From NCBI GenBank assembly GCA_902789175.1, contig CADANF010000004.1:35987-99986 (forward strand): 64,000 nucleotides of DNA, read 5' to 3'. Positions within the stretch are counted from its first letter, which is position 1, and each line of letters opens with the position of its first letter. The notes beneath the pieces are model-generated. The model saw only the letters and a list, made by a program, of their open reading frames with translations, was not told where the DNA came from and did not search any database. This document shows positions 1-64,000 of this stretch, piece after piece. Origin of the DNA: an uncultured Lachnospiraceae bacterium (lineage in GTDB: Bacteria > Bacillota > Clostridia > Lachnospirales > Lachnospiraceae). The translations under genes were made by a program, and so were the position numbers.

Positions 1-1086
<1,086 letters not shown>

Positions 1087-1141
1087 TCAGATAAAACAAC
1101 AGGAGAGCTCCTACCTTAAAAGTGGAGGGTTTATCAACGTG

Positions 1142-1180
1142 AAAAACTCGCATTCGCTATAATGAGTGCGAGTTTTTTTT
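1142..1180 (+). terminator. intrinsic terminator of gdhA
   Basis: Stem ACTCGCATTC / GAGTGCGAGT with one G-U pair, loop of about 8 nt, followed by eight T residues. Confidence 0.85.
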
Positions 1181-1193
1181 GATACTATGCAAT

Positions 1194-1260
1194 CGAAAAA
1201 TCTAAAATAAAAAAGACGAAAAAACCAAAATAAAAATGCCGAAAAACATAAAATGAACTT
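1194..1260. repeat. 23-bp A-rich tandem repeat, about 3 copies
   Basis: Units begin at 1194, 1217 and 1240 and share CGAAAAA followed by an AAAATAAAAA-like run; the third is degenerate. The repeat lies between the gdhA terminator and the next gene. No function can be assigned. Confidence 0.6.
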
Positions 1261-1308
1261 GAATTATTACATGAAGCATTTAATAATAAGTTTGGAGGTA
1301 TAGACTAA

Positions 1309-2616
1309 ATGAGATATTATATAAGAGTGATAGATAAATATATAGATGAAATGATTAAGGCTTTCAATGCCATAAATATAGTGGGCCCAAAAGGTTGTGG
1401 AAAAACGAGAACTGCTAAGGAAAGATGTAAAACAATCATTGAGTTCCAGAATGAAGAAAAGAGAGAAGGATATTTAAGCATTGCTAATACAGCTCCCAGG
1501 CTATTTTTGAAAAATGAAAAACCTATTTTGTTTGATGAATGGCAGGATGCTCCAAAGTTATGGGGGACAATAAGAAAAGATTGTGACGACAATCCTGAAG
1601 CTTTTGGAGAATATTATTTGACAGGATCATCAAGCAAAAAAATCGATACCCCTCATACTGGGACCGGAAGAATTTCTGAAATAACCATGTATCCTATGAC
1701 ATTATATGAAACTGGTGAGTCGACTGGAGGAGTTTCTATATCCAGATTATTCGATGATGATAAGTATGATATAGATGGTGAAAAAAGCAATCTGAAATTA
1801 GAAGATCTTTTTTATATTATTTGTCGAGGCGGATGGCCAAGATGCCTCGCAATAAAAGACGACGCTGCCAAGCTTCGAATCGCAACAGACTATTTCGAAC
1901 AAATATATAAAAAGGATATTAGTGCAGTTGATGGAGTAAAGAGAAATCCGGAGTGGGCAAGATCTATTCTTTGGTCATACGCTAGAAATATGGCTACATT
2001 ATCTAAAAAAACGGTAATAAACTCTGATATAAGGGCATCTTATAATATAACAGATATTACAATTTCTTCTTATATAGAAGCTTTGGAAAAGTTATTTGTG
2101 ATAAAAGATATAGATGCCTGGACTCCTCAGATAAGATCCAAAACGGCAATCAGATCAGCAAAAAAACACATTTTTATTGATCCATCTATCGGACTGGCTG
2201 CTTTGGGAATTAAACCTGATTATTTTAATATGGATTTAGATATGTTTGGTCATGCCTTTGAAAATCTGGTTATTAGGGACCTTTTGTCATATGCGGAAAC
2301 TCAAAATGCAAGAGTCATGCATTATAGTGATGATACAGGACTCGAGGCTGATGCAGTGTATCAGCTTTCTGATGGAAGATATGCTCTGATAGAGATAAAG
2401 ACCGGTGTAAATGCTGTACCAAAGGCTGAAGAGGGTTTGTTAAAGTTTAGAGATGTAATTAGACAACATAATGAAAAGGCTCTTTCAAATAAAGAACATC
2501 CGGGCGTTACCTATAGAGAACCATCTTTATTAATGATTATATGTGCCAATGCTGAAATGGCATATACAACTGATAATGGTGTGAAGGTTGTCCCAGTGGG
2601 GTGTTTGAAAGATTAA
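1309..2616 (+). CDS. AAA ATPase with DUF4143-type C-terminus
   Basis: A 435-aa ATPase. The P-loop GPKGCGKT is at residues 26-33, a Walker B ILFDEWQD at about 73-80, and a sensor-like LTGSSS follows, as in AAA_14/DUF4143 proteins. The C-terminus (about 345-366) has an E-D...E-I-K pattern (EADAV, then LIEIKTG), typical of the PD-(D/E)XK-like fold in this family. Such ATPases are common in clostridia and mostly uncharacterised. It ends 20 bp before jetA with no terminator between, so co-transcription with the Wadjet operon is possible. Whether it contributes to defence is not shown by sequence. Confidence 0.8.
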   Translation: MRYYIRVIDKYIDEMIKAFNAINIVGPKGCGKTRTAKERCKTIIEFQNEEKREGYLSIANTAPRLFLKNEKPILFDEWQDAPKLWGTIRKDCDDNPEAFGEYYLTGSSSKKIDTPHTGTGRISEITMYPMTLYETGESTGGVSISRLFDDDKYDIDGEKSNLKLEDLFYIICRGGWPRCLAIKDDAAKLRIATDYFEQIYKKDISAVDGVKRNPEWARSILWSYARNMATLSKKTVINSDIRASYNITDITISSYIEALEKLFVIKDIDAWTPQIRSKTAIRSAKKHIFIDPSIGLAALGIKPDYFNMDLDMFGHAFENLVIRDLLSYAETQNARVMHYSDDTGLEADAVYQLSDGRYALIEIKTGVNAVPKAEEGLLKFRDVIRQHNEKALSNKEHPGVTYREPSLLMIICANAEMAYTTDNGVKVVPVGCLKD

Positions 2617-2636
2617 ATATATAGCAGGACATTTAA

Positions 2637-4061
2637 ATGAATATTTTTAATTTGATTCCAATAGGATTTTTTAATCCCCTTGCAAGTGGGAGTAACAACA
2701 GAATATATGCTGACTGTCTTCAGGTTATTTATGATGAATATGATAGAGAAATAACATTTAGAATGGAGCGGGATAGAATTCGTGACGCTATAGCAATATA
2801 TCTTATGGAAAATCATATAGATGTTGTTTCGGACATTGATGATTATTCTTTGAACCAAAAGGTTCCAGATGAAAAAGCAGCTTCATCATCATACTTGGAT
2901 CTGGCATCTCAGATAATACGTAAGCTTTCTTCAGATGAAGTGGGCTGGCTTGAGGAAGAAATTGATGATGCATCTTTTGGAAGGAATATAATTATGACTG
3001 AGCAGGGAATAATGCTGGCTGAGCTTCTCGCAAGACTGGAGAAGCCGGAAACAGCTGAATTCTCAAGCTACATATATAATATTTATAATACGCTATCGAA
3101 TATTGAGCAATATGATGATATTTACGTAGATGTTCTAAAAAATGTATATAAAAATGCAAAGGGTTTATCTAAAGATTTAAAGACGCTGGCTACATTTATT
3201 AAAAAGATTATAGAACGGATGATTCATGAAGAAACATTTGAAAGTCTGACTGAAAATCTGCTTGATTATTTTAATGGGGATTTCATCAAAGAGTATTCTC
3301 GTCTTACAAAACGTCAGAATATAAGAACCTACAGAAGAGTTATTTTGCATAGATTAAATGACTTGAGAATTGAAAAAACAAAAGAAAACCTTGTAATATG
3401 CTGCAAAAAAGAGGAAAAAATATCAGATGACAAGGCTGAAGAGTGTGTTGATGATATGATAGACAATACTGTAAGATTTCTGGATGGAGATTATGACAGA
3501 ATCATGTCAAATATAAAACATAAGATAAATGTATATCTTCAGGTAGCAGTCGGAAGAGCTCGTTTTATTCGAAATAAAGAAAAAAATATAAGAGGAGATA
3601 TAGAAAAAACCTTGAAGATTCTTGGCGATGAAATGAAAGAACTGGATATTCATGATAGTATTCCGGATGAAATGAAATCTCTTTTTGCATTTGATGATAA
3701 TCAGTTTATTGATTTGTCATCGATATCTTACCCGAGAAGAAGTCAGATCATTAGAGAAAACAGTACCCAGGATCTGGTCGAAATAGATGAAGAGGATATA
3801 GAGAGAACTAGGAGCGAGTTTGAAAAAGAACTGGAAGATATCTATGCAAAGGATAAGATGTCAGAATACTTGAATAATATTATCGGAGAAAGGTTAAAGA
3901 TTGATACCATGGATTTCCCGCTTGAAAACAAGGTTCAGCTGCTTAAAATGTTATCTTCTGCCGTATATGCTGAGGAAAGTGGATATATTATAGACGTTGA
4001 GGATGGTTACATAGAGACAGATCAAATGCTGATCAGAAAATTTAGTATGAAAAGGAAGTAG
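2637..4061 (+). CDS. jetA: Wadjet subunit JetA (kleisin-like)
   Basis: A 474-aa, largely helical, charged protein. The N-terminal region (NLIPIGFFNPLASGSNNRIY) and length fit the JetA family, the kleisin/MukF-like subunit that bridges the SMC-like JetC dimer. Position as first gene of jetABCD is the strongest support. The form resembles the DUF5716-type JetA seen in type III Wadjet of Firmicutes; that subtype is my recollection of the family, not tested. The ribosome site AGGA at 2626 is 7 bp before the ATG. The stop is 3 bp before jetB. Confidence 0.8.
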   Translation: MNIFNLIPIGFFNPLASGSNNRIYADCLQVIYDEYDREITFRMERDRIRDAIAIYLMENHIDVVSDIDDYSLNQKVPDEKAASSSYLDLASQIIRKLSSDEVGWLEEEIDDASFGRNIIMTEQGIMLAELLARLEKPETAEFSSYIYNIYNTLSNIEQYDDIYVDVLKNVYKNAKGLSKDLKTLATFIKKIIERMIHEETFESLTENLLDYFNGDFIKEYSRLTKRQNIRTYRRVILHRLNDLRIEKTKENLVICCKKEEKISDDKAEECVDDMIDNTVRFLDGDYDRIMSNIKHKINVYLQVAVGRARFIRNKEKNIRGDIEKTLKILGDEMKELDIHDSIPDEMKSLFAFDDNQFIDLSSISYPRRSQIIRENSTQDLVEIDEEDIERTRSEFEKELEDIYAKDKMSEYLNNIIGERLKIDTMDFPLENKVQLLKMLSSAVYAEESGYIIDVEDGYIETDQMLIRKFSMKRK

Positions 4062-4064
4062 AAT

Positions 4065-4751
4065 ATGGAACTTTCAGGTTTTGAAAATGAATGGGAAGGA
4101 CTTACCTCCGGTGAAAAAACAATGTTTCAAAAATGTGTCCGGATTATGCTGAAGAAAACATTTATAGTTTATGATAAAGGTGAAGAGGAAAAAAAGGAAT
4201 ACTTTTTCATTTCTAAGCATTCAGATATATTCAGCAGATATTTATGTCCTATAGGATATGATGTCCTGGTTGACAGAGATAATAAAGTTATCATGCTTCA
4301 GAATACTGTCAGTGCAGGTGAATCATCAAAGATGCAGATCAACAGGTGTAACCTGTCTCTTGCTGATAGTATAGTGTTATGTGTTTTATTTACCATTTAT
4401 TCCGACAGAGTCAGACATGGGAGTCTTGCAGAATCTATAATTATTTCAATTACTGATCTGAGATTTCAGTTTGAAAAATATAAGGTTCAGGACAGATTCG
4501 AGAAAAAAGGGGAACTTTCTGAGACAATAAAAAAACTGGAAAGATATAATCTGATAGAAATGAATGGGAAACTTGGTGAAGCAGATACAAAAATAAAAAT
4601 ATTTCCGTCTATTCAATTTGCTTTAGATGCTAATGAGTTTCATTTGTTCGCTGAACAGGCTGAGAAAAGGATGTTTACGAAGGATTTGCAGAGCCAGGAT
4701 ATAGATTTGGAAAATGAAGATGGAGAAGGATTTGATGATACCGATGAATGA
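4065..4751 (+). CDS. jetB: Wadjet subunit JetB (MukE-like)
   Basis: A 228-aa acidic protein with winged-helix character, matching the JetB/MukE-like role of binding JetA in the Wadjet SMC complex. AAGGAAG at 4052-4058 lies within the end of jetA, 6 bp before the ATG, suggesting translational coupling. The 3' end overlaps jetC. Identification rests mainly on size and order in the operon; the sequence itself has no catalytic motif. Confidence 0.75.
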   Translation: MELSGFENEWEGLTSGEKTMFQKCVRIMLKKTFIVYDKGEEEKKEYFFISKHSDIFSRYLCPIGYDVLVDRDNKVIMLQNTVSAGESSKMQINRCNLSLADSIVLCVLFTIYSDRVRHGSLAESIIISITDLRFQFEKYKVQDRFEKKGELSETIKKLERYNLIEMNGKLGEADTKIKIFPSIQFALDANEFHLFAEQAEKRMFTKDLQSQDIDLENEDGEGFDDTDE

Positions 4752-7700
4752 TTATCTGAATATATCAGATAGAAAAACAGCAACAAAAGTTCGCTTGATA
4801 AACTGGTCTAAATTCCAGGATGTTACAATAAATTTGGAAGGATCCACTCTGATAACAGGAGTTAATGGAACCGGTAAAAGTACTATTCTGGATGCGATGA
4901 CATATCTTCTGACAGGAAACAAGAGATTTAATATCGCTGCAGGTGATAAAGACAGAACTGTGAAGTCATATGTAAGAGGAGATACTCAGAGTGAAGGAGA
5001 ATTCAGATACCTTAGAACAGGTGCTGTAACCTCATATATTGCAATGGAATTCTGGTCTCCGTTGGAGAATACATCCATTGTGAGCGGAGTATGCATTGAA
5101 TCAATGAATGAGCAGGATGTTAAGACGGGTGCATGGTTTATCATGAAGGATTCCAGACTGGATGATTTTGAATTCTATTATATAAAAGATGGAAAGTATT
5201 ATACCCATAGCAAAAGTAATCTACTATTTAAGGGAAGACGAATCAAAAGCAAGGATTTTAAAGGCGAGGAAAGAGGAACTGAAGAGCTGCTTCGAAAACT
5301 GGGGCTCAGGTGTGATGTAGCAAAATACAGATCAAAACTCATAAAGATGATGGCATTTAAGCCAGAAAAGGACATAGATAAATTCATCAGGGAAGCTGTA
5401 CTAGATCCAGGAAAAATTACGTCTCTTTCAGAAATTAAAGAGCAGAAGGTACAGTTTGAGGATCTGAGAAGAATTTATGTTGAACTTGAGGAAGGAAAGA
5501 AAAAACTTGAGGAATTAGAGGAAAAAACTAGAGAATATGAAAAAAGAAGGGATATATACGATATAAGAAAACTGGTATATTCTTATCAGAATATTCCTAT
5601 TACTGAGGATGATATTAGTAACTCAAACAGAGTGATTGAATATCAGCTCCAAAAAATAAAAGAAATGAATAAGAGTAAAGAAATACTGGAGCAGGATCAG
5701 AAAAGGGCTATCGACAGGTATTCTGCTTCAATCAATAATGATATATATACAGGAATGAAAAAATCTCTTGAGGAGTATGAAAAACGGATACAGGAATATA
5801 TAAATGAGTTAGAAAAAACGAATTTGGAAATAGGTAAGCTTAAAAAAATAAAGGAAGGCTATACAAATATTAAAGATATAGTAGTCTTGGATAAAGCAGA
5901 TAGTAAAGCTCTTTTGATGATAGACAGTGCGAATGCTGATACCGAAAGTGAAATAAATGCTATTACTAATCTTCGTAATTCTGTAGATGAATCCGAAAAA
6001 AGTATCAATAAAGAGTTTGTTCATATAGAGGATAAGGAAGAGGAGCTTAATCAACAGCAGGAAGAAGTTGCTGGCGTAATTCGTGAGTTAAAGAATGAGA
6101 TAATAACATATCCGGCAGATGCGGCTAGAGCGAAGGAGATATTAACAGAAGAGTTTAAGAAAATTGGACTTGTATGTGGAAAGAATTTAAATATAAGATT
6201 TCTGTCTGAACTGGTATCAGAAATAAAAGACCTTAGATGGCAGAAGGCTATAGAGACATTTTTAGGTAATAAAAGATTCCATATAATCGTGGACTCAAAG
6301 TATGCTTTCGATGCCATGAAAATACTTAAGAGCAGGAAAATATATAATGCAACAGTTGCGATGACTAATAAGCTTCCGGAGTCGGACATTACACCGGGTT
6401 CAGCGGCATCTCTTCTTGTTGTGCCAAATGCTGATGCCAGAAAGTACATAAATTATCTCCTAAATGGCATTCATCTGTGTGAGAATCTGGAAGAATTGAA
6501 TGATTATCCTAAGGGTGGACTTACCCGGGAAGGCATGCTGGCAAAGAGCTACGCCGTAAGAATGATGGATATGAGAAAAACTATTCCTTATATGGGTAAA
6601 ACGGCTGTAGCTGAACAGTTAAAGGCTGCAGAGAAAAAACTGCTTTGGGTTGAGGAAGAGATAACAAAGTTAAATCAGAAAAAAGAAACTATAGAGAATC
6701 ACAGAGACAGAATCAGGGCAATTATACCTTTAATCAATCAGGAACTGGATATATCGGCTCCTAAGAGATGTGAGGAGCTTTCTGATAAAAAGGAAAAGGC
6801 AGAGGGTAAGAGGCAGGAAATAGAAAAGGATCCTTCTTTTGAAGCTGCGCTTAAGGAACAGCAGGCCGCCAAGAAGGAGTTGGATGAGGTCAATGAAAAG
6901 CTAAAGAAGAACAGTTCCGAGATAGGTGCCACGGAAAACGAAATAAAAAAATACAGTGATAGTGTAAAGAAAAGTGAGAAAAAACTAAAGGAATACACCT
7001 CTCTTTATAAGGAAGAAATACTGGGAAAAACAGAACTGAGAAGACAGGTGGAGTTGGAGTACGCCAGACTTAGAAAAGAGGATGGGGTTGCGGTTTCTTA
7101 CAAAAACCTCAATTCGGTTGAGAATGATATGAAGCGAGCCTGTGATAATATGGAAAGTGTTCAGATGGGTTATTGTCATATAGTTGGCCTGGATGTTACG
7201 AACAGAGGACCTTCATTTATTCCGTTTTACAGAAGCGAATACAAAAAAACAGCAAATGTAAAGATAGAGGAGGCAAAGAATCAGCTTGAAAAAAAATCTA
7301 AGGAACTGGAAAGTGCGTTTATGATTGATTTTGTCGGAGAAATCAATGAGAGTATCCAGAGGGCTGAAGAAGAGATGGATATAATAAATGCAGAATTGAA
7401 AAAACTTCCTTTTGGCAATGACACTTATAAGTTTATAAAATCAGAAAAGAGTGACAGAGCAGTATTCTTTAAGATAAAGAGAAAATTGAAGGATTATCTG
7501 GACAATCCTGAAAACTATATGAACTCTAATCGTGATGATGAAGAAATGGAGCAGTATATTAAAGAATACATGGATATAATCCTTATGGAGGAGGATGAAG
7601 AGGAGTATACTGATTATAGAAAGTATTTTACCTATGATATGGTGATAACCAGTAAACAGGGGGATAACACTGTTGAGGCCAATCTGTCAAAGAAACAGGG

Positions 7701-8001
7701 GTCGGCAAGTAATGGTGAAAAGCAGACACCATATTTCATAATTCTTGCTGCAAGCCTGATGCAGTTCTATCATGAAAAATGCTGTGAGAGACTTGTATTT
7801 ATAGATGAAGCATTTTCTGCTCTTTCAAGAGAAAGAATCGAACAGATGGTAAGATATCTGGAAGATAATCATTTTCAGGTTATATATGCAGCGCCTCCGG
7901 AAAAAATAGGAAGTATAGGAGAGCATGTGACATCTACTGTAAGCCTTATTAATTCAGGAAGATATACAAGTGCTATTGAAGGAACTTTGAGGAAACGTTA
8001 A
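4735..8001 (+). CDS. jetC: Wadjet subunit JetC, SMC-like ATPase
   Basis: About 1088 aa with SMC/MukB architecture. The Walker A GVNGTGKST is at about residues 42-50. Two long Lys/Glu-rich coiled coils flank a hinge-like middle (about 480-640). An ABC signature region (SASNGEKQTP, about 990) and Walker B RLVFIDEAFSAL (about 1020-1031) sit at the C-terminus. JetC extrudes DNA loops so that the complex can recognise closed circular plasmids. I chose ATG 4735 because GGAGA at 4722-4726 is 8 bp upstream; ATG 4714 and 4744 are in frame as alternatives. The start overlaps the end of jetB. Confidence 0.9.
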   Translation: MIPMNDYLNISDRKTATKVRLINWSKFQDVTINLEGSTLITGVNGTGKSTILDAMTYLLTGNKRFNIAAGDKDRTVKSYVRGDTQSEGEFRYLRTGAVTSYIAMEFWSPLENTSIVSGVCIESMNEQDVKTGAWFIMKDSRLDDFEFYYIKDGKYYTHSKSNLLFKGRRIKSKDFKGEERGTEELLRKLGLRCDVAKYRSKLIKMMAFKPEKDIDKFIREAVLDPGKITSLSEIKEQKVQFEDLRRIYVELEEGKKKLEELEEKTREYEKRRDIYDIRKLVYSYQNIPITEDDISNSNRVIEYQLQKIKEMNKSKEILEQDQKRAIDRYSASINNDIYTGMKKSLEEYEKRIQEYINELEKTNLEIGKLKKIKEGYTNIKDIVVLDKADSKALLMIDSANADTESEINAITNLRNSVDESEKSINKEFVHIEDKEEELNQQQEEVAGVIRELKNEIITYPADAARAKEILTEEFKKIGLVCGKNLNIRFLSELVSEIKDLRWQKAIETFLGNKRFHIIVDSKYAFDAMKILKSRKIYNATVAMTNKLPESDITPGSAASLLVVPNADARKYINYLLNGIHLCENLEELNDYPKGGLTREGMLAKSYAVRMMDMRKTIPYMGKTAVAEQLKAAEKKLLWVEEEITKLNQKKETIENHRDRIRAIIPLINQELDISAPKRCEELSDKKEKAEGKRQEIEKDPSFEAALKEQQAAKKELDEVNEKLKKNSSEIGATENEIKKYSDSVKKSEKKLKEYTSLYKEEILGKTELRRQVELEYARLRKEDGVAVSYKNLNSVENDMKRACDNMESVQMGYCHIVGLDVTNRGPSFIPFYRSEYKKTANVKIEEAKNQLEKKSKELESAFMIDFVGEINESIQRAEEEMDIINAELKKLPFGNDTYKFIKSEKSDRAVFFKIKRKLKDYLDNPENYMNSNRDDEEMEQYIKEYMDIILMEEDEEEYTDYRKYFTYDMVITSKQGDNTVEANLSKKQGSASNGEKQTPYFIILAASLMQFYHEKCCERLVFIDEAFSALSRERIEQMVRYLEDNHFQVIYAAPPEKIGSIGEHVTSTVSLINSGRYTSAIEGTLRKR

Positions 8002-8043
8002 TAGATTCTGAGTATATAGAAAAATAAGAAAGAAATTAAAAAG

Positions 8044-9276
8044 ATGAAGCTGAGTTCTAATCAAAAGAAAATCCTTGAAAAACTCATTACCAAGTTTGAA
8101 AACAGTAAGACTTATGAAAAAACAAATAAGTTTAAGCAGAGTTTTTATGTTAAACCCTCGGAAATATTTAAAAACTATTATAGTGATTTTGCCGATATAA
8201 ATGAAGTAGGTGATTTTGAAAATGATACCTATGAACTTCAATCTGAAGGATATGTTGAAATAAAGTATAAGAAGCATTCTTCAGTGATTGATAAAATATA
8301 CTTGAATGTAAGTAAGGTGGATCAAATCAGAAGTGTAATAGGAATAAAAGAGAAAAATGAGGTAAAAACTGAAGAATTACGATTTTTTGAAGGCTATATG
8401 AAAAATGATGGTTTTTCTGGGTGGTATAGCAGGCAGGAGATAGAAAGAATCCGTTGTGGAAAGAAAATCAGATATTCTATCCCTGAATCAACGATAATAC
8501 TTGATCTTATTGACAGAATCATTGGAAATGAAGATGAACTGCTTGAAAGAGAGTTATCAATAATAACATTTGGAAATAGTAAAACCTTTGAAAAAAAATA
8601 CAGGAGGAAGGTGTGTGGATTATTATCAGAGTATCTTGAAGCTACAGATCAAATGAGTGATTTCAATATCGCAGTCAACTCAGATACTGAAAGAAATCAT
8701 TTACTGCTTGAAAGATATGGAATCTATCAGAATCCAGCATATGTATATATCAAAGGAAATATAAAGATTAAACATTCAGACAATAGAATAATTGATGTGT
8801 TGAAGGATTCTTCAATAGCTATTTCTACATCATTAATAAAACAAATTAATGAGGTGGTTGTAACTGATAAAAAAATAGTTACCGTAGAGAATTTAACATC
8901 TTTTCATAGGATAGAAGCTGAAGATACTTCGTTTGTTTATACCGGAGGGTACTCAGGAAGAACGGTGAAGAGATTTCTTCAATACATAAAAAGTAATAAC
9001 CCTGACAGGAGTTTTTATCATTTTGGTGATCTGGATCCGGATGGATTTTGCATACTGGATAATCTGATCGATACTACAGGAATAGACATAAAGCCGATTC
9101 ATATGGACATGGAGAATCTTATAAAATATAAGCCTTTTGCAAAACCTCTTTCAGAAAGAGATGTAAAACTGGCCAGATCATTAATTAGAAAAGGACATAA
9201 TATTGATGTTTTGAAATACATGATAGAGGAGAATATAAAATTAGAGCAGGAGATCATTACATATAATTTAAATTAA
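8044..9276 (+). CDS. jetD: Wadjet subunit JetD, TOPRIM nuclease
   Basis: A 410-aa protein with a C-terminal TOPRIM core: a glutamate in VENLTSFHR (about residue 281) and the acidic GDLDPDG (about 327-333). This fits JetD (DUF3322/DUF2220), the topoisomerase VI-like nuclease that cuts plasmid DNA when JetABC has extruded it. It is 42 bp downstream of jetC, with only a weak AG-rich ribosome site. The set A-B-C-D is complete and uninterrupted, so the system is probably functional. Confidence 0.88.
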   Translation: MKLSSNQKKILEKLITKFENSKTYEKTNKFKQSFYVKPSEIFKNYYSDFADINEVGDFENDTYELQSEGYVEIKYKKHSSVIDKIYLNVSKVDQIRSVIGIKEKNEVKTEELRFFEGYMKNDGFSGWYSRQEIERIRCGKKIRYSIPESTIILDLIDRIIGNEDELLERELSIITFGNSKTFEKKYRRKVCGLLSEYLEATDQMSDFNIAVNSDTERNHLLLERYGIYQNPAYVYIKGNIKIKHSDNRIIDVLKDSSIAISTSLIKQINEVVVTDKKIVTVENLTSFHRIEAEDTSFVYTGGYSGRTVKRFLQYIKSNNPDRSFYHFGDLDPDGFCILDNLIDTTGIDIKPIHMDMENLIKYKPFAKPLSERDVKLARSLIRKGHNIDVLKYMIEENIKLEQEIITYNLN

Positions 9277-9381
9277 TCGATATTAAACTGTTATAGGTGA
9301 AATTGATAATACATATACCTATAGTCTTAGGTGATTTTTTATTTCATTGGTTTTATTCGGATGTAGAAAATACTTGCATTG

Positions 9382-9678
9382 ATGATCTACTATGGCTTTG
9401 GCGGAAAAGAAGATCTTATAAAGATTGTCTATCCACAGTGTGGTATTTCTCTTTATTCTCAAGTGGCAATAGATGAGCAGGCTGATTCTGATCAGGCGGT
9501 TTTTCTTCCAAAGAGCCAGATGATACTTGCGCCAGAGATACTTATCGGTTTTGATGATGGAGTTAAAGTCATCAGATATGATGAGATAAAACAGATAAGG
9601 ATCGTTAAGCATAAAAGTAATGTTGTTGAGGCTAAGGAATTTGGACCATTTTATAATGTGGTGATGATAAATATTTAA
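9382..9678 (+). CDS. small protein of unknown function, possibly a gene remnant
   Basis: About 98 aa from ATG 9382 (a TTG at 9379 is also open). There is no clear ribosome site. The C-terminal part (MILAPEILIGFDDGVKVIRY onward) looks like beta strands of a PH-like fold. I do not recognise the family. The weak start and isolated position between the Wadjet operon and the pan promoter suggest either a short orphan or the tail of a decayed gene. It has its own downstream terminator. Confidence 0.4.
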   Translation: MIYYGFGGKEDLIKIVYPQCGISLYSQVAIDEQADSDQAVFLPKSQMILAPEILIGFDDGVKVIRYDEIKQIRIVKHKSNVVEAKEFGPFYNVVMINI

Positions 9679-9680
9679 GC

Positions 9681-9717
9681 AGGAGGAAATTTCCTTAGAG
9701 GAATTCCTCTTTTTTTA
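9681..9717 (+). terminator. intrinsic terminator
   Basis: AGGAGGAA pairs with TTCCTCTT (one G-U) around an inner hairpin, followed by a run of T. Confidence 0.7.
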
Positions 9718-9760
9718 TACAAAGATTTTGTATTTTATTAGATACAAGATCAATATTTTC

Positions 9761-9790
9761 TTTACATTCTATATAGGTTTATCTTATACT
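9761..9790 (+). promoter_or_regulatory. sigma-A-type promoter of the pan operon
   Basis: TTTACA at 9761-9766, 18-bp spacer, TATACT at 9785-9790. The predicted start near 9797 gives a leader of about 110 nt before panG. Confidence 0.65.
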
Positions 9791-9797
9791 CACATCG

Positions 9798-9905
9798 GAT
9801 GGTATTCGAGAGAAACTATACCTGATACACGTATCACAGGAATAAGATGATAAGTTAAAGCATCACCTCAAGTTTATTTTAATGAATAATTTAAGGAGGT
9901 GATAG
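9798..9905 (+). promoter_or_regulatory. structured pan leader with ribosome-site-hiding hairpin
   Basis: Three elements are visible. GGTAT 9801-9805 pairs with ATACC 9818-9822. A 14-bp inverted repeat TGATACACGTATCA lies at 9823-9836. ATCACCTC at 9862-9869 is perfectly complementary to GAGGTGAT at 9896-9903, which contains the panG ribosome site; the loop can also pair TTATT with AATAA. The last hairpin would block panG translation when formed. A leader RNA called the pan motif is known upstream of panB operons in Firmicutes; I cannot confirm a match to its consensus. Confidence 0.55.
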
Positions 9906-9906
9906 G

Positions 9907-10782
9907 ATGAGGATTGGATTTATCGGAGCCGGTCGAGTAGGATTTACATTTGGTAAATACATGAAAGAACATGGGCTTCAGGTGGCAGGTTATTATAGCA
10001 GGAATCCTGAGGATTCAAAAGCTGCCAGCGAATTTACCGGTACCTTACAGTTTAACAATAAAGAAGAACTTGTTGATTCATGTGATTTAGTGATGCTTAC
10101 GGTCAGCGATAATGCAATCGCTTCTGTATGGGATGAGATAAAGTCCTATCACGGAATGGACCAAAAAATAGTTTGCCACACCAGTGGTTCTATTTCATCT
10201 AATATCTTTAAGAATACGCCACATCAGATTTATGGCTACTCCATCCATCCTATTTATGCTGTCTCGGACAGATATGAAACTTATAGGAAGTTTTCCAACG
10301 CTTTTATAACTATTGAAGGACACGAAAAATATCTAGAAACATTAAAGCATATGATAGAAGATATCGGCTTAAAGGCTGCTGTGATAAACAGTGACAGCAA
10401 GGCTCTTTATCATGCATCTTCAGTAATGGCCAGCAATTTAGTATGTGGCTTGTATGAAGCTGCTACAAGTCTTATGACTGAATGTGGAATGACAGATAGC
10501 GAGGCAAGAGAAGCCCTTAAGAATCTCTTTAGAGATAATGCTCTTGGAATAGCTGAAAAGGGAAATGTATCTCAGCTTACAGGTCCTATAGAAAGAGGAG
10601 ATACTTCAACTATAAGAAGACATTTAGATGCACTTAATGCTATGGAAAAAAATGAAGAAAAAAGCCAAAAAGCAAGTAATATAAAAAACATTTACAAAGA
10701 ATTATCCAGGCAGACACTTAAGATAGCTAAAAAGAAGAATCCTGACAGGGATTATCATGAAATTGAAGAGTGTATAAAATAG
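9907..10782 (+). CDS. panG: PanG-type ketopantoate reductase (Rossmann/DUF2520)
   Basis: A 291-aa NAD(P)-binding protein. The N-terminus [16 protein letters not shown] carries the GxGxxG site; the C-terminal half (about 130-260) is a helical dehydrogenase domain of DUF2520 type. Located directly before panB-panC-panD with 11 bp to panB, it most likely reduces ketopantoate to pantoate, the step otherwise done by PanE. A PanG of this kind was described in Francisella. No panE is seen in the window. The role is inferred from family plus context. The ribosome site AAGGAGGTGATAGG is strong but lies in a hairpin. Confidence 0.75.
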
Positions 10783-10793
10783 GAGGAAAAAGT

Positions 10794-11627
10794 ATGAAGA
10801 ATACAGTAGTTACATTTAAGGAAATGAAGAAAAAAGGCGAGAAGATATCTATGCTTACAGCATATGATTATTCTACAGCTAAACTTATAGATGAATCAGG
10901 CATTAATGGTATCCTTGTAGGAGATTCTCTTGGAAATGTAATGCTTGGTTACCCGGATACAGTATCAGTAACAATGGAAGATATGATCCATCATGGTGCA
11001 GCGGTTGCCCGTGGAGCTAAAGATGCACTTGTAGTTATAGATATGCCATTTATGTCATATCAGGCTTCTGTATATGATGCAGTTATCAATGCAGGACGTC
11101 TTATGAAAGAAGGAAGAGGCGGAGCAGTTAAACTTGAAGGTGGAGAAGAAGTTATACCTCAGGTTGAAGCTATTGTAAAGGCAAGTATTCCTGTTATGGG
11201 ACATATCGGGCTTACACCACAGTCAATAAATGCTTTCGGCGGATATAAGGCTCAGGGAAGAGATCTTGCATCAGCAAAGAAACTTATCCGTGATGCCAAG
11301 CTCCTTGAGGAAGCTGGAGCATTTGCAGTAGTACTTGAATGTGTACCTGCAGAACTTGCACAGTATGTAACAGAACAGTTAAGCATTCCAACAATCGGTA
11401 TTGGCGGTGGCGCAGGAACTGATGGACAGATTCTTGTATATGCTGACATGCTTGCTATGTTCAGCGATTATAAGCCAAAGTTTGTAAAGCATTTTGCAAA
11501 TGTTGGAGAAGTAATGAGAGAAGGCTTCAAGGCATATGATGCAGAAGTAAAAGCGTGTACTTATCCAGCTGAGGAACATAATTATAAAATTGATGCAGAG
11601 ATTCTTAAGGCTGCAATTGAGGACTGA
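10794..11627 (+). CDS. panB: 3-methyl-2-oxobutanoate hydroxymethyltransferase
   Basis: About 277 aa. PanB makes ketopantoate from 2-oxoisovalerate with methylene-tetrahydrofolate, the first committed pantothenate step. Seen: [25 protein letters not shown] (metal-binding Asp), [25 protein letters not shown], and AVVLECVP, all PanB signatures. Start chosen at ATG 10794 with AGGAGG at 10781-10786; the in-frame GTG 10770 lies within panG. Second gene of the operon. Confidence 0.97.
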
Positions 11628-11690
11628 TAAGGTTTCGTCTGATCAGGTGAAAATGAGTATCATATAGACTAATAAAGAGAGGATAAGAAT

Positions 11691-12545
11691 ATGGCAATCA
11701 AAGTAGTTAAGACAGTAGCTGAAGTTAGAGAGATAGTTGCAGGCTGGAGAAAGAACAATGAGACAGTTGGTCTTGTTCCTACAATGGGATTCCTTCATCA
11801 GGGACATCAGTCACTTATTAAAAAGTCAGTAGAAAATAATGATAGAACTGTAGTCAGTGTATTTGTTAACCCAATCCAGTTCGGACCAAATGAAGATTTA
11901 GAGGCATATCCAAGAGATTTAGAGAGAGACTCAGCACTTTGCGAAGAGACAGGAGCAGATATTATCTTTAATCCTGAACCATCAGAAATGTATAAGGATG
12001 GATTTGTATCATTTGTTGATATGAATGGACTTACAAATCACCTTTGTGGTCTTTCACGTCCAGTGCACTTCCGTGGAGTATGCACAGTCGTAACCAAGCT
12101 TTTTAATATCGTATGTCCTGACAGAGCTTACTTTGGACAGAAGGATGCTCAGCAGCTTGCAGTAATAAAGAGAATGGTTAAAGATCTTAATATGCCGCTT
12201 GAGATCGTAGGATGCCCTATCGTAAGAGAAGCTGATGGACTTGCTATGAGCTCACGTAATACATATATGAATGCCGAAGAAAGAAAAGCGGCTCTTATCC
12301 TTAGTAAGTCAATCAAGCTTGGACAGCAGCTGGTTATAGATGGAGAAAGAGATGCTTCAGTAGTAAGAAATAAGATGATAGAACTTCTTTCATCAGAGCC
12401 TATGGCTGAAGTTGAATATGTAAATGTAGTTAATAATCTTACAATGGAAGATATTGATGTTATCGAAGGTGATATCCTTGTAGCTATTGCTGTTAAGATC
12501 GATAACAAAGTAAGACTAATCGATAATTTTATGATGACAGTTTAA
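11691..12545 (+). CDS. panC: pantothenate synthetase
   Basis: A 284-aa PanC, which joins pantoate and beta-alanine using ATP. Visible family motifs are VPTMGFLHQGH (HxGH nucleotide site), NPIQFGPNEDL, FGQKDAQQL, and VREADGLAMSSRN (KMSKS equivalent). It is 63 bp after panB with a GAGAGGA ribosome site. Full length, no oddities. Confidence 0.98.
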   Translation: MAIKVVKTVAEVREIVAGWRKNNETVGLVPTMGFLHQGHQSLIKKSVENNDRTVVSVFVNPIQFGPNEDLEAYPRDLERDSALCEETGADIIFNPEPSEMYKDGFVSFVDMNGLTNHLCGLSRPVHFRGVCTVVTKLFNIVCPDRAYFGQKDAQQLAVIKRMVKDLNMPLEIVGCPIVREADGLAMSSRNTYMNAEERKAALILSKSIKLGQQLVIDGERDASVVRNKMIELLSSEPMAEVEYVNVVNNLTMEDIDVIEGDILVAIAVKIDNKVRLIDNFMMTV

Positions 12546-12575
12546 TCTGTATTTAGTTTTTAAAGGAGAAAAATC

Positions 12576-12965
12576 ATGCTTGGAACATTTTTAAAGTCAA
12601 AGATCCATAGAGCTGTAGTAACACAAGCTGCCCTGAATTATGTAGGAAGTATCACGGTTGATGAGGAGCTTATGGAAGCCAGCGGTATAATAGAATATGA
12701 GAAGGTTCAGGTGGCGGATGTGGATAATGGAAATCGCCTGGAGACATATGTTATAGCTGGAGAAAGAGGTTCTGGAATCATTTGCCTTAATGGTGCTGCA
12801 GCAAGACTTGTATCTGAAGGTGATAAGGTTATCATCATGAGTTATGCACAGATGACAGCAGAGGAATTTAAAGATAACCCACCTAAGGTTGTTTTTGTAA
12901 ATGAAAAAAACCAGATCGTTCGTACTACAAGATACGAAAAACATGGTCAGTTGTTTGATGTGTAG
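12576..12965 (+). CDS. panD: aspartate 1-decarboxylase proenzyme
   Basis: A 129-aa PanD, which makes beta-alanine from aspartate. The self-cleavage site is visible as Gly24-Ser25 in [10 protein letters not shown]; Ser25 becomes the pyruvoyl group. KSKIHRA near the N-terminus and [14 protein letters not shown] are conserved. AAGGAG precedes the ATG. With panG, panB and panC this completes pantothenate synthesis from 2-oxoisovalerate and aspartate in one operon. Confidence 0.97.
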
Positions 12966-13051
12966 GTCATAGATTCGACATTTTGAACATGGATTTAACA
13001 AATCGTGGTTGATTAAGACTTAAATTTGTGAAAAAAAGTGTTTTTTTATTA

Positions 13052-13088
13052 AAAAGTCCTATGAATATAGTGTTCATGGGACTTTTTT
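13052..13088 (+). terminator. intrinsic terminator of the pan operon
   Basis: AAGTCCTATGAA pairs with TTCATGGGACTT (one G-U), loop TATAGTG, followed by T6. Confidence 0.85.
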
Positions 13089-13170
13089 ATGATATATTAT
13101 ATTTAAGGTTCATGCTCGAATATGACTAGATTTATAGCTGAATTCTTATGTTTTATGTAAGGTGAAAAAT

Positions 13171-14163
13171 ATGGCTAAGGGAAAAAATCAGAGACTTAAA
13201 TTGCTGTATCTTTCAAGACTTTTTTCTAGAGAGACGGATGAAGTAAATGGACTCACAATGGCAGAGATAATTGAAAAACTGTCTGAGGAAGAGATAGATG
13301 CCAGCAGGAAGAGCATTTATGAAGATATAAAAGCGCTTAATGACTTTGGAATGGATATCAAGATGGATAAGGATGGCAACAGATCTTTATATCATGAAGT
13401 ATCCAGAGATTTTGATCTGGCGGAACTAAAAATGTTAGTAGATGCTGTTCAGTCATCAAGAGTGATAACTGCAAAACAGTCTCGGGATCTTATAAAAAAG
13501 ATTGAAGATAATCTTTGTTCCAAATTTGAGGCAAAGCAGCTTAACAGACAGGTTTATGTATTAAATAGGATAAAGAGTCAGAATGAAAGCTTATTCTTAT
13601 CTGTGGATGCCATACTTACATCAATAAGTAACAATAAAAAGATAACTTTCAAATACTTTATGTGGGATATAAAAGGAGAGAAAGTTTTTAGGAAAGATGG
13701 AGCTTTATATAAGATAAGCCCATGGGCTCTTTGCTGGGAGGATGAGAATTATTATCTCATTGCCTATGATAGTGAAGATGAAAAGATTAAATATTACCGG
13801 GTTGATAAGATGATACAGGTTAAGGAAATAGATGAACCCCGGGATGGTTATGAAAAATACAGGGAGATCGATCTTTCCACATATACTGATAAGAGATTCA
13901 GAATGTTTGATGGAAAGGTAAAGACTGTAGAGTTAATAGCTAAAAATCATATGTCTAATGTTATCTTTGATACTTTTGGCAGAGATATATTTACCATGCC
14001 TTATGATGAGAAATATTTTAAAGCTGGTGTGGAAGTAGCTGTTACAGGACAGTTCTATGGATGGATATTTGGACTGGGAGAGGACGTAAAGATTGTCGGC
14101 CCGAAGGAAGTGGTTGAGGAATATAAGTCCTATCTGAGTAAGAATATAAAAAATTATAAATGA
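13171..14163 (+). CDS. WYL-domain transcriptional regulator
   Basis: About 330 aa. The N-terminal winged helix (residues 1-70, with LTMAEIIEKLS and ASRKSIYEDIKAL) is of the DeoR/YafY type. The middle holds the WYL domain, with WALCWEDENYYLIAY and YYRVDKM, and a C-terminal WCX-like part follows. WYL regulators sense nucleic-acid or nucleotide ligands. Start ATG 13171 is preferred over GTG 13162, with TAAGGTG upstream. Target unknown; it stands alone. Confidence 0.9.
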   Translation: MAKGKNQRLKLLYLSRLFSRETDEVNGLTMAEIIEKLSEEEIDASRKSIYEDIKALNDFGMDIKMDKDGNRSLYHEVSRDFDLAELKMLVDAVQSSRVITAKQSRDLIKKIEDNLCSKFEAKQLNRQVYVLNRIKSQNESLFLSVDAILTSISNNKKITFKYFMWDIKGEKVFRKDGALYKISPWALCWEDENYYLIAYDSEDEKIKYYRVDKMIQVKEIDEPRDGYEKYREIDLSTYTDKRFRMFDGKVKTVELIAKNHMSNVIFDTFGRDIFTMPYDEKYFKAGVEVAVTGQFYGWIFGLGEDVKIVGPKEVVEEYKSYLSKNIKNYK

Positions 14164-14355
14164 CAGGAGTTTAAGCGGGTAAAAATAAAAAATATACTTT
14201 GAAAGCGGGTATTGATCATAAGAAAAAGTATTTAGAAGGGGAGTATATGATTTATATTGTGGCGATTTGAAGGGTCAAGACAGATAAACATAAATAAACT
14301 TTTTGCTAGAGAAAAAAATGAAAAAAATACATTTTCTAAATGATTGGGAGGAACA

Positions 14356-15306
14356 ATGGGAAGAAAAAAGAACGAACATTTGGAGTTCAGGTTTTATGAC
14401 CCTCCAAGAGAGACAACAATACTTCCTGTAATTGGTGATAAGTGGATAAGAAAATATGGATCGGATGAAGATCCGCTTCATTTCCATAATCTGTTTGAGA
14501 TTGGTATATGTCACGAAGGAACAGGAGCATTTTATCTTGATAAAGAGGTAATAAAATATGAACCTGGACAGGTGACTATCGTGCCACCGGATTTTCCACA
14601 TAAGACCGTAAGCGAAGGAATAAGCTTCTGGGAATATCTATTTATCGATTTTGCAGAACTTTCTGAGATGATCTACTCAGAAAATGAGACAGAGAAGGAA
14701 AGCCGTATGTCGATACTTTCTAGCCATGCAATAGTACTTTCTGCAGATGATAAAAGTGGTATGAAAGAGATAGTTGCAGATGTTATCTCAGAATTTAAGG
14801 ATAGAAAGCCATTTTTTAAAGAGACAGTTGATAGCCTTTCAAGAGTTCTCTTTTATAAGATCATGCGCCTTCAGAAGGAACAGGGAACATCTAAGGAATA
14901 TGAATTATCAGTTAATGATGCAATGCTTAATGATAATTTCCCTCATATAAAACCTGCACTTAATTTTATCGAGCAGCATTATGCTGAACCTATGAAGATA
15001 AAGGATTTAGCAGATAGCTGTAATTTAAGTGAGACTCACTTCAGAAGGATATTCGCAGAGTACGTTAATATGCCTCCAGTGGATTATCTTAATCTTGTAA
15101 GAGTTCAAAAGGCATGTTCTATCATGAGAAGAACAAAACATTCCATGGATCAGGTTGCCATAGAGTGTGGATTTGCATCAACAACAACATTTAATAGAAA
15201 TTTCAAGAAATTCCTTGGTATTTCTCCTTATCAGTGGAAGATAAACAGTTCAAACTATAAGAGTAAGCTTCAGGGATACAAGGTATCTGCTCTTAGAGGC
15301 TGGTAA
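14356..15306 (+). CDS. AraC-family regulator, probable lacZ activator
   Basis: About 316 aa. The N-terminal cupin-like sugar-binding domain (HFHNLFEIGICHEG, then YEPGQVTIVPP) is followed by two helix-turn-helix units at about 205-300 (MKIKDLADSCNLSETHFRRI; DQVAIECGFASTTTFNRNFK), the standard AraC pattern. Start ATG 14356 has GGGAGGA 4 bp upstream; the TTG at 14344 is within that site. It lies 189 bp before the GH2 beta-galactosidase gene on the same strand, so control of that gene is likely by context. Confidence 0.92.
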   Translation: MGRKKNEHLEFRFYDPPRETTILPVIGDKWIRKYGSDEDPLHFHNLFEIGICHEGTGAFYLDKEVIKYEPGQVTIVPPDFPHKTVSEGISFWEYLFIDFAELSEMIYSENETEKESRMSILSSHAIVLSADDKSGMKEIVADVISEFKDRKPFFKETVDSLSRVLFYKIMRLQKEQGTSKEYELSVNDAMLNDNFPHIKPALNFIEQHYAEPMKIKDLADSCNLSETHFRRIFAEYVNMPPVDYLNLVRVQKACSIMRRTKHSMDQVAIECGFASTTTFNRNFKKFLGISPYQWKINSSNYKSKLQGYKVSALRGW

Positions 15307-15393
15307 TATTTAAGTAAGTAAAAAAGTTCAAGGAAACTGATATTATACTTAATGGTTATAAATGCATTTTTTTTGCGTAAAAATGTTGTATAA

Positions 15394-18558
<3,165 letters not shown>

Positions 18559-18566
18559 AACTAACG

Positions 18567-18620
18567 CATCATTTAGATAAAGTACATCAATTAGATAAAG
18601 CACATCAATTAGATAAGGAG
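18567..18620. repeat. 18-bp tandem repeat, three copies, after lacZ
   Basis: Units at 18567, 18585 and 18603 share CATCAATTAGATAAAG with one or two differences. They begin 9 bp past the lacZ stop. Confidence 0.85.
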
Positions 18621-18635
18621 TATCATATAAAAAAA

Positions 18636-18670
18636 CTGAAGCCCACGGTATTTGCCGTGGGCTTCTTTAT
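18636..18670. terminator. terminator hairpin between lacZ and the minus-strand gene
   Basis: GAAGCCCACGG pairs exactly with CCGTGGGCTTC around TATTTG, followed by TTTAT; the other side is A-rich, so it may act both ways. Confidence 0.85.
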
Positions 18671-18695
18671 GACCTGTAAAGGAGTGTCAGGTCAT
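18669..18695. repeat. 8-bp inverted repeat with ribosome-site-like loop
   Basis: ATGACCTG pairs exactly with CAGGTCAT; the 11-nt loop contains AAAGGAG. It directly follows the lacZ terminator. Role unknown. Confidence 0.5.
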
Positions 18696-18752
18696 ATGAA
18701 AGGAAAAAAATAAAATGAAAAAAATAAAAAAATGATATGTCAAATCATCAAT

Positions 18753-19394
18753 CTACTGGATCACCTGGAATCCGCCTGCTGATATTATTGCATCAAGCTT
18801 CTGACCTGCTTTACAAAGAGGACAGTTATGAGATGGATATGAGGTGTAACCTTCGATATCTTTTGAATGAAAGATCGCATGTATTGGCCTTCCCTGAACT
18901 TCATCTGTAGCAGAGAATATAGCGGAAATACCTTCGATAGTACCTCCGTAATAAGTTATACATTCAATAGCCTTATCAACGGTCTGGCCTGTTGTAGCTG
19001 TAGCAAGAAGAAGGAGGATATGCTTTCCTTTTATCATTGGAATGAGATTATCCTTAAAAAGAAGCTGACCCTGAGAATTCTGTTCAGGAGTTGTTACATA
19101 GATGGTCTTATGCTGATTCATGCACATGATACCGGAACTGGTAAGTTCATCGGCAAGATATGCACCGATAACATCTGTTCCGTCCATACATACGATGGCA
19201 TCCACCACAGTTGTGGCAATATATTCAGATGCCATGGATTTAGCAACGGCCTTAGCTTCACTGCATCTTGCTTTTAATGTAGTAAGATCGATCATATAAT
19301 TAATATGAGACGATGTTGTGGCAAAATGTCCCGGAGTAACCTTAAGCTTAATAAGGTTATTATACTGAGAGTTTATTTTAAATGTGTTCTGCAT
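18753..19394 (-). CDS. phosphoribosyltransferase-like protein (orotate PRTase family)
   Basis: A 213-aa protein with the type I phosphoribosyltransferase pattern: TVVDAIVCMDGTDVIGAYLA in the middle and a PRPP-loop-like strand ILLLLATATTGQTV. In active PRTases this loop usually reads DDxxTTG; here the acidic pair is replaced by AT, so PRPP binding may be altered. Near the C-terminus, CPLCKAGQ could bind metal. Alone on the minus strand. I would not assign orotate as the substrate. Confidence 0.65.
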   Translation of the reverse strand: MQNTFKINSQYNNLIKLKVTPGHFATTSSHINYMIDLTTLKARCSEAKAVAKSMASEYIATTVVDAIVCMDGTDVIGAYLADELTSSGIMCMNQHKTIYVTTPEQNSQGQLLFKDNLIPMIKGKHILLLLATATTGQTVDKAIECITYYGGTIEGISAIFSATDEVQGRPIHAIFHSKDIEGYTSYPSHNCPLCKAGQKLDAIISAGGFQVIQ

Positions 19395-19654
19395 AGTTTC
19401 CCCTCCTGTACAAGAACAATAGATAATTAGAAATCACTTATATAATTGATTACTTTTAACACCTAATATACATTATAAACAAAAAAGACACATATCACAA
19501 GAAGAAATTGTCATATTTAACCATTAATTGAGAGGGAAATGATCATTTTTCATCCGGTGAAAAGAACGGTTATGTTTGGTAAATTCATAAAAACATACTA
19601 TAATATTTATCAGCGAGATTTTTTTAAGCAGATAAAAAAAGAGACGAGGGTTAT

Positions 19655-22600
19655 ATGCAGGGAAAGATTAAAATTTATGCAGGTGGTGGAAGAACCGGAA
19701 AATCCACAGCAATGTATAATGAAATAATAGATAAAGCTATAGAAAATCCTGACAGGAATTATTACTTAATAGTTCCGGAACAGGTTACTAGCATATTGGA
19801 AAGAAAATTCATATCTCTTATGAAAGAGAGACATGGAAGGGCCGGATTCTTTAATATCAGTATTTTAGGTTTTAACAGACTTGCGCATCTTATATTTGAA
19901 GAAGCGGGCACTACTGAAAAAATGCCATTGGAAGAATATGGTAAAAGTATGCTTGTTCGTTATGCTTTGGGTAAATTAAAGGATGAATTAAAAGTTTATA
20001 AGGGAAGCATTGAAAGAAGGGGATTTATAGATAATATGAAATCCATAATCTCAGAAATGCTTCTTTTTGACATATCGCCAGAAGATTTGGAAAAGGTGAT
20101 TCAGGACATAAATAAAGAAGATGTGATCTATAATAAGCTTAAAGACATCATTCTTATCTATAAGGAATTTCTTCAGGCTGAAAAAAACAGCAGATATTCC
20201 ATTCCGGAGGAGACACTTTTAGTATTTGCCGGAATCCTTAATGAAGAAAAGATATTGGATAGAAAAAATATCATAAGAAATGCTGTATTTTACTTTGATC
20301 ACTTCACAGGATTCACTGCTGTTCAGATGAATGTGCTGCAGGCTGTTAAAAAGTGGGCAGATGAGATGACATTTGCCATTACAATTGATGCAGGGATCCT
20401 TCGGGATAAAAGAAATGTCAAAGAATATGAACTGTATTATGAAAGTTATGATATGTATCTTACTCTGATAGACAGACTAGGAGAGGCTGATATCAGATTT
20501 TTTGACGTGGATAAAACAAAAGAAGATCATGAGATACGAGCTTTGGCTGATAGGATTTTTCGTTTTCCTGTAAAGCCTTATGAAAAAAATAATGGAAGGG
20601 TGCTTATAAATAAATGTTCCACACCTCTAGAAGAGCTTCGTGTAGCTGCGGAAATGATCCGAAAAGAAGTGATTGAAAATAATAAGCGTTACAGGGATTT
20701 TGCAATTATTAATGGACAGTTAGAAGAGTTAAGTCCTATATGCGAAGAAGTATTAAGAGATTATGATATACCATTTTTCTCGGATTATAAGAGGAAGTTT
20801 TCTAGTAATCCATATACAGAAAGTATCAGGGAATTACTTCTTATTCTAGATAAAGATTATAGTTATGACGGTGTATTTTCTTTCCTTAAAACAGGCGTAA
20901 TGGATAGATATCTGGAAAAGAAAGGAATAGATCCAGATCTTATAGAATGCTATGAAAATACTGTTATCGCTCATGGTATAAGAGGAAAAAGATTATATGG
21001 TAAGAAATTAACAGATTTCCTTGGAAAAAAAGAAGTAGCGACTGAAATAATAAATCAGCTTGAGGCAGAAGACACTTTAAGAGTGGCATTTTTAGAGATT
21101 ATGGAAGTGCTTCATAGGACAGTAAAAAAAGGAAAGAAAGTAAATGTAAGAGAATTTACTGAGGCCATAAGATTTGTGATCGGGCCTGAAATGCTGGATT
21201 TTTCAAGCTGTGTCGAAGAGGCAGAAGAGACATTAAGAGGACTTGAAAGACCTGCAGAAGAACTGGCTTATCATGCAATTCCGGGAGTATTAGATGAGAT
21301 ACTTCTTAAATTAGAGGATATCCTTGGAGATGAGGAAATGTCTATCCATGAATACTTAGAAATACTCGGAACTGGTATTGATAATCTTGCTATAGGTGTA
21401 ATACCTCCTGTACAGGATGCGGTCATCGTAGGTGATCCAGAGCGTACAAGACTTATAGATGTAGATACAGTATTTTTTATCAATATGGTAGATGGGGTAG
21501 TACCGCCAAAAGCAGCTCCGGATGGACTTATTACTGAAAGAGACAGAGCAAAGATCGATGAAGCATTTTTAAAAGCAAATATTAAGAAGAAAATGGCTCC
21601 TGGTGAGACATTAAAATCCTATATTGAGTATTTTACGCTTTATCTTATATTTGAAAAAGCAAAGAATAAACTGGTGCTTTCCTATTCAGAAAGTGACATG
21701 AGCGGTTCTGAAAAAGAAAAATCTTTTATTCTTGGCAGAATTGAAAAGCTGCTTTCAGGTGTTAAGGAAGTTAAGAGAAAAAGAACAGAATTCTGTGGAA
21801 CAAAAAAGACTGATATCTTTGATTATACAAAGACTTACAGAGAGGTTGTAGAGAGTCTTTCTCTGGAATTTAAAGAATTAGATCTGCCAGAATTAAAAGA
21901 GTTAATGAAAAAAGACAATGAGTATAAAAATGATAATCTTGTAAAATTAGGAATCTATAAGAATCTTTTAGGAGAAGAAGAATTAAGATGTAACATCGGG
22001 GATGCGGCATTTTTCCTTAACAGACCTGAGGCTATATCAACGGATACATTAAAGGATCTGGATATAAAGATTTCTGTATCAAAGCTTGAAAAATATGCTC
22101 AGTGTCCATATCTTTATTATCTTACATATATCCTTGGCCTTAAGGAAAGAAGGGGACATGATACAGATCAGTTAGATTTTGGAAATATAATCCATAGTGT
22201 TTTAGAAAAGGCCTTTAAGAGAGTAAATACCGAATATGAAGGGGATTTTAGTCTCATTTCCGAGGAGAGATTAAGAGAGATAACAGACCTTAGTGTGATT
22301 GAAGCAGTAACTGAAAATAAAGAGGAACTTCTTAGGGAAGATGAAAAGACTGGTAAAGATATCTTCGTTCTTGAGAATATAAAGAGAATCGCAAGAGATA
22401 CCATGGACACTCTATCATTTCAGATGAAGCAGGGAAAGATGAAACCTCAGTTTGTTGAGACGGGTTTTAAGGCGGAATTTACTGCCCAAAATCCTGACGG
22501 AACCAGGGTGCCCGTGGAGATAAAAGGTAAGATCGATAGAGGAGACATTTTTGCAAAAGATGATGATATCTATGTAAGGATAGTGGATTATAAGACAGGT

Positions 22601-23347
22601 AATAAGAAGCTGGAATTAAAGAAAATCTTAAGTGGTGAAAGTATACAGCTTTCGGTTTATTTAGGGATCATCCTTCGCCTTATTAAAAAGAAGTATGAGG
22701 AATCAGGGGAAAATGTGATTCCTTCCGGTTTTTATTATTATCATATTTCAAATCTTAATGCTGATGCAAAGGACTTAAAGGGGATAGATCCTTTGTCTCT
22801 GGATTTTATAGAAAAGACAAGAGAAAGTGCCTTAAAACAGCAGGTTCTCCGTGGTCTTCCTAATATAGATGCAGATAAAGAGGGAGATGAAAAATATCGC
22901 TCCCTTATGATACAGGAAGAAAGAATGGCTGATAATAAATCTGCAGAGGGAATGGTGCTTCCTATAAAGATCAAAGAAGAAAAGATCACAGGTAAATATG
23001 CATCAGCTGGGGATTTAGAAGCGATAACCAATTTCAGCCTCGGAAAGATGGAAGAAACTACAGCTAAAGTCCTTACGGGAAATATAGATAAGAGTCCTTT
23101 ATGTGATTCAAAAAATGGCAAGGGCTGGGCATGCGAATGGTGCAAGGCTAGAGAGGTCTGCCGATTTATAGAAGGTTCAGGAGAGCCACGTATCAGAGCT
23201 AAAGAAGATGATTCATTTAATAAGATCATTGAGATTGGAAAAGAGAAAAACATAAGTCTTACTAATCCACAATTCTTAAGCAAGGATGAAGGGGCTAGAT
23301 TTATCGATAATCTGGAAGATGATCTTAATACAGAAGATGAGGAGTAG
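19655..23347 (+). CDS. addB: AddAB helicase-nuclease subunit B
   Basis: A 1230-aa AddB, slightly longer than Bacillus AddB. The P-loop GGGRTGKST is at residues 10-18. The C-terminal RecB-type nuclease has VDYKTG at about 978. The four cysteines that hold a 4Fe-4S cluster are C817 (in AQCPYLYYL) and C1160, C1163, C1169 (CEWCKAREVC). AddAB processes double-strand breaks to Chi sites for recombination. A GAGGG ribosome site precedes ATG 19655. addA starts 7 bp after the stop. Confidence 0.96.
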   Translation: MQGKIKIYAGGGRTGKSTAMYNEIIDKAIENPDRNYYLIVPEQVTSILERKFISLMKERHGRAGFFNISILGFNRLAHLIFEEAGTTEKMPLEEYGKSMLVRYALGKLKDELKVYKGSIERRGFIDNMKSIISEMLLFDISPEDLEKVIQDINKEDVIYNKLKDIILIYKEFLQAEKNSRYSIPEETLLVFAGILNEEKILDRKNIIRNAVFYFDHFTGFTAVQMNVLQAVKKWADEMTFAITIDAGILRDKRNVKEYELYYESYDMYLTLIDRLGEADIRFFDVDKTKEDHEIRALADRIFRFPVKPYEKNNGRVLINKCSTPLEELRVAAEMIRKEVIENNKRYRDFAIINGQLEELSPICEEVLRDYDIPFFSDYKRKFSSNPYTESIRELLLILDKDYSYDGVFSFLKTGVMDRYLEKKGIDPDLIECYENTVIAHGIRGKRLYGKKLTDFLGKKEVATEIINQLEAEDTLRVAFLEIMEVLHRTVKKGKKVNVREFTEAIRFVIGPEMLDFSSCVEEAEETLRGLERPAEELAYHAIPGVLDEILLKLEDILGDEEMSIHEYLEILGTGIDNLAIGVIPPVQDAVIVGDPERTRLIDVDTVFFINMVDGVVPPKAAPDGLITERDRAKIDEAFLKANIKKKMAPGETLKSYIEYFTLYLIFEKAKNKLVLSYSESDMSGSEKEKSFILGRIEKLLSGVKEVKRKRTEFCGTKKTDIFDYTKTYREVVESLSLEFKELDLPELKELMKKDNEYKNDNLVKLGIYKNLLGEEELRCNIGDAAFFLNRPEAISTDTLKDLDIKISVSKLEKYAQCPYLYYLTYILGLKERRGHDTDQLDFGNIIHSVLEKAFKRVNTEYEGDFSLISEERLREITDLSVIEAVTENKEELLREDEKTGKDIFVLENIKRIARDTMDTLSFQMKQGKMKPQFVETGFKAEFTAQNPDGTRVPVEIKGKIDRGDIFAKDDDIYVRIVDYKTGNKKLELKKILSGESIQLSVYLGIILRLIKKKYEESGENVIPSGFYYYHISNLNADAKDLKGIDPLSLDFIEKTRESALKQQVLRGLPNIDADKEGDEKYRSLMIQEERMADNKSAEGMVLPIKIKEEKITGKYASAGDLEAITNFSLGKMEETTAKVLTGNIDKSPLCDSKNGKGWACEWCKAREVCRFIEGSGEPRIRAKEDDSFNKIIEIGKEKNISLTNPQFLSKDEGARFIDNLEDDLNTEDEE

Positions 23348-23354
23348 CAGAAAG

Positions 23355-26300
23355 ATGGGTTGGAATAAAGGTCAGCAGGCGGTCTTGGACAGCCTTCAAA
23401 ATGATAAAAATGTACTTGTTTCAGCTGCTGCTGGATCAGGTAAAACTGCAGTTTTGGTACAGAGGATAATCGATACTGTAAAAGAAAAAAAAGCAGGGAT
23501 AGATGAGATACTGGTTGTAACATTTACAAGGGCCGCAGCGGCTCAGATGAAAGGAAAGATCGTAAAGAAATTAGAGGAAGCTGCAGAAAACTGTGAAGAT
23601 GAAGAATTAAGTAAGTATCTTTATAAGCAGCTGGGACTTTCTTCTAATGCAGATATCTCAACAATAGACAGCTTCTGTAACCGGGTTGTAAAAGAAAATT
23701 TTAATAAGATAGGTATAGATCCGTCTTTTTCTACATTTGATCAGGGAGAGATAAAGCTTTTAAACAGTGACATTTTAGATGAGACTATGGATCAGCTTTA
23801 TAAAGATGATGAAGAAGTGCGTAAAGTTGTTGCGGCATTTTTAAAAAGAGGGATAGACGACAGTGATTTTAAGGAAGTGATCCTTAATATCAATAGAATT
23901 TCAGATGGATTTGCAGATCCTGACAAATGGCTTAAAGAGTGCGAGACCCTTCCTGAAGTACTTACAGATGAAGATATCAATCAGCTTCCCTGGGTTAAAA
24001 AACATGTGGAAGATATTAAGAAAAGAATAGAATGTTTTATCAAAGAGTATAAGGAAGCTATAGATTATTTAGAGGGACTTGCAGAATTTGAAACGGATAA
24101 GAAGACTCTTAATCAGATTGATAAGCTGATAAATCTGCTTAGGGAGGATGAAGAATTCCTTACTTCTTTTGTTATTGCTAATTCATTAAGAGCAATGCAG
24201 GTAGCAATAGAAAATCATGAAAAATGGGGAAGGATGCCTGTTACAGGGAGAATATCTGATATCAAGTGGATAAAAGATATGAGAAAAAACTGTAAGGAAA
24301 CATTTGAAAAAGGGAAACTTCTTTTCTTTAGTGAAGAAGAGATAAGAGATGAGCTTAAAGCAATTGTTCCTATAGTGAATAATCTTTTAAAGTGCGTTAA
24401 CTGTTTCAGAGCAAATCTGATGGAAGAAAAGAAGAGGCTTAGAAAGTATGAATTCAGCGATATAGCTCATTTTACTTATAATGCACTTTTTGATAAAGAA
24501 GCTAATGCTCCAAGTACGCTGGCAAAAATATATTCTGAGAAATATAAATATATTTATATCGATGAATATCAGGATAGTAGTGATATGCAGGAAAATATCC
24601 TGAACAGTGTTGCAAGGAAAGATGAAAATGGAAATATCTATAATATTTTCATGGTAGGTGATGTAAAGCAGAGCATCTATAGATTTAGACAGGCTCGTCC
24701 TCAGCTGTTTCTTTCAAAGGAAGATAAATATTTAAGTGATGATCTTTGCGGGACAATCCTTTATCTAAATATGAATTACAGATCCAGTAAGGAAATTCTT
24801 GATGGAGTAAATTTCATATTTGATAAGGTAATGAGAAAAGATTTTGGTGGCATTGAATATGATGAAAATGTAAAACTGAATGCTCCGGATAAAGAAATCT
24901 ATGATGTGAATTTTCCAGTCCCAGAGGAAGAGATACTTACTTCTGGAAAACCAGAGATACTTTTTGTAAAGAAAGAGGCTGCATCTTCTGAGACAGGGGA
25001 GATTAAAGAAGAGGCAGAATCTAAAGATAAGAAAGAGACGGAATCTTCTAAGGATGGTAAAGATAAAGAAGAGGAAGAAAAAGAAGAATTAAAATCGGAA
25101 AAAACATTGGCTGAATTAGAGGCTTCTGTAATAGCTGACAGGATAGACGAACTTATCAATGGAGATAAGCCTTTATATATAAGAAATGAGGAATATGATC
25201 CTTCTAAAGGAAATGGCCGTTTTAGAAAAGCTGAATATAAGGATGTGGTAATACTTCTTCGAAGCATAAGAAATATAAAGGAAATAACTTCGGCATTAGG
25301 TTATAGAAAGATTCCTGTGGCTGTAGATGATGACAGTGAATTCTTTGATGCAGTGGAAATACTTACTATAATAAGCATCCTTAAATGTATTGATAATGTA
25401 AGGCAGGACGTGCCTTACGCATCATTTCTGCTTTCAAAGATAACAGGAATTACAGATGATGAGATGGCTTATGTTGTTTCTAAAGTAAAGGTAGATAATA
25501 TTTATCTTTATGACAGAACAAAGAAGTTTATGGATGAGTATATTAATTCTGATTTTGAAAGAGAAAGGATGATCGCTGGGAAGATTAAAAAGGCTCTTGA
25601 TCTTATCAGGCGTTGGAAGAAAGTTAAGAGATATATCACTATTGCAGAACTCCTGGAAATAATCTATAGAGATACGGATTATGATATCTATGTTTCGGCC
25701 ATGCCGGAAGGAAATAAGAGACTTAGCAATCTTATATCTCTTAAGAGACATGCTGAAAATTTTGAAGCAGGAAATAATAAGGGACTGTTTGATTTCTTAA
25801 GATATATAGAGAAATTAAAAGTCCATAGTCCTGAGTTTTCGAATAATTCAGGTCTTAAAGAGACTGGCAATGTGGTACATATTACTACTATCCATAGTAG
25901 TAAAGGACTCGAATACCCTGTGGTATTTGTATCCAAGTTAGGTAAAAAGTTTAATGAAAATGACCAGAAAAAAGCGGTAGCTGTCAGTGCTGATTATCAT
26001 GTTATCCCACAAAAGATAAGAGAGATCGGCGGAAGAATAAGACTTAAAGAAGATGGGTTATTTAGAAAAGCCATTAATGAAATGGATAAAAGAGAAAATT
26101 TATATGAAGAGCTTAGAATACTCTATGTTGCATTTACCAGAGCAAAAGAAAAGCTTATCCTTACAGGAACATATGAAGTTCATAAGAATGATAATAAAGG
26201 ACTTAAATATAGTCAGCTTGTAAATGCCACAAGCTATATGGATTTTATAAGACCTGTCATTCGTGACTATGAGGAGGAGATCACTTCCTATTTTGATATT

Positions 26301-27581
26301 AAGATAATGGATAGTTCAGAGTTTGTTACCGGCGCTGAATATAAAAGAGCAGAGGCCTCTGTTGAAAGAAGTAAGAATATCCAGGATATAGAAAGAACTC
26401 TTGGTGCAATAGAGGTGCTGAAAGAAGATAATGAAAAGATAAAAGAAGAGGAGAAGAGGATAAAGGAAAGATATGAATTTGTTTATCCTCAGTGGAAGGC
26501 ATGTAGGACGAAGGCTAAGATGTCGGTGTCGGAAATCAAAAAATATAATATGTCTCAATCGGAGAAGATGTCTCAATCGAGAAATGGCCCATTGGCTGAC
26601 GGCCCATCGACTGACGGCCCATCGACTGACGGCCCATCGACAGATGTTCCTCCGGCTGCTAAGGATGCAGCCTTCGAAACATCTGTCTCTGAGGCTATGT
26701 CAGCCGAGAGAACGTCAGCTGATGTGTTATTATCCGAGAGGCATATTCCTAATGAGCTGATTTCCGAAACATCTGTCTCTGAGGCTATGTCAGCCGAGAG
26801 GACGTCAGCTGATGAGTTACCACCCGAGAGGACGTCAGCTGATGTGTTATCATCCGAGAGGCATATTCCTGATGAGCTGATTTCCGATACCGAAGGCTCC
26901 GCCGATAGGGCTTCGATGACTGGTGAGAGGTCGGGGGCGAGGTATGGTACTTTGATGCATAAGGTGATGGAGTTATTGCCATTTAGGGAGATTAAGGATA
27001 AGGACTCATATAAGAAGTTGATCAGTGAGATCATTGATTCGAAGGAGTTTACGGATGGCGATAGAGAGATCATAAATGTATGGAGATTTATGAATTTCTA
27101 TAGTGATGACCCGGCGTCTCTTATTCAGAGGATGATAAAGGCGGATAAGAAGGGATATCTTTATAAGGAAAGACAGTTTGTAGCTGGAATTCCAGCGGAT
27201 GAACTTCCTTTTGATGCACCGCTTTATGAAGCGGCATTACTGGAATCTGACGAAGATCCGGGAGATGGAGGAAGGGTGTATTTAGACCTTTCTGATATAA
27301 GAGATAACTTAAGTCATGAAGATGTTGTGATACAGGGAATCATAGATGGTTACTTCTATGAAGAATCTTCTGATGGAAAAATGAGTGTAATTCTGTTAGA
27401 TTATAAAACAGACAGTGTAAAGGATGGGGCAAGTCTGGCTGATCTTTACAGGTCACAAATGTATCTCTATGCCCATACATTAGAGGACATTACAAAATTA
27501 CAGGTTAGTGATATAATTCTATATGGCTTTAAAAAAGGAATTGGCGAAGTAAAAGTTAATATAGATAAATATAGGAGATGA
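23355..27581 (+). CDS. addA: AddAB helicase-nuclease subunit A
   Basis: About 1408 aa, roughly 170 longer than typical AddA. UvrD-type helicase motifs are present: [10 protein letters not shown] at 23-32, DEYQDSS at about 401, [11 protein letters not shown], and [13 protein letters not shown]. The nuclease motif LLDYKTDS is at about 1347-1354, and [14 protein letters not shown] starts that domain. The extra length comes from a Lys/Glu-rich insert (about 535-585) and a Ser/Pro/Glu repeat linker (about 1070-1190) between helicase and nuclease. ATG 23355 is chosen because it follows GAGGAG at the end of addB; upstream in-frame codons lie inside addB. Confidence 0.95.
26596..26885. repeat. nested tandem repeats inside the addA linker
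   Basis: A 15-bp unit (CTGACGGCCCATCGA) is repeated at 26596, 26611 and 26626. A 90-bp unit at 26676-26765 recurs at 26766-26885, where an extra 30-bp duplication (GAGAGGACGTCAGCTGATG type) has occurred inside it. All units are multiples of 3, so the frame is kept. The GC content is higher than in the flanking gene. Confidence 0.9.
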
Positions 27582-27586
27582 TAATA

Positions 27587-28078
27587 ATGCGCACAGAAGA
27601 AGAAAAGGAAGGAATAAGCCTTCTTGGAAATCAACATATAAATTATCCACAGGATTATGATCCATCAATCCTTGAAACATTTATTAATAAGCATCCGGAA
27701 AATGATTATTTTGTAAAGTTCAATTGTCCTGAGTTTACAAGCCTTTGTCCTATTACAGGACAGCCGGATTTTGCGACTATCTATATTTCATATGTACCTG
27801 ATGTGAAAATGGTAGAAAGCAAGTCTCTTAAGCTTTATCTTTTTAGTTTTAGAAATCATGGAGACTTTCATGAGGACTGTGTAAATAAGATAATGAAAGA
27901 TCTTATTAAACTTATGGATCCTAAATATATTGAAGTCTGGGGAAAGTTTACTCCACGCGGAGGCATTTCCATAGATCCATACTGTAACTATGGACGTAAG
28001 GGCACAAGATGGGAGGAGGTTGCATTTGACAGACTTTCTCATCATGATATGTATCCGGAAAAGGTGGATAACAGATGA
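27587..28078 (+). CDS. queF: 7-cyano-7-deazaguanine (preQ0) reductase
   Basis: About 163 aa, the short unimodular QueF. It reduces preQ0 to preQ1 with NADPH for queuosine tRNA modification. The nucleophile is C54 in [12 protein letters not shown] and the general acid D61; the QueF motif [15 protein letters not shown] is intact. Start ATG 27587 fits AGGAGA at 27573; the ATG at 27578 lies in that site. It follows addA by 5 bp and overlaps folC by 4 bp. Confidence 0.95.
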
Positions 28079-29394
28079 CATCATATGAAGAGGCGGTAAG
28101 CTATATACTGGATATCCCTAAGTTCGCTGGAAAGACAGGACTTGATAATTTAAGAAATTACATGGCATATATGGGAAATCCTGATAAAGGACTTCGTATA
28201 GTTCATATTGCAGGAACTAACGGTAAGGGATCAGTCACAGAGATGCTATCATCCATTTTAAGGGAAGCAGGACTACATGTAGGAACATTTATCTCTCCTC
28301 ATTTAGAAAAGATAAATGAAAGAATCTCAGTGGATGGAGTTAATATTTCGGATGAGGATTTTGTAGAGGCATTCGATAAGGTTATGCAGATATATAAAGA
28401 TCATAAGGAAGATGGACTCGTTCATCTTTCTTTCTTTGAGTATCTTTTTGCCATGGCTATGGTTTATTTTGAAGAAAAATCTCTGGATTATGTGATCCTT
28501 GAAACAGGTCTTGGAGGCAGGCTGGATGCTACAAATATTGTAAGTCCGGTGCTGAATATCATAACCTCTATAGGAATGGACCATATGCAGTATCTTGGAG
28601 ATACCATTGAGATGATAGCGGCAGAAAAAGCCGGTATAATTACAAGCAATGTGCCGGTTATATTTAATACAGGCAGTGATATTGCTGATGATATCATCAT
28701 TGGTAAATGTGAGATAAAAGACGTTGATCTATATATCGATTCAGGGGATACAAATGTTGAGATAATAAAGGCAGATGCTGGAAAAATTGATTTTTCATTG
28801 AAGAATAGTTATTATAGTTATGATAATCTGAGGCTTCGTACCCCTGCTTTATATCAGATAAAAAATGCAGAGTCAGCGATCATGGCTGCTCATCTGCTTT
28901 TAAAAAAGACGGACAAGAGAGTCCTTAATGAGGCGGTTTACAGGGGAATATATAATTTTAAATGGGCTGCAAGAATGGAATATTTAAGAGAAAATCTTAT
29001 AATTGATGGAGCTCATAATGAAGATGCAGCAAAAGTATTTGTAGAGACTGCAAATAACATTTTTGAAAAAGGAAGCTGGAGAAAAAAAGCAATTCTTTTT
29101 GCTGTGTCAGCCGATAAAGATTATGATTCAGTGATAAAGATCATTTCAGAAGGATTTGACCCGGATAAGGTTTTCATTACACAGTTTAATTCTGATAGAA
29201 CACTGGATACAGATTCAGTAAGAGAAACCTTTGAGAAATATTTTTATAAATATGACATCACAGTTTATGAGAATCTGGATGAAGCCGTTGAAATGCTTAA
29301 TAACATACCGGAAGATGAAATTTTATTTGCTGTAGGTTCCCTGTATCTTGCAGGAGAACTTCGTGAAAAGATGGAAATGAAACAGACATCTTAA
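28075..29394 (+). CDS. folC: folylpolyglutamate/dihydrofolate synthase
   Basis: A 439-aa FolC, a Mur-ligase-type enzyme that adds glutamate to folates using ATP. Seen: P-loop [15 protein letters not shown] (about 45-59), [25 protein letters not shown], and IDGAHNEDA, all characteristic. Its start overlaps the queF stop as ATGA, so translation is probably coupled. Confidence 0.95.
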
Positions 29395-29405
29395 AAAGGA
29401 GAAAT

Positions 29406-29543
29406 ATGATAGATTTTGATGAAGAGATAAAAAGATTTCAGCCTAGTCTTGAAGTTAGTCAGGCTGAAGACGATATATTAAAAAACGATCTGAAGGATAT
29501 TACAGATATCGTACTTCAGATGACTGAGAACCTTAGAGGATAG
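29406..29543 (+). CDS. 45-aa acidic protein between folC and TPR gene
   Basis: Begins MIDFDEEIKRFQPSLEVS and ends MTENLRG. AAAAGGAG lies 5 bp before the ATG, and the gene fits exactly between folC (11 bp) and the next ORF (3 bp). Good ribosome site and tight spacing argue for a real gene. Predicted helical and acidic; function unknown. Confidence 0.65.
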   Translation: MIDFDEEIKRFQPSLEVSQAEDDILKNDLKDITDIVLQMTENLRG

Positions 29544-29546
29544 AAT

Positions 29547-30779
29547 ATGGCAGTAAGAGAAAGATGCCTCTACTGTGGTTCTCCTGTAAGTACTAATGGT
29601 TATTGTACCAGTTGCAGACTTAGTCAGGATTTCCTCAGAAAAGCAATCAATACATCTAAATACTATTATAATATGGGACTGGATAAGGCGAGAGTAAGGG
29701 ATCTTTCGGGAGCCATAGATTCTCTTAAGTCTTCTCTTCGATATAATAAGAACAACACTCTTGCAAGAAACCTGCTGGGACTTATCTATTATGAGATGGG
29801 CGAGATAGTGCCGGCTCTTAATTGCTGGGTTGTAAGTGTAAATATCAATCCGGGTAAGGATAATCTTGCAGTGAGATATTTAAAGGAATTAAGAGATGAT
29901 CCCTCAACTCTTGAAAATGCCAGTACAACTGCAAGAGAATTTAATCTTGCTTTAGAGCATGCAAAAAGATATGATATTGATCTTGCTATGATCAATCTGA
30001 ATAAAGCAGTATCCCTTAATCAGAATTTTATTAAGGCACATCTTCTTATGGCTCTTATCTATATTGGTAAGAACAGAGGTGGAATGGCGCGCAAATGTCT
30101 TGCTCATGTTATGAGTCTGGATAGGACTAATCCTACAGCGCTTCATTATCTTAGAGAATTAGGTGAGTCTGAAGAAAATATTACCAGAATGGCAGATTCC
30201 TACGGTGAGACGGAAGAACTCTTTAATTACTACGGAGTTGAAGAGGAGAAAGAAAAAGACAAAAGACCTTCAAAGATGGTATACCCAAGACAGGAAAAGG
30301 GTAAGAGAAATCAGGAATCAGTTTATAAGAGATATAAGGAACTTAACTTGGCAAGATATTCCAATATTTATATGATAGCAGGTATAATACTTGGGATAGT
30401 AGTATGCTATTTCCTTATAATCCCATCTGTAAGAAAAAATTACAATGAAAAGCTGGGTACTAGAGAGCAGTCATATATAAAAGAATTATCGTCGAAAAAT
30501 TCCGAGATTGAAAGTCTTAACAGCACTGTTAAAAGTTTAAATGAAAAGGCTTCAAAAACTGATGCATCAAGTGTAGATAAGGATCAGGAGATCAGTGATC
30601 TTAAGGAAGAAGTTAGTCAGTTAAAGAAGAAATTAGGCGAGAGTTCCAAAACTGCAGATGAAAAGGGTGACGGTAATGCCGCAGGAGAAGGTGATAATTC
30701 TTCTGCAGAAGATGGAAATTCGGCACAGGAAACAAAAAATAATGAAGCTGATGTGAACGATTTCCTTCCTGAAGAGTAA
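29547..30779 (+). CDS. zinc-ribbon, TPR and coiled-coil membrane protein
   Basis: A 410-aa protein. The N-terminal zinc ribbon has C7, C10, C20 and C23. TPR-like helices fill about 35-210 (repeated NLAVRYLKELRDD-type units). One membrane helix is at about 270-292 (MIAGIILGIVVCYFLIIPSV), then a Lys/Glu/Ser-rich coiled coil and an acidic tail after about 310. The zinc ribbon and TPR part would be cytoplasmic and the coiled coil outside. Function unknown; likely a scaffold in an envelope process. Confidence 0.8.
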   Translation: MAVRERCLYCGSPVSTNGYCTSCRLSQDFLRKAINTSKYYYNMGLDKARVRDLSGAIDSLKSSLRYNKNNTLARNLLGLIYYEMGEIVPALNCWVVSVNINPGKDNLAVRYLKELRDDPSTLENASTTAREFNLALEHAKRYDIDLAMINLNKAVSLNQNFIKAHLLMALIYIGKNRGGMARKCLAHVMSLDRTNPTALHYLRELGESEENITRMADSYGETEELFNYYGVEEEKEKDKRPSKMVYPRQEKGKRNQESVYKRYKELNLARYSNIYMIAGIILGIVVCYFLIIPSVRKNYNEKLGTREQSYIKELSSKNSEIESLNSTVKSLNEKASKTDASSVDKDQEISDLKEEVSQLKKKLGESSKTADEKGDGNAAGEGDNSSAEDGNSAQETKNNEADVNDFLPEE

Positions 30780-30837
30780 TATTTTAGGAATTATCAGATG
30801 GATTCAAACAAAGAATCAGAGTATATTACATTAAGAC

Positions 30838-31974
30838 ATGGATAAAAAAACGAAAGATCAAATTAAGATGCTTATGCAGCGAGGCATTTTGCCGGCATTA
30901 TATAGGCATTATGAAAAGAATACAGAGGTTAAGAAAGGGAAGATCCTTTTTGCGGATTCAAACCAGAAGGGTTTATCAAATGAGATGAAACCAGTATATA
31001 TGGCTTTGAAAAAGCTGGGATACAGACCCGAAATCTATACTGGAGATATAAGAAAGATGAAACCTGCCATGGTATTTCGTTTCATGAAGACATTTATGAA
31101 AAAATATGCTGAGGCAGAATATGTCTTTATAACCAATTATTTCGTACCGGTTTCTTCCTGCAATAAGAGAGAAGAGACTAAAGTAATCCAGCTTTGGCAT
31201 GCGGCAGGGGCCTTAAAGAAGATGGGTTATGATGCCGGGGATGATATTCCTTCGTATTATAAGGGAGAACCTGCCAAGAATTTTGATCTTGTAACTGTTT
31301 CTTCACCATATTGCAGTCAGTTCTTTCAGTCAGCGTTCAGACTGAAAGAAGAAAATGTAAAAGCGACAGGTATAGCCAGAACAGACTTTTATTATAATAA
31401 AAGGATGAATGATAAGAAGATAGAGAATTTCTATTTCAGATATCCTAAAGCAAAAGGAAAAAAGATTTGTCTTTATGCGCCTTCGTTTGTTGGAAATGCA
31501 ACAGATCCAAAGTGCATAGGCATTGAAGACGGGATAGTGGATATATTTAATGATATGCAGGATGAATGGTTTTTATGTGTGAGTCTTCATCCTCATTTAA
31601 GAAAGAACTATCCGGAATATAATATGTGCCTTAAGACAGAAGATATATTTCCGGTGGCAGATCTTCTTATTACAGATTATTCATCAGTTGTATTTGATTT
31701 CTCGTTATATGATAAGCCGACGCTTTTCTATGTTCCGGACTATGATGAATATAAGAAAAAAAGAGGTTTTTATAATGATCTCGAGACATTGCCGGGAAAA
31801 ATAGTTAAAGATAAAAATGAATTATATGATATAATTAGTAGCGGCAAATATGAAATAGATTCGGCAAGTATGAAAGCATTTAAAGAGAAATACCTTAGTT
31901 CCTGTGATGGAAATGCAACCAGACGGATACTTAAAGAAATAGGAATTTTAAAGGAAGGTAATGATAATGGATAA
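30838..31974 (+). CDS. CDP-glycerol glycerophosphotransferase family protein
   Basis: A 378-aa TagB/TagF/TarF-like protein, peripheral on the membrane, that would transfer glycerol- or ribitol-phosphate units to a lipid-linked or sugar acceptor. Typical motifs are IQLWHAAGALKKMGY, YAPSFVG, LHPHLR, and LLITDYSSVVFDFSLYDKP. The ATG has only a poor ribosome site. It overlaps the next gene by 8 bp. The exact acceptor cannot be told. Confidence 0.85.
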   Translation: MDKKTKDQIKMLMQRGILPALYRHYEKNTEVKKGKILFADSNQKGLSNEMKPVYMALKKLGYRPEIYTGDIRKMKPAMVFRFMKTFMKKYAEAEYVFITNYFVPVSSCNKREETKVIQLWHAAGALKKMGYDAGDDIPSYYKGEPAKNFDLVTVSSPYCSQFFQSAFRLKEENVKATGIARTDFYYNKRMNDKKIENFYFRYPKAKGKKICLYAPSFVGNATDPKCIGIEDGIVDIFNDMQDEWFLCVSLHPHLRKNYPEYNMCLKTEDIFPVADLLITDYSSVVFDFSLYDKPTLFYVPDYDEYKKKRGFYNDLETLPGKIVKDKNELYDIISSGKYEIDSASMKAFKEKYLSSCDGNATRRILKEIGILKEGNDNG

Positions 31975-32533
31975 GAATTTGATCAATTTTTTGAAAAAAG
32001 ACAATAAAGCACTTATTGTTCCTATATTTATGATATTATTTGGAATACTTTTTATAGTTAAGAGAGCTGGCGTTCTGTCATTTGCGGTTCAGCTTATAGG
32101 TGTATTTTTTATAGTTGCAGCGGTGGTACTTGGATTTTCGCTTATTGCAGCATTTGTACCATCAGCAGTTATTTTTGCAGTGATACTCCTGGCAGTGGGA
32201 ATAATGTTCCTTGCAAATCCTGGAGATCTGATAAAATTTGTTATCATGATCGTAGGTCTTACTATCATGATCAACGCAATCTTAAGAATCTTTGAGGCGA
32301 AAGCGCTTAGAGGAAAAGATAAAGACTTTATGAAATATATTGCAAATGACATCTTAACAGCAGTACTTGGATTTGTATTATTCTTCCTTTCAGGAACTGT
32401 GGCAGATGCAGTATTTATCATAATAGGAATTATTATGACAGTCCTTGGTTTATCAAATATTTACACAGCTTATAAGGTATATAAGGGTGGAAGATTTGTT
32501 GACGACGGATCAGACGTTGTGTGGGAAGAATAA
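31967..32533 (+). CDS. HdeD-like (DUF308) multispan membrane protein
   Basis: About 188 aa with roughly six membrane segments in pairs (for example VPIFMILFGILFIVK and FAVQLIGVFFIVAAVVLGFS), the DUF308 repeat pattern. AAGGAAGG lies 8 bp before ATG 31967. Function unknown; HdeD is linked to acid stress in enterobacteria, which should not be carried over here. Confidence 0.8.
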   Translation: MDKNLINFLKKDNKALIVPIFMILFGILFIVKRAGVLSFAVQLIGVFFIVAAVVLGFSLIAAFVPSAVIFAVILLAVGIMFLANPGDLIKFVIMIVGLTIMINAILRIFEAKALRGKDKDFMKYIANDILTAVLGFVLFFLSGTVADAVFIIIGIIMTVLGLSNIYTAYKVYKGGRFVDDGSDVVWEE

Positions 32534-32556
32534 GTATTTAATTAGGGAGGTTTAAA

Positions 32557-33678
32557 ATGGCACGTTCAATAGGCGGAGGTGGTGGAGGCCACTCATCTTC
32601 ACATTCATTTGGAGGAGGAAGAAGTTCTGGAGGAAGTCATTCTTTTGGAAGTTCAAGTTTTAGATCCAGCAGTCACAGTTCTGGGCATAGAAGTATAGGT
32701 GGAAGCAGCTTCAGCAGTGGAAGAAGCTACAATAGTTACAGACCATCCAGCAGAGGACCAAGAAGAACAGGTGGCTATTATGGTGGACCTACATATTACA
32801 GAGGACCAAGACGTAGAGGGGGGGCTTCATCAACAGGATGTGGAGGCTGCCTGACTTCTGTTTCAATGTTCATTATAATTCTCATCCTTCTTGCAGCTTT
32901 TGGTGGAACCAAAGGAAATGGAAAGAGTTATAATTCAAAGCAGGGCCTTGGTAGAACAAAGTATACAGGAGCTGTAGACTCAAGCAAGGGTTATTATCTT
33001 GATGACAGTACGCCATATGAGGGCGAGGTTTATATAGATAAAGGAAATGAGAGATATCTCATTTCAGGATTTTCAGAATTCTACAATGATACAGGTGTTT
33101 ACCCTTTTCTCTATGTAGTGGATGATTATCCAAATAAGTCAGAGTATGAAGGTTTTAACAATTATGAAGAGAAAGTTTATGATGATCTTTTTGGAGATTG
33201 TGCAGGTAATCTTCTCTTTGTATATGTTGGAAATGAACAGGTTTTCTATACAGCGGCAGGAAATGGAACTGGCGAGATAGTAGATGCTGAATCATTTGAA
33301 GTTATAGAGTCAAATATCCTTTCAAAATGGAGTGAGGACGATCTGGCTAAGACATTTGGATATGGTCTTTCAGCAGCTGGTAATAGGATCATGGCTGAAA
33401 GCAAGGCTCAGACAGTTATGAAGTCAAATAAGCACAAGGTTTCCATAACACTTATTGTTGTAGCAGGCGGTATTGTGGTGATCCTTATCGGTAAGAACTG
33501 GTGGGAGAAGAAGAAAAAAATCCAGAAGGAAGAAGATGAAAGACTTGAGAAGATCTTAAAAGAGCCTCTTAAGAAATTTGAAGATGGAACTCTTGAAGGT
33601 CTTTCAACAAAGTATGATAAAACACCTGCTTCTTCAGAAAAATCAGGTAATTCTGATAATAAGGGAATGACATTATAA
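32557..33678 (+). CDS. Gly/Ser-rich TPM-like membrane protein
   Basis: A 373-aa protein. The first 90 residues are almost all Gly, Ser, Arg, His and Tyr (MARSIGGGGGGHSSSHS style). A membrane helix lies at about 101-119, a globular domain resembling TPM/YgcG in the middle (VYPFLYVVDD, LLFVYVGN), and a second helix at about 289-308. The C-terminal tail is charged. The RBS GGGAGG is strong. Likely at the cell envelope; role unknown. Confidence 0.75.
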   Translation: MARSIGGGGGGHSSSHSFGGGRSSGGSHSFGSSSFRSSSHSSGHRSIGGSSFSSGRSYNSYRPSSRGPRRTGGYYGGPTYYRGPRRRGGASSTGCGGCLTSVSMFIIILILLAAFGGTKGNGKSYNSKQGLGRTKYTGAVDSSKGYYLDDSTPYEGEVYIDKGNERYLISGFSEFYNDTGVYPFLYVVDDYPNKSEYEGFNNYEEKVYDDLFGDCAGNLLFVYVGNEQVFYTAAGNGTGEIVDAESFEVIESNILSKWSEDDLAKTFGYGLSAAGNRIMAESKAQTVMKSNKHKVSITLIVVAGGIVVILIGKNWWEKKKKIQKEEDERLEKILKEPLKKFEDGTLEGLSTKYDKTPASSEKSGNSDNKGMTL

Positions 33679-33708
33679 ATGTACGCCTTAAGGCGCACAG
33701 GAGTAAAG

Positions 33709-33746
33709 AAAAGCCATGGCATAGTGATATGTGCCATGGCTTTTTA
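33709..33746. terminator. bidirectional terminator
   Basis: AAAGCCATGGCA pairs exactly with TGCCATGGCTTT, flanked by A on one side and T on the other. It separates two converging genes. A small palindrome GCGCCTTAAGGCG-like at 33681-33697 lies just upstream. Confidence 0.85.
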
Positions 33747-33785
33747 AATGATACTGTAGGTCATATACTTTCTAAGCAGTAAATA

Positions 33786-34871
33786 TCAGAGTTTCTTACA
33801 AATGCAGTTCCTTCCGCAGGACTTTGCCTTATAGAGAAGGGAATCAACTTCTGACATCATGTGGGTAAGATCTGTATAATCAGAACAGTGGATAAGACCT
33901 CCGCTGATGGTGATAGGAGTATCTTTTTCTTCCCATTTTAACTTTTCACAATTGAATCTTATTTTGTCGGTGCGCTTATAAGCTTCATCGTTATTCTTTG
34001 CATGCATGAAGTAGATAAATTCTTCACCACCATACCGGGCCACTATCTCTCCAATGTCTTCATTAGTAAAGCGTTTTATCTCTCCGGCTACAATACGAAG
34101 AGCTTTATCTCCAAACTGATGACCGTAGGTATCATTTACCTTTTTGAAGAAATCAATATCAAACATAGCTATATAATTGGAGTGGGAAAAAACATCTTCT
34201 CCCATAGCTTCTAAAGAATCATAGAGAAATCTTCTGTTGGAAATACCCGTTAAGGCATCATGAGTTGAGGCGCGCTGAAGCTCTTTTAAAGCTTCTAAGT
34301 TCTTTGCTCTTTCTTTATTATAGGCTCTGAATATAAGAGACATCAGGATATATATAAAGAGAGCACAGATTATAAAAGAAATTGAATAGTCAATAGTTGT
34401 ATAATCCTGAGTAACCTTAGGGATAAATAATATATCTTTATCAAGAATGTAATAGGAAAGGATTATATTACCAACATAATAAAAGGTAATGGTAAGAAAA
34501 ATGATGATCCTTTTTTTCCCAGACAAAGAAGGTACTATAATGGCGGTTGCCGCCAGCATATAAAGTGGCATTCCTGACTTAAGTGCACCATTAAAGAAAA
34601 AACTTAAAGGTATGAATACAAATAAAACAATGAAATAAAGAAGGGACTTTGCTTTTTTTATATTATGAAAAACATAGGCTATTATAAATGTCGCAACGCA
34701 GCATACGTCAACGCCTAAAAGAAGGAGTATGGCATATTGACTGATGTTCTCAAATATGGTAAATAAAGTGGAAAAAACTAAAAGCACAGTCGAAGAAATA
34801 AGAATGATAAAAAACATTCTATCGTCAAAAGATGTCTGTTTATAATAAAGTTCTTTAAGTTTTTTAATCAT
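33786..34871 (-). CDS. membrane-bound GGDEF diguanylate cyclase
   Basis: A 361-aa protein. Six hydrophobic segments in the first 180 residues form a membrane sensor; a GGDEF domain follows with THDALTGISNRRFL at its start, FDIDFFKKVND, and the active site ARYGGEEF (GGEEF at about 281-285). It should make cyclic di-GMP. No EAL domain and no clear RxxD inhibitory site were seen. Confidence 0.93.
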   Translation of the reverse strand: MIKKLKELYYKQTSFDDRMFFIILISSTVLLVFSTLFTIFENISQYAILLLLGVDVCCVATFIIAYVFHNIKKAKSLLYFIVLFVFIPLSFFFNGALKSGMPLYMLAATAIIVPSLSGKKRIIIFLTITFYYVGNIILSYYILDKDILFIPKVTQDYTTIDYSISFIICALFIYILMSLIFRAYNKERAKNLEALKELQRASTHDALTGISNRRFLYDSLEAMGEDVFSHSNYIAMFDIDFFKKVNDTYGHQFGDKALRIVAGEIKRFTNEDIGEIVARYGGEEFIYFMHAKNNDEAYKRTDKIRFNCEKLKWEEKDTPITISGGLIHCSDYTDLTHMMSEVDSLLYKAKSCGRNCICKKL

Positions 34872-35059
34872 AAGCTAGTACCCATAAATACAAATATTAT
34901 TCCGTATCATTTTCCCATAATATTTTATAAAAATCTAACATCAGTATACTACTTCAAGTGTTAAAATGTCATTATTTAAGGTATGAAAATTGCGTTAATT
35001 CTGATATAGTAGAGGAAGTGGTTTTGAACCGGAAATTGTATTGTATAAAGGTAGATATA

Positions 35060-36334
35060 ATGTACGAAACAAAGGAAGAAAAAGAAAAGGTAATACTTGT
35101 AAAATGTGCCCTTTCAACAGAAAATGACATTGATATAAGAAATTCCATAGATGAGCTAGAAGAACTTGCCAATACAGCAGGGGCTAAAAAGGTTGGAGAG
35201 ATAATCCAGGTGCTTCCTAAATTTAATAATGCTTCTTACATTGGATCAGGAAAACTTCTGGAATTAAAAGAATTAGTTGATGCTACGGGAGCAGATACTA
35301 TCATTTGTGATGATGAGCTGACTCCGTCTCAGGCAGATTATCTGTCAGAGGCTACGGGGGTTAAATGTATAGACAGAACAGTGCTTATCCTTGATATATT
35401 TGCATTACATGCCACAACTGATGAAGGTAAGATACAGGTTGGCATAGCCCAGATGAATTATGCTCTGTCACATCTTTCAGGAAGTTATAAGAAACTTTCT
35501 CGTCTTGGTGGTGGAATAGGTACAAGAGGTCCCGGAGAACAAAAAATCGAGACAGATAGACGAATCATAAGAAACAGAATCAGTGAGCTCAGGCGTCAGC
35601 TTAAGGAAAAGGATGTGAGCCGGCATAATACAAGAAAAAAGAGGCTGGAAGGATCTATCAAGACTGTTGCGATAGTGGGATATACCAATGCAGGTAAATC
35701 AACTCTTCTTAATAGACTTACAGATGCAGGTGTTCTTTCAGAGGATAAACTTTTTGCCACACTTGATCCGGTTACACGTAAATATAAATATGAGGATGGT
35801 GAGGAAGTTTTATTTTCTGATACTGTTGGATTTGTTCGCAGGCTGCCACATTTTCTTGTGGATGCTTTTAGAACAACTCTTATGGAAGCTGAATATGCAG
35901 ATCTTATCCTTATAGTTGGTGATGCGTCTGATCCGGATCTTTTAAATCAGCTTAAAGTAGTAAATGAAACTTTAGGTGATCTTGGAATTGAAGGAATAAG
36001 AAGGATAACAGCATTTAATAAGATCGATATTTTAGATGGAAATGCAGGATCTGATATAGAAGAAAAACTGCCTCTTAAGGAATTGGGACTTAAGAAGGAA
36101 GATACAGTCTATATGTCTGCGGCTTCTGGAAAAGGAGTTGATACTCTTCTTGCAAAGATCAGAGAGACTCTTCATGAGGGAAGTGTAGAAATTGATATGG
36201 TGCTTCCTTATGACAAAGCTTCAAAAGTACAGCTGCTTCGAGAAAAGGGACATCTTAAGTCGGAGGAATATCTTCCGGAAGGAATCCATATTACAGGTTC
36301 TATAGATAGAGAGCTGGAATATCTTCTTAAATAA
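35060..36334 (+). CDS. hflX: ribosome-associated GTPase HflX
   Basis: About 424 aa. The N-terminal HflX domain (ALSTENDIDIRNSIDELEEL, then YIGSGKL) leads to GGGIGTRGPGEQKIE and the GTPase core GYTNAGKSTLLNRL, DTVGFVRRLPHFLV and FNKID. HflX splits or rescues stalled ribosomes. I chose ATG 35060 (AAAGG upstream) rather than the GTG at 34958, because the extra 34 residues do not look like HflX. Confidence 0.95.
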   Translation: MYETKEEKEKVILVKCALSTENDIDIRNSIDELEELANTAGAKKVGEIIQVLPKFNNASYIGSGKLLELKELVDATGADTIICDDELTPSQADYLSEATGVKCIDRTVLILDIFALHATTDEGKIQVGIAQMNYALSHLSGSYKKLSRLGGGIGTRGPGEQKIETDRRIIRNRISELRRQLKEKDVSRHNTRKKRLEGSIKTVAIVGYTNAGKSTLLNRLTDAGVLSEDKLFATLDPVTRKYKYEDGEEVLFSDTVGFVRRLPHFLVDAFRTTLMEAEYADLILIVGDASDPDLLNQLKVVNETLGDLGIEGIRRITAFNKIDILDGNAGSDIEEKLPLKELGLKKEDTVYMSAASGKGVDTLLAKIRETLHEGSVEIDMVLPYDKASKVQLLREKGHLKSEEYLPEGIHITGSIDRELEYLLK

Positions 36335-36453
36335 TGGATAAGTAAGCTTTAATTTTCTATACAATTAATGTATAGTATATAGTGGTTTAAGTAAGGAAAT
36401 TTTAGAAAGGAAAAAGTTGATCTTATCATAAGTAATTTGTGATCGGATCATTC

Positions 36454-37062
36454 ATGGTTTATATGAGAATAGGAATGGGCTATGATGTCCATAGATTAGT
36501 AGAAGATAGAAAACTTATTCTCGGTGGAGTTGAGATTCCATATGAGAAGGGGCTTCTGGGTCATTCAGATGCGGACTGTCTTTTACATGCTATCATGGAT
36601 GCGCTGCTGGGGGCAGCAGCTAAAGGAGATATCGGGAAACATTTTCCAGATACAGATGATAAATATAAGGGAGCGGATTCTATAGAGCTGCTCAAATGTG
36701 TAAGAGATATTCTTGATAAAGAAAATTATATCATCGGAAATATAGATGCAACGATAATTGCCCAGCGCCCTAAAATGGCGGGATATATTGGAGAAATGAG
36801 ACAGCGCATTGCTGATGCACTTTATCTTGATATTGATAGGATTAATATTAAAGCAACAACTGAGGAAGGACTTGGCTTTACAGGCGAGGGACAGGGAATT
36901 GCCTGTCAGGCTATTGCTCTTTTAGAGACAGTTGATAACTATGCTTATAAAGATATTATGACGGGAAGAGTTGCAAGTCCAGAGACAGAAGGTAAGTCAA
37001 AAGGATGCGCAAATTGTCCGGCTATGAAAAAATTGAATGAAAAAACGGAGGGAAATGATTAA
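36454..37062 (+). CDS. ispF: 2-C-methyl-D-erythritol 2,4-cyclodiphosphate synthase, with C-terminal extension
   Basis: An MEP-pathway enzyme for isoprenoid precursors. Seen: GMGYDVHRL (metal ligands D and H), [20 protein letters not shown], and [15 protein letters not shown]. From ATG 36454 (or 36463) the core is about 160 residues; a 43-residue tail follows that ends in [14 protein letters not shown], with two cysteines that could bind metal. IspF is usually 155-160 aa, so the tail is unusual. It overlaps the next gene by 1 bp. Confidence 0.93.
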
Positions 37063-37613
37063 TGGAAAAGCAAGAGAATGGAACTGACAACAGACCAGTT
37101 TTTCATGTTGGTGAGCAGCAGTACTGCGAAAGAGCAGTAAATGGAAAACCTGCTAATTCACAGTATTTTGTTTTAGCTATAGTGATGCTGTTAACACTTG
37201 TTGGAGTTTATGCAACAGTATTCCTTTATCCAGTTTTATTTCCAATTATTATAGCAGGTGGTTTCATAATCTTTTATCTTGCAAAGAGATTAAAGGTAGA
37301 ATTCGAATATATCTATATCGGTGGCGACATTGAAATAGCAAAGATCTTTGCCAAGGAAAAAAGAAAAGTGATCGCAACTGTAAAGACAGAAGAAGTTCAG
37401 TCTATTAGAAAGGCGAGTGACCCTGCTGTAAAAAATGATCTTAAGATCAAGGCTGATCTGAGTAAAGTTGACTGCACAGAGCAGGATCCTGAAGTAGAAT
37501 ATTATGCAGTATATGCAGATCATGGAAAAAAGAAATGTGTCTACATCCTTGATCTTGATGAGAAGTTTTTAGCATTCTTAAAGTCTCGTTATAAGAATAA
37601 AATGAGCATCTAA
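37062..37613 (+). CDS. two-helix membrane protein of unknown function
   Basis: 183 aa. Two adjacent membrane helices (FVLAIVMLLTLVGVYATVFL and FPIIIAGGFIIFYLA) are followed by a beta-rich cytoplasmic domain similar to PH-like membrane proteins (EYIYIGGDIEIAKIFAKEK). Its ATG overlaps the ispF stop, so translation is coupled. I do not know its function. Confidence 0.75.
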   Translation: MEKQENGTDNRPVFHVGEQQYCERAVNGKPANSQYFVLAIVMLLTLVGVYATVFLYPVLFPIIIAGGFIIFYLAKRLKVEFEYIYIGGDIEIAKIFAKEKRKVIATVKTEEVQSIRKASDPAVKNDLKIKADLSKVDCTEQDPEVEYYAVYADHGKKKCVYILDLDEKFLAFLKSRYKNKMSI

Positions 37614-37681
37614 CAAAAGGTGGTCACGGGATATTAGTCATCAGATAGACGATCAAGAATCAGGTTACAATTATAAAAGAT

Positions 37682-37714
37682 GACCGGATATGCATTGGCG
37701 GTACATATCCGGTC
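37682..37714 (-). terminator. terminator of the minus-strand small gene
   Basis: GACCGGATATG pairs exactly with CATATCCGGTC. On the minus strand it is followed by ATCTTTTAT, so it serves the gene ending at 37756. Confidence 0.7.
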
Positions 37715-37755
37715 TGAAGTGGAAAGTATATGAAAAAAGCTGTGTATCTTGTTTG

Positions 37756-37989
37756 TTATGGCTCAAGTGGAATCATCTTAAGTCCTTTGTAAAGCTTGGT
37801 ATATAAGCTTTTTTCGTCTTTATAAAGCATATAACCACGAGCTCCGTCCTTTACAATATAAGCAAATTTATTCTTTTGAACATTAGAATATAATACAGAT
37901 TCAACATTAAGTTCTTCTGCCTTTTGCTTTGCCATAAACTCATTAAGTGGTTCCAATTTATATTTTTTAACTGCCTGTTCCACTGTCAT
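37756..37989 (-). CDS. 77-aa protein of unknown function
   Basis: Starts MTVEQAVKKYKLEPLNEF from the ATG at 37989, with an AGGGGGCGGG ribosome site; an upstream in-frame start would add 14 residues but lacks one. Basic and lysine-rich, with a short-strand C-terminus ending LKMIPLEP. It has its own terminator. No family recognised. Confidence 0.6.
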   Translation of the reverse strand: MTVEQAVKKYKLEPLNEFMAKQKAEELNVESVLYSNVQKNKFAYIVKDGARGYMLYKDEKSLYTKLYKGLKMIPLEP

Positions 37990-38128
37990 AGGCCCGCCCC
38001 CTAACCTAATGGTATTTAAAAATTTATGCAACCAAGGTTGCTACATCTTTTCATGAATAAAGTATATTGTATATTTTCAACAAAGTCAATTGTAAAATAA
38101 TAACAAAAATGGTGGAAATGCCTACAAA

Positions 38129-38872
38129 ATGGGATATCAAACTCTCAAAGTCACCCACAAATTAGACAAATACGGATGGTTTATGGAAAATTATTATATT
38201 CATTTTGCAAAACAATTAGAAAAAATTGATAAAGAAGACAAGAAAAAGCTTCTGCTTCATGCATGTTGCTGCCCCTGCAGCTCTCATTGCCTTGAGGTCT
38301 TAAGCCAGCATAATTTTGAAATTACTATATTTTTCTACAATCCAAACATTGATGAAAAAGAAGAGTATATTAAGCGTTATGAGGAATTGATAAGGTTTAC
38401 TAAAGAAGCGGACTTTGCCAGTAACGTAAAGATAATTGATGGCGGTTATCAGCCGGATATTTTCTTTGATATGGCTAAGGGGTTAGAAAATCTTCCTGAA
38501 AGAGGAAAGAGATGTTATCTTTGTTATGAAATGAGACTTAAGAAAACATTTGAATATGCGAAAGATAACGGCTATGATTATTTTTCTACTACCCTTTCAA
38601 TAAGTCCTTATAAAAATGCTGAGTGGCTGAATGAGATCGGAAAGAGGCTTGAAGAAGAAAATAGTAAGAGCTCTGATATTAAAGACAATGTAAAATTCCT
38701 TTATAGTGATTTTAAGAAGAAAAACGGATATAAGAGATCTATAGAACTTTCAGTAGAATATAATCTCTATAGACAGAATTATTGCGGCTGCATTTTCTCA
38801 AAGCAGGAAAGAGAAAGAAAGGAAGCAGAAAATAAGGCAATGGAAGGAAAAGGAGTAGGAGAGAATGGATAA
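38129..38872 (+). CDS. queH: epoxyqueuosine reductase QueH
   Basis: A 247-aa QueH (former DUF208), the non-QueG enzyme for the last step of queuosine synthesis in tRNA. Metal/Fe-S cysteines are clear: HACCCPCSSHC near residue 49, GKRCYLCYEMR, and NYCGCIFS. The motif TTLSISPYKN is also typical. queF lies 10 kb away in the same window. The stop overlaps the next start. Confidence 0.93.
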   Translation: MGYQTLKVTHKLDKYGWFMENYYIHFAKQLEKIDKEDKKKLLLHACCCPCSSHCLEVLSQHNFEITIFFYNPNIDEKEEYIKRYEELIRFTKEADFASNVKIIDGGYQPDIFFDMAKGLENLPERGKRCYLCYEMRLKKTFEYAKDNGYDYFSTTLSISPYKNAEWLNEIGKRLEEENSKSSDIKDNVKFLYSDFKKKNGYKRSIELSVEYNLYRQNYCGCIFSKQERERKEAENKAMEGKGVGENG

Positions 38873-39860
38873 TTCTTATTCTTATTTTTCATTTGTATAT
38901 GATAAATTGATGGATAACATTCCTTATGACGAGTGGACAGAATTCATTTGTTCAATCTTAAAGAAAGATGGGATTAACGATGGTATCATTATGGAATTAG
39001 GCTGCGGCACAGGACAGATGACCGAGCGGCTTTTTAAATCCGGATATGATATGATAGGGATCGATAATTCTGCTGAAATGCTGGATGTGGCTGAGGAAAG
39101 GCTTTCTATGATCCAGAGTGAAATGGAGGAAATGACATCAATCCTTTATCTTAATCAGGATATGAGGGAGTTTGAGCTTTATGGAACGGTGAGAGCCATT
39201 TACTCTGTGTGTGATTCTCTGAATTATATTACAAAAAAGGATGATCTCCTTAAGGTTTTTAAGCTTGTAAATAATTATCTGGATCCTCAGGGCTTATTTA
39301 TATTTGACTTTCATACCGAGTATTATTATAAAGAGACAGTGGGAGATAATACCATTGCAGAAGTAAGAGATGAAGTAAGTTTTATCTGGGAGAACCGCTA
39401 TAATGAAGCAGATAAGATAAATAACCTTTATCTTACCTTATTCTTAAAGGTTGAGGATGAGAAGTGTGCTGACGATAGTAGGACTGAGGACTGCGTTAAG
39501 GAAGGGGCTTTTGATAGTGCTGTAGAGGGTGACGAGGAGTATGTTGACGATAGTAGGACTGAGGACTGCGTTAAGGAAGGGGCTTTTGATAGTGCTGTAG
39601 AGGGTGATGAGGAGTATGTTGATGAAGTTTTTAGTGAGCCGCCTCTATATGAAAGACATGATGAAGTCCATGTCCAGAGGGCATATTCTTTGGATGAGAT
39701 AAGGAAAATGCTGGACGAAGCAGGGCTTGTCTTTATCGAAGCTTATGACGCAAATACAAAAGATAGACCCGATGATGAATCAGACAGGATAATAGTTGTT
39801 GCCAGAGAAAATGGAAAGTCCTGGGATGATCTGGAGAAATTTATGAACCAGGAATTATAG
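38865..39860 (+). CDS. class I SAM-dependent methyltransferase with duplicated insert
   Basis: A 331-aa protein with a Rossmann methyltransferase fold: motif I MELGCGTGQMT (about 44-54), IGIDNSAEML, and YSVCDSLNYI. An insert at about 203-252 is a perfect-length 25-residue duplication (DDSRTEDCVKEGAFDSAVEG type), acidic and absent from usual family members. The rest of the domain (HVQRAYSLDEIRKML) continues normally. Substrate unknown. It follows queH in one operon with an 8-bp overlap. Confidence 0.88.
   Translation: MDNSYSYFSFVYDKLMDNIPYDEWTEFICSILKKDGINDGIIMELGCGTGQMTERLFKSGYDMIGIDNSAEMLDVAEERLSMIQSEMEEMTSILYLNQDMREFELYGTVRAIYSVCDSLNYITKKDDLLKVFKLVNNYLDPQGLFIFDFHTEYYYKETVGDNTIAEVRDEVSFIWENRYNEADKINNLYLTLFLKVEDEKCADDSRTEDCVKEGAFDSAVEGDEEYVDDSRTEDCVKEGAFDSAVEGDEEYVDEVFSEPPLYERHDEVHVQRAYSLDEIRKMLDEAGLVFIEAYDANTKDRPDDESDRIIVVARENGKSWDDLEKFMNQEL
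39471..39620. repeat. 75-bp in-frame tandem duplication in the methyltransferase gene
   Basis: Units 39471-39545 and 39546-39620 differ at a single base by eye, so the duplication is recent. Confidence 0.95.
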
Positions 39861-40010
39861 GTCTTTAAATATGGATCGTAAATACAGGTTTTGGCTTTAT
39901 AGATCTTTAAATATGGATTGTAAATACAGGTTTTGGCTTTATAAATCTGGGAATAGGGATCGTAAATACAGGTTTTGGCTTTATAAATCTGGGAATAGGG
40001 ATCTGGGATC
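39859..40010. repeat. 42-bp tandem repeat after the methyltransferase gene
   Basis: Units begin at 39859, 39901, 39943 and (partial) 39985; each contains GTAAATACAGGTTTTGGCTT. The first unit begins inside the stop codon. The period is a multiple of 3 and makes a spurious repeated ORF on the minus strand. Confidence 0.92.
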
Positions 40011-40054
40011 ATATTTCAAGGTTAGTGATATAATAGAATGAGGAAGAGGTAAAA

Positions 40055-40924
40055 ATGGAAGATTATATCGTAAGAGGATTAGCATTTAATGATGAGGTGA
40101 GATTTTTTGCAGCATATACAAAGAATATATGTGAAGAATCAAGAAATATACATGAAACAAGTCCAATATGTACAGCAGCGCTTGGAAGACTTCTTACAGC
40201 CGGAGCAATGATGGGTTCCATGTGTAAAAATGATACAGACCTTATCACGATACAGATAAAAGGTGACGGTCCGGCAAAGGGACTTACAGTTACGGCAGAT
40301 GCCAGTGCAAACGTAAAAGGAATTATTTATAATCCAATAGTAACTCTGCCTGCAAATGAGGCAAAGCACCTGAATGTTGGTGGTGCTATCGGACACGGAT
40401 CACTTTCAGTGATAAAGGATATCGGTATGAAGGATCCATATGTAGGTCAGACACAGTTGGTATCTGGCGAGATAGCAGAAGATCTAACATATTATTTTGC
40501 AGTCAGTGAGCAGATTCCAACATCGGTTGGACTGGGAGTTTTAATGACAAAGGAGAATACTGTTGAGCACGCAGGTGGCTTTATAATCCAGCTGCTTCCA
40601 TTTGCATCAAGCGAAACAGTTAATCTTTTGGAAGAGAGATTGGGAAAGGTTAAGTCTGTTACAGATTTCTTCAAGGAAGGAAAATCTGTTGAAGAAATGA
40701 TGAAGGAAATCCTTGGAGATGACATGAGGATTGAAGATAAGATACCAACTCAGTACAAATGTAACTGTTCAAGGGAAAGAGTAAAGAAAGCCCTTATAAG
40801 TATTGGAAAGAAAGAAATAGAGAGTATGGTGGAAGAAGGAAATCCAGTGACACTTAACTGTGATTTCTGTAATACTGAGTATACATTTTCAATAGATGAA
40901 TTAAAGGGGATTCTGGCGGAATAA
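40055..40924 (+). CDS. hslO: redox-regulated chaperone Hsp33
   Basis: A 289-aa Hsp33, a holdase switched on by oxidation. The zinc/redox cysteines are C236 and C238 (CNC) and C269 and C272 (CDFC). The N-terminal domain has RGLAFNDEVRFFAA and TAGAMMGSMCKNDTDL. Full length. The 3' end is tandemly duplicated downstream of the stop. Confidence 0.97.
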   Translation: MEDYIVRGLAFNDEVRFFAAYTKNICEESRNIHETSPICTAALGRLLTAGAMMGSMCKNDTDLITIQIKGDGPAKGLTVTADASANVKGIIYNPIVTLPANEAKHLNVGGAIGHGSLSVIKDIGMKDPYVGQTQLVSGEIAEDLTYYFAVSEQIPTSVGLGVLMTKENTVEHAGGFIIQLLPFASSETVNLLEERLGKVKSVTDFFKEGKSVEEMMKEILGDDMRIEDKIPTQYKCNCSRERVKKALISIGKKEIESMVEEGNPVTLNCDFCNTEYTFSIDELKGILAE

Positions 40925-40998
40925 AGAAATATCTGGAAGAATTAAAGGAAATTCTGGCTGGATAAAGAATTATTTGGAAGAATTTAAGGGGATGCTGT
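40895..40998. repeat. about 40-bp tandem duplication of the hslO 3' end
   Basis: The last coding bases with the stop (40895-40934) recur at 40935-40975 and partly from 40976; shared strings include GAATTAAAGG and ATTCTGGC. The stop codon is carried along. Confidence 0.85.
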
Positions 40999-41050
40999 TA
41001 TTCATTTTATTTATAGGCTTTATTTGAGATGAGTTGCTTAAAGTTAAACA

Positions 41051-41141
41051 AGCAGGATTATTTTTTAAGCTTGTTTATATTATTACAGCAGGATTATTTT
41101 TTTAGCTTGTTTATATTATTACAGCAGGATTATTTTGTTGG
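41051..41141. repeat. 36-bp tandem repeat, 2.5 copies
   Basis: AGCAGGATTATTTTTT followed by AGCTTGTTTATATTATTAC occurs at 41051 and 41087, and its first half again at 41123. AAACAAGC at 41046 can pair with GCTTGTTT at 41069 as a weak terminator. Confidence 0.88.
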
Positions 41142-41150
41142 AGAATAAAG

Positions 41151-41309
41151 GTGGTATTTGCTTCAATGTATGAGAAGTTTAACCGCGGATATGAGTTTTA
41201 TCCAAATTGGAAGGTGACGGCCACTGTCTGGGGCTGGCCGATAATGATTGCGCTGGGGCTTACATTTGCCATGATATATCACAGCATAAAAAAGATAAAC
41301 GAGATTTGA
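41151..41309 (+). CDS. 52-aa single-helix membrane protein
   Basis: Starts at GTG 41151 (GGAG 7 bp upstream) or ATG 41166. It contains YEKFNRGYEFYPNWKVTATV, then a membrane helix (WPIMIALGLTFAMIYHSI) and a KKINEI tail. It sits 140 bp before the DUF5692 membrane protein and may work with it; this is only context. Confidence 0.6.
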   Translation: MVFASMYEKFNRGYEFYPNWKVTATVWGWPIMIALGLTFAMIYHSIKKINEI

Positions 41310-41449
41310 TTTGGTTATTTTTAATGTTTTTTCAGTTGTTTTTTGTAGGATAGAATATTGTTATTATCCGCCATATTTTTTATAATAAAAACTGAAAAAT
41401 GAAAAGGCGTTTCTTTCATTTTTCAATGAAAAAACAAGGAGGCGGGTAA

Positions 41450-42565
41450 ATGTTTTTCCAAATTACCAATTTATGGCAGATTCTTGGCTGGTGCCTTGTA
41501 TTTGCCGGTCTTATTGTAATGAATGAGCTTGGTCGTCGTACCAAGGTGGGAGGTATGATAATTTTTGTTATCATCCCGGCAATTCTTACAGTTTATTTTA
41601 TTTTTGCACACTTCAATATGTTCGGAGGTGCGTCAAATCCAACAGTAGCTTATATGGATGGATGGTTCCATTACTTTAAACTTTATGCAGCTGATATTGG
41701 ATGCGTAGGTTTCATGATGATCAAGTATAAATGGGGCATCGGTAAAGAAAAATGGTTTAAATGGTGGCCATGGTTTATCGTTGCTGCAAATATCATGATC
41801 GCAAATGTATCTGATATGGAATCTGCGCTTGCAGCATATAAAATTACAGGCGATTTCTCAGGTGCCTGGTGGTGTTCAAATGAAGGCGTATTCATTTACG
41901 GCGGATGGTGGAATGTAGTAAATGCCATTGCCGGAATGATCAACATTTTCTGTATGACAGGCTGTGTTCACCTTTATACATCAAAGGACAAGAATCAGTC
42001 AGACATGCTTTGGCCTGATATGACAATCTGGTTCATTTTAGCTTATGATGTATGGAATTTTGAGTATACATATCTTAACCTTCCAACTCATACATGGTAT
42101 TGCGGTGTAGCACTTCTTCTTGCTCCAACATTTGCAAATGCACTTTGGAACAAGGGGGCTTGGATCCAGAACCGTGCCAACACACTTGCAATCTGGTGCA
42201 TGTGGGCTCAGGTAGTTCCACTTTTCCAGCTCAGCGGAAAGTTTGCGGCTGTTCTTCCACGTGTTTATAAGGGAGCAACAGAAGCTGGTATTTCAACTAT
42301 GACACTTTATGACAAGGCTATTGCAATCTACAATGCCGGTCAGGGTAAGACAATCGCAGCAAATCAGGCTATGGCAGAAATGGGTATTACAGCAGACCCT
42401 TCAATGCAGGGGTTTGTGGCTATGATGGCTCTTGCGATAAATATTCTTTGCATAGCAGTGATAATCAGAAATGCTATAAGAATCGGTAAGAATCCATATT
42501 CAAACGAAGTTTTCGTTGGAACAAAGGATCATACAGAAGCATTAGATCGCGCAGTAATAGAATAA
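41450..42565 (+). CDS. DUF5692-type multispan membrane protein
   Basis: A 371-aa protein with about nine membrane helices and very many Trp residues (EKWFKWWPWF, AWWCSNEGVFIYGGWWNVV). It resembles the DUF5692 family, conserved in anaerobic Firmicutes and uncharacterised. GGAGGCGGG is a strong ribosome site. The codon choice is like that of highly expressed genes. The 3' end holds a 21-bp duplication and a good terminator. Confidence 0.75.
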   Translation: MFFQITNLWQILGWCLVFAGLIVMNELGRRTKVGGMIIFVIIPAILTVYFIFAHFNMFGGASNPTVAYMDGWFHYFKLYAADIGCVGFMMIKYKWGIGKEKWFKWWPWFIVAANIMIANVSDMESALAAYKITGDFSGAWWCSNEGVFIYGGWWNVVNAIAGMINIFCMTGCVHLYTSKDKNQSDMLWPDMTIWFILAYDVWNFEYTYLNLPTHTWYCGVALLLAPTFANALWNKGAWIQNRANTLAIWCMWAQVVPLFQLSGKFAAVLPRVYKGATEAGISTMTLYDKAIAIYNAGQGKTIAANQAMAEMGITADPSMQGFVAMMALAINILCIAVIIRNAIRIGKNPYSNEVFVGTKDHTEALDRAVIE

Positions 42566-42590
42566 TTAAGAGCAATAATAGAATAATTAG
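42549..42590. repeat. 21-bp tandem duplication across the DUF5692 stop codon
   Basis: GCAGTAATAGAATAATTAAGA is followed by a near copy with AGCAATAATAGAATAATTAG. The unit includes the stop codon. Confidence 0.8.
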
Positions 42591-42598
42591 GATTAGAA

Positions 42599-42630
42599 GG
42601 GGCATCTGCTTAGTAGCAGGTGCCTTTTTT
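42599..42630 (+). terminator. intrinsic terminator
   Basis: GGCATCTGC pairs with GCAGGTGCC (one G-U), loop TTAGTA, then T6. Confidence 0.9.
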
Positions 42631-42665
42631 GGGTATTTACATAATATGTAATATAGTGTATGACA

Positions 42666-42722
42666 TGTTACATAAATGTTAAGAAATGTTAAAAAATGTT
42701 ACGGAATAATATTAAATGTTAA
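42666..42722 (+). promoter_or_regulatory. cluster of TGTTAM boxes, WalR-like
   Basis: TGTTAC-N5-TGTTAA at 42666-42682 fits the known WalR (YycF) pattern TGTWAH-N5-TGTWAH. More TGTTAA/TGTTAC boxes follow at 42687, 42697 and 42717. WalRK controls cell-wall hydrolases in Firmicutes and the next gene encodes one. The site is 66 bp before that gene. Confidence 0.5.
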
Positions 42723-42747
42723 AAAAAGATGAAAGGTTTGAGAAAAA

Positions 42748-43989
42748 ATGTGTAGGAAAAGAAGGTTAAAAACAATAAGTCTGATACTCGCTGCATCACT
42801 AGTATTACCAGTGGGAATGACTTATAAAAATGATCTTTCAATTGTTAAGGCGGATGATATTGATGATGCAAAAAAAGAGAAAGAGCAGGCAGAAGAAAAA
42901 AAGAAAGAGGCTGAAGAAAAGTTAGATGGCCTTAATAAAAATGCTGAAGATACGACTTCTGATATAGAGGAGCTGGATGATTAGATTGGAGCGTGCAGAA
43001 CAAAGATTCAAGGATTAAATGATAAGAAAAATGAGATACAGGCTCAGCTTGCTGTTACTGAAATGAAACTTCAGAATGCATATATCATGGAGAAAAACCA
43101 GTATGAATCTATGAAAAAGCGTATGCAGTATGCTTATGAAAATGGAGATATTGATTATATACAGGCTCTTATTGAAATAGAGAATTTTGACGGTTTTGTT
43201 AATCAGTCAGAATACGTTGAACAGGTATCCATTTTTGATCAGGAGCAGCTTAATAAGTTAATGGCAATAAAACAGGAAATTGCAACTGGTGAAGAAGAAA
43301 TGCAGAAAAAACTGAAAGATATTAAAGAGATTAAGGCTGAAAATAAAGCTGAACAGGAAGAACTTAAGGGACTTCAGGATGAAAAAAAGGAAAAGCTTAA
43401 GGAATATGAGAGTCAGATATCAGAAACTAATGGTCTTATTTATGATCTTGATGCAGATATTGAGGCAAAGACAATTGAAATTGCTGCGTTACAGGCGGAA
43501 GTAGAAAAAAAGAGGCAGGAAGTAGCAGAAGCAAGAGTTAAAGCTGCAGAAAGTGGAGATGATACATATATACCTGAAATAAAAGGAGACGGAACAATAT
43601 GTTGCTGGCCTTGTCCTTCATGGCATCAGGTAGATTCGCCATTTGGACCGAGATATGTTGAAGACTGTCCAGAGGCATCCAGATATCATAATGGTATAGA
43701 TATATCTGGAGATTATGGTGTAGAAATTGTTGCTGCAGGTGAAGGCTATGTGTCTACAACCGCCTATAATGATGCAAGAGGTTATTATATAATTGTCGAT
43801 CATGGAAATGGGTTATGCACATTGTATCAGCATATGTCAGGTTATGCAGTTTCTGAAGGTGATAATGTTTCAGCAGGGCAGGTTATAGGGTATGTTGGAG
43901 AGTCAGGAGTAGGAACTGGACCGCACCTTCATTTTGAAGTTTGGGTAAATAGGGGGCCTGTAAATCCGGAATTATATATACAGCCATAA
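42748..43989 (+). pseudogene. M23 peptidoglycan hydrolase (PcsB-like), split by an amber codon
   Basis: One frame of 413 codons encodes a signal peptide (residues 1-30), a long coiled coil and a C-terminal M23 (LytM) domain with YHNGIDISGDYG, YIIVDHGNGLCTLYQHM and GPHLHFEVWVNRG. TAG at 42982-42984 (codon 79) stops it after ...EELDD. The frame continues open and homologous-looking on the far side, so this is a point nonsense change, for instance from CAG. The next in-frame ATG (43063) has no ribosome site and no signal peptide. TAG is an ordinary stop elsewhere in this window. Readthrough or a sequencing error are the alternatives. Confidence 0.8.
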
Positions 43990-43998
43990 ATATAATAA

Positions 43999-44053
43999 GT
44001 TAACATAAAAATGGACCACAGTCCCGGGGGCTGTGGTCCATTTTTATGTCAAC
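43999..44053. repeat. 55-bp palindrome, copy 1 (forward centre)
   Basis: Ends GTTAACAT / ATGTCAAC; stem GGACCACAG / CTGTGGTCC; centre TCCCGGGGG. Nine bp after the M23 stop. With its flanking A5/T5 it should act as a terminator both ways. Confidence 0.95.
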
Positions 44054-44162
44054 TTTGTGAGGGGTAAAATATAGATTATTTACAGATTTTTTTAAGAAAG
44101 AATTAATAAATAAAATGAAAAAATAAGATAGAATCGAATATCATAAAAAAAGGGAGATACTT

Positions 44163-45362
44163 ATGAGGAAAAAACTTTTGGCGGCAATACTATGTACAGG
44201 TATTGTGATGTCAACGTTAGTTGGGTGTAAAGCGGGTAATAAGGGAAATAATGAGCAGAGTACTGCAGCCAGTCAGACTGAAGAGACAAGCGGTAATGAG
44301 ACCAGTGAAAATGACGCCACAAAAGGTGCGGCAACGGGAATTGATGCAAGTAATATTAATGGGGGAGGTACTTCAAAAAATGAAGCTATAAATCATGAGA
44401 CTGAGGAGAGTCTTAAGGAATATTTTGCAAACTATACATCTATAAAACAGGCAAAAACGAAAGAAAGCCATTATACATTTAATTTGAGAGCTATGAATAA
44501 TCTTGAAAAGGAATGCGGTATTGAAGATATTGAAAAATACTGGAATGGTTTTATCGATGCTTTGCTGGAAGGACGCACAGAATTTGAATGTCCTGATAAA
44601 GAGGTATTTAGCTACATTTATTATGTTCTTATACCGGATAATCTGCCTGCTGTGGGTGAGTGGCTGGATATGCCATGGGATAAGGAAGTAGAAGGTGGTA
44701 CGGTACATTTTACTTATAAAATCTCAACGGAAGAATTGAAAGAAAAAATCGAGGTACAAAAAAATGAAACCGAGAAGATTTTAAATGAAGTTCTCGAGGA
44801 TGATTATTCCGATTTTGAAAAGGCATTAGCTTTGTATATTTATTTTCAGGACAACTTTTACTATTACGAAGATTCTTCTGTATGGGGCGGGGTGATGCAT
44901 GTATTAAAAAATAAGAGCGGAATTTGCGGAGAATTTGCACAGACATACGTCTATCTTCTGACTCAGGCGGGTGTTGATGCGGGAACTGTTTCTAATAATG
45001 GGCATTGCTGGTCCATAGTCAGGATAAAGGGAAAGTATTATCATATCGATACTACCTGGGGACTGGGGCAGACAGATCTGGCTCATTTTATGCAGACAAA
45101 ATCCCAGAAGTTGAATACTAATAATGGTGGATGGAAAGATGCAATAGATTGCTGGATTGCGGATTTTAAAGCAAGTTATGGCAGGTTTTATCCGGATAAT
45201 GAATTTGATGATGAGGATGACAGCTGTGCAGCACTTTGGGGTTACTATAGTAAAATAAAGTGGAACAGGGAAGAAAAGAGATTATATATTTACAGCGAAT
45301 ATAACGAAGCGAATGAATATGCTCCTAAAATAACTGAGTTTGATTATAGTAAATTTGAGTAA
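44163..45362 (+). CDS. lipoprotein with transglutaminase-like domain
   Basis: A 399-aa protein. The signal peptide ends in lipobox LVGC (C22 lipidated), followed by a Ser/Thr/Asn/Glu linker to about 75. The transglutaminase/protease-like core shows Cys in SGICGEFAQ (about 256), His in NNGHCWS (about 281) and Asp in YHIDTTWG (about 296). It is likely a cell-surface protease-like or cross-linking enzyme. The gene end is duplicated just past the stop. Confidence 0.88.
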   Translation: MRKKLLAAILCTGIVMSTLVGCKAGNKGNNEQSTAASQTEETSGNETSENDATKGAATGIDASNINGGGTSKNEAINHETEESLKEYFANYTSIKQAKTKESHYTFNLRAMNNLEKECGIEDIEKYWNGFIDALLEGRTEFECPDKEVFSYIYYVLIPDNLPAVGEWLDMPWDKEVEGGTVHFTYKISTEELKEKIEVQKNETEKILNEVLEDDYSDFEKALALYIYFQDNFYYYEDSSVWGGVMHVLKNKSGICGEFAQTYVYLLTQAGVDAGTVSNNGHCWSIVRIKGKYYHIDTTWGLGQTDLAHFMQTKSQKLNTNNGGWKDAIDCWIADFKASYGRFYPDNEFDDEDDSCAALWGYYSKIKWNREEKRLYIYSEYNEANEYAPKITEFDYSKFE

Positions 45363-45385
45363 AAATAATAGTAAATTTGAGTAAA
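45348..45385. repeat. 19-bp tandem duplication across the lipoprotein stop codon
   Basis: ATAGTAAATTTGAGTAAAA, which holds the stop, recurs at once downstream with one small difference. Confidence 0.85.
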
Positions 45386-45393
45386 AAAAATTG

Positions 45394-45424
45394 TTGACTC
45401 CTACGTTACGTAATAGTTTATATT
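45394..45424 (+). promoter_or_regulatory. MerR-type promoter with 19-bp spacer
   Basis: TTGACT at 45394-45399 and TATATT at 45419-45424 are 19 bp apart. The spacer holds the dyad CTACGTTACGTAATAG. Over-long spacers with a central dyad are the signature of MerR-activated promoters. The next gene is a MerR regulator, so self-control is likely. Confidence 0.8.
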
Positions 45425-45443
45425 AAAGTTACACGAGGCAAAG

Positions 45444-45498
45444 CTTTACATAAAAGTGAACCATAGTCCCGGGGGCAATGGTCCACTTTTATGTAAAC
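45444..45498. repeat. 55-bp palindrome, copy 2 (forward centre), in the merR leader
   Basis: Outer arms TTTACATAAAAGTG / CACTTTTATGTAAA have changed on both sides together relative to other copies. It lies between the MerR-type promoter and the merR start. Confidence 0.93.
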
Positions 45499-45542
45499 TA
45501 AAATGGCGTGCCTAATGTGATTTTCTCAAGGAGGAAACGGAT

Positions 45543-46274
45543 ATGATGAAGATAAATGAAGTAAGTAAGCTTTCGGGAGTGAGTATACGCACCCTCCAGT
45601 ATTACGACAGTATAGGCTTATTAAAACCTGCAGGATATACTGACGCAGACTACAGACTGTATGACGATGCAGCCATTGAAAGATTACAAATGATACTTCT
45701 TTTCAAAGAATTGGAATTTCCTTTAAAGGATATAAAAAAAATCATTGATAGTCCTTCTTTCGATAAGAAAAAGGCGGTGGAACAGCAGATAGAACTTCTG
45801 ACGCTAAAGAGAGAACACATCGACAATCTTCTTAATCTGGCTCGTGGAATAAAAGAGATAGGAGTTAATAAAGTTATGGATTTTACAGCATTTGATAAAG
45901 AGAAAATAGATGAATATGCAAAAAAGGCAAAGGAAACCTGGGGAAATACCGAGGCTTATAAAGAATATGAAGAAAAAAGCAAGGGCAGGACTGACGCGGA
46001 TAATAAGAACCTGATGAAGGACCTTATGCTTATCTTCACTGAGTTTGGAGGCATGAAGGAAATGGATCCTTCTGATGAAATTCCTCAAAAACAGGTTAAA
46101 AAGCTTCAGAATTTCATTTCTAAGAATATGTATAACTGTACAAATGAGATCCTTTCAGGGCTTGGCAAATCCTATGCTGCAGAGGGTGAAATGAGAGATA
46201 ATATCGATAAAGCTGGTGGCGAGGGCACAGGCGTATTTGCCTCAAAAGCAATCAGTATTTATTGCGCGAGATAA
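45543..46274 (+). CDS. MerR-family regulator with TipAS-type domain
   Basis: A 243-aa protein. The N-terminal MerR helix-turn-helix (KINEVSKLSGVSIRTLQYYD, residues 3-22) and wing are followed by a dimer helix and a C-terminal TipAS domain (TWGNTEAYKEYEEKSKGRT; KAISIYCAR). TipA-type regulators bind thiopeptides and other drugs and activate their own promoter. AAGGAGG precedes the ATG by 7 bp. The self-type promoter with a 19-bp spacer lies 119 bp upstream. Confidence 0.92.
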   Translation: MMKINEVSKLSGVSIRTLQYYDSIGLLKPAGYTDADYRLYDDAAIERLQMILLFKELEFPLKDIKKIIDSPSFDKKKAVEQQIELLTLKREHIDNLLNLARGIKEIGVNKVMDFTAFDKEKIDEYAKKAKETWGNTEAYKEYEEKSKGRTDADNKNLMKDLMLIFTEFGGMKEMDPSDEIPQKQVKKLQNFISKNMYNCTNEILSGLGKSYAAEGEMRDNIDKAGGEGTGVFASKAISIYCAR

Positions 46275-46284
46275 CTCATACTAA

Positions 46285-46339
46285 GTTAACATAAAAATGA
46301 GCCATAGTCCCGGGGGCTGTGGCTCATTTTTATGTTAAC
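46285..46339. repeat. 55-bp palindrome, copy 3 (forward centre)
   Basis: Stem GAGCC / GGCTC replaces the usual GGACC / GGTCC on both sides, a compensatory change. Ten bp after the merR stop. Confidence 0.95.
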
Positions 46340-46546
46340 TATGTGGTGAGGAGATTGTTTTTATGGGGAGGCTTGGTAGGATATACATATCGTGAAGTCT
46401 TTCAAATTAAAATTTATGATTACAGAAATGTAAGATTGCGTAATGTTAAAATGACGATTTAATTCTTAGGATTTTATATTATGTACATGTAAGGTGAAAC
46501 AAACAAATGAAACAAAAATACATTTATTATAAAGGAGATAACGATC

Positions 46547-46771
46547 ATGAAAAAATCAATCAAAATTTTAACAATCACACTTGTAGCTATTCTTGTTGGA
46601 TTTGTGTTAGAATCTATTCAGGCAAAGGCATTATACAGCGGAGCAGACTTTACAGGAGCTTTAACTGCAAATATAGTTATTCTTTTAGCAACAATTTCTG
46701 CTGATAAAATGGAAAAGACTAAAAAAATAAAGAATTCAAAAAAGCTTCTTTATGTAGCGAATGCAAAATAA
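46547..46771 (+). CDS. 74-aa membrane protein
   Basis: MKKSIKILTITLVAILVGFV begins a first membrane helix; a second (GALTANIVILLATISADKM) follows, then a basic tail. AAAGGAG is upstream of the ATG. It overlaps an in-frame alternative start of the nuclease gene. Function unknown. Confidence 0.7.
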   Translation: MKKSIKILTITLVAILVGFVLESIQAKALYSGADFTGALTANIVILLATISADKMEKTKKIKNSKKLLYVANAK

Positions 46772-46787
46772 AAGCAGGCGGGACGTT

Positions 46788-47627
46788 ATGGGCAACAATA
46801 GAGATAAACGTAAATACAAAAGAATAAAAGTGATACATAGAAGTAGCATAACGTTAATACTTATGCTACTTTCTTTTGCTTTGGCGAAGGAATATTACAA
46901 AGAAAATGAAAAAGAAAGAGCCAAAGATACTATCCTCCTGCAGGATGAAAATGTGAAAGATGCAGGAGATTCAATTGGATTATTGAAGGATGAAAATAGG
47001 GAAGATTCATTTTCAGGCAGTTTGGTAGAAAAACATCCGGAAATGATATCTGAATATAGCGGTAGCATTTATGTGGAGCTTAATAATAATATTCCGGAAT
47101 TTTCAAAGCGGGATTTAGAGGAAAAAACGGGCGAGGAATATTATGAGCAAGACATTCTGGGGAGATGCAGAGGGGCATATGTTTTGCTGGACAAAAGCAT
47201 GATGCCGAAAGAAAAGAGAGGACCGATTGGTCAGATCAAGCCTAGCGGTTGGAAGCAGGCTAAATATCCGGGGGTAGTTGAATCAAATCCGCCATATCTC
47301 TACAACAGGTGCCATCTTGTGGCCTATGGGCTGTCGGGGCAGAATGCCAATGAGCGTAATCTAATAACGGGGACGAGGTATTTTAATGTAAATGGCATGC
47401 TGCCATTTGAGGAAAAGGTGATGAAATATCTGGAAGAAAATGATTCTCATGTTCTTTACCGGGTAACGCCATATTTTAAAGGTGATGAACTGATTTCAAG
47501 AGGCGTTGAAATGGAAGCTTATTCTGTTGAAGATAATGGGGCAGGTGTGTGTTTCCACGTTTTTATATATAACGTGCAGCCGGGGATAAGCATAGACTAC
47601 AGTACAGGTGAAAGCCGGCAGGAATAA
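46788..47627 (+). CDS. membrane-anchored or secreted DNA/RNA non-specific endonuclease
   Basis: About 279 aa from ATG 46788 (ATG 46761 is in frame). One N-terminal helix (SSITLILMLLSFALA) anchors or exports it. The catalytic region NRCHLVAYGLSGQNANERN fits the DRGHL-type His-Me endonucleases of family Endonuclease_NS_2, with the catalytic His and metal-binding Asn. Likely used for nucleic-acid scavenging or against DNA outside the cell. It is followed 6 bp after its stop by palindrome copy 4. Confidence 0.85.
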   Translation: MGNNRDKRKYKRIKVIHRSSITLILMLLSFALAKEYYKENEKERAKDTILLQDENVKDAGDSIGLLKDENREDSFSGSLVEKHPEMISEYSGSIYVELNNNIPEFSKRDLEEKTGEEYYEQDILGRCRGAYVLLDKSMMPKEKRGPIGQIKPSGWKQAKYPGVVESNPPYLYNRCHLVAYGLSGQNANERNLITGTRYFNVNGMLPFEEKVMKYLEENDSHVLYRVTPYFKGDELISRGVEMEAYSVEDNGAGVCFHVFIYNVQPGISIDYSTGESRQE

Positions 47628-47633
47628 AATTTA

Positions 47634-47688
47634 GTTAACATAAAAATGGACCACTGCCCCCGGGACTATGGTCCATTTTTATGTTAAT
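47634..47688. repeat. 55-bp palindrome, copy 4 (reverse centre)
   Basis: Centre GCCCCCGGGA, the reverse complement of copies 1-3, so the element is inserted in the other direction. The right end is GTTAAT. Confidence 0.94.
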
Positions 47689-47837
47689 CAGGCTGTCCTC
47701 ATGGCTCGTTTTATGTTAAAATTAATTCAGATATGAAAAAATGTGAAAATATGTAAGGCGTTTTAGATATTTAAGATATGAAAGATATGTAACATACTTG
47801 AGATATCTAAGAATTGTTAAGAAAGGTTTTTTGAAAA

Positions 47838-48563
47838 ATGCTGATAAAATACAGAATTTATATTGTAGCATTATTTTTAATCTTATTTTCGATACCAGTA
47901 ATGCTTATTTCAATTTTAAACAAAAACCCGAATGTTGCCAGGAAAATGATAATATTGATAATTATATGTCTTGCATATTTATTCATTGATGTTCTTGTCT
48001 TAGGCCCGGTTTTAAATGTAGGATTAGATTTTATACTTATTTTGTTTTATCTGGCTGGAGTCGTAAGCGGCGCAGTTTATATAATATCCATAGTGATCAA
48101 TATTGTAAAGAAGGTCAAACACAGCGGACAGCTTGAAAATGGATTCGGTTTCGATAAAGCTTGTAATATTATTATCGCATTGGTGATTATTTTTCCTATT
48201 GTCTTTATATCAAGCAGAGTGATAAGAGACTTAGTGGTTGTTAAAAACAGTGATATGATTCTTATTCTTCATTCCAGTGGAAATGGTACCATCGGATCAG
48301 GTGAAGACTTTGCTTATGCTGTTAAGGGTGATAAATGCAGGCAGTTTGACTTATACATTGACTATAATATTGAGAAGATTTTGCCTGATGGTTTTAAAGA
48401 ATTTGGTTCAAGGGGTGATGAAGCCTCTGCGGGAGGATATAAAGTATCTGTTAAAAATAGTGAGATAAGAATATGGAATGGTGAACAAAAGATATTTGAG
48501 TATGATCATCATAACGGAAGATATTTTAATATTTCACTAACGGAAGCATATATTAAAAAATGA
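47838..48563 (+). CDS. membrane protein of unknown function
   Basis: 241 aa. Four membrane helices in the first 125 residues (for example YIVALFLILFSIPVMLIS and IIIALVIIFPIVFISS), then an extracytoplasmic-type domain of about 110 residues (ILHSSGNGTIGSGEDFAYAV). No family recognised. Confidence 0.7.
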   Translation: MLIKYRIYIVALFLILFSIPVMLISILNKNPNVARKMIILIIICLAYLFIDVLVLGPVLNVGLDFILILFYLAGVVSGAVYIISIVINIVKKVKHSGQLENGFGFDKACNIIIALVIIFPIVFISSRVIRDLVVVKNSDMILILHSSGNGTIGSGEDFAYAVKGDKCRQFDLYIDYNIEKILPDGFKEFGSRGDEASAGGYKVSVKNSEIRIWNGEQKIFEYDHHNGRYFNISLTEAYIKK

Positions 48564-48693
48564 AATTGAAACTGTTCTAAAAAATTGTAATTTGGAAAAT
48601 ACTCTAAAATGACACCGGCTGGAATTGTATTTGAAAGATATGGTAAATTTAAAAGCAGCCAGGAGTATATTGTGGGGGGAGAAAAGTAAGTTG

Positions 48694-48921
48694 ATGGGAT
48701 TCTTTAAAAAAAAAGCTACATTAAAATCATTTAAATCATATGATAAAGAAAATCAAAAACCTGCGATAAGAGCAAGCATTTGTACCGGTGAGAAGGTGGC
48801 AGGTTTTATCAATGTGCACACCAAAGAATTTACAGATGTGATGCTCATAAGAAATAGCAGCGATCTGGAATTATTTAAGCAGGAGTATGATATTAAAGAA
48901 GATATAGATGTCATTTACTAA
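48694..48921 (+). CDS. 75-aa conserved-looking small protein
   Basis: MGFFKKKATLKSFKSYD starts it; then PAIRASICTGEKVAGFINVH, a pattern I have seen in small Lachnospiraceae proteins of unknown role. GGGGGGA lies 13 bp upstream (TTG 48691 is also possible). The stop codon TAA is fused to palindrome copy 5. Confidence 0.65.
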   Translation: MGFFKKKATLKSFKSYDKENQKPAIRASICTGEKVAGFINVHTKEFTDVMLIRNSSDLELFKQEYDIKEDIDVIY

Positions 48922-48967
48922 AAAATGAGCCATAGTCCCGGGGGCATTGGCCCATTTTTATGTAAAC
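48921..48967. repeat. 55-bp palindrome, copy 5 (forward centre, left end lost)
   Basis: The left GTTAACAT is missing: the element begins at AAAAATGAGCC directly on the stop codon of the preceding gene. Right end TTTTTATGTAAAC is kept. Confidence 0.92.
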
Positions 48968-49003
48968 TAAAATGATATAGCTCAATTAAAAAGGAGAAAA
49001 ATT

Positions 49004-49513
49004 ATGTGGGAAATGGATTATGACAAGGCAGCTAATGTGTGGATTGAAAGAGACAAGGGCATAGTTGCTATGGAAAATGATGCTTTAAAGGAAAGGATTG
49101 AGAAGTTTATTCAGGGACATAACACCTGTGCATTAGCTACAGCAAATGCTGACATGGTAAGAAATACTCCTATTGAGTATATGTTTTTTGATGGAGCATT
49201 TTATCTTCTTTCTGAAGGCGGATTAAAGTATAAATGTCTTAAAGACAATAAGAAAGTAGGAATCGCGATATTTGAATCCTTCAGCGGATTTGGAAAATTA
49301 AAGGGACTTCAGGTAGAGGGAGAGGCTTATATGATAGAGCCATTTTCAGAGGAATATCTTAAAGCTATCGAAGTTAAGAAGATTCCGGTAGAGGGAATGA
49401 AACGTCTTCCGATGCCTTTAAATCTTATTAAAGTTGTTCCAAAGGCATACGACTATCTTGAGTCAGAGCTTAAAAATGAAGGCTTCGGAGGAAGGCAGCA
49501 TCTGGATCTGTAG
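49004..49513 (+). CDS. pyridoxamine 5'-phosphate oxidase-fold protein
   Basis: A 169-aa flavin-binding split-barrel protein: FIQGHNTCALATANADMVRN, EYMFFDGAFYLLSEGG, and GLQVEGEAYMI follow the PNPOx-like pattern. Probably binds FMN or F420-like cofactors; the substrate is unknown. AAGGAG is 8 bp before ATG. Its 3' end is duplicated downstream. Confidence 0.85.
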   Translation: MWEMDYDKAANVWIERDKGIVAMENDALKERIEKFIQGHNTCALATANADMVRNTPIEYMFFDGAFYLLSEGGLKYKCLKDNKKVGIAIFESFSGFGKLKGLQVEGEAYMIEPFSEEYLKAIEVKKIPVEGMKRLPMPLNLIKVVPKAYDYLESELKNEGFGGRQHLDL

Positions 49514-49566
49514 TGAAGGAATCACATGGCTTCGGAGGAAGGCAACACTTGGATCTGTAGTGAAGG
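49489..49566. repeat. tandem duplication of the PNPOx gene 3' end
   Basis: GGCTTCGGAGGAAGGCA and GGATCTGTAGTGAAGG, which hold the last codons and stop, recur from 49530 with small differences. Confidence 0.85.
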
Positions 49567-49631
49567 CAGATCTGAAATTTGGTGAAGGGTTTATTTAATA
49601 TGTAGTATTTTTCATAAAGGGGGGAATTTTT

Positions 49632-50369
49632 ATGAAATATAGAGAATATGGATTTGGCAAAAAACATTCTATAATTTTGCTTCATGGTGGTGGGCTTTCA
49701 TGGTGGAATTACAAGGAAGTAGCGGAGATACTTCAAAACAAATACCATATTATCCTTCCTATTCTTGATGGACATGCGGACAGCGACAATCCATTTAGCT
49801 CAATAGAGGACAACGCCGAGGAGATAATAGAATTTATTGATGAGTATCTTGGTGGAAAAGTCTTATTCATAGGTGGTCTTTCTCTTGGGGCACAGATCCT
49901 TCTGGAAATGTTATCTCAAAGAAGTGACATCTGTAAATTTGCTATTGTAGAGAGTGCGGTAGTTATTCCATCCAAACTTACCAATGCGCTGATCGGTACA
50001 GCCTTAAATCTTAGTTATGGACTAATAAAATATGAGCGTTTTGCAAGAAAACAGTTTGATGCTTTGCATATTAAAGATGAGCTGTTTGATGATTATTACA
50101 GGGATAGTTGTGCCATTTCAAAGCATGACATGAAACAATTCCTTAAGGCTAACAGTTCGTATACCCTTAAGAAATCTGTAAGAAAAACAAAGGCCATTGT
50201 AAGGATTTATGTTGGATCTAAGGAGAATTCGGAAATAATCCAGTCCGCAGAATTGATTTCTAAAACTATTCGTTGTCCGATGATGATAATGAATGATATG
50301 TATCATGGGGAATTTTCATTAAACCACGCCAGTGATTATGCAAAAGCTATAGAGAATATGGTAAAATAG
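49632..50369 (+). CDS. alpha/beta hydrolase
   Basis: A 245-aa protein. The oxyanion-hole strand IILLHGGGLSWWNY, nucleophile elbow GGLSLGAQ (Ser at about 85) and a late histidine in YHGEFSLNH give a full catalytic triad. Cytosolic. Substrate unknown. GGGGGGAA precedes the ATG. Confidence 0.88.
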   Translation: MKYREYGFGKKHSIILLHGGGLSWWNYKEVAEILQNKYHIILPILDGHADSDNPFSSIEDNAEEIIEFIDEYLGGKVLFIGGLSLGAQILLEMLSQRSDICKFAIVESAVVIPSKLTNALIGTALNLSYGLIKYERFARKQFDALHIKDELFDDYYRDSCAISKHDMKQFLKANSSYTLKKSVRKTKAIVRIYVGSKENSEIIQSAELISKTIRCPMMIMNDMYHGEFSLNHASDYAKAIENMVK

Positions 50370-50399
50370 CATATCTTATAGCATAAAGAAGGGCTTAAA

Positions 50400-51338
50400 A
50401 TGAATTACGAAAATGAAACTGATAATACATTTAATATAAAAGCGGGGGATAATGCCAGGTACACTTCAAAAGAAATGTCACCCCCTGTGTATAACGCCGA
50501 ATACACTTCGCAGGAATCTACAAGCTCAGCGGCAGAGAGATTGCAGGAAAAAAGAAATGAAGTTTTCAAATCAATGCTTCTTGTTATGGTCGGAGTGCTT
50601 CTGCTTTTCCTTCCACCAGTAGGAATAGCAGTGATCGTTATAGCATTTCTAAAAATGTCAAAAGCACAGAAAGAGATGAAAGGACTTTATAAGGAAGCCT
50701 TCGTTCGTGAGCCATTAGCTAACAATTTTCAAAATGTCATTTATGAACCAGAAAATGGATTTTCTGAGAATTATGTAAGAGATTTTCAACTTTGTAAAAT
50801 GGGAAATACATTTCATTCCGAGGACTATATCAAAGCAAGTTATAAGGATATTGATTTTGAAGTTTCTCAGGTTTGCGTAAGATATGTAGATAATTCAGAT
50901 GACAATAACTATTCAAAGACATATTTTGATGGAAGAATGATGGTCTTTAGTTTCCCTGAAAAGCTGGTATCACAGGTTGCAGTATTCAGCAGGAAATTTA
51001 AAGAAAGGTCAGAAAGCATTAAGAAGCAAAAAAAGGATAAAGTCCAGTTGGAGAATGTGCAGTTTAATAAAGAATTTGATGTATATTCACCGGTGGGGGA
51101 AGATGCATTTTACCTTATAACGCCACATTTTATGGAACATTTGCAGGAATTATGCAGAAAGCATCAGAGCGTTGCGATGAACGTAGTGGGAAATAAAATA
51201 GTTCTTGCCTTTAACGAGCCGGGAAATAATGCTTTTGATTCAAGCGCAGCAGTAGGAAAGCTGGATTACGATAAAGAAATGCAAAAAGTTCAGGCTGAAA
51301 TAGATGATATAAAGAACTTTATATCGCTTGTTAGATAG
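50400..51338 (+). CDS. DUF3137-like membrane protein
   Basis: A 312-aa protein. A polar N-terminus (1-55) is followed by one or two membrane helices (MLLVMVGVLLLFLPPVGIAV) and a cytoplasmic domain similar to DUF3137 (YIKASYKDIDFEVSQV; GRMMVFSFPEK). The C-terminus is a short coiled coil. The final G of the TAG stop is the first base of palindrome copy 6. Confidence 0.75.
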   Translation: MNYENETDNTFNIKAGDNARYTSKEMSPPVYNAEYTSQESTSSAAERLQEKRNEVFKSMLLVMVGVLLLFLPPVGIAVIVIAFLKMSKAQKEMKGLYKEAFVREPLANNFQNVIYEPENGFSENYVRDFQLCKMGNTFHSEDYIKASYKDIDFEVSQVCVRYVDNSDDNNYSKTYFDGRMMVFSFPEKLVSQVAVFSRKFKERSESIKKQKKDKVQLENVQFNKEFDVYSPVGEDAFYLITPHFMEHLQELCRKHQSVAMNVVGNKIVLAFNEPGNNAFDSSAAVGKLDYDKEMQKVQAEIDDIKNFISLVR

Positions 51339-51392
51339 TTAACATAAAAATGGACCTAGGTCCCGGGGGCAGTGGTCCATTTTTATGTTAAC
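51338..51392. repeat. 55-bp palindrome, copy 6 (forward centre)
   Basis: Starts on the last base of the upstream stop (TAG + TTAAC). Stem GGACC / GGTCC, inner part unpaired (TAGG against CAGT). Ends GTTAAC. Confidence 0.95.
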
Positions 51393-51424
51393 GTTAGTTC
51401 GAGGATCAGGGAGTAGATATTAAT

Positions 51425-52546
51425 ATGCAACAGGAAAATAACAGAGAAAAAGTCATAGTAAAAGTAAGCGTGATAGGGATTCTGGCAAATGTATTTCTGG
51501 CCGGATTTAAAGCAGCAATAGGATTGATCAGTAATTCCATCGCCATTGTACTTGATGCAGTAAACAATCTGTCGGATGCGCTTAGTTCCGTGATTACTAT
51601 TATCGGCACAAAGCTGGCAAGCCGCGAGCCGGATAAAAAACATCCTTTTGGATATGGAAGAATAGAATATTTAAGTTCCCTGGTGATAGCAATCATTGTG
51701 CTTTACGCAGGGCTGACATCATTCATAGAATCATTAAAAAAGATCTTTAAACCGGAGAAACCGGAGTATTCAATAGTTTCACTGATTATCGTTGGTGTGG
51801 CAGTGCTGGTAAAGATAGGACTGGGACTTTATGTAAAAAAAACCGGAGAAAGGGTAAATTCTTCTTCCCTTGTAAATTCGGGAAAAGATGCACTTTTGGA
51901 TTCGGTAATTTCTTCAGCAACGCTGGTGGCTGCCATGGTATTTACATTTGCGGGCGTATCTCTTGAGGCATATCTGGGTGCTGTTATATCCCTTGTGATT
52001 TTAAAAGCTGGATTTGAGATGCTTTCCGAAACAATATCAAATCTCATCGGTGAGCCGGGAGACGTGCAGCTGATAAAGGATATTAAAAAGACGGTAGTAT
52101 CATTTGACGAGGTAAAAGGGGCATACGATCTGATACTTCATAATTATGGGCCTGAAACTTACAATGGTTCAATTCATGTAGAGGTGGATGACAAATGTTC
52201 CATCACCAGGCTGGATGAGCTGACAAGAAGCATAATGAAAGAGGTTTACAAGAAACACGGTGTGATCCTTACTGCTGTTGGAGTTTATTCTATCAATACC
52301 GAGGATGAGAAGGTAAAATCTCTTAAAAAGGAGATAGAGGAAATTGTTCTTTCTCATGAGTTTGTAAAGCAGCTTCATGGATTTTTCTACAGTAAAAATG
52401 ATAACTCCATCCGTTTCGATGTGGTTATAAGTTTTGATGCACCAAGCAGACAGGCCGTTTTTAAGGATATAATAAACGACCTGCAATATAAATATCCGGA
52501 TGTGGAATTTGCTTTATCAATGGATATGGATTACGGAGAACTATAA
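51425..52546 (+). CDS. cation diffusion facilitator transporter
   Basis: A 373-aa CDF protein that exports divalent metals (Zn, Mn, Fe or Cd) using protons. Six membrane helices lie in 1-210; metal residues fit the family (SIAIVLDAVNNLSDALSSV with D-x3-D, KHPFGYGRIEYLSS, and SGKDALLDSVISS). A cytoplasmic tail contains two ferredoxin-like domains, the second (from about 290) extra. Flanked by palindrome copies on both sides. Confidence 0.93.
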   Translation: MQQENNREKVIVKVSVIGILANVFLAGFKAAIGLISNSIAIVLDAVNNLSDALSSVITIIGTKLASREPDKKHPFGYGRIEYLSSLVIAIIVLYAGLTSFIESLKKIFKPEKPEYSIVSLIIVGVAVLVKIGLGLYVKKTGERVNSSSLVNSGKDALLDSVISSATLVAAMVFTFAGVSLEAYLGAVISLVILKAGFEMLSETISNLIGEPGDVQLIKDIKKTVVSFDEVKGAYDLILHNYGPETYNGSIHVEVDDKCSITRLDELTRSIMKEVYKKHGVILTAVGVYSINTEDEKVKSLKKEIEEIVLSHEFVKQLHGFFYSKNDNSIRFDVVISFDAPSRQAVFKDIINDLQYKYPDVEFALSMDMDYGEL

Positions 52547-52554
52547 CTCGAGAA

Positions 52555-52609
52555 GTTAACATAAAAATGGACCATAGTCCCGGGGGCTATGGTCCATTTT
52601 TATGTCAAC
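52555..52609. repeat. 55-bp palindrome, copy 7 (forward centre)
   Basis: The best-paired copy: GGACCATAG / CTATGGTCC is perfect. Right end ATGTCAAC. It lies between the CDF gene and a converging gene, where it can end both transcripts. Confidence 0.96.
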
Positions 52610-52636
52610 CACATTGAGCAGTGGCAAGAGCTTTTT

Positions 52637-53185
52637 TTAGGCTTTCCTGTATTTCATATTTTCTCTTTTAAGAAGTCCCTCTGATATCATGTCTCTTCTT
52701 ATGGTGCAGAAATCATCGTGGAAATCGGCAATGATGATGTTTACCTCGCGCTCACTATATTCCTTACCTGGCTCGAAAGCCTTTGCGATTTCCTCTAAAA
52801 TGATCAGCTCTTTCTTTCGCTGCGCTGGAATACTCTTTAATTTTCCATATTCAAAAAAACTGTCGATAACTTTCTTTCTATAGGCATTGTCACGCTCCTG
52901 CTGGAGGTTCATTTCCTCGGACTTTTCCTTTAAAATATCCAGGATTGAGACATTAAAAACCTCATCATTAATAGAATAAATGGTGTAATACTGTTCCTTC
53001 CTGGAAGTGATAGCCCCAGCGTCCATCAGCTTTTTTAAGTGAAATGATACCGTGGCGGGGGTTAATGAAAGTCTTTCCGAAAGCAAAGAGACATACATAT
53101 CTTTTTCCATCAAGGTCTTTAAAATTTGGATGCGGGACTTGTCCGCGAGACATTTAAACAGGGTAATAGCCTGGTTTTCAGTCAT
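52637..53185 (-). CDS. ArsR-family regulator with DUF2087 tail
   Basis: A 182-aa protein. Winged helix at 1-80 (CLADKSRIQILKTLMEKDMY; LSLTPATVSFHLKKLMDAG) of ArsR type without the usual metal CxC. The C-terminal 80 residues (RKKELIILEEIAKAFEPGKEY; DFCTIRRDMISEGLLKR) match DUF2087. Target unknown. Confidence 0.9.
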   Translation of the reverse strand: MTENQAITLFKCLADKSRIQILKTLMEKDMYVSLLSERLSLTPATVSFHLKKLMDAGAITSRKEQYYTIYSINDEVFNVSILDILKEKSEEMNLQQERDNAYRKKVIDSFFEYGKLKSIPAQRKKELIILEEIAKAFEPGKEYSEREVNIIIADFHDDFCTIRRDMISEGLLKRENMKYRKA

Positions 53186-53220
53186 AAATCTACCTCTTTT
53201 CGTATAATAAAAAACGTATC

Positions 53221-53325
53221 AGCAAATGAATAAATCAGCCAAAATATAATACAACTGAGCAAATAAATCAGCCAGTATATAATACAAATAATCAGATAAA
53301 TCAGCTAGCATATAATATATCTGAC
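53221..53325. repeat. about 36-bp AT-rich tandem repeat, three copies
   Basis: Units at 53221, 53258 and 53294 each hold ATAAATCAGC and a TATAATA -10-like string. They lie between two minus-strand genes. Confidence 0.75.
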
Positions 53326-53330
53326 TTAAA

Positions 53331-53684
53331 TTATAAGTTGAAAATCTCATTAAATTCTTTTGTTATTTCACTAACAGCAGCCATCTTGCTTTCCTCGATT
53401 AAAATCTTATGGCTGTCTTCGTGGACCTTTGCAGCCTCAAGAGACTTGCTCCACTGAGAGGTAATCTTTTCAAAAGCAGGTGGAAATGCAGCCGCGATTT
53501 TATTTTCACCATTAGATTTAAGAGCCACATTATATACCGCCTTGCTGATATCGTAGATATTAGCCTTGGCCTTTAAAATGTTACTTTCATCTTTTCTTCC
53601 ATCTGCTGCAAGTGAAGCAACCTCTTCCTCTACAGCTTTCTTACGAGTATCTAAAAAATCAAAAAATAAGTTTGTTTGTTCCAT
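53331..53684 (-). CDS. 117-aa helical protein of unknown function
   Basis: Begins MEQTNLFFDFLDTRKKAVEE; all-helical and charged, without membrane segment or cysteine. AAAGGA upstream of the ATG on the minus strand supports the start. Both sides carry tandem repeats. I do not recognise it. Confidence 0.65.
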   Translation of the reverse strand: MEQTNLFFDFLDTRKKAVEEEVASLAADGRKDESNILKAKANIYDISKAVYNVALKSNGENKIAAAFPPAFEKITSQWSKSLEAAKVHEDSHKILIEESKMAAVSEITKEFNEIFNL

Positions 53685-53721
53685 AGTCGTAGTTTCCTTT
53701 CTTAGTTAATTTTAAAATTTA

Positions 53722-53886
53722 CGAGCGTGCAATCAACTAATATCCATTAAAACGCGAGCGTGCAGTCAGATGATTTACTTAAAATGCCTGTGGGCAGTTA
53801 AGAAATATCGTGAAATATATGAGTGTGCAGTCAAGTGATATCCTTAAAAACGCCAGTGGGCTTGGGATATATGTGAGTGCAGACTT
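53722..53886. repeat. 33-bp degenerate tandem repeat, 4-5 copies
   Basis: Units begin at 53722, 53755, 53788, 53821 and perhaps 53854, sharing GAGYGTGCAGTCA and a later TTAAAAACGC. They fill much of the 434-bp gap before the padR-type gene. The rest of that gap is AT-rich with one operator-like site. Confidence 0.8.
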
Positions 53887-54040
53887 AGGCATGGTATGGA
53901 TATTAAAATTATTTAATTACTCATCGTATTAAATATCTGTATTGCGATTAGATAAACATCTAAATGGATAATAAAATTGTTTTAGATAAATGTCAAGGGG
54001 TTGATTAATAATATAAAAAATGATATTACAATAATATATG

Positions 54041-54061
54041 AATATATCAAAATGATATATT
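54041..54061. promoter_or_regulatory. inverted repeat, likely PadR operator
   Basis: AATATATC-AAAAT-GATATATT, perfect 8-bp arms, 58 bp before the padR-type start. PadR proteins commonly bind ATAT-rich dyads at their own promoter. Confidence 0.6.
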
Positions 54062-54118
54062 AGAAATACTGGTATAACAAGGGGATAATTTAATATAGAT
54101 AATATTGAGGGGCTATAT

Positions 54119-54652
54119 ATGGCAAGAGAAAGAAAAATAGATATGGTGATTCTTGGATTACTAAGTCATGAAGATCTAACGGGATATGATATAAAAAAGC
54201 GAATTGACGGAGCGATAAGTTTTTTCTGGAAGGGAAGTTTTGGTAACATTTATCCGGCATTAAAGGATATGGAAGCTAGCGGGATGATCCAAAAAAAGGC
54301 TGCCACAGAAGGTGGAAGGGAAAAGATCAGCTATCATATTACTAGCACTGGAAAGAAAGTACTTAAGGAATGGCTCAAAGAAGAACAGGTCGTAAATGAA
54401 TTAAAGTATGAAACATTACTAAAATTATTCTTTGGTGGCAATGTGGGGAAGGCGGTGGCTATCCGTAACATTGAGGCTTTTGAAAAAAAGATTGAAAAAG
54501 AGCTGATGATCCTGAAGAAGTATTGCGAGACATTAAAAGATAAACTGAGTGAAGAGGACCATTTGTATTTTTATCTCACAGCTTCATTTGGAGTGAAGAG
54601 TTACGAGGCATATTTGGAGTGGTGTCAGGAGGCAAAGCAGTTACTGGGATGA
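54119..54652 (+). CDS. PadR-family transcriptional regulator
   Basis: A 177-aa protein: N-terminal winged helix (MVILGLLSHEDLTGYDIKKR; SFGNIYPALKDMEASGMI) and C-terminal helical Vir_act_alpha_C-type dimer domain. The next gene, a hydrolase, begins within 20 bp of its end, so they form an operon. Confidence 0.93.
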   Translation: MARERKIDMVILGLLSHEDLTGYDIKKRIDGAISFFWKGSFGNIYPALKDMEASGMIQKKAATEGGREKISYHITSTGKKVLKEWLKEEQVVNELKYETLLKLFFGGNVGKAVAIRNIEAFEKKIEKELMILKKYCETLKDKLSEEDHLYFYLTASFGVKSYEAYLEWCQEAKQLLG

Positions 54653-54669
54653 AAACAAAGGAGAAGAAA

Positions 54670-55452
54670 ATGAGCGCGTTATATGTGATATTAAAAATTG
54701 TGATGTGGGTGCTGGTAACATTTTTTGCTTCAGATGCGGTCATGCAATTCATTTCATATTCATTTTATAAGGGCGACAGGCAGCTTAAGGACGTGAAATA
54801 CAGCCCAGTGAAGCTAGAGATAAATGACTCTTTGACAGGTTACGGTTACAACCTGGATGTGGAGGCCGATAAAGTGATACTGTTTTTTGGGGGATCATTT
54901 TATGTGGCATATAATTCGGTCGGAATGTATGGCGGGAGATTTGACTGCCCGTTTCTTTCGGTGGATTATTATGGAACACAAGAAAGCAAAGGGAAAATGA
55001 ACCTTAAAACGATGCAAAAGTCTGCTGAGGAATTGTATGATTATGCGGCGGCGAAATATCCGGGAAAGAAAATAATTGTTATGGGCCATAGCTATGGCTG
55101 TGGGATGGCAGCATATCTGGCAAGTGTAAGAAAATGCGACCGATTGGTGCTTGCTTCGGGATATCGCACATGCGCGGATTTGTATAACAAGATAATACCC
55201 ATTTTCTGGGGACCATTTCAAATATTTATAAAAAATAATATCAGGGTAGACCTGTACGCAGAGAATACCAGCTGCCCGGTTACTATCATTGAATCATATG
55301 ATGATAAGACGCTTAGCGCAGAGCTTCAGGAGAAGCTGGCAGCGTGTTATGAGAACGCAGATTTAAAGATTTTTAATGGAATTAAACATGAAGATTACTT
55401 CCTCACTGATGAAGTGATCGGATATATTAAGAGCACCTGCGACTTGCAGTAG
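54670..55452 (+). CDS. membrane-anchored alpha/beta hydrolase
   Basis: About 260 aa from ATG 54670, with GGAG 6 bp upstream; ATG 54649 overlaps the padR-type stop. One N-terminal helix (VILKIVMWVLVTFFASDAVM) anchors it. The fold has ILFFGGSF, nucleophile GHSYGCGMA, and a late GIKHEDYFL histidine. Likely controlled by the PadR neighbour. The last base of the TAG stop begins palindrome copy 8. Confidence 0.85.
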   Translation: MSALYVILKIVMWVLVTFFASDAVMQFISYSFYKGDRQLKDVKYSPVKLEINDSLTGYGYNLDVEADKVILFFGGSFYVAYNSVGMYGGRFDCPFLSVDYYGTQESKGKMNLKTMQKSAEELYDYAAAKYPGKKIIVMGHSYGCGMAAYLASVRKCDRLVLASGYRTCADLYNKIIPIFWGPFQIFIKNNIRVDLYAENTSCPVTIIESYDDKTLSAELQEKLAACYENADLKIFNGIKHEDYFLTDEVIGYIKSTCDLQ

Positions 55453-55506
55453 TTAACATAAAAATGGACCATAGCCCCCGGGACCTAGGTCCATTTTTAT
55501 GTTAAC
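55452..55506. repeat. 55-bp palindrome, copy 8 (reverse centre)
   Basis: Starts on the G of the upstream TAG. Centre GCCCCCGGGA, ends GTTAAC. Confidence 0.95.
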
Positions 55507-55555
55507 CGAGTAGAACTTTACAAAGTGAATGTTTGATAGTATTATAAAGTTAATT

Positions 55556-55586
55556 CGGTGGCGACCGAGTCGGCGGCGACCGAATA
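55556..55586. repeat. GC-rich inverted/direct repeat
   Basis: GGCGACCGA occurs twice and TTCGGT pairs with ACCGAA at the outer ends. A related CTCGGTGGCCACC follows copy 9 at 57079. It sits between copy 8 and the ATPase gene. Confidence 0.5.
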
Positions 55587-55646
55587 AAAATAATGAAGCG
55601 AATTGGCTAAATAAAGTAGCTATCTCTCTTAAAGGAGTCTGATAAT

Positions 55647-57026
55647 ATGGCATTTTATGGAAGAAATAAGGAACTTAATAGAATAAAAAAAGAATTAGGA
55701 TCAGATGAAATGAGGATGTGCCTCATTTATGGAAGACGAAGAGTTGGAAAGAGTGAACTTGTGAAGCAGGCAATAAAAGAGTCGGCTATAAGGAGCATTT
55801 ACTATGAGTGTAAGCAGGTTAAAGAAGAAAGTAATGTTTCGAGCATTTGCGATGTCATTTCCGACACCTTTGACATGCCAAAGTTAGGATATAATAAGAT
55901 TGAAGAGCTTCTGGATTACATTTTTCAGCTGGCGATAAAGGAAAATCTGATACTCATATTGGATGAATACCCATATCTTAGAGAAAATGTTAAAGGAATG
56001 GACAGTATCCTTCAGGCTTTAGTGGATAAATATAGGGAGACAAGCAAACTAAAGCTTATTATATTAGGTTCATACGTGGATATCATGAAGTCACTCTTAG
56101 AAAAGTCAAATCCATTGTTTGGAAGAGTAGATCTGGCCTTAAACCTAAAGCAAATGGATTATTATGAATCAGCATTGTTCTATCCTGCTATGTCGGACGA
56201 AGATAAGGTAAGAATATACTCAGTATTTGGGGGGATTCCATATTTTAACAGACTAATAGATGATAGAAAAAGTGTAAAAGATAATATTATTGATCTTATT
56301 GCTTCTTCAGGTGCTCGTCTTGAAAATGAGGTTACGATGTACCTTGGTGCAGAAATTTCCAAGATTGTAAATGCAAATGAAGTATTTGATGCACTTTCCA
56401 GAGGTTTTTCGAAATATAGTGACATTTTATCTCAGTCACATGTTTCTAGCGGACCAACATTGGTGGACGTTCTTGATAAGCTGATAAGGATGGAAGTTGT
56501 AGAAAGACAAGCACCAATAAATGATGAAACAAACAAAAAGAAAACAGGTTATTATATATGCGATAATCTTTCAAATTTCTATTTTAGATACATTTTTAAA
56601 TATGCCTCTCAGCTTAATATAATGGATCCGGAAATATTTTATAAAAAATATATTGAGAAGGATTTTGAAGAATATTACGTTCCTCACAAATTTGAGGAAA
56701 TCTGCAAGCAGTATCTTATCAGGCAGAATCTGTTGGGAAACATAGACCCTGTTATCGAAAAGATTGGAAAATATTACTATGACAATCCTGCGCAGCGTAC
56801 AAATGGTGAGTTTGACGTGGTGACGCAGGATAAGAAGGGATATGTTTTCTACGAGGTTAAATTTAGAAAAAAGAAAATATCTAAAGAAGTGATTGAAGAA
56901 GAAATCCAGCAGGTTAAGAATACAGGGCTTGATTGCTATAAATATGTCTTTATTTCAAGAGCAGGATTTACTGAAAATGAAACCGATGAAATTAAGCATC
57001 TTGAGCTAAAAGAACTCTACAATTAG
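55647..57026 (+). CDS. AAA ATPase with DUF234 nuclease-like tail
   Basis: A 459-aa protein. P-loop YGRRRVGKSELV at about 29-40, Walker B LILILDEYPYL at about 97-107, sensor LIILGSYV. The C-terminal DUF234 region carries a PD-(D/E)XK-like pattern (GEFDVV then YVFYEVKFRKK at about 392-416). Same broad class as the ATPase before the Wadjet operon, but a different subfamily. Function unknown. The last base of its stop begins copy 9. Confidence 0.85.
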   Translation: MAFYGRNKELNRIKKELGSDEMRMCLIYGRRRVGKSELVKQAIKESAIRSIYYECKQVKEESNVSSICDVISDTFDMPKLGYNKIEELLDYIFQLAIKENLILILDEYPYLRENVKGMDSILQALVDKYRETSKLKLIILGSYVDIMKSLLEKSNPLFGRVDLALNLKQMDYYESALFYPAMSDEDKVRIYSVFGGIPYFNRLIDDRKSVKDNIIDLIASSGARLENEVTMYLGAEISKIVNANEVFDALSRGFSKYSDILSQSHVSSGPTLVDVLDKLIRMEVVERQAPINDETNKKKTGYYICDNLSNFYFRYIFKYASQLNIMDPEIFYKKYIEKDFEEYYVPHKFEEICKQYLIRQNLLGNIDPVIEKIGKYYYDNPAQRTNGEFDVVTQDKKGYVFYEVKFRKKKISKEVIEEEIQQVKNTGLDCYKYVFISRAGFTENETDEIKHLELKELYN

Positions 57027-57080
57027 TTAACATAAAAATGAACCACTGCCCCCGGGACTATGGTCCACTTTTATGTCAAC
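57026..57080. repeat. 55-bp palindrome, copy 9 (reverse centre)
   Basis: Starts on the G of the upstream TAG. Stem GAACCAC on the left and GGTCCAC on the right is imperfect; right end ATGTCAAC. Confidence 0.94.
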
Positions 57081-57129
57081 TCGGTGGCCACCAAATTAAA
57101 TTTTGAAATAAGTGAAAGTGTGGTAAAAC

Positions 57130-58749
57130 ATGTATTATCTTATGAATAAGGACAAGCTGGTCCTTGAATTTATTAAAAATGAAAATGAGTTTGATACAGA
57201 CGTTACATATAAAATCCTAAAGCAGTATGAGAGCACGCCTTTTGGCTTTCAGGATATAACATACTGGATAGAGCACCGAAAGGCGGCCAGATATAATTCC
57301 TGCCTGAATGAGGTAATGAAACGAGCCGAGCTGTATGATAATGAGAGTTTCATTAAAAGAACCCATGCGGCAGGTATAAATGATACATTCTGGATCAAAG
57401 CAGCCGATGAAAATATTAGTTGGTCCGAGGTTTCATTATATAGAAATCAGTTTTCCAGCCTTATATCAAAGCTGGCATTTGAAGGATGTGAAGCAGGAAA
57501 CATAGTCGGCTCTGAATTACATAGCGACAAAGCAAGATATATTAACGCGCCAGAATTAACCAGCGAAGGTTCATTTAGAAAATGCTTCATGAAGGAAGAT
57601 AAATCTGGCGAGTTTGGCAGTGACATTTATTATTATAAAAGAGAAGGTGATCTTGGGCCGGGTAGAGAGCCCTATTGCGAAATATTAGCTGCAGAGATTG
57701 CTAAAGTAATAGCGCCGGGGCTTGCTTCGGTAAAATATGATCTTTGCAGTCTAGATGGAGTCATAGCGACTAAATGCAACATTTTTACAAATGAAAATGT
57801 GGGCTATGCGTCCTACTCAAAGATAAACACGTCAAGATCATTTTCTTTAAGGGATGTCTGGAAATATTACTGTGAGATAGGGGCAGAGCAGGAATTCAGG
57901 GAACTGCTTATAATCGATTCCTTATGCTTTAATCAGGACAGGCACAGCGGCAACTTCGGAGTTCTGTTTGACAATGACAGCATGAAAGTTATTGGCATGG
58001 CGCCGGTATTTGACCTTAATCTGTCAATGTTTCCATATGTTGAGATGGAGGAATTTGACAATATAGGTGATAAGCTATATGGTTACAGCCCTAAATTAGG
58101 CGAAGACTTTACACAGATAGGCCAGCTGGCATTATATGAACCACACTCCTCGGGACCATGGACCACAAAAAATGGACCACACTCCCCGGAACCATGGACC
58201 ACAAAAAATGGACCACAGCCTCCGGGACCTAGGTCCATAATTATGTCAACTGGATCTGGGGTGTTAAATGATTCGCTGCGTGACAGGGTAAAAGATATTT
58301 TAGATTATAGATTTAAATTTAGAGGGGACGAGTCATTTTCAGAGGAAAGGGTGAGAAAGATAGAAGATATCGTCCATAGACAGGCGAAGGCAATCCTTTC
58401 AAATGAAACGCTGCTCACTCAGGATGTATTTTTCTCCGAGGAAGCAGAACTTGCTAAGGAAAGACATCTTAAAGCGGCCTTGGCAAAGGATGAGATGAAT
58501 GACTTCTATGAACAGATTGATGAAAGTGAGCTCTCGCCAAATACCTTATTAAGTCTTTGCGAGGATTCGGAAATAGTAAGACTTTATTTTGAATATGATA
58601 ATTTTGAATTTGTAGTGGATTTTCTGGAGAAAAGAACAATCCTGCAAAAGAATGCTAAGAGCATTACAATGGAGACTTTGATCAAAGAAGCCCCGGAATT
58701 TTACAATGATGTCATTAAGATAAAAGAAAAATTAACAAACATTGGTTAA
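57130..58749 (+). CDS. HipA-kinase-like protein carrying an in-frame palindrome-core triplication
   Basis: A 539-aa protein. The middle resembles the HipA C-terminal kinase: catalytic loop FNQDRHSGNFGVL (about 266-278) with D and N, followed by PVFDLNLSMF, the metal-binding Asp. The N-terminus lacks the usual HipA beta-barrel. Residues 338-377 (PHSSGPWTTKNG, PHSPEPWTTKNG, PQPPGPRSIIMSTG) are encoded by three 36-bp copies of the 55-bp palindrome core. Before and after this insert the protein reads as continuous helical sequence. No HipB-like partner adjoins it. The stop codon lies in copy 10. Confidence 0.75.
   Translation: MYYLMNKDKLVLEFIKNENEFDTDVTYKILKQYESTPFGFQDITYWIEHRKAARYNSCLNEVMKRAELYDNESFIKRTHAAGINDTFWIKAADENISWSEVSLYRNQFSSLISKLAFEGCEAGNIVGSELHSDKARYINAPELTSEGSFRKCFMKEDKSGEFGSDIYYYKREGDLGPGREPYCEILAAEIAKVIAPGLASVKYDLCSLDGVIATKCNIFTNENVGYASYSKINTSRSFSLRDVWKYYCEIGAEQEFRELLIIDSLCFNQDRHSGNFGVLFDNDSMKVIGMAPVFDLNLSMFPYVEMEEFDNIGDKLYGYSPKLGEDFTQIGQLALYEPHSSGPWTTKNGPHSPEPWTTKNGPQPPGPRSIIMSTGSGVLNDSLRDRVKDILDYRFKFRGDESFSEERVRKIEDIVHRQAKAILSNETLLTQDVFFSEEAELAKERHLKAALAKDEMNDFYEQIDESELSPNTLLSLCEDSEIVRLYFEYDNFEFVVDFLEKRTILQKNAKSITMETLIKEAPEFYNDVIKIKEKLTNIG
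58138..58251. repeat. palindrome core amplified inside the HipA-like gene
   Basis: 36-bp units start at 58141, 58177 and 58213, each with GGACCACA and a CCTCCGGGA-type centre (reverse orientation). The last runs into TCCATAATTATGTCAAC, a recognisable right arm of the 55-bp element. Confidence 0.93.
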
Positions 58750-58799
58750 CATAAAAATGGACCACTGCCCCCGGGACTATGGTCCACTTTTATGTTAAC
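58745..58799. repeat. 55-bp palindrome, copy 10 (reverse centre)
   Basis: GGTTAAC at its left end supplies the TAA stop of the HipA-like gene at 58747-58749. Ends GTTAAC. Confidence 0.95.
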
Positions 58800-58827
58800 G
58801 CCGTTTATATTTTCCGTGAAAGGGGCG

Positions 58828-58938
58828 ATGATCTATGATCTGGATAATTATCCGGTTGAACTCCGTGCCTGGCATGATCTGGAAAATGTAATAGCATACT
58901 ACAGGTTGTTTATGAAAATAAAAGGGGAGTTTGAGTAG
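58828..58938 (+). CDS. 36-aa ORF, possibly a gene remnant
   Basis: MIYDLDNYPVELRAWHDLEN begins it; AAGGGG lies just upstream and a GTG at 58816 is in frame. Too short to classify. It may be a fragment left between the palindrome and the antitoxin-like gene. The next 170 bp are AT-rich with nothing visible. Confidence 0.25.
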   Translation: MIYDLDNYPVELRAWHDLENVIAYYRLFMKIKGEFE

Positions 58939-59114
58939 AAATGATTTTGATACATTTTAAATTAATTGATGAATCCTATGGTTTTCAATATAATGAAATT
59001 ATATAGAGATGAGCTTAAATTTTGTTTTCACTTGAAACTTTTTTTGAATTACTATTAAATTCTATAAAGAAAAATGATAATAAATGAATTGAATTATTAT
59101 ATGAGGGATATGTG

Positions 59115-59372
59115 ATGAATGCTTCAGTATATGAATCTACAGTATCATTGTTAAAAAATATGCCTGAAAATGATATATTGATTGTTAAAGAGTTTATCAA
59201 TAGACTTTCTTCCAAACCTCAGATTAAAGGTGAAACGTATAATCCATATAAGCCTTTGACCCGTGAAGAAATAATTGAGCAGTTGGCTATTGCAAGACAG
59301 CATGCGGATGAAGGTAAGACGATGGATGCTCACAAGGCATCTTCAAATATAAGAGAGAAATATAGCTTATGA
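59115..59372 (+). CDS. antitoxin-like protein
   Basis: About 85 aa: helical N-terminus (VSLLKNMPENDILIVKEFIN) and an acidic C-terminal tail (LTREEIIEQLAIARQHADEG) like antitoxins that wrap RelE/ParE toxins. The stop overlaps the next start as TTATGA, the usual toxin-antitoxin coupling. GTG 59112 is also possible. Confidence 0.55.
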   Translation: MNASVYESTVSLLKNMPENDILIVKEFINRLSSKPQIKGETYNPYKPLTREEIIEQLAIARQHADEGKTMDAHKASSNIREKYSL

Positions 59373-59407
59373 AAACTTGGAAGGTTATTACAACTGAAGA
59401 TGTTTAA
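59369..59407 (+). pseudogene. toxin remnant, 12 codons
   Basis: MKTWKVITTEDV then TAA. The opening resembles the first strand of RelE/ParE-type toxins and overlaps the antitoxin-like stop by 4 bp. The rest of the toxin is absent; 20 bp on lies a palindrome fragment. Confidence 0.45.
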
Positions 59408-59427
59408 AATGATTCAGGTTTAAAGAT

Positions 59428-59444
59428 GTGGACCTATGGTCCAC
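59428..59444. repeat. palindrome fragment (core lacking CCCGGG)
   Basis: GTGGACC-TAT-GGTCCAC is the stem of the 55-bp element with the centre deleted. Confidence 0.7.
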
Positions 59445-59449
59445 TTATC

Positions 59450-59466
59450 GGTTACAAATTGTAACC
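59450..59466. promoter_or_regulatory. 17-bp operator-like palindrome
   Basis: GGTTACAA-A-TTGTAACC, perfect arms, 24 bp before the hydrolase start. A regulator site or short RNA hairpin. Confidence 0.5.
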
Positions 59467-59490
59467 AACTGCCAAAAAGGAAGGGGTTTG

Positions 59491-60222
59491 ATGAAGATAT
59501 TTCATTTTGGAAACAAGGAATCAAATATAGTTCTGATACAAATGGTCTATGACCATGAGTTAGAAGCGATTGAAAATGAAGTTGCCCTGATAAAAAAACT
59601 AAGCCAAATCAGTGACTTCCATTTTATCGCGGTAAAGGTTGATAACTGGAATGACGACCTATCTCCATGGGAAGCACCTGCTGTATTTGGAAATGAAACC
59701 TTCGGCGGAAAAGCAAAGAAGACTCTTGATACGCTTTTAAATGAAGTAATAAATCCTTTAAAATATGGCGGACCAGCTGACTTGAAAATATATATCGGCG
59801 GATATTCGCTGGCGGGATTATTTGCACTTTGGAGCGTTTGTAAGATGGATACATTTTCGCAGAGGGATATAGTCATGTCATCAGCTGGTGATGAATCGAT
59901 ATCGCCAGTAGTATTGGGTAATGCAGCATCTCAGCCTTTATTCGCAGGATGCGTTGCGGCATCTCCTTCAGTTTGGTTTCCTGGATTTGTGGATTACATT
60001 TTTGCAAATGAAATATTTTCGGATAAGATTTATCTCAGCCTTGGAAACAAGGAAGAAAAGACCAGAAATCCTGTAATGAGGCAGGTTGGGGAGTGTATCC
60101 GAAATATTTATGACATGTTAAATGGCAAAACTAACGTTGTTCTTGAATGGAACGAAGGGAATCATTTTCAGGAGACAGATTTAAGGATGGCGAAAGGCTT
60201 TGCGTGGATACTTAAAAAATAA
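59491..60222 (+). CDS. alpha/beta hydrolase (esterase-like)
   Basis: About 243 aa from ATG 59491 with AAGGAAGGGG upstream. Nucleophile GGYSLAGLFALW (about 105-116), acid region YLSLGNKEEKTRN, and His in EGNHFQETD give a triad like that of esterase-D/enterochelin-esterase relatives. The frame is open back into the palindrome fragment but without a start site. Cytosolic. Confidence 0.85.
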   Translation: MKIFHFGNKESNIVLIQMVYDHELEAIENEVALIKKLSQISDFHFIAVKVDNWNDDLSPWEAPAVFGNETFGGKAKKTLDTLLNEVINPLKYGGPADLKIYIGGYSLAGLFALWSVCKMDTFSQRDIVMSSAGDESISPVVLGNAASQPLFAGCVAASPSVWFPGFVDYIFANEIFSDKIYLSLGNKEEKTRNPVMRQVGECIRNIYDMLNGKTNVVLEWNEGNHFQETDLRMAKGFAWILKK

Positions 60223-60289
60223 AGTGAGATGAATTGTTCTAAACAAATAGCAGGAAAGGAGCTTGAATTTAAAGTGACTTATTATAGAA

Positions 60290-60522
60290 TGAACTTAAGG
60301 GTGGCTGTGATCCACTGGTGTGTTCGACACCTTAATCTGAATAGTTGTGCCGGATGTATAGGCCGGAGGGTTGGCAAGCAACGGAAAAACTTGCCCTAAG
60401 TTAACTTAGGTAAGCCGGAAGTAGTGGTCGGACAGTTGGCAGACAACGATAAAATCGAACAGTTATTAATAAAAGGAAGAGGCTCTTTATTATACTTTGG
60501 TATTTAAAGGGACTCTTTTTTT
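60290..60522 (+). ncRNA. candidate structured RNA with own terminator
   Basis: A non-coding 349-bp gap holds a dense run of hairpins: TTAAGG / CCTTAA (60295-60335) around GTGG/CCAC and GGTGT/ACACC; CCGG / CCGG (60363-60418) around GGCAAG / CTTGCC and CCTAAG-TTAA-CTTAGG; CGAT-AAA-ATCG (60447-60457). The string GTTGGCA-N2-CAACG occurs twice (60370, 60435). A terminator AAGAGGCTCTTTA / TAAAGGGACTCTT plus T7 ends it at 60522. No strong promoter seen. No known RNA family recognised. Confidence 0.45.
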
Positions 60523-60557
60523 ATATATCATTTCTAGCTATATTTAAGATTAAGTCG

Positions 60558-60589
60558 AAAAAAGATCAGCTTTAATGGCTGATCTTTTT
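60558..60589. terminator. bidirectional terminator overlapping the stop of the minus-strand gene
   Basis: AAAAGATCAGC / GCTGATCTTTT around TTTAATG; the minus-strand stop codon is in the loop. Confidence 0.85.
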
Positions 60590-61384
60590 CTGTTTCTTTT
60601 TTTTATGATTTAAAGAGCTATTATGTTGTTTGGTATTCGATTTTTGATTTGTTTGTTTCGCTTCTTCAGTAGTAGAGATGTCAGAAAAAGTTGATGTTGA
60701 ATCATTAAGGATAGTTGTATTATTAATGTCAGTGTTATAGAAAATCTTTAACTGCCTTAGATCTTTGATAAGATCGGAGTGATAATTATAATCTAGATAA
60801 AATACGTCTTTAATTACAGTCTTTAATGTAATAAGCGCAAAATATAATACAACAACAAATATTAAAGCCATAAGAGTAAGAGATAGCATTTCATTACCAG
60901 AAATGTTATCTTTTAAGATTCCTGCTATAAATGCAATCATTGAAATTATAACAGGAAATATGGATTTAATTGTATTGGTAAGGCTATTAAGATAATCGTA
61001 ATCCTTTTGAGATTCAACAGCTTCTGCTATTAAAAGGTCAAGCTTTTCAGTATCTTCAGGGTTGATATTATATTCTCTCAATAGGTCAAGACACTTATTT
61101 ACTCTGTTTTTGGAGTAGGGTTTGTAATATGTATTTAACATGTTTTCCATTATATTTATTCTATTTTCGTATATATAAATAATTATGCAGGATAATACCA
61201 TTAAAATAATCATAATTCCAAACCAGATAGGGTTACTTGAAATGATAAAAGTAATGGAAAAAACAGTTAGGACTGCAATAAGTATCAATATAATAATACG
61301 GTGTCTTGGTAAGTTGTGTTTTTCTTCGTTTTCTAATTCTTTTGATAATATTTTGTATTGAATATAAAAATCATAAAACCTCAT
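60572..61384 (-). CDS. membrane protein of unknown function
   Basis: 270 aa. Two membrane helices at about 28-70 (IIILILIAVLTVFSITFIIS), two at about 142-190 (SIFPVIISMIAFIAGIL), and a Ser/Thr/Lys-rich C-terminal tail. No family recognised. It lies between the RNA candidate and the restriction locus. Confidence 0.65.
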   Translation of the reverse strand: MRFYDFYIQYKILSKELENEEKHNLPRHRIIILILIAVLTVFSITFIISSNPIWFGIMIILMVLSCIIIYIYENRINIMENMLNTYYKPYSKNRVNKCLDLLREYNINPEDTEKLDLLIAEAVESQKDYDYLNSLTNTIKSIFPVIISMIAFIAGILKDNISGNEMLSLTLMALIFVVVLYFALITLKTVIKDVFYLDYNYHSDLIKDLRQLKIFYNTDINNTTILNDSTSTFSDISTTEEAKQTNQKSNTKQHNSSLNHKKKKQKKISH

Positions 61385-61595
61385 TTTTTAACCTCACATT
61401 TTAAAAAGTTAGACTGAAAATGAATCTTAATAATTCTCAGCCAATAATAATTTTATCACGATAGCATGAGAGACACAATCAGAGGTGATTTGGTAATAAA
61501 GACTTACGCTTAAAATGAGAATAAATTCAGTAACTTAAGACCATATGTGCTATAATTCTAATTGTGTGCGACTTGGGGATAATCAATGCACAGGA

Positions 61596-61615
61596 CTGTC
61601 CGGATTAAAGGACAG
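61596..61615 (+). promoter_or_regulatory. hairpin in the hsdM leader
   Basis: CTGTCC / GGACAG around GGATTAAA, 46 bp before hsdM. TATAAT at about 61550 is a possible -10 with no good -35. The rest of the 276-bp gap is AT-rich. Confidence 0.4.
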
Positions 61616-61660
61616 ATTATAATTTATACTTGAATTAAAAATAGCCGGGAGGATTATTAT

Positions 61661-63256
61661 ATGTCAGATAGTAAAGATTTATTACAAGTATTATGGAGTG
61701 GAGCAGACGTATTAAGAGGAAAGATGGATGCCAATGAATATAAGACATATCTTTTGGGATTGGTTTTCTATAAATATCTTTCAGATTCTTACCTTGCAAA
61801 GGCTTATGATTTAATAAATGACACTGATCCAGATAATCTTGAAGAGGCTCAAGAGCAGTATGAACAAATGTTACTTACTGATGATGCTAAAGATTTTGTA
61901 GATGAATTAAAGTCTCAGATGCATTACACATTAGATCCTAATATGACATATATCAGTATGTTAAAGGATGCAAAGAATAACGCATTTAATAGAGAAAAAT
62001 TACAGGCAGCATTTAATAGAATTCAGGAATCAGATGAACTGTTTAATGGATTATTTGCAGATGTAGATTTGTATTCAAACAGACTTGGAACAGGAGATCA
62101 AAAGCAGAGTGCTACAGTTGCAGAAGTAATTAAGGTACTTGAAGGGGCTGATTTAATTCATGCTAAAGGTGACGTGCTTGGTAATGCTTATGAATACCTT
62201 ATTGGACAGTTTGCATCAGAAACAGGAAAGAAAGCAGGAGAATTCTATACACCTCATGGACCAGCTCAGATTCTTTGCAGAATTGCAATGACTGGACAGG
62301 AAGATAAAAAAGGACTTCAGGTTTATGACCCTTGTATGGGTTCTGGATCACTCATGCTCAGCTGTAGAAATTACTCAAAAGAGCCAGATTATATTAAATT
62401 TTATGGACAGGAATTAATGCCATCAACATATAATCTTGCAAGAATGAATATGTTTTTGCATGGAATTCTTCCAGAGAATCAGCATTTAAGAAATGGTGAT
62501 ACTTTGGATGCAGACTGGCCTACTGATGAAGTAACAGAATTTGATGCAGTAACAATGAATCCACCTTATTCAGCTAAATGGTCAGCTGCAGAGGGATTTA
62601 AACAGGATGAAAGATTCATGGATTATGGTGGAAAACTTGCTCCAAAATCAAAGGCTGATTATGCCTTCTTATTACATGGCTTTTATCATTTGAGAAATAC
62701 AGGAACAATGGCTATTGTTTTACCTCATGGGGTATTATTTAGAGGTGCGGCAGAAGGTTCTATTAGAGAAACACTTCTTAAAAATGGCTCTATATATGCA
62801 GTTATAGGTTTGCCAGCAAATATGTTCTATAACACATCAATTCCAACATGTATTATTGTTCTCAAAAAACATAGAGAAGGAAGAGATGTTCTATTTATTG
62901 ATGCTTCAAATCTTTATGAAAAAGAGAAAAAGCAAAATGTAATGAAAGATGAACATATAGATAAGGTTTTAGAGTTATATAGAAATAGACAAGACGTTGA
63001 AAAAATTTCTCATCTTGCATCATATGAGGAAATTAAAGCAAATGATTATAACCTTAATATTCCTAGATATGTTGATACAAGTGAGGAAGAGGAAGCAATC
63101 AGTTTAAAGAATGTTGTAACTAACATTGGTAGTACCAATAAGAAAATAAAAGAAGCAAATAATGAGCTTCTTAACATGTTAAATGAATTAACATTTAGCG
63201 ATGAAGAAACCAAAATGGCAGTTGATGAATTAATGAAAGTTATCAAGGAGGTGTAA
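61661..63256 (+). CDS. hsdM: type I restriction-modification methyltransferase subunit
   Basis: A 531-aa HsdM, an N6-adenine methyltransferase. N-terminal HsdM_N domain (VLRGKMDANEYKTYLLGLVF), SAM motif I VYDPCMGSGSLM (about 224-235) and catalytic NPPYSAKW (about 303-310). Full length. The GGGAGGA ribosome site is good. hsdS starts 1 bp after its stop. hsdR is not in the window. Confidence 0.97.
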   Translation: MSDSKDLLQVLWSGADVLRGKMDANEYKTYLLGLVFYKYLSDSYLAKAYDLINDTDPDNLEEAQEQYEQMLLTDDAKDFVDELKSQMHYTLDPNMTYISMLKDAKNNAFNREKLQAAFNRIQESDELFNGLFADVDLYSNRLGTGDQKQSATVAEVIKVLEGADLIHAKGDVLGNAYEYLIGQFASETGKKAGEFYTPHGPAQILCRIAMTGQEDKKGLQVYDPCMGSGSLMLSCRNYSKEPDYIKFYGQELMPSTYNLARMNMFLHGILPENQHLRNGDTLDADWPTDEVTEFDAVTMNPPYSAKWSAAEGFKQDERFMDYGGKLAPKSKADYAFLLHGFYHLRNTGTMAIVLPHGVLFRGAAEGSIRETLLKNGSIYAVIGLPANMFYNTSIPTCIIVLKKHREGRDVLFIDASNLYEKEKKQNVMKDEHIDKVLELYRNRQDVEKISHLASYEEIKANDYNLNIPRYVDTSEEEEAISLKNVVTNIGSTNKKIKEANNELLNMLNELTFSDEETKMAVDELMKVIKEV

Positions 63257-63257
63257 T

Positions 63258-64000
63258 ATGTCAAATACACCTAAAATAAGATTTAAAGGATTTACTGACT
63301 CTTGGGAACAGCGTAAGTTGTCAGAGCTTGGAGAAATAATGACTGGTTCTACACCCTCTACAACAAAATCCGAATACTATTCTGATGATGGATTACCTTG
63401 GGTGACTCCTACTGATATTGAATCAAATATTATTTCTGATAGTCCAAGAAAACTTAGTGAGGAAGGAGCCAAAGTTGCGCGGATTGTTCCCGCAAATACA
63501 ATACTATGTACTTGCATAGCCAGTATCGGCAAAAACGCTTTATTAACAGTAAAGGGAAGCTTTAATCAACAGATAAATAGTCTTACACCTAATGCTGAAA
63601 ATGATCCATATTTCCTTTTGACTGAGAGTGAAATTTTGTCTAATCATATGAAGAGAATGGCTGCTTCAGGAACGATGCAGATTGTAAATAAAACAGAGTT
63701 CTCTGAACTGCTTACAATGGTGCCGAAATATGATGAGCAGGTGAAGATTGGCACTTATTTTAGAGAACTCGACAACCTTATCACCCTTCATCAGCGTAAG
63801 TGTGATGAGACAAAAGAGCTAAAAAAATATATGCTTCAAAAAATGTTTCCGAAAAATGGTGAGACAAAACCGGAAATCAGATTTGAGGGATTTACTGACG
63901 ATTGGGAACAGCGTAAGTTCTCTGACTTCACTTGGAATGCCGGAAAAAGAAACTCTCAGAACCTTGATTTGGAACCATATGCCGTTACTAATGACAGAGG
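63258..64000 (+). CDS. hsdS: type I restriction specificity subunit, 3' end beyond window
   Basis: About 247 residues visible. It begins MSNTPKIRFKGFTDSWEQRK; the first target-recognition domain follows (GEIMTGSTPSTTKSEYYS), then the central conserved helix (ITLHQRKCDETKELKKYMLQ) and the start of the second half (IRFEGFTDDWEQRKFSDF). AAGGAGG upstream. The two half-starts are nearly identical at DNA level. Confidence 0.95.
   Translation, partial: MSNTPKIRFKGFTDSWEQRKLSELGEIMTGSTPSTTKSEYYSDDGLPWVTPTDIESNIISDSPRKLSEEGAKVARIVPANTILCTCIASIGKNALLTVKGSFNQQINSLTPNAENDPYFLLTESEILSNHMKRMAASGTMQIVNKTEFSELLTMVPKYDEQVKIGTYFRELDNLITLHQRKCDETKELKKYMLQKMFPKNGETKPEIRFEGFTDDWEQRKFSDFTWNAGKRNSQNLDLEPYAVTNDR
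63279..63920. repeat. direct repeat of about 42 bp within hsdS
   Basis: 63279-63320 and 63878-63920 share GGATTTACTGAC and TTGGGAACAGCGTAAGTT, marking the start of each half of HsdS. Such repeats allow domain shuffling between hsdS genes. Confidence 0.85.

Follow-up and report, generated by a model that had tools for sequence, protein, structure and literature searches.

A 55-bp palindrome family that appears to border exchangeable gene cassettes, with a TIRYT-like transposase as its likely partner

Ten 55-bp palindromes crowd positions 43999-58799 of a 64,000-nt stretch of bacterial DNA (the window) from a genome that belongs to Pseudobutyrivibrio or close kin. Are they terminators that travel by themselves, or the edges of units that travel with their genes? 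A sequence-only reading had listed ten copies, six with forward and four with reverse centres, and had found the first 43.9 kb empty. Every copy is recovered in its place, with the GTCCCGGGGGC centre on the + strand in six and the - strand in four, and a weight-matrix scan gives no palindrome at a score of 22 or higher in positions 1-43998 (Table 1). The centre GTCCCGG(G/A)G and the loop are near invariant among copies picked by a matrix that includes that centre. The unit at 58800-59434 is missing from two relatives, G061 and G062, and Rfam has no matches at gathering scores in positions 43000-60500.

Table 1. Palindromes and associated features in the window
Feature	Position	Strand	Context
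55-bp palindrome, centre +	43999..44053	+	9 bp 3' of M23 peptidase ORF 43063-43989
55-bp palindrome, centre +	45444..45498	+	81 bp 3' of transglutaminase-like ORF
55-bp palindrome, centre +, GAGCC/GGCTC stem variant	46285..46339	+	10 bp 3' of MerR-TipAS ORF
55-bp palindrome, centre -	47634..47688	-	6 bp 3' of DNA/RNA non-specific endonuclease ORF
55-bp palindrome, left arm decayed (given as 48921 in the sequence-only reading)	48913..48967	+	
55-bp palindrome	51338..51392	+	Base 1 completes TAG stop of DUF3137 ORF
55-bp palindrome	52555..52609	+	8 bp 3' of cation-efflux ORF; 27 bp to 3' end of convergent ArsR/DUF2087 ORF
55-bp palindrome, centre -	55452..55506	-	Completes stop of alpha/beta-hydrolase ORF
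55-bp palindrome, centre -	57026..57080	-	Left border of cassette absent from G018
Gene cassette with 539-aa ORF 57130-58749	57081..58744	+	Absent from G018, where a single palindrome joins both outer flanks
55-bp palindrome, centre -	58745..58799	-	Right border of 57081-58744 cassette; provides TAA stop
Degenerate tandem 36-nt repeats, element-derived	about 58136..58250	+	Inside 539-aa ORF, in frame
Half-element remnant	59431..59455	+	Corresponding site in G061 and G062 has an almost complete copy whose right arm is decayed

The family is amplified and concentrated in arrays. In the source genome (G000), 127 either-strand covariance-model matches merge into at least 68 distinct places, a lower bound because 150 of 3343 candidates were scored by the covariance model. 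Five contigs contain 52 of these places in about 97 kb, or about 3.5% of the genome, where an even spread predicts about 2.4, and there they form gene-palindrome-gene arrays. Three close relatives have matching arrays, and 396 other genomes of the family have no covariance-model match at 1e-6 (strict filters, 14 candidates scored per listed genome), which in these scans confines the palindromes to a narrow clade. Carriage by phages or plasmids was considered and rejected, with no matches in viral contigs (one pattern) or in plasmids and phages (one consensus each). Across the four element-rich genomes, an ORF 3' end overlaps or lies within 15 bp of 157 of 215 copies, orthologous copies being counted apart, with peaks at -5, -1 and 0; the palindromes do cap genes, as had been proposed. 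Truncated copies have lost the arm away from the stop in 33 of 41 cases, and 19 more are without a single facing stop; the bias is suggestive only, since a copy that lost its stop-side arm may also have lost the stop on which the count relies.

Between genomes, the gene and its palindrome differ together. At ten loci, one genome has an element-gene(s)-element arrangement and another has a single element, with the flanks joined at the palindrome; gene cassettes are thus gained and lost at sites, as in an integron. In particular, among indels of at least 300 bp inside arrays, an element is found on the short side in 12 of 16 (G000-G018) and 12 of 18 (G000-G062), compared to the 5-6.5% coverage of elements with their margins; this tally excludes two-sided replacements (5 and 6, respectively) and indels that lie outside arrays (1 and 9), and 10 of the 34 array indels have no element at the short side. 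The comparison shows that what species have gained or lost is an entire unit, gene(s) plus one palindrome, and that the breakpoints lie in the palindromes. Because gene-plus-element differences occur at ten loci and element-only differences are rare, the palindromes, judged by these alignments, bound gene cassettes and do not look like free-moving terminators. G000 elements unpaired in G018 number 21 of 67, and element-free sites elsewhere could be missed because the relatives' stretches were chosen for holding elements. Candidates for a cassette moved to another array reach 74-80% identity, and none is a clear relocation.

A likely cognate enzyme, of the kind that the sequence-only reading had suggested seeking in trans, is encoded inside one array. 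Between the inverted copies C38:16770(+) and 18384(-), and so flanked by the repeat, lies the gene for a 261-aa TIRYT-like REP-type HUH (Y1) transposase. All four element-rich genomes encode this protein (in one it is partial, cut by a contig end), and 8 of 21 other genomes of the same genus have homologues with up to 39% identity; an HVH motif and one tyrosine are invariant among nine homologues. The protein scores above the Y1_Tnp cut-off, its profile matches the solved TnpA-REP 4er8 (E 1.6e-6), and it misses the NCBIfam REP_Tyr_transpos equivalog cut-off (63.6 bits vs 80). Its gene has a dN/dS of about 0.13-0.19, indicating purifying selection. A GTAG or CGTC tag occurs near the palindrome edge in 2 of 215 copies and anywhere in 4 of 215, and we therefore do not file the palindromes as GTAG or CGTC REPs. 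The TIR motif GGGGWSAS is strictly matched in 8 of 14 G061 copies and in none of the 41, 42 and 39 copies of G000, G018 and G062; the matching G061 copies have a second centre with unchanged arms, and a GGGGGACTGTCCCC centre occurs in one G062 copy that the strict pattern does not cover. Overall, the tie between the palindrome and one conserved TIRYT-like protein is well supported, and we infer that this protein takes part in moving the cassettes.

Palindrome-bounded units are gained and lost between strains in a manner resembling an integron, and the partner enzyme looks like a single-strand-DNA transposase, not an integron integrase. We lean, by slightly better than an even chance, towards the explanation that the palindromes are the terminal-inverted-repeat or REP-type family of a TIRYT-kind HUH (Y1) transposase, that they edge integron-like cassettes, and that they also end transcription; the cassette behaviour is shown by genome comparison, and the enzyme's part is inferred. 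On single-stranded DNA, the TIRYT would fold, cut and rejoin the palindromes, to excise a cassette or insert one at another palindrome copy. Cassettes would move by joins in the stop-proximal arm, made by the TIRYT or by RecA, and each palindrome would end transcription on both sides, an arrangement that would tolerate cassettes in any order.

It is also possible, if doubtful, that no dedicated enzyme moves the cassettes, and that RecA or slippage between dispersed 55-bp repeats deletes and joins them, the role of the TIRYT having been limited to spreading the palindromes in the past. Homologous recombination between repeats should yield one-copy products, some indels rely on microhomology or involve no element, and ordinary allelic recombination seems active in the arrays: species divergence shows no switch at elements (permutation p 0.38 and 0.28), which implies that ordinary recombination acts too. 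Cassette-wise allelic replacement was rejected on the same divergence pattern. Homologous recombination between 55-bp repeats would leave identical junctions, a point against the TIRYT model. However, the palindrome that remains where a cassette is absent is mostly the copy downstream of the missing gene, placing the join in the stop-proximal arm, whereas crossovers spread over 55 bp would be mixed. In this small, post hoc tally, the downstream copy is retained at seven loci (one of them, a 450-aa locus, mixed at its right end), a 256-aa locus (with G018 parents) and a 168-aa locus disagree, and one locus is uninformative. Moreover, neighbouring copies are often opposite in centre orientation and only partly identical, and purifying selection on the TIRYT also argues against a purely past role.

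The proposal of the sequence-only reading, a MITE- or REP-like terminator that inserts alone 3' of genes, with the arrays as favoured target regions, now appears very improbable. It would account for the hairpin with A/T tracts, the tight placement after stops, a transposase in trans, the tandem element doublets that are present, and one clear element-only difference among the other directed comparisons (G018 C41:1196 has the element and G062 does not); two more such differences fall in truncated or rearranged sites (a remnant or a rearranged flank). But every G000 element whose two flanks are neighbours in a relative is also present in that relative, in 39 of 39 cases in G018 and 37 of 37 in G062 (3 of these 76 being recognised only by reading the sequence). 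The sole singleton that could be compared, C2:57621, is a gene-plus-element unit that came as a whole, being wholly absent from four element-free relatives; for a singleton at C29, two element-free genomes matched at the left flank only. The comparison of orthologous sites that the reading had recommended thus shows units of gene plus element differing and the element rarely differing alone: of its "mobile or amplified terminator element", the amplified, clustered family is supported and self-insertion is not.

The same reading called each copy a bidirectional intrinsic terminator. Whichever strand is folded, two copies have predicted hairpins of about -39 to -40 kcal/mol (z -8.1 to -9.9); copy 57026 reaches -33.1 kcal/mol (z -6.1) on one strand and just -17.8 (z -1.4) on its complement. 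The hairpin plus the A/T tracts suggest that the palindromes may end transcription, but no element is picked up by a consensus terminator scan, in which terminator-like sites in the region number 6 vs 9.4 expected in shuffles; a stem that continues through the T-tract is a possible reason.

Action by a tyrosine recombinase, either integron-like or XerD/XerS, through dif-module or attC-like exchange, is similarly improbable. The outer arms GTTAACATAA/TTATGTTAAC resemble an XerD-binding half-site, most copies retain GTNAAC at the arm ends, and G000 encodes five tyrosine recombinases, including an XerD (above cut-off) and an XerS-like protein (below cut-off); three of the five pass NF040815, titled 'site-specific tyrosine recombinase/integron integrase'. 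No protein, however, passes the dedicated integron-integrase models (best scores 115.9 vs 265 for TIGR02249 and 72.9 vs 435 for NF011946). The boxes of attC sites read RYYYAAC/GTTRRRY, and the consensus arms AGTTAAC/GTTAACT are one base each off; the arms are almost fully paired, and the R''/R' boxes and extrahelical bases of attC are not found in the palindromes. A literal integron, with neither an integrase above these cut-offs nor attC boxes, was rejected. Acinetobacter dif modules have 28-bp XerC/XerD sites; here, one pattern for the Bacillus-type dif, allowing up to 3 mismatches, gave no match for comparison. Further, the unrelated palindromes of G011 and G002, which share the same layout, have no GTTAACATAA/TTATGTTAAC arms. 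Finally, an artefact of assemblers collapsing or misjoining contigs at repeats is the least credible explanation. The relatives are draft genomes in which repeats can mislead assemblers and several arrays sit on short contigs, but 7 of the 10 cassette loci have one state present in two assemblies and the copies are diverse (115 distinct among 169).

In two other species, G011 and G002, distant TIRYTs lie in gene-palindrome arrays whose palindrome is unrelated; that the same layout recurs there is well supported. For gain and loss of G011 cassettes, the 11-kb array region was matched only as stretches of about 0.7-1.4 kb in four of 30 relatives; a longer G002 match to G011 stops at a gene 3' end, which is also the start of the G011 array. 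We tentatively extend the favoured explanation, at somewhat under an even chance, to TIRYTs in general: their palindromes may serve as attC-like sites for excising, inserting and stockpiling accessory genes. Such a gene-cassette platform, run by a single-strand-DNA HUH transposase, would be an integrase-free integron counterpart in Firmicutes, and a single genus would have more than one palindrome/enzyme pair.

Cassette exchange that is natural and replicated, at palindromes belonging to one TIRYT, would give such enzymes a concrete, testable role. If confirmed, integron-like gene stockpiling would occur, perhaps via another chemistry, in a phylum where integrons are extremely rare; the available part of one survey counts one complete Firmicutes integron (PMC9024848). 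In the open literature searched, with most subscription journals outside it, we recognised no report of gene cassettes bounded by REP or TIR palindromes. The closest known systems are the TIRYT/TIRtrons, TnpA-REP subclass 2.1 with a C-terminal HTH (PMC3733652, PMC6006769). Like them, the system here has a HUH Y1 transposase with a C-terminal HTH-like region and flanking inverted palindromes that form a repeat family, and some G061 copies carry GGGGWSAS; unlike them, it has gene-cassette arrays and gene-plus-repeat exchange, neither of which is described for TIRYT/TIRtrons in the available parts of those papers. High-copy intergenic palindromes are shared with REP/RAYT systems (REPtrons), which pair them with a domesticated single-strand transposase, and E. 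coli TnpA-REP cleaves and recombines REPs in vitro, according to the accessible text of PMC8266576; the palindromes here differ in having no GTAG/CGTC tag, a length of 55 bp, mostly clustered arrays and cassette behaviour. As in integron cassette arrays and CALINs, insofar as the accessible part of PMC9024848 describes them, single accessory genes each have a palindromic site at the 3' end, units are gained and lost at sites, and lone sites and arrays occur in one genome; unlike in integrons, no protein exceeds the dedicated IntI cut-offs, and the site is nearly fully palindromic and found in both orientations. Similar to the dif modules of Acinetobacter, genes are bounded by short recombination sites and modules are shuffled, but those modules are mainly described on plasmids (PMC6449649, available part), whereas the 55-bp hairpins here lie on seemingly chromosomal contigs.

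The 55-bp palindromes are best read, from sequence comparison, as sites of a TIRYT (an HUH, or Y1, transposase of TnpA-REP subclass 2.1 with a C-terminal HTH) that serve as the edges of gene cassettes, and they are probably two-way terminators as well. The ten palindromes picked out by the sequence-only reading were all confirmed, together with their orientation split (six copies with the centre GTCCCGGGGGC on the plus strand, four inverted) and their absence from the first 43.9 kb, where a weight-matrix scan of positions 1-43998 returned no copy at a score of at least 22. The window (C4:35987-99986) belongs to a 2.75 Mb genome in 78 contigs, G000, which the named relatives of a neighbouring gene place in or beside Pseudobutyrivibrio. 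A covariance model built from the ten copies gave 127 either-strand matches in this genome, merged to at least 68 distinct places, a lower bound since 150 of 3343 candidates were scored; 52 of these places lie on contigs C4, C12, C37, C38 and C46, inside about 97 kb, where an even spread would give about 2.4.

Window genes between copies have mostly single accessory functions, including an endonuclease, a MerR-TipAS regulator, cation efflux, PNPOx, hydrolases and an ATPase. The ATPase/DUF234 ORF (55647-57023) has a PADLOC match to PDC-S27, a candidate defence family (E 3.9e-41). The PNPOx-like ORF has a 39-nt direct repeat (49481-49566, copies 47 bp apart) running across its 3′ end, and three 33-bp direct repeats (53229-53327) lie between an ArsR/DUF2087 ORF and a 117-aa ORF. 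The degenerate tandem cluster consists of 36-nt element-derived repeats in frame, so that palindrome sequence is now coding; in two relatives, G061 (C233) and G062 (C23), this gene likewise holds related degenerate copies.

Comparison of G000 with its relatives G018, G062 and G061 demonstrates, at the level of sequence, gene-palindrome arrays, capping of genes, gain and loss of whole units at palindromes, and association with a transposase gene. In particular, ten loci show element-gene(s)-element in one genome versus one element with directly joined outer flanks in another, and at seven of them one state was found in two assemblies. Among array indels of at least 300 bp, an element is present on the short side in 12 of 16 between G000 and G018 (both long-side ends at elements in 7) and in 12 of 18 between G000 and G062, against a coverage of 5-6.5% for elements with their margins. 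These counts leave out replacements in which each side exceeds 200 bp (5 and 6, respectively) and indels outside arrays (1 and 9); further genome pairs overlap with these sets and were not summed.

Coordinates of palindrome-derived features, gained or lost units, the transposase gene and comparable arrays
Feature	Location	Description
Degenerate tandem cluster	~58136-58250	inside 539-aa ORF
Half copy of element	near 59431-59455	
Gain/loss unit	window 57026-58745	element-gene-element vs single element
Gain/loss unit	C37:5807-6604	SfsA
Gain/loss unit	C37:7849-13912	DUF5724/DUF4132, 6 kb
Gain/loss unit	C38:18384-19784	236-aa ORF
Gain/loss unit	in relatives	GNAT protein
Gain/loss unit	in relatives	4Fe-4S protein
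Gain/loss unit	in relatives	450-aa ORF without Pfam match
Gain/loss unit	in relatives	peptidase S51
Gain/loss unit	in relatives	two-component pair
Gain/loss unit	in relatives	3.6 kb, four ORFs
Intact Y1_Tnp protein, 261 aa	C38:17549-18331	between inverted palindromes 16770(+) and 18384(-)
L290-L293	G011 C11:29.3-50.5 kb; G002 C1:366.7-380.9 kb	gene-palindrome arrays round distant TIRYTs

The singleton C2:57621 behaves as a lone cassette, gene and palindrome together. It follows a 198-aa ORF whose start resembles that of a prepilin, between genes that are presumably YebC-like and MurE-like. Among eight relatives fetched for this locus, four (G036, G019, G011 and G025) have the YebC-like and MurE-like genes adjacent, without the 198-aa gene and without the palindrome; in G002 the place is taken by other genes, and in G027, G001 and G007 nothing at the equivalent place matched the MurE-like gene. 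Further, G062 has a second unit of 3.6 kb joined at the equivalent palindrome.

An element that inserts by itself, as the earlier suggestion of a mobile terminator would have it, was not borne out: where the flanks of single G000 elements lie side by side, the element is present at 39 of 39 sites in G018 (37 by matrix, 2 from reading the sequence, one of these degenerate) and at 37 of 37 in G062 (36 by matrix, 1 from reading, with a different centre). Elsewhere among these overlapping directed comparisons, the element is kept in 37/38 from G018 to G000 (a flank is rearranged at the odd one out), 33/34 from G062 to G000 (the exception retains half an element), 31/32 from G018 to G062 (29 by matrix, 2 from reading) and 27/27 from G062 to G018; the single exception from G018 to G062, C41:1196 of G018, is a clear element-only difference. 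These comparisons leave the balance between the readings unchanged, elements proving slightly better conserved than in the first count, with one clear element-only difference on the other side. The relatives' stretches were chosen for holding elements, a bias that makes empty sites elsewhere harder to see, and for 21 of the 67 elements in G000 no partner in G018 could be assigned, partly because cassettes break up the flanks.

RecA-mediated exchange between repeats is a strong rival. G018 and G000 share mostly ~91-97% identity where aligned, with some stretches far lower. Divergence does not switch at elements, so ordinary recombination is apparently also at work. The join was mapped by comparing the single element with both flanking copies. 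At seven loci the downstream copy is carried from the stop-proximal arm onward, including the 450-aa locus, whose right end is mixed; one hybrid element switches between positions 4 and 21. The 256-aa locus, with G018 parents, runs in the opposite direction, the 168-aa locus, which has a degenerate tandem copy, gives a mixed picture, and the 222-aa locus is uninformative on the join side. This small, post hoc tally favours a fixed join site in the stop-proximal arm.

Across four genomes, an ORF 3′ end overlaps or lies within 15 bp of 157 of 215 copies, orthologous copies being taken separately and ORFs called by a simple script; the offsets peak at -5, -1 and 0, and thus the palindrome often provides the stop codon. 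The centre GTCCCGG(G/A)G and the loop are almost invariant in copies selected with a matrix that includes the centre, and stem positions covary (Fisher p 0.0006-0.003 for four pairs tested in 86 distinct full copies, ignoring relatedness). Another type of centre, GGGGACAG and similar sequences, with the same arms was observed at locus L089 and other loci of G061, accounting for 8 of its 14 strict matches, and one more was seen by eye in G062 (C96 near 34.9 kb). Truncated copies mostly retain the A4-stem-T4 core with one outer arm gone; in 33 of 41 it is the stop-distal arm that is missing, a biased count since stop-side loss can erase the stop counted on. The palindromes would end transcription in both directions, as had been proposed: folding is strong on both strands in two of three copies folded, but a consensus terminator scan flagged no element.

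In these scans the family is narrowly distributed. The covariance model matched 5 of 61 genomes, the own one included, at 1e-5, with many matches in G000 and G018 and one or two weak ones in G004, G038 and G041; at 1e-6 with strict filters, none of 396 other family genomes matched. Of four genomes reached via named loci, G061 (with L089) and G062 (with L090) are also element-rich, and no elements were found in G063 and G064.

Among the proteins of the own genome are five tyrosine recombinases: XerD, which scores 338.8 (cut-off 329.6), an XerS-like protein that does not reach the cut-off, a pair of 322-aa Xer-like proteins (L003 on C17, L002 on C76) and one of 453 aa. None reaches the cut-off of the integron-integrase models TIGR02249 and NF011946; XerD and both 322-aa proteins pass NF040815, a model whose title mentions integron integrase. 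The C17 protein is perhaps a phase-variation invertase; the ORF beside it resembles, by eye, restriction specificity parts.

G000 has three Y1_Tnp matches, one interrupted and one intact (both above cut-off) and one below cut-off. An HVH motif and a tyrosine invariant across nine homologues mark the intact 261-aa protein; its gene has a dN/dS of 0.13-0.19, and it is present in G062 (97%), G018 (89%) and G061 (87% over 125 aa, cut by the contig end). Of the genomes scanned for homologues, 8 of 21 others in the same genus have them at 39% identity or less, as do 4 of 14 in the order at 42% or less. Part of a separate ~340-bp dispersed repeat (copies 81-95% identical; C37 near 18.7, 25.2 and 28.6-32.7 kb, C38 near 6.5 kb) adjoins the element at C38:16770.

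An unrelated palindrome, GGGACGGTTCTG...CAGAACCGTCCC, borders the distant TIRYTs of G011 and G002, each of which lies inside a gene run that has palindromes close to 3′ ends. Along the G011 stretch, 8 of 11 palindrome clusters have a facing stop no more than 63 bp away; along the G002 stretch, all 7 have one no more than 27 bp away. The 13-mer GGGGACGGTTCTG has 26 to 103 matches in G002, G010, G011 and G020; in the 33 other genomes scanned it occurs once (four genomes) or not at all (29). What recurs in G011 and G002 is the layout of genes and palindromes, not the sequence.

In the proposed mechanism, the TIRYT would cut and join palindromes on folded single strands. The 261-aa protein scores below the cut-off of the NCBIfam REP model; its profile matches E. 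coli TnpA-REP 4er8. It fits the TIRYT group described in PMC3733652 and PMC6006769 by its tail, HTH-like by eye, and by the GGGGWSAS centre in part of the G061 copies.
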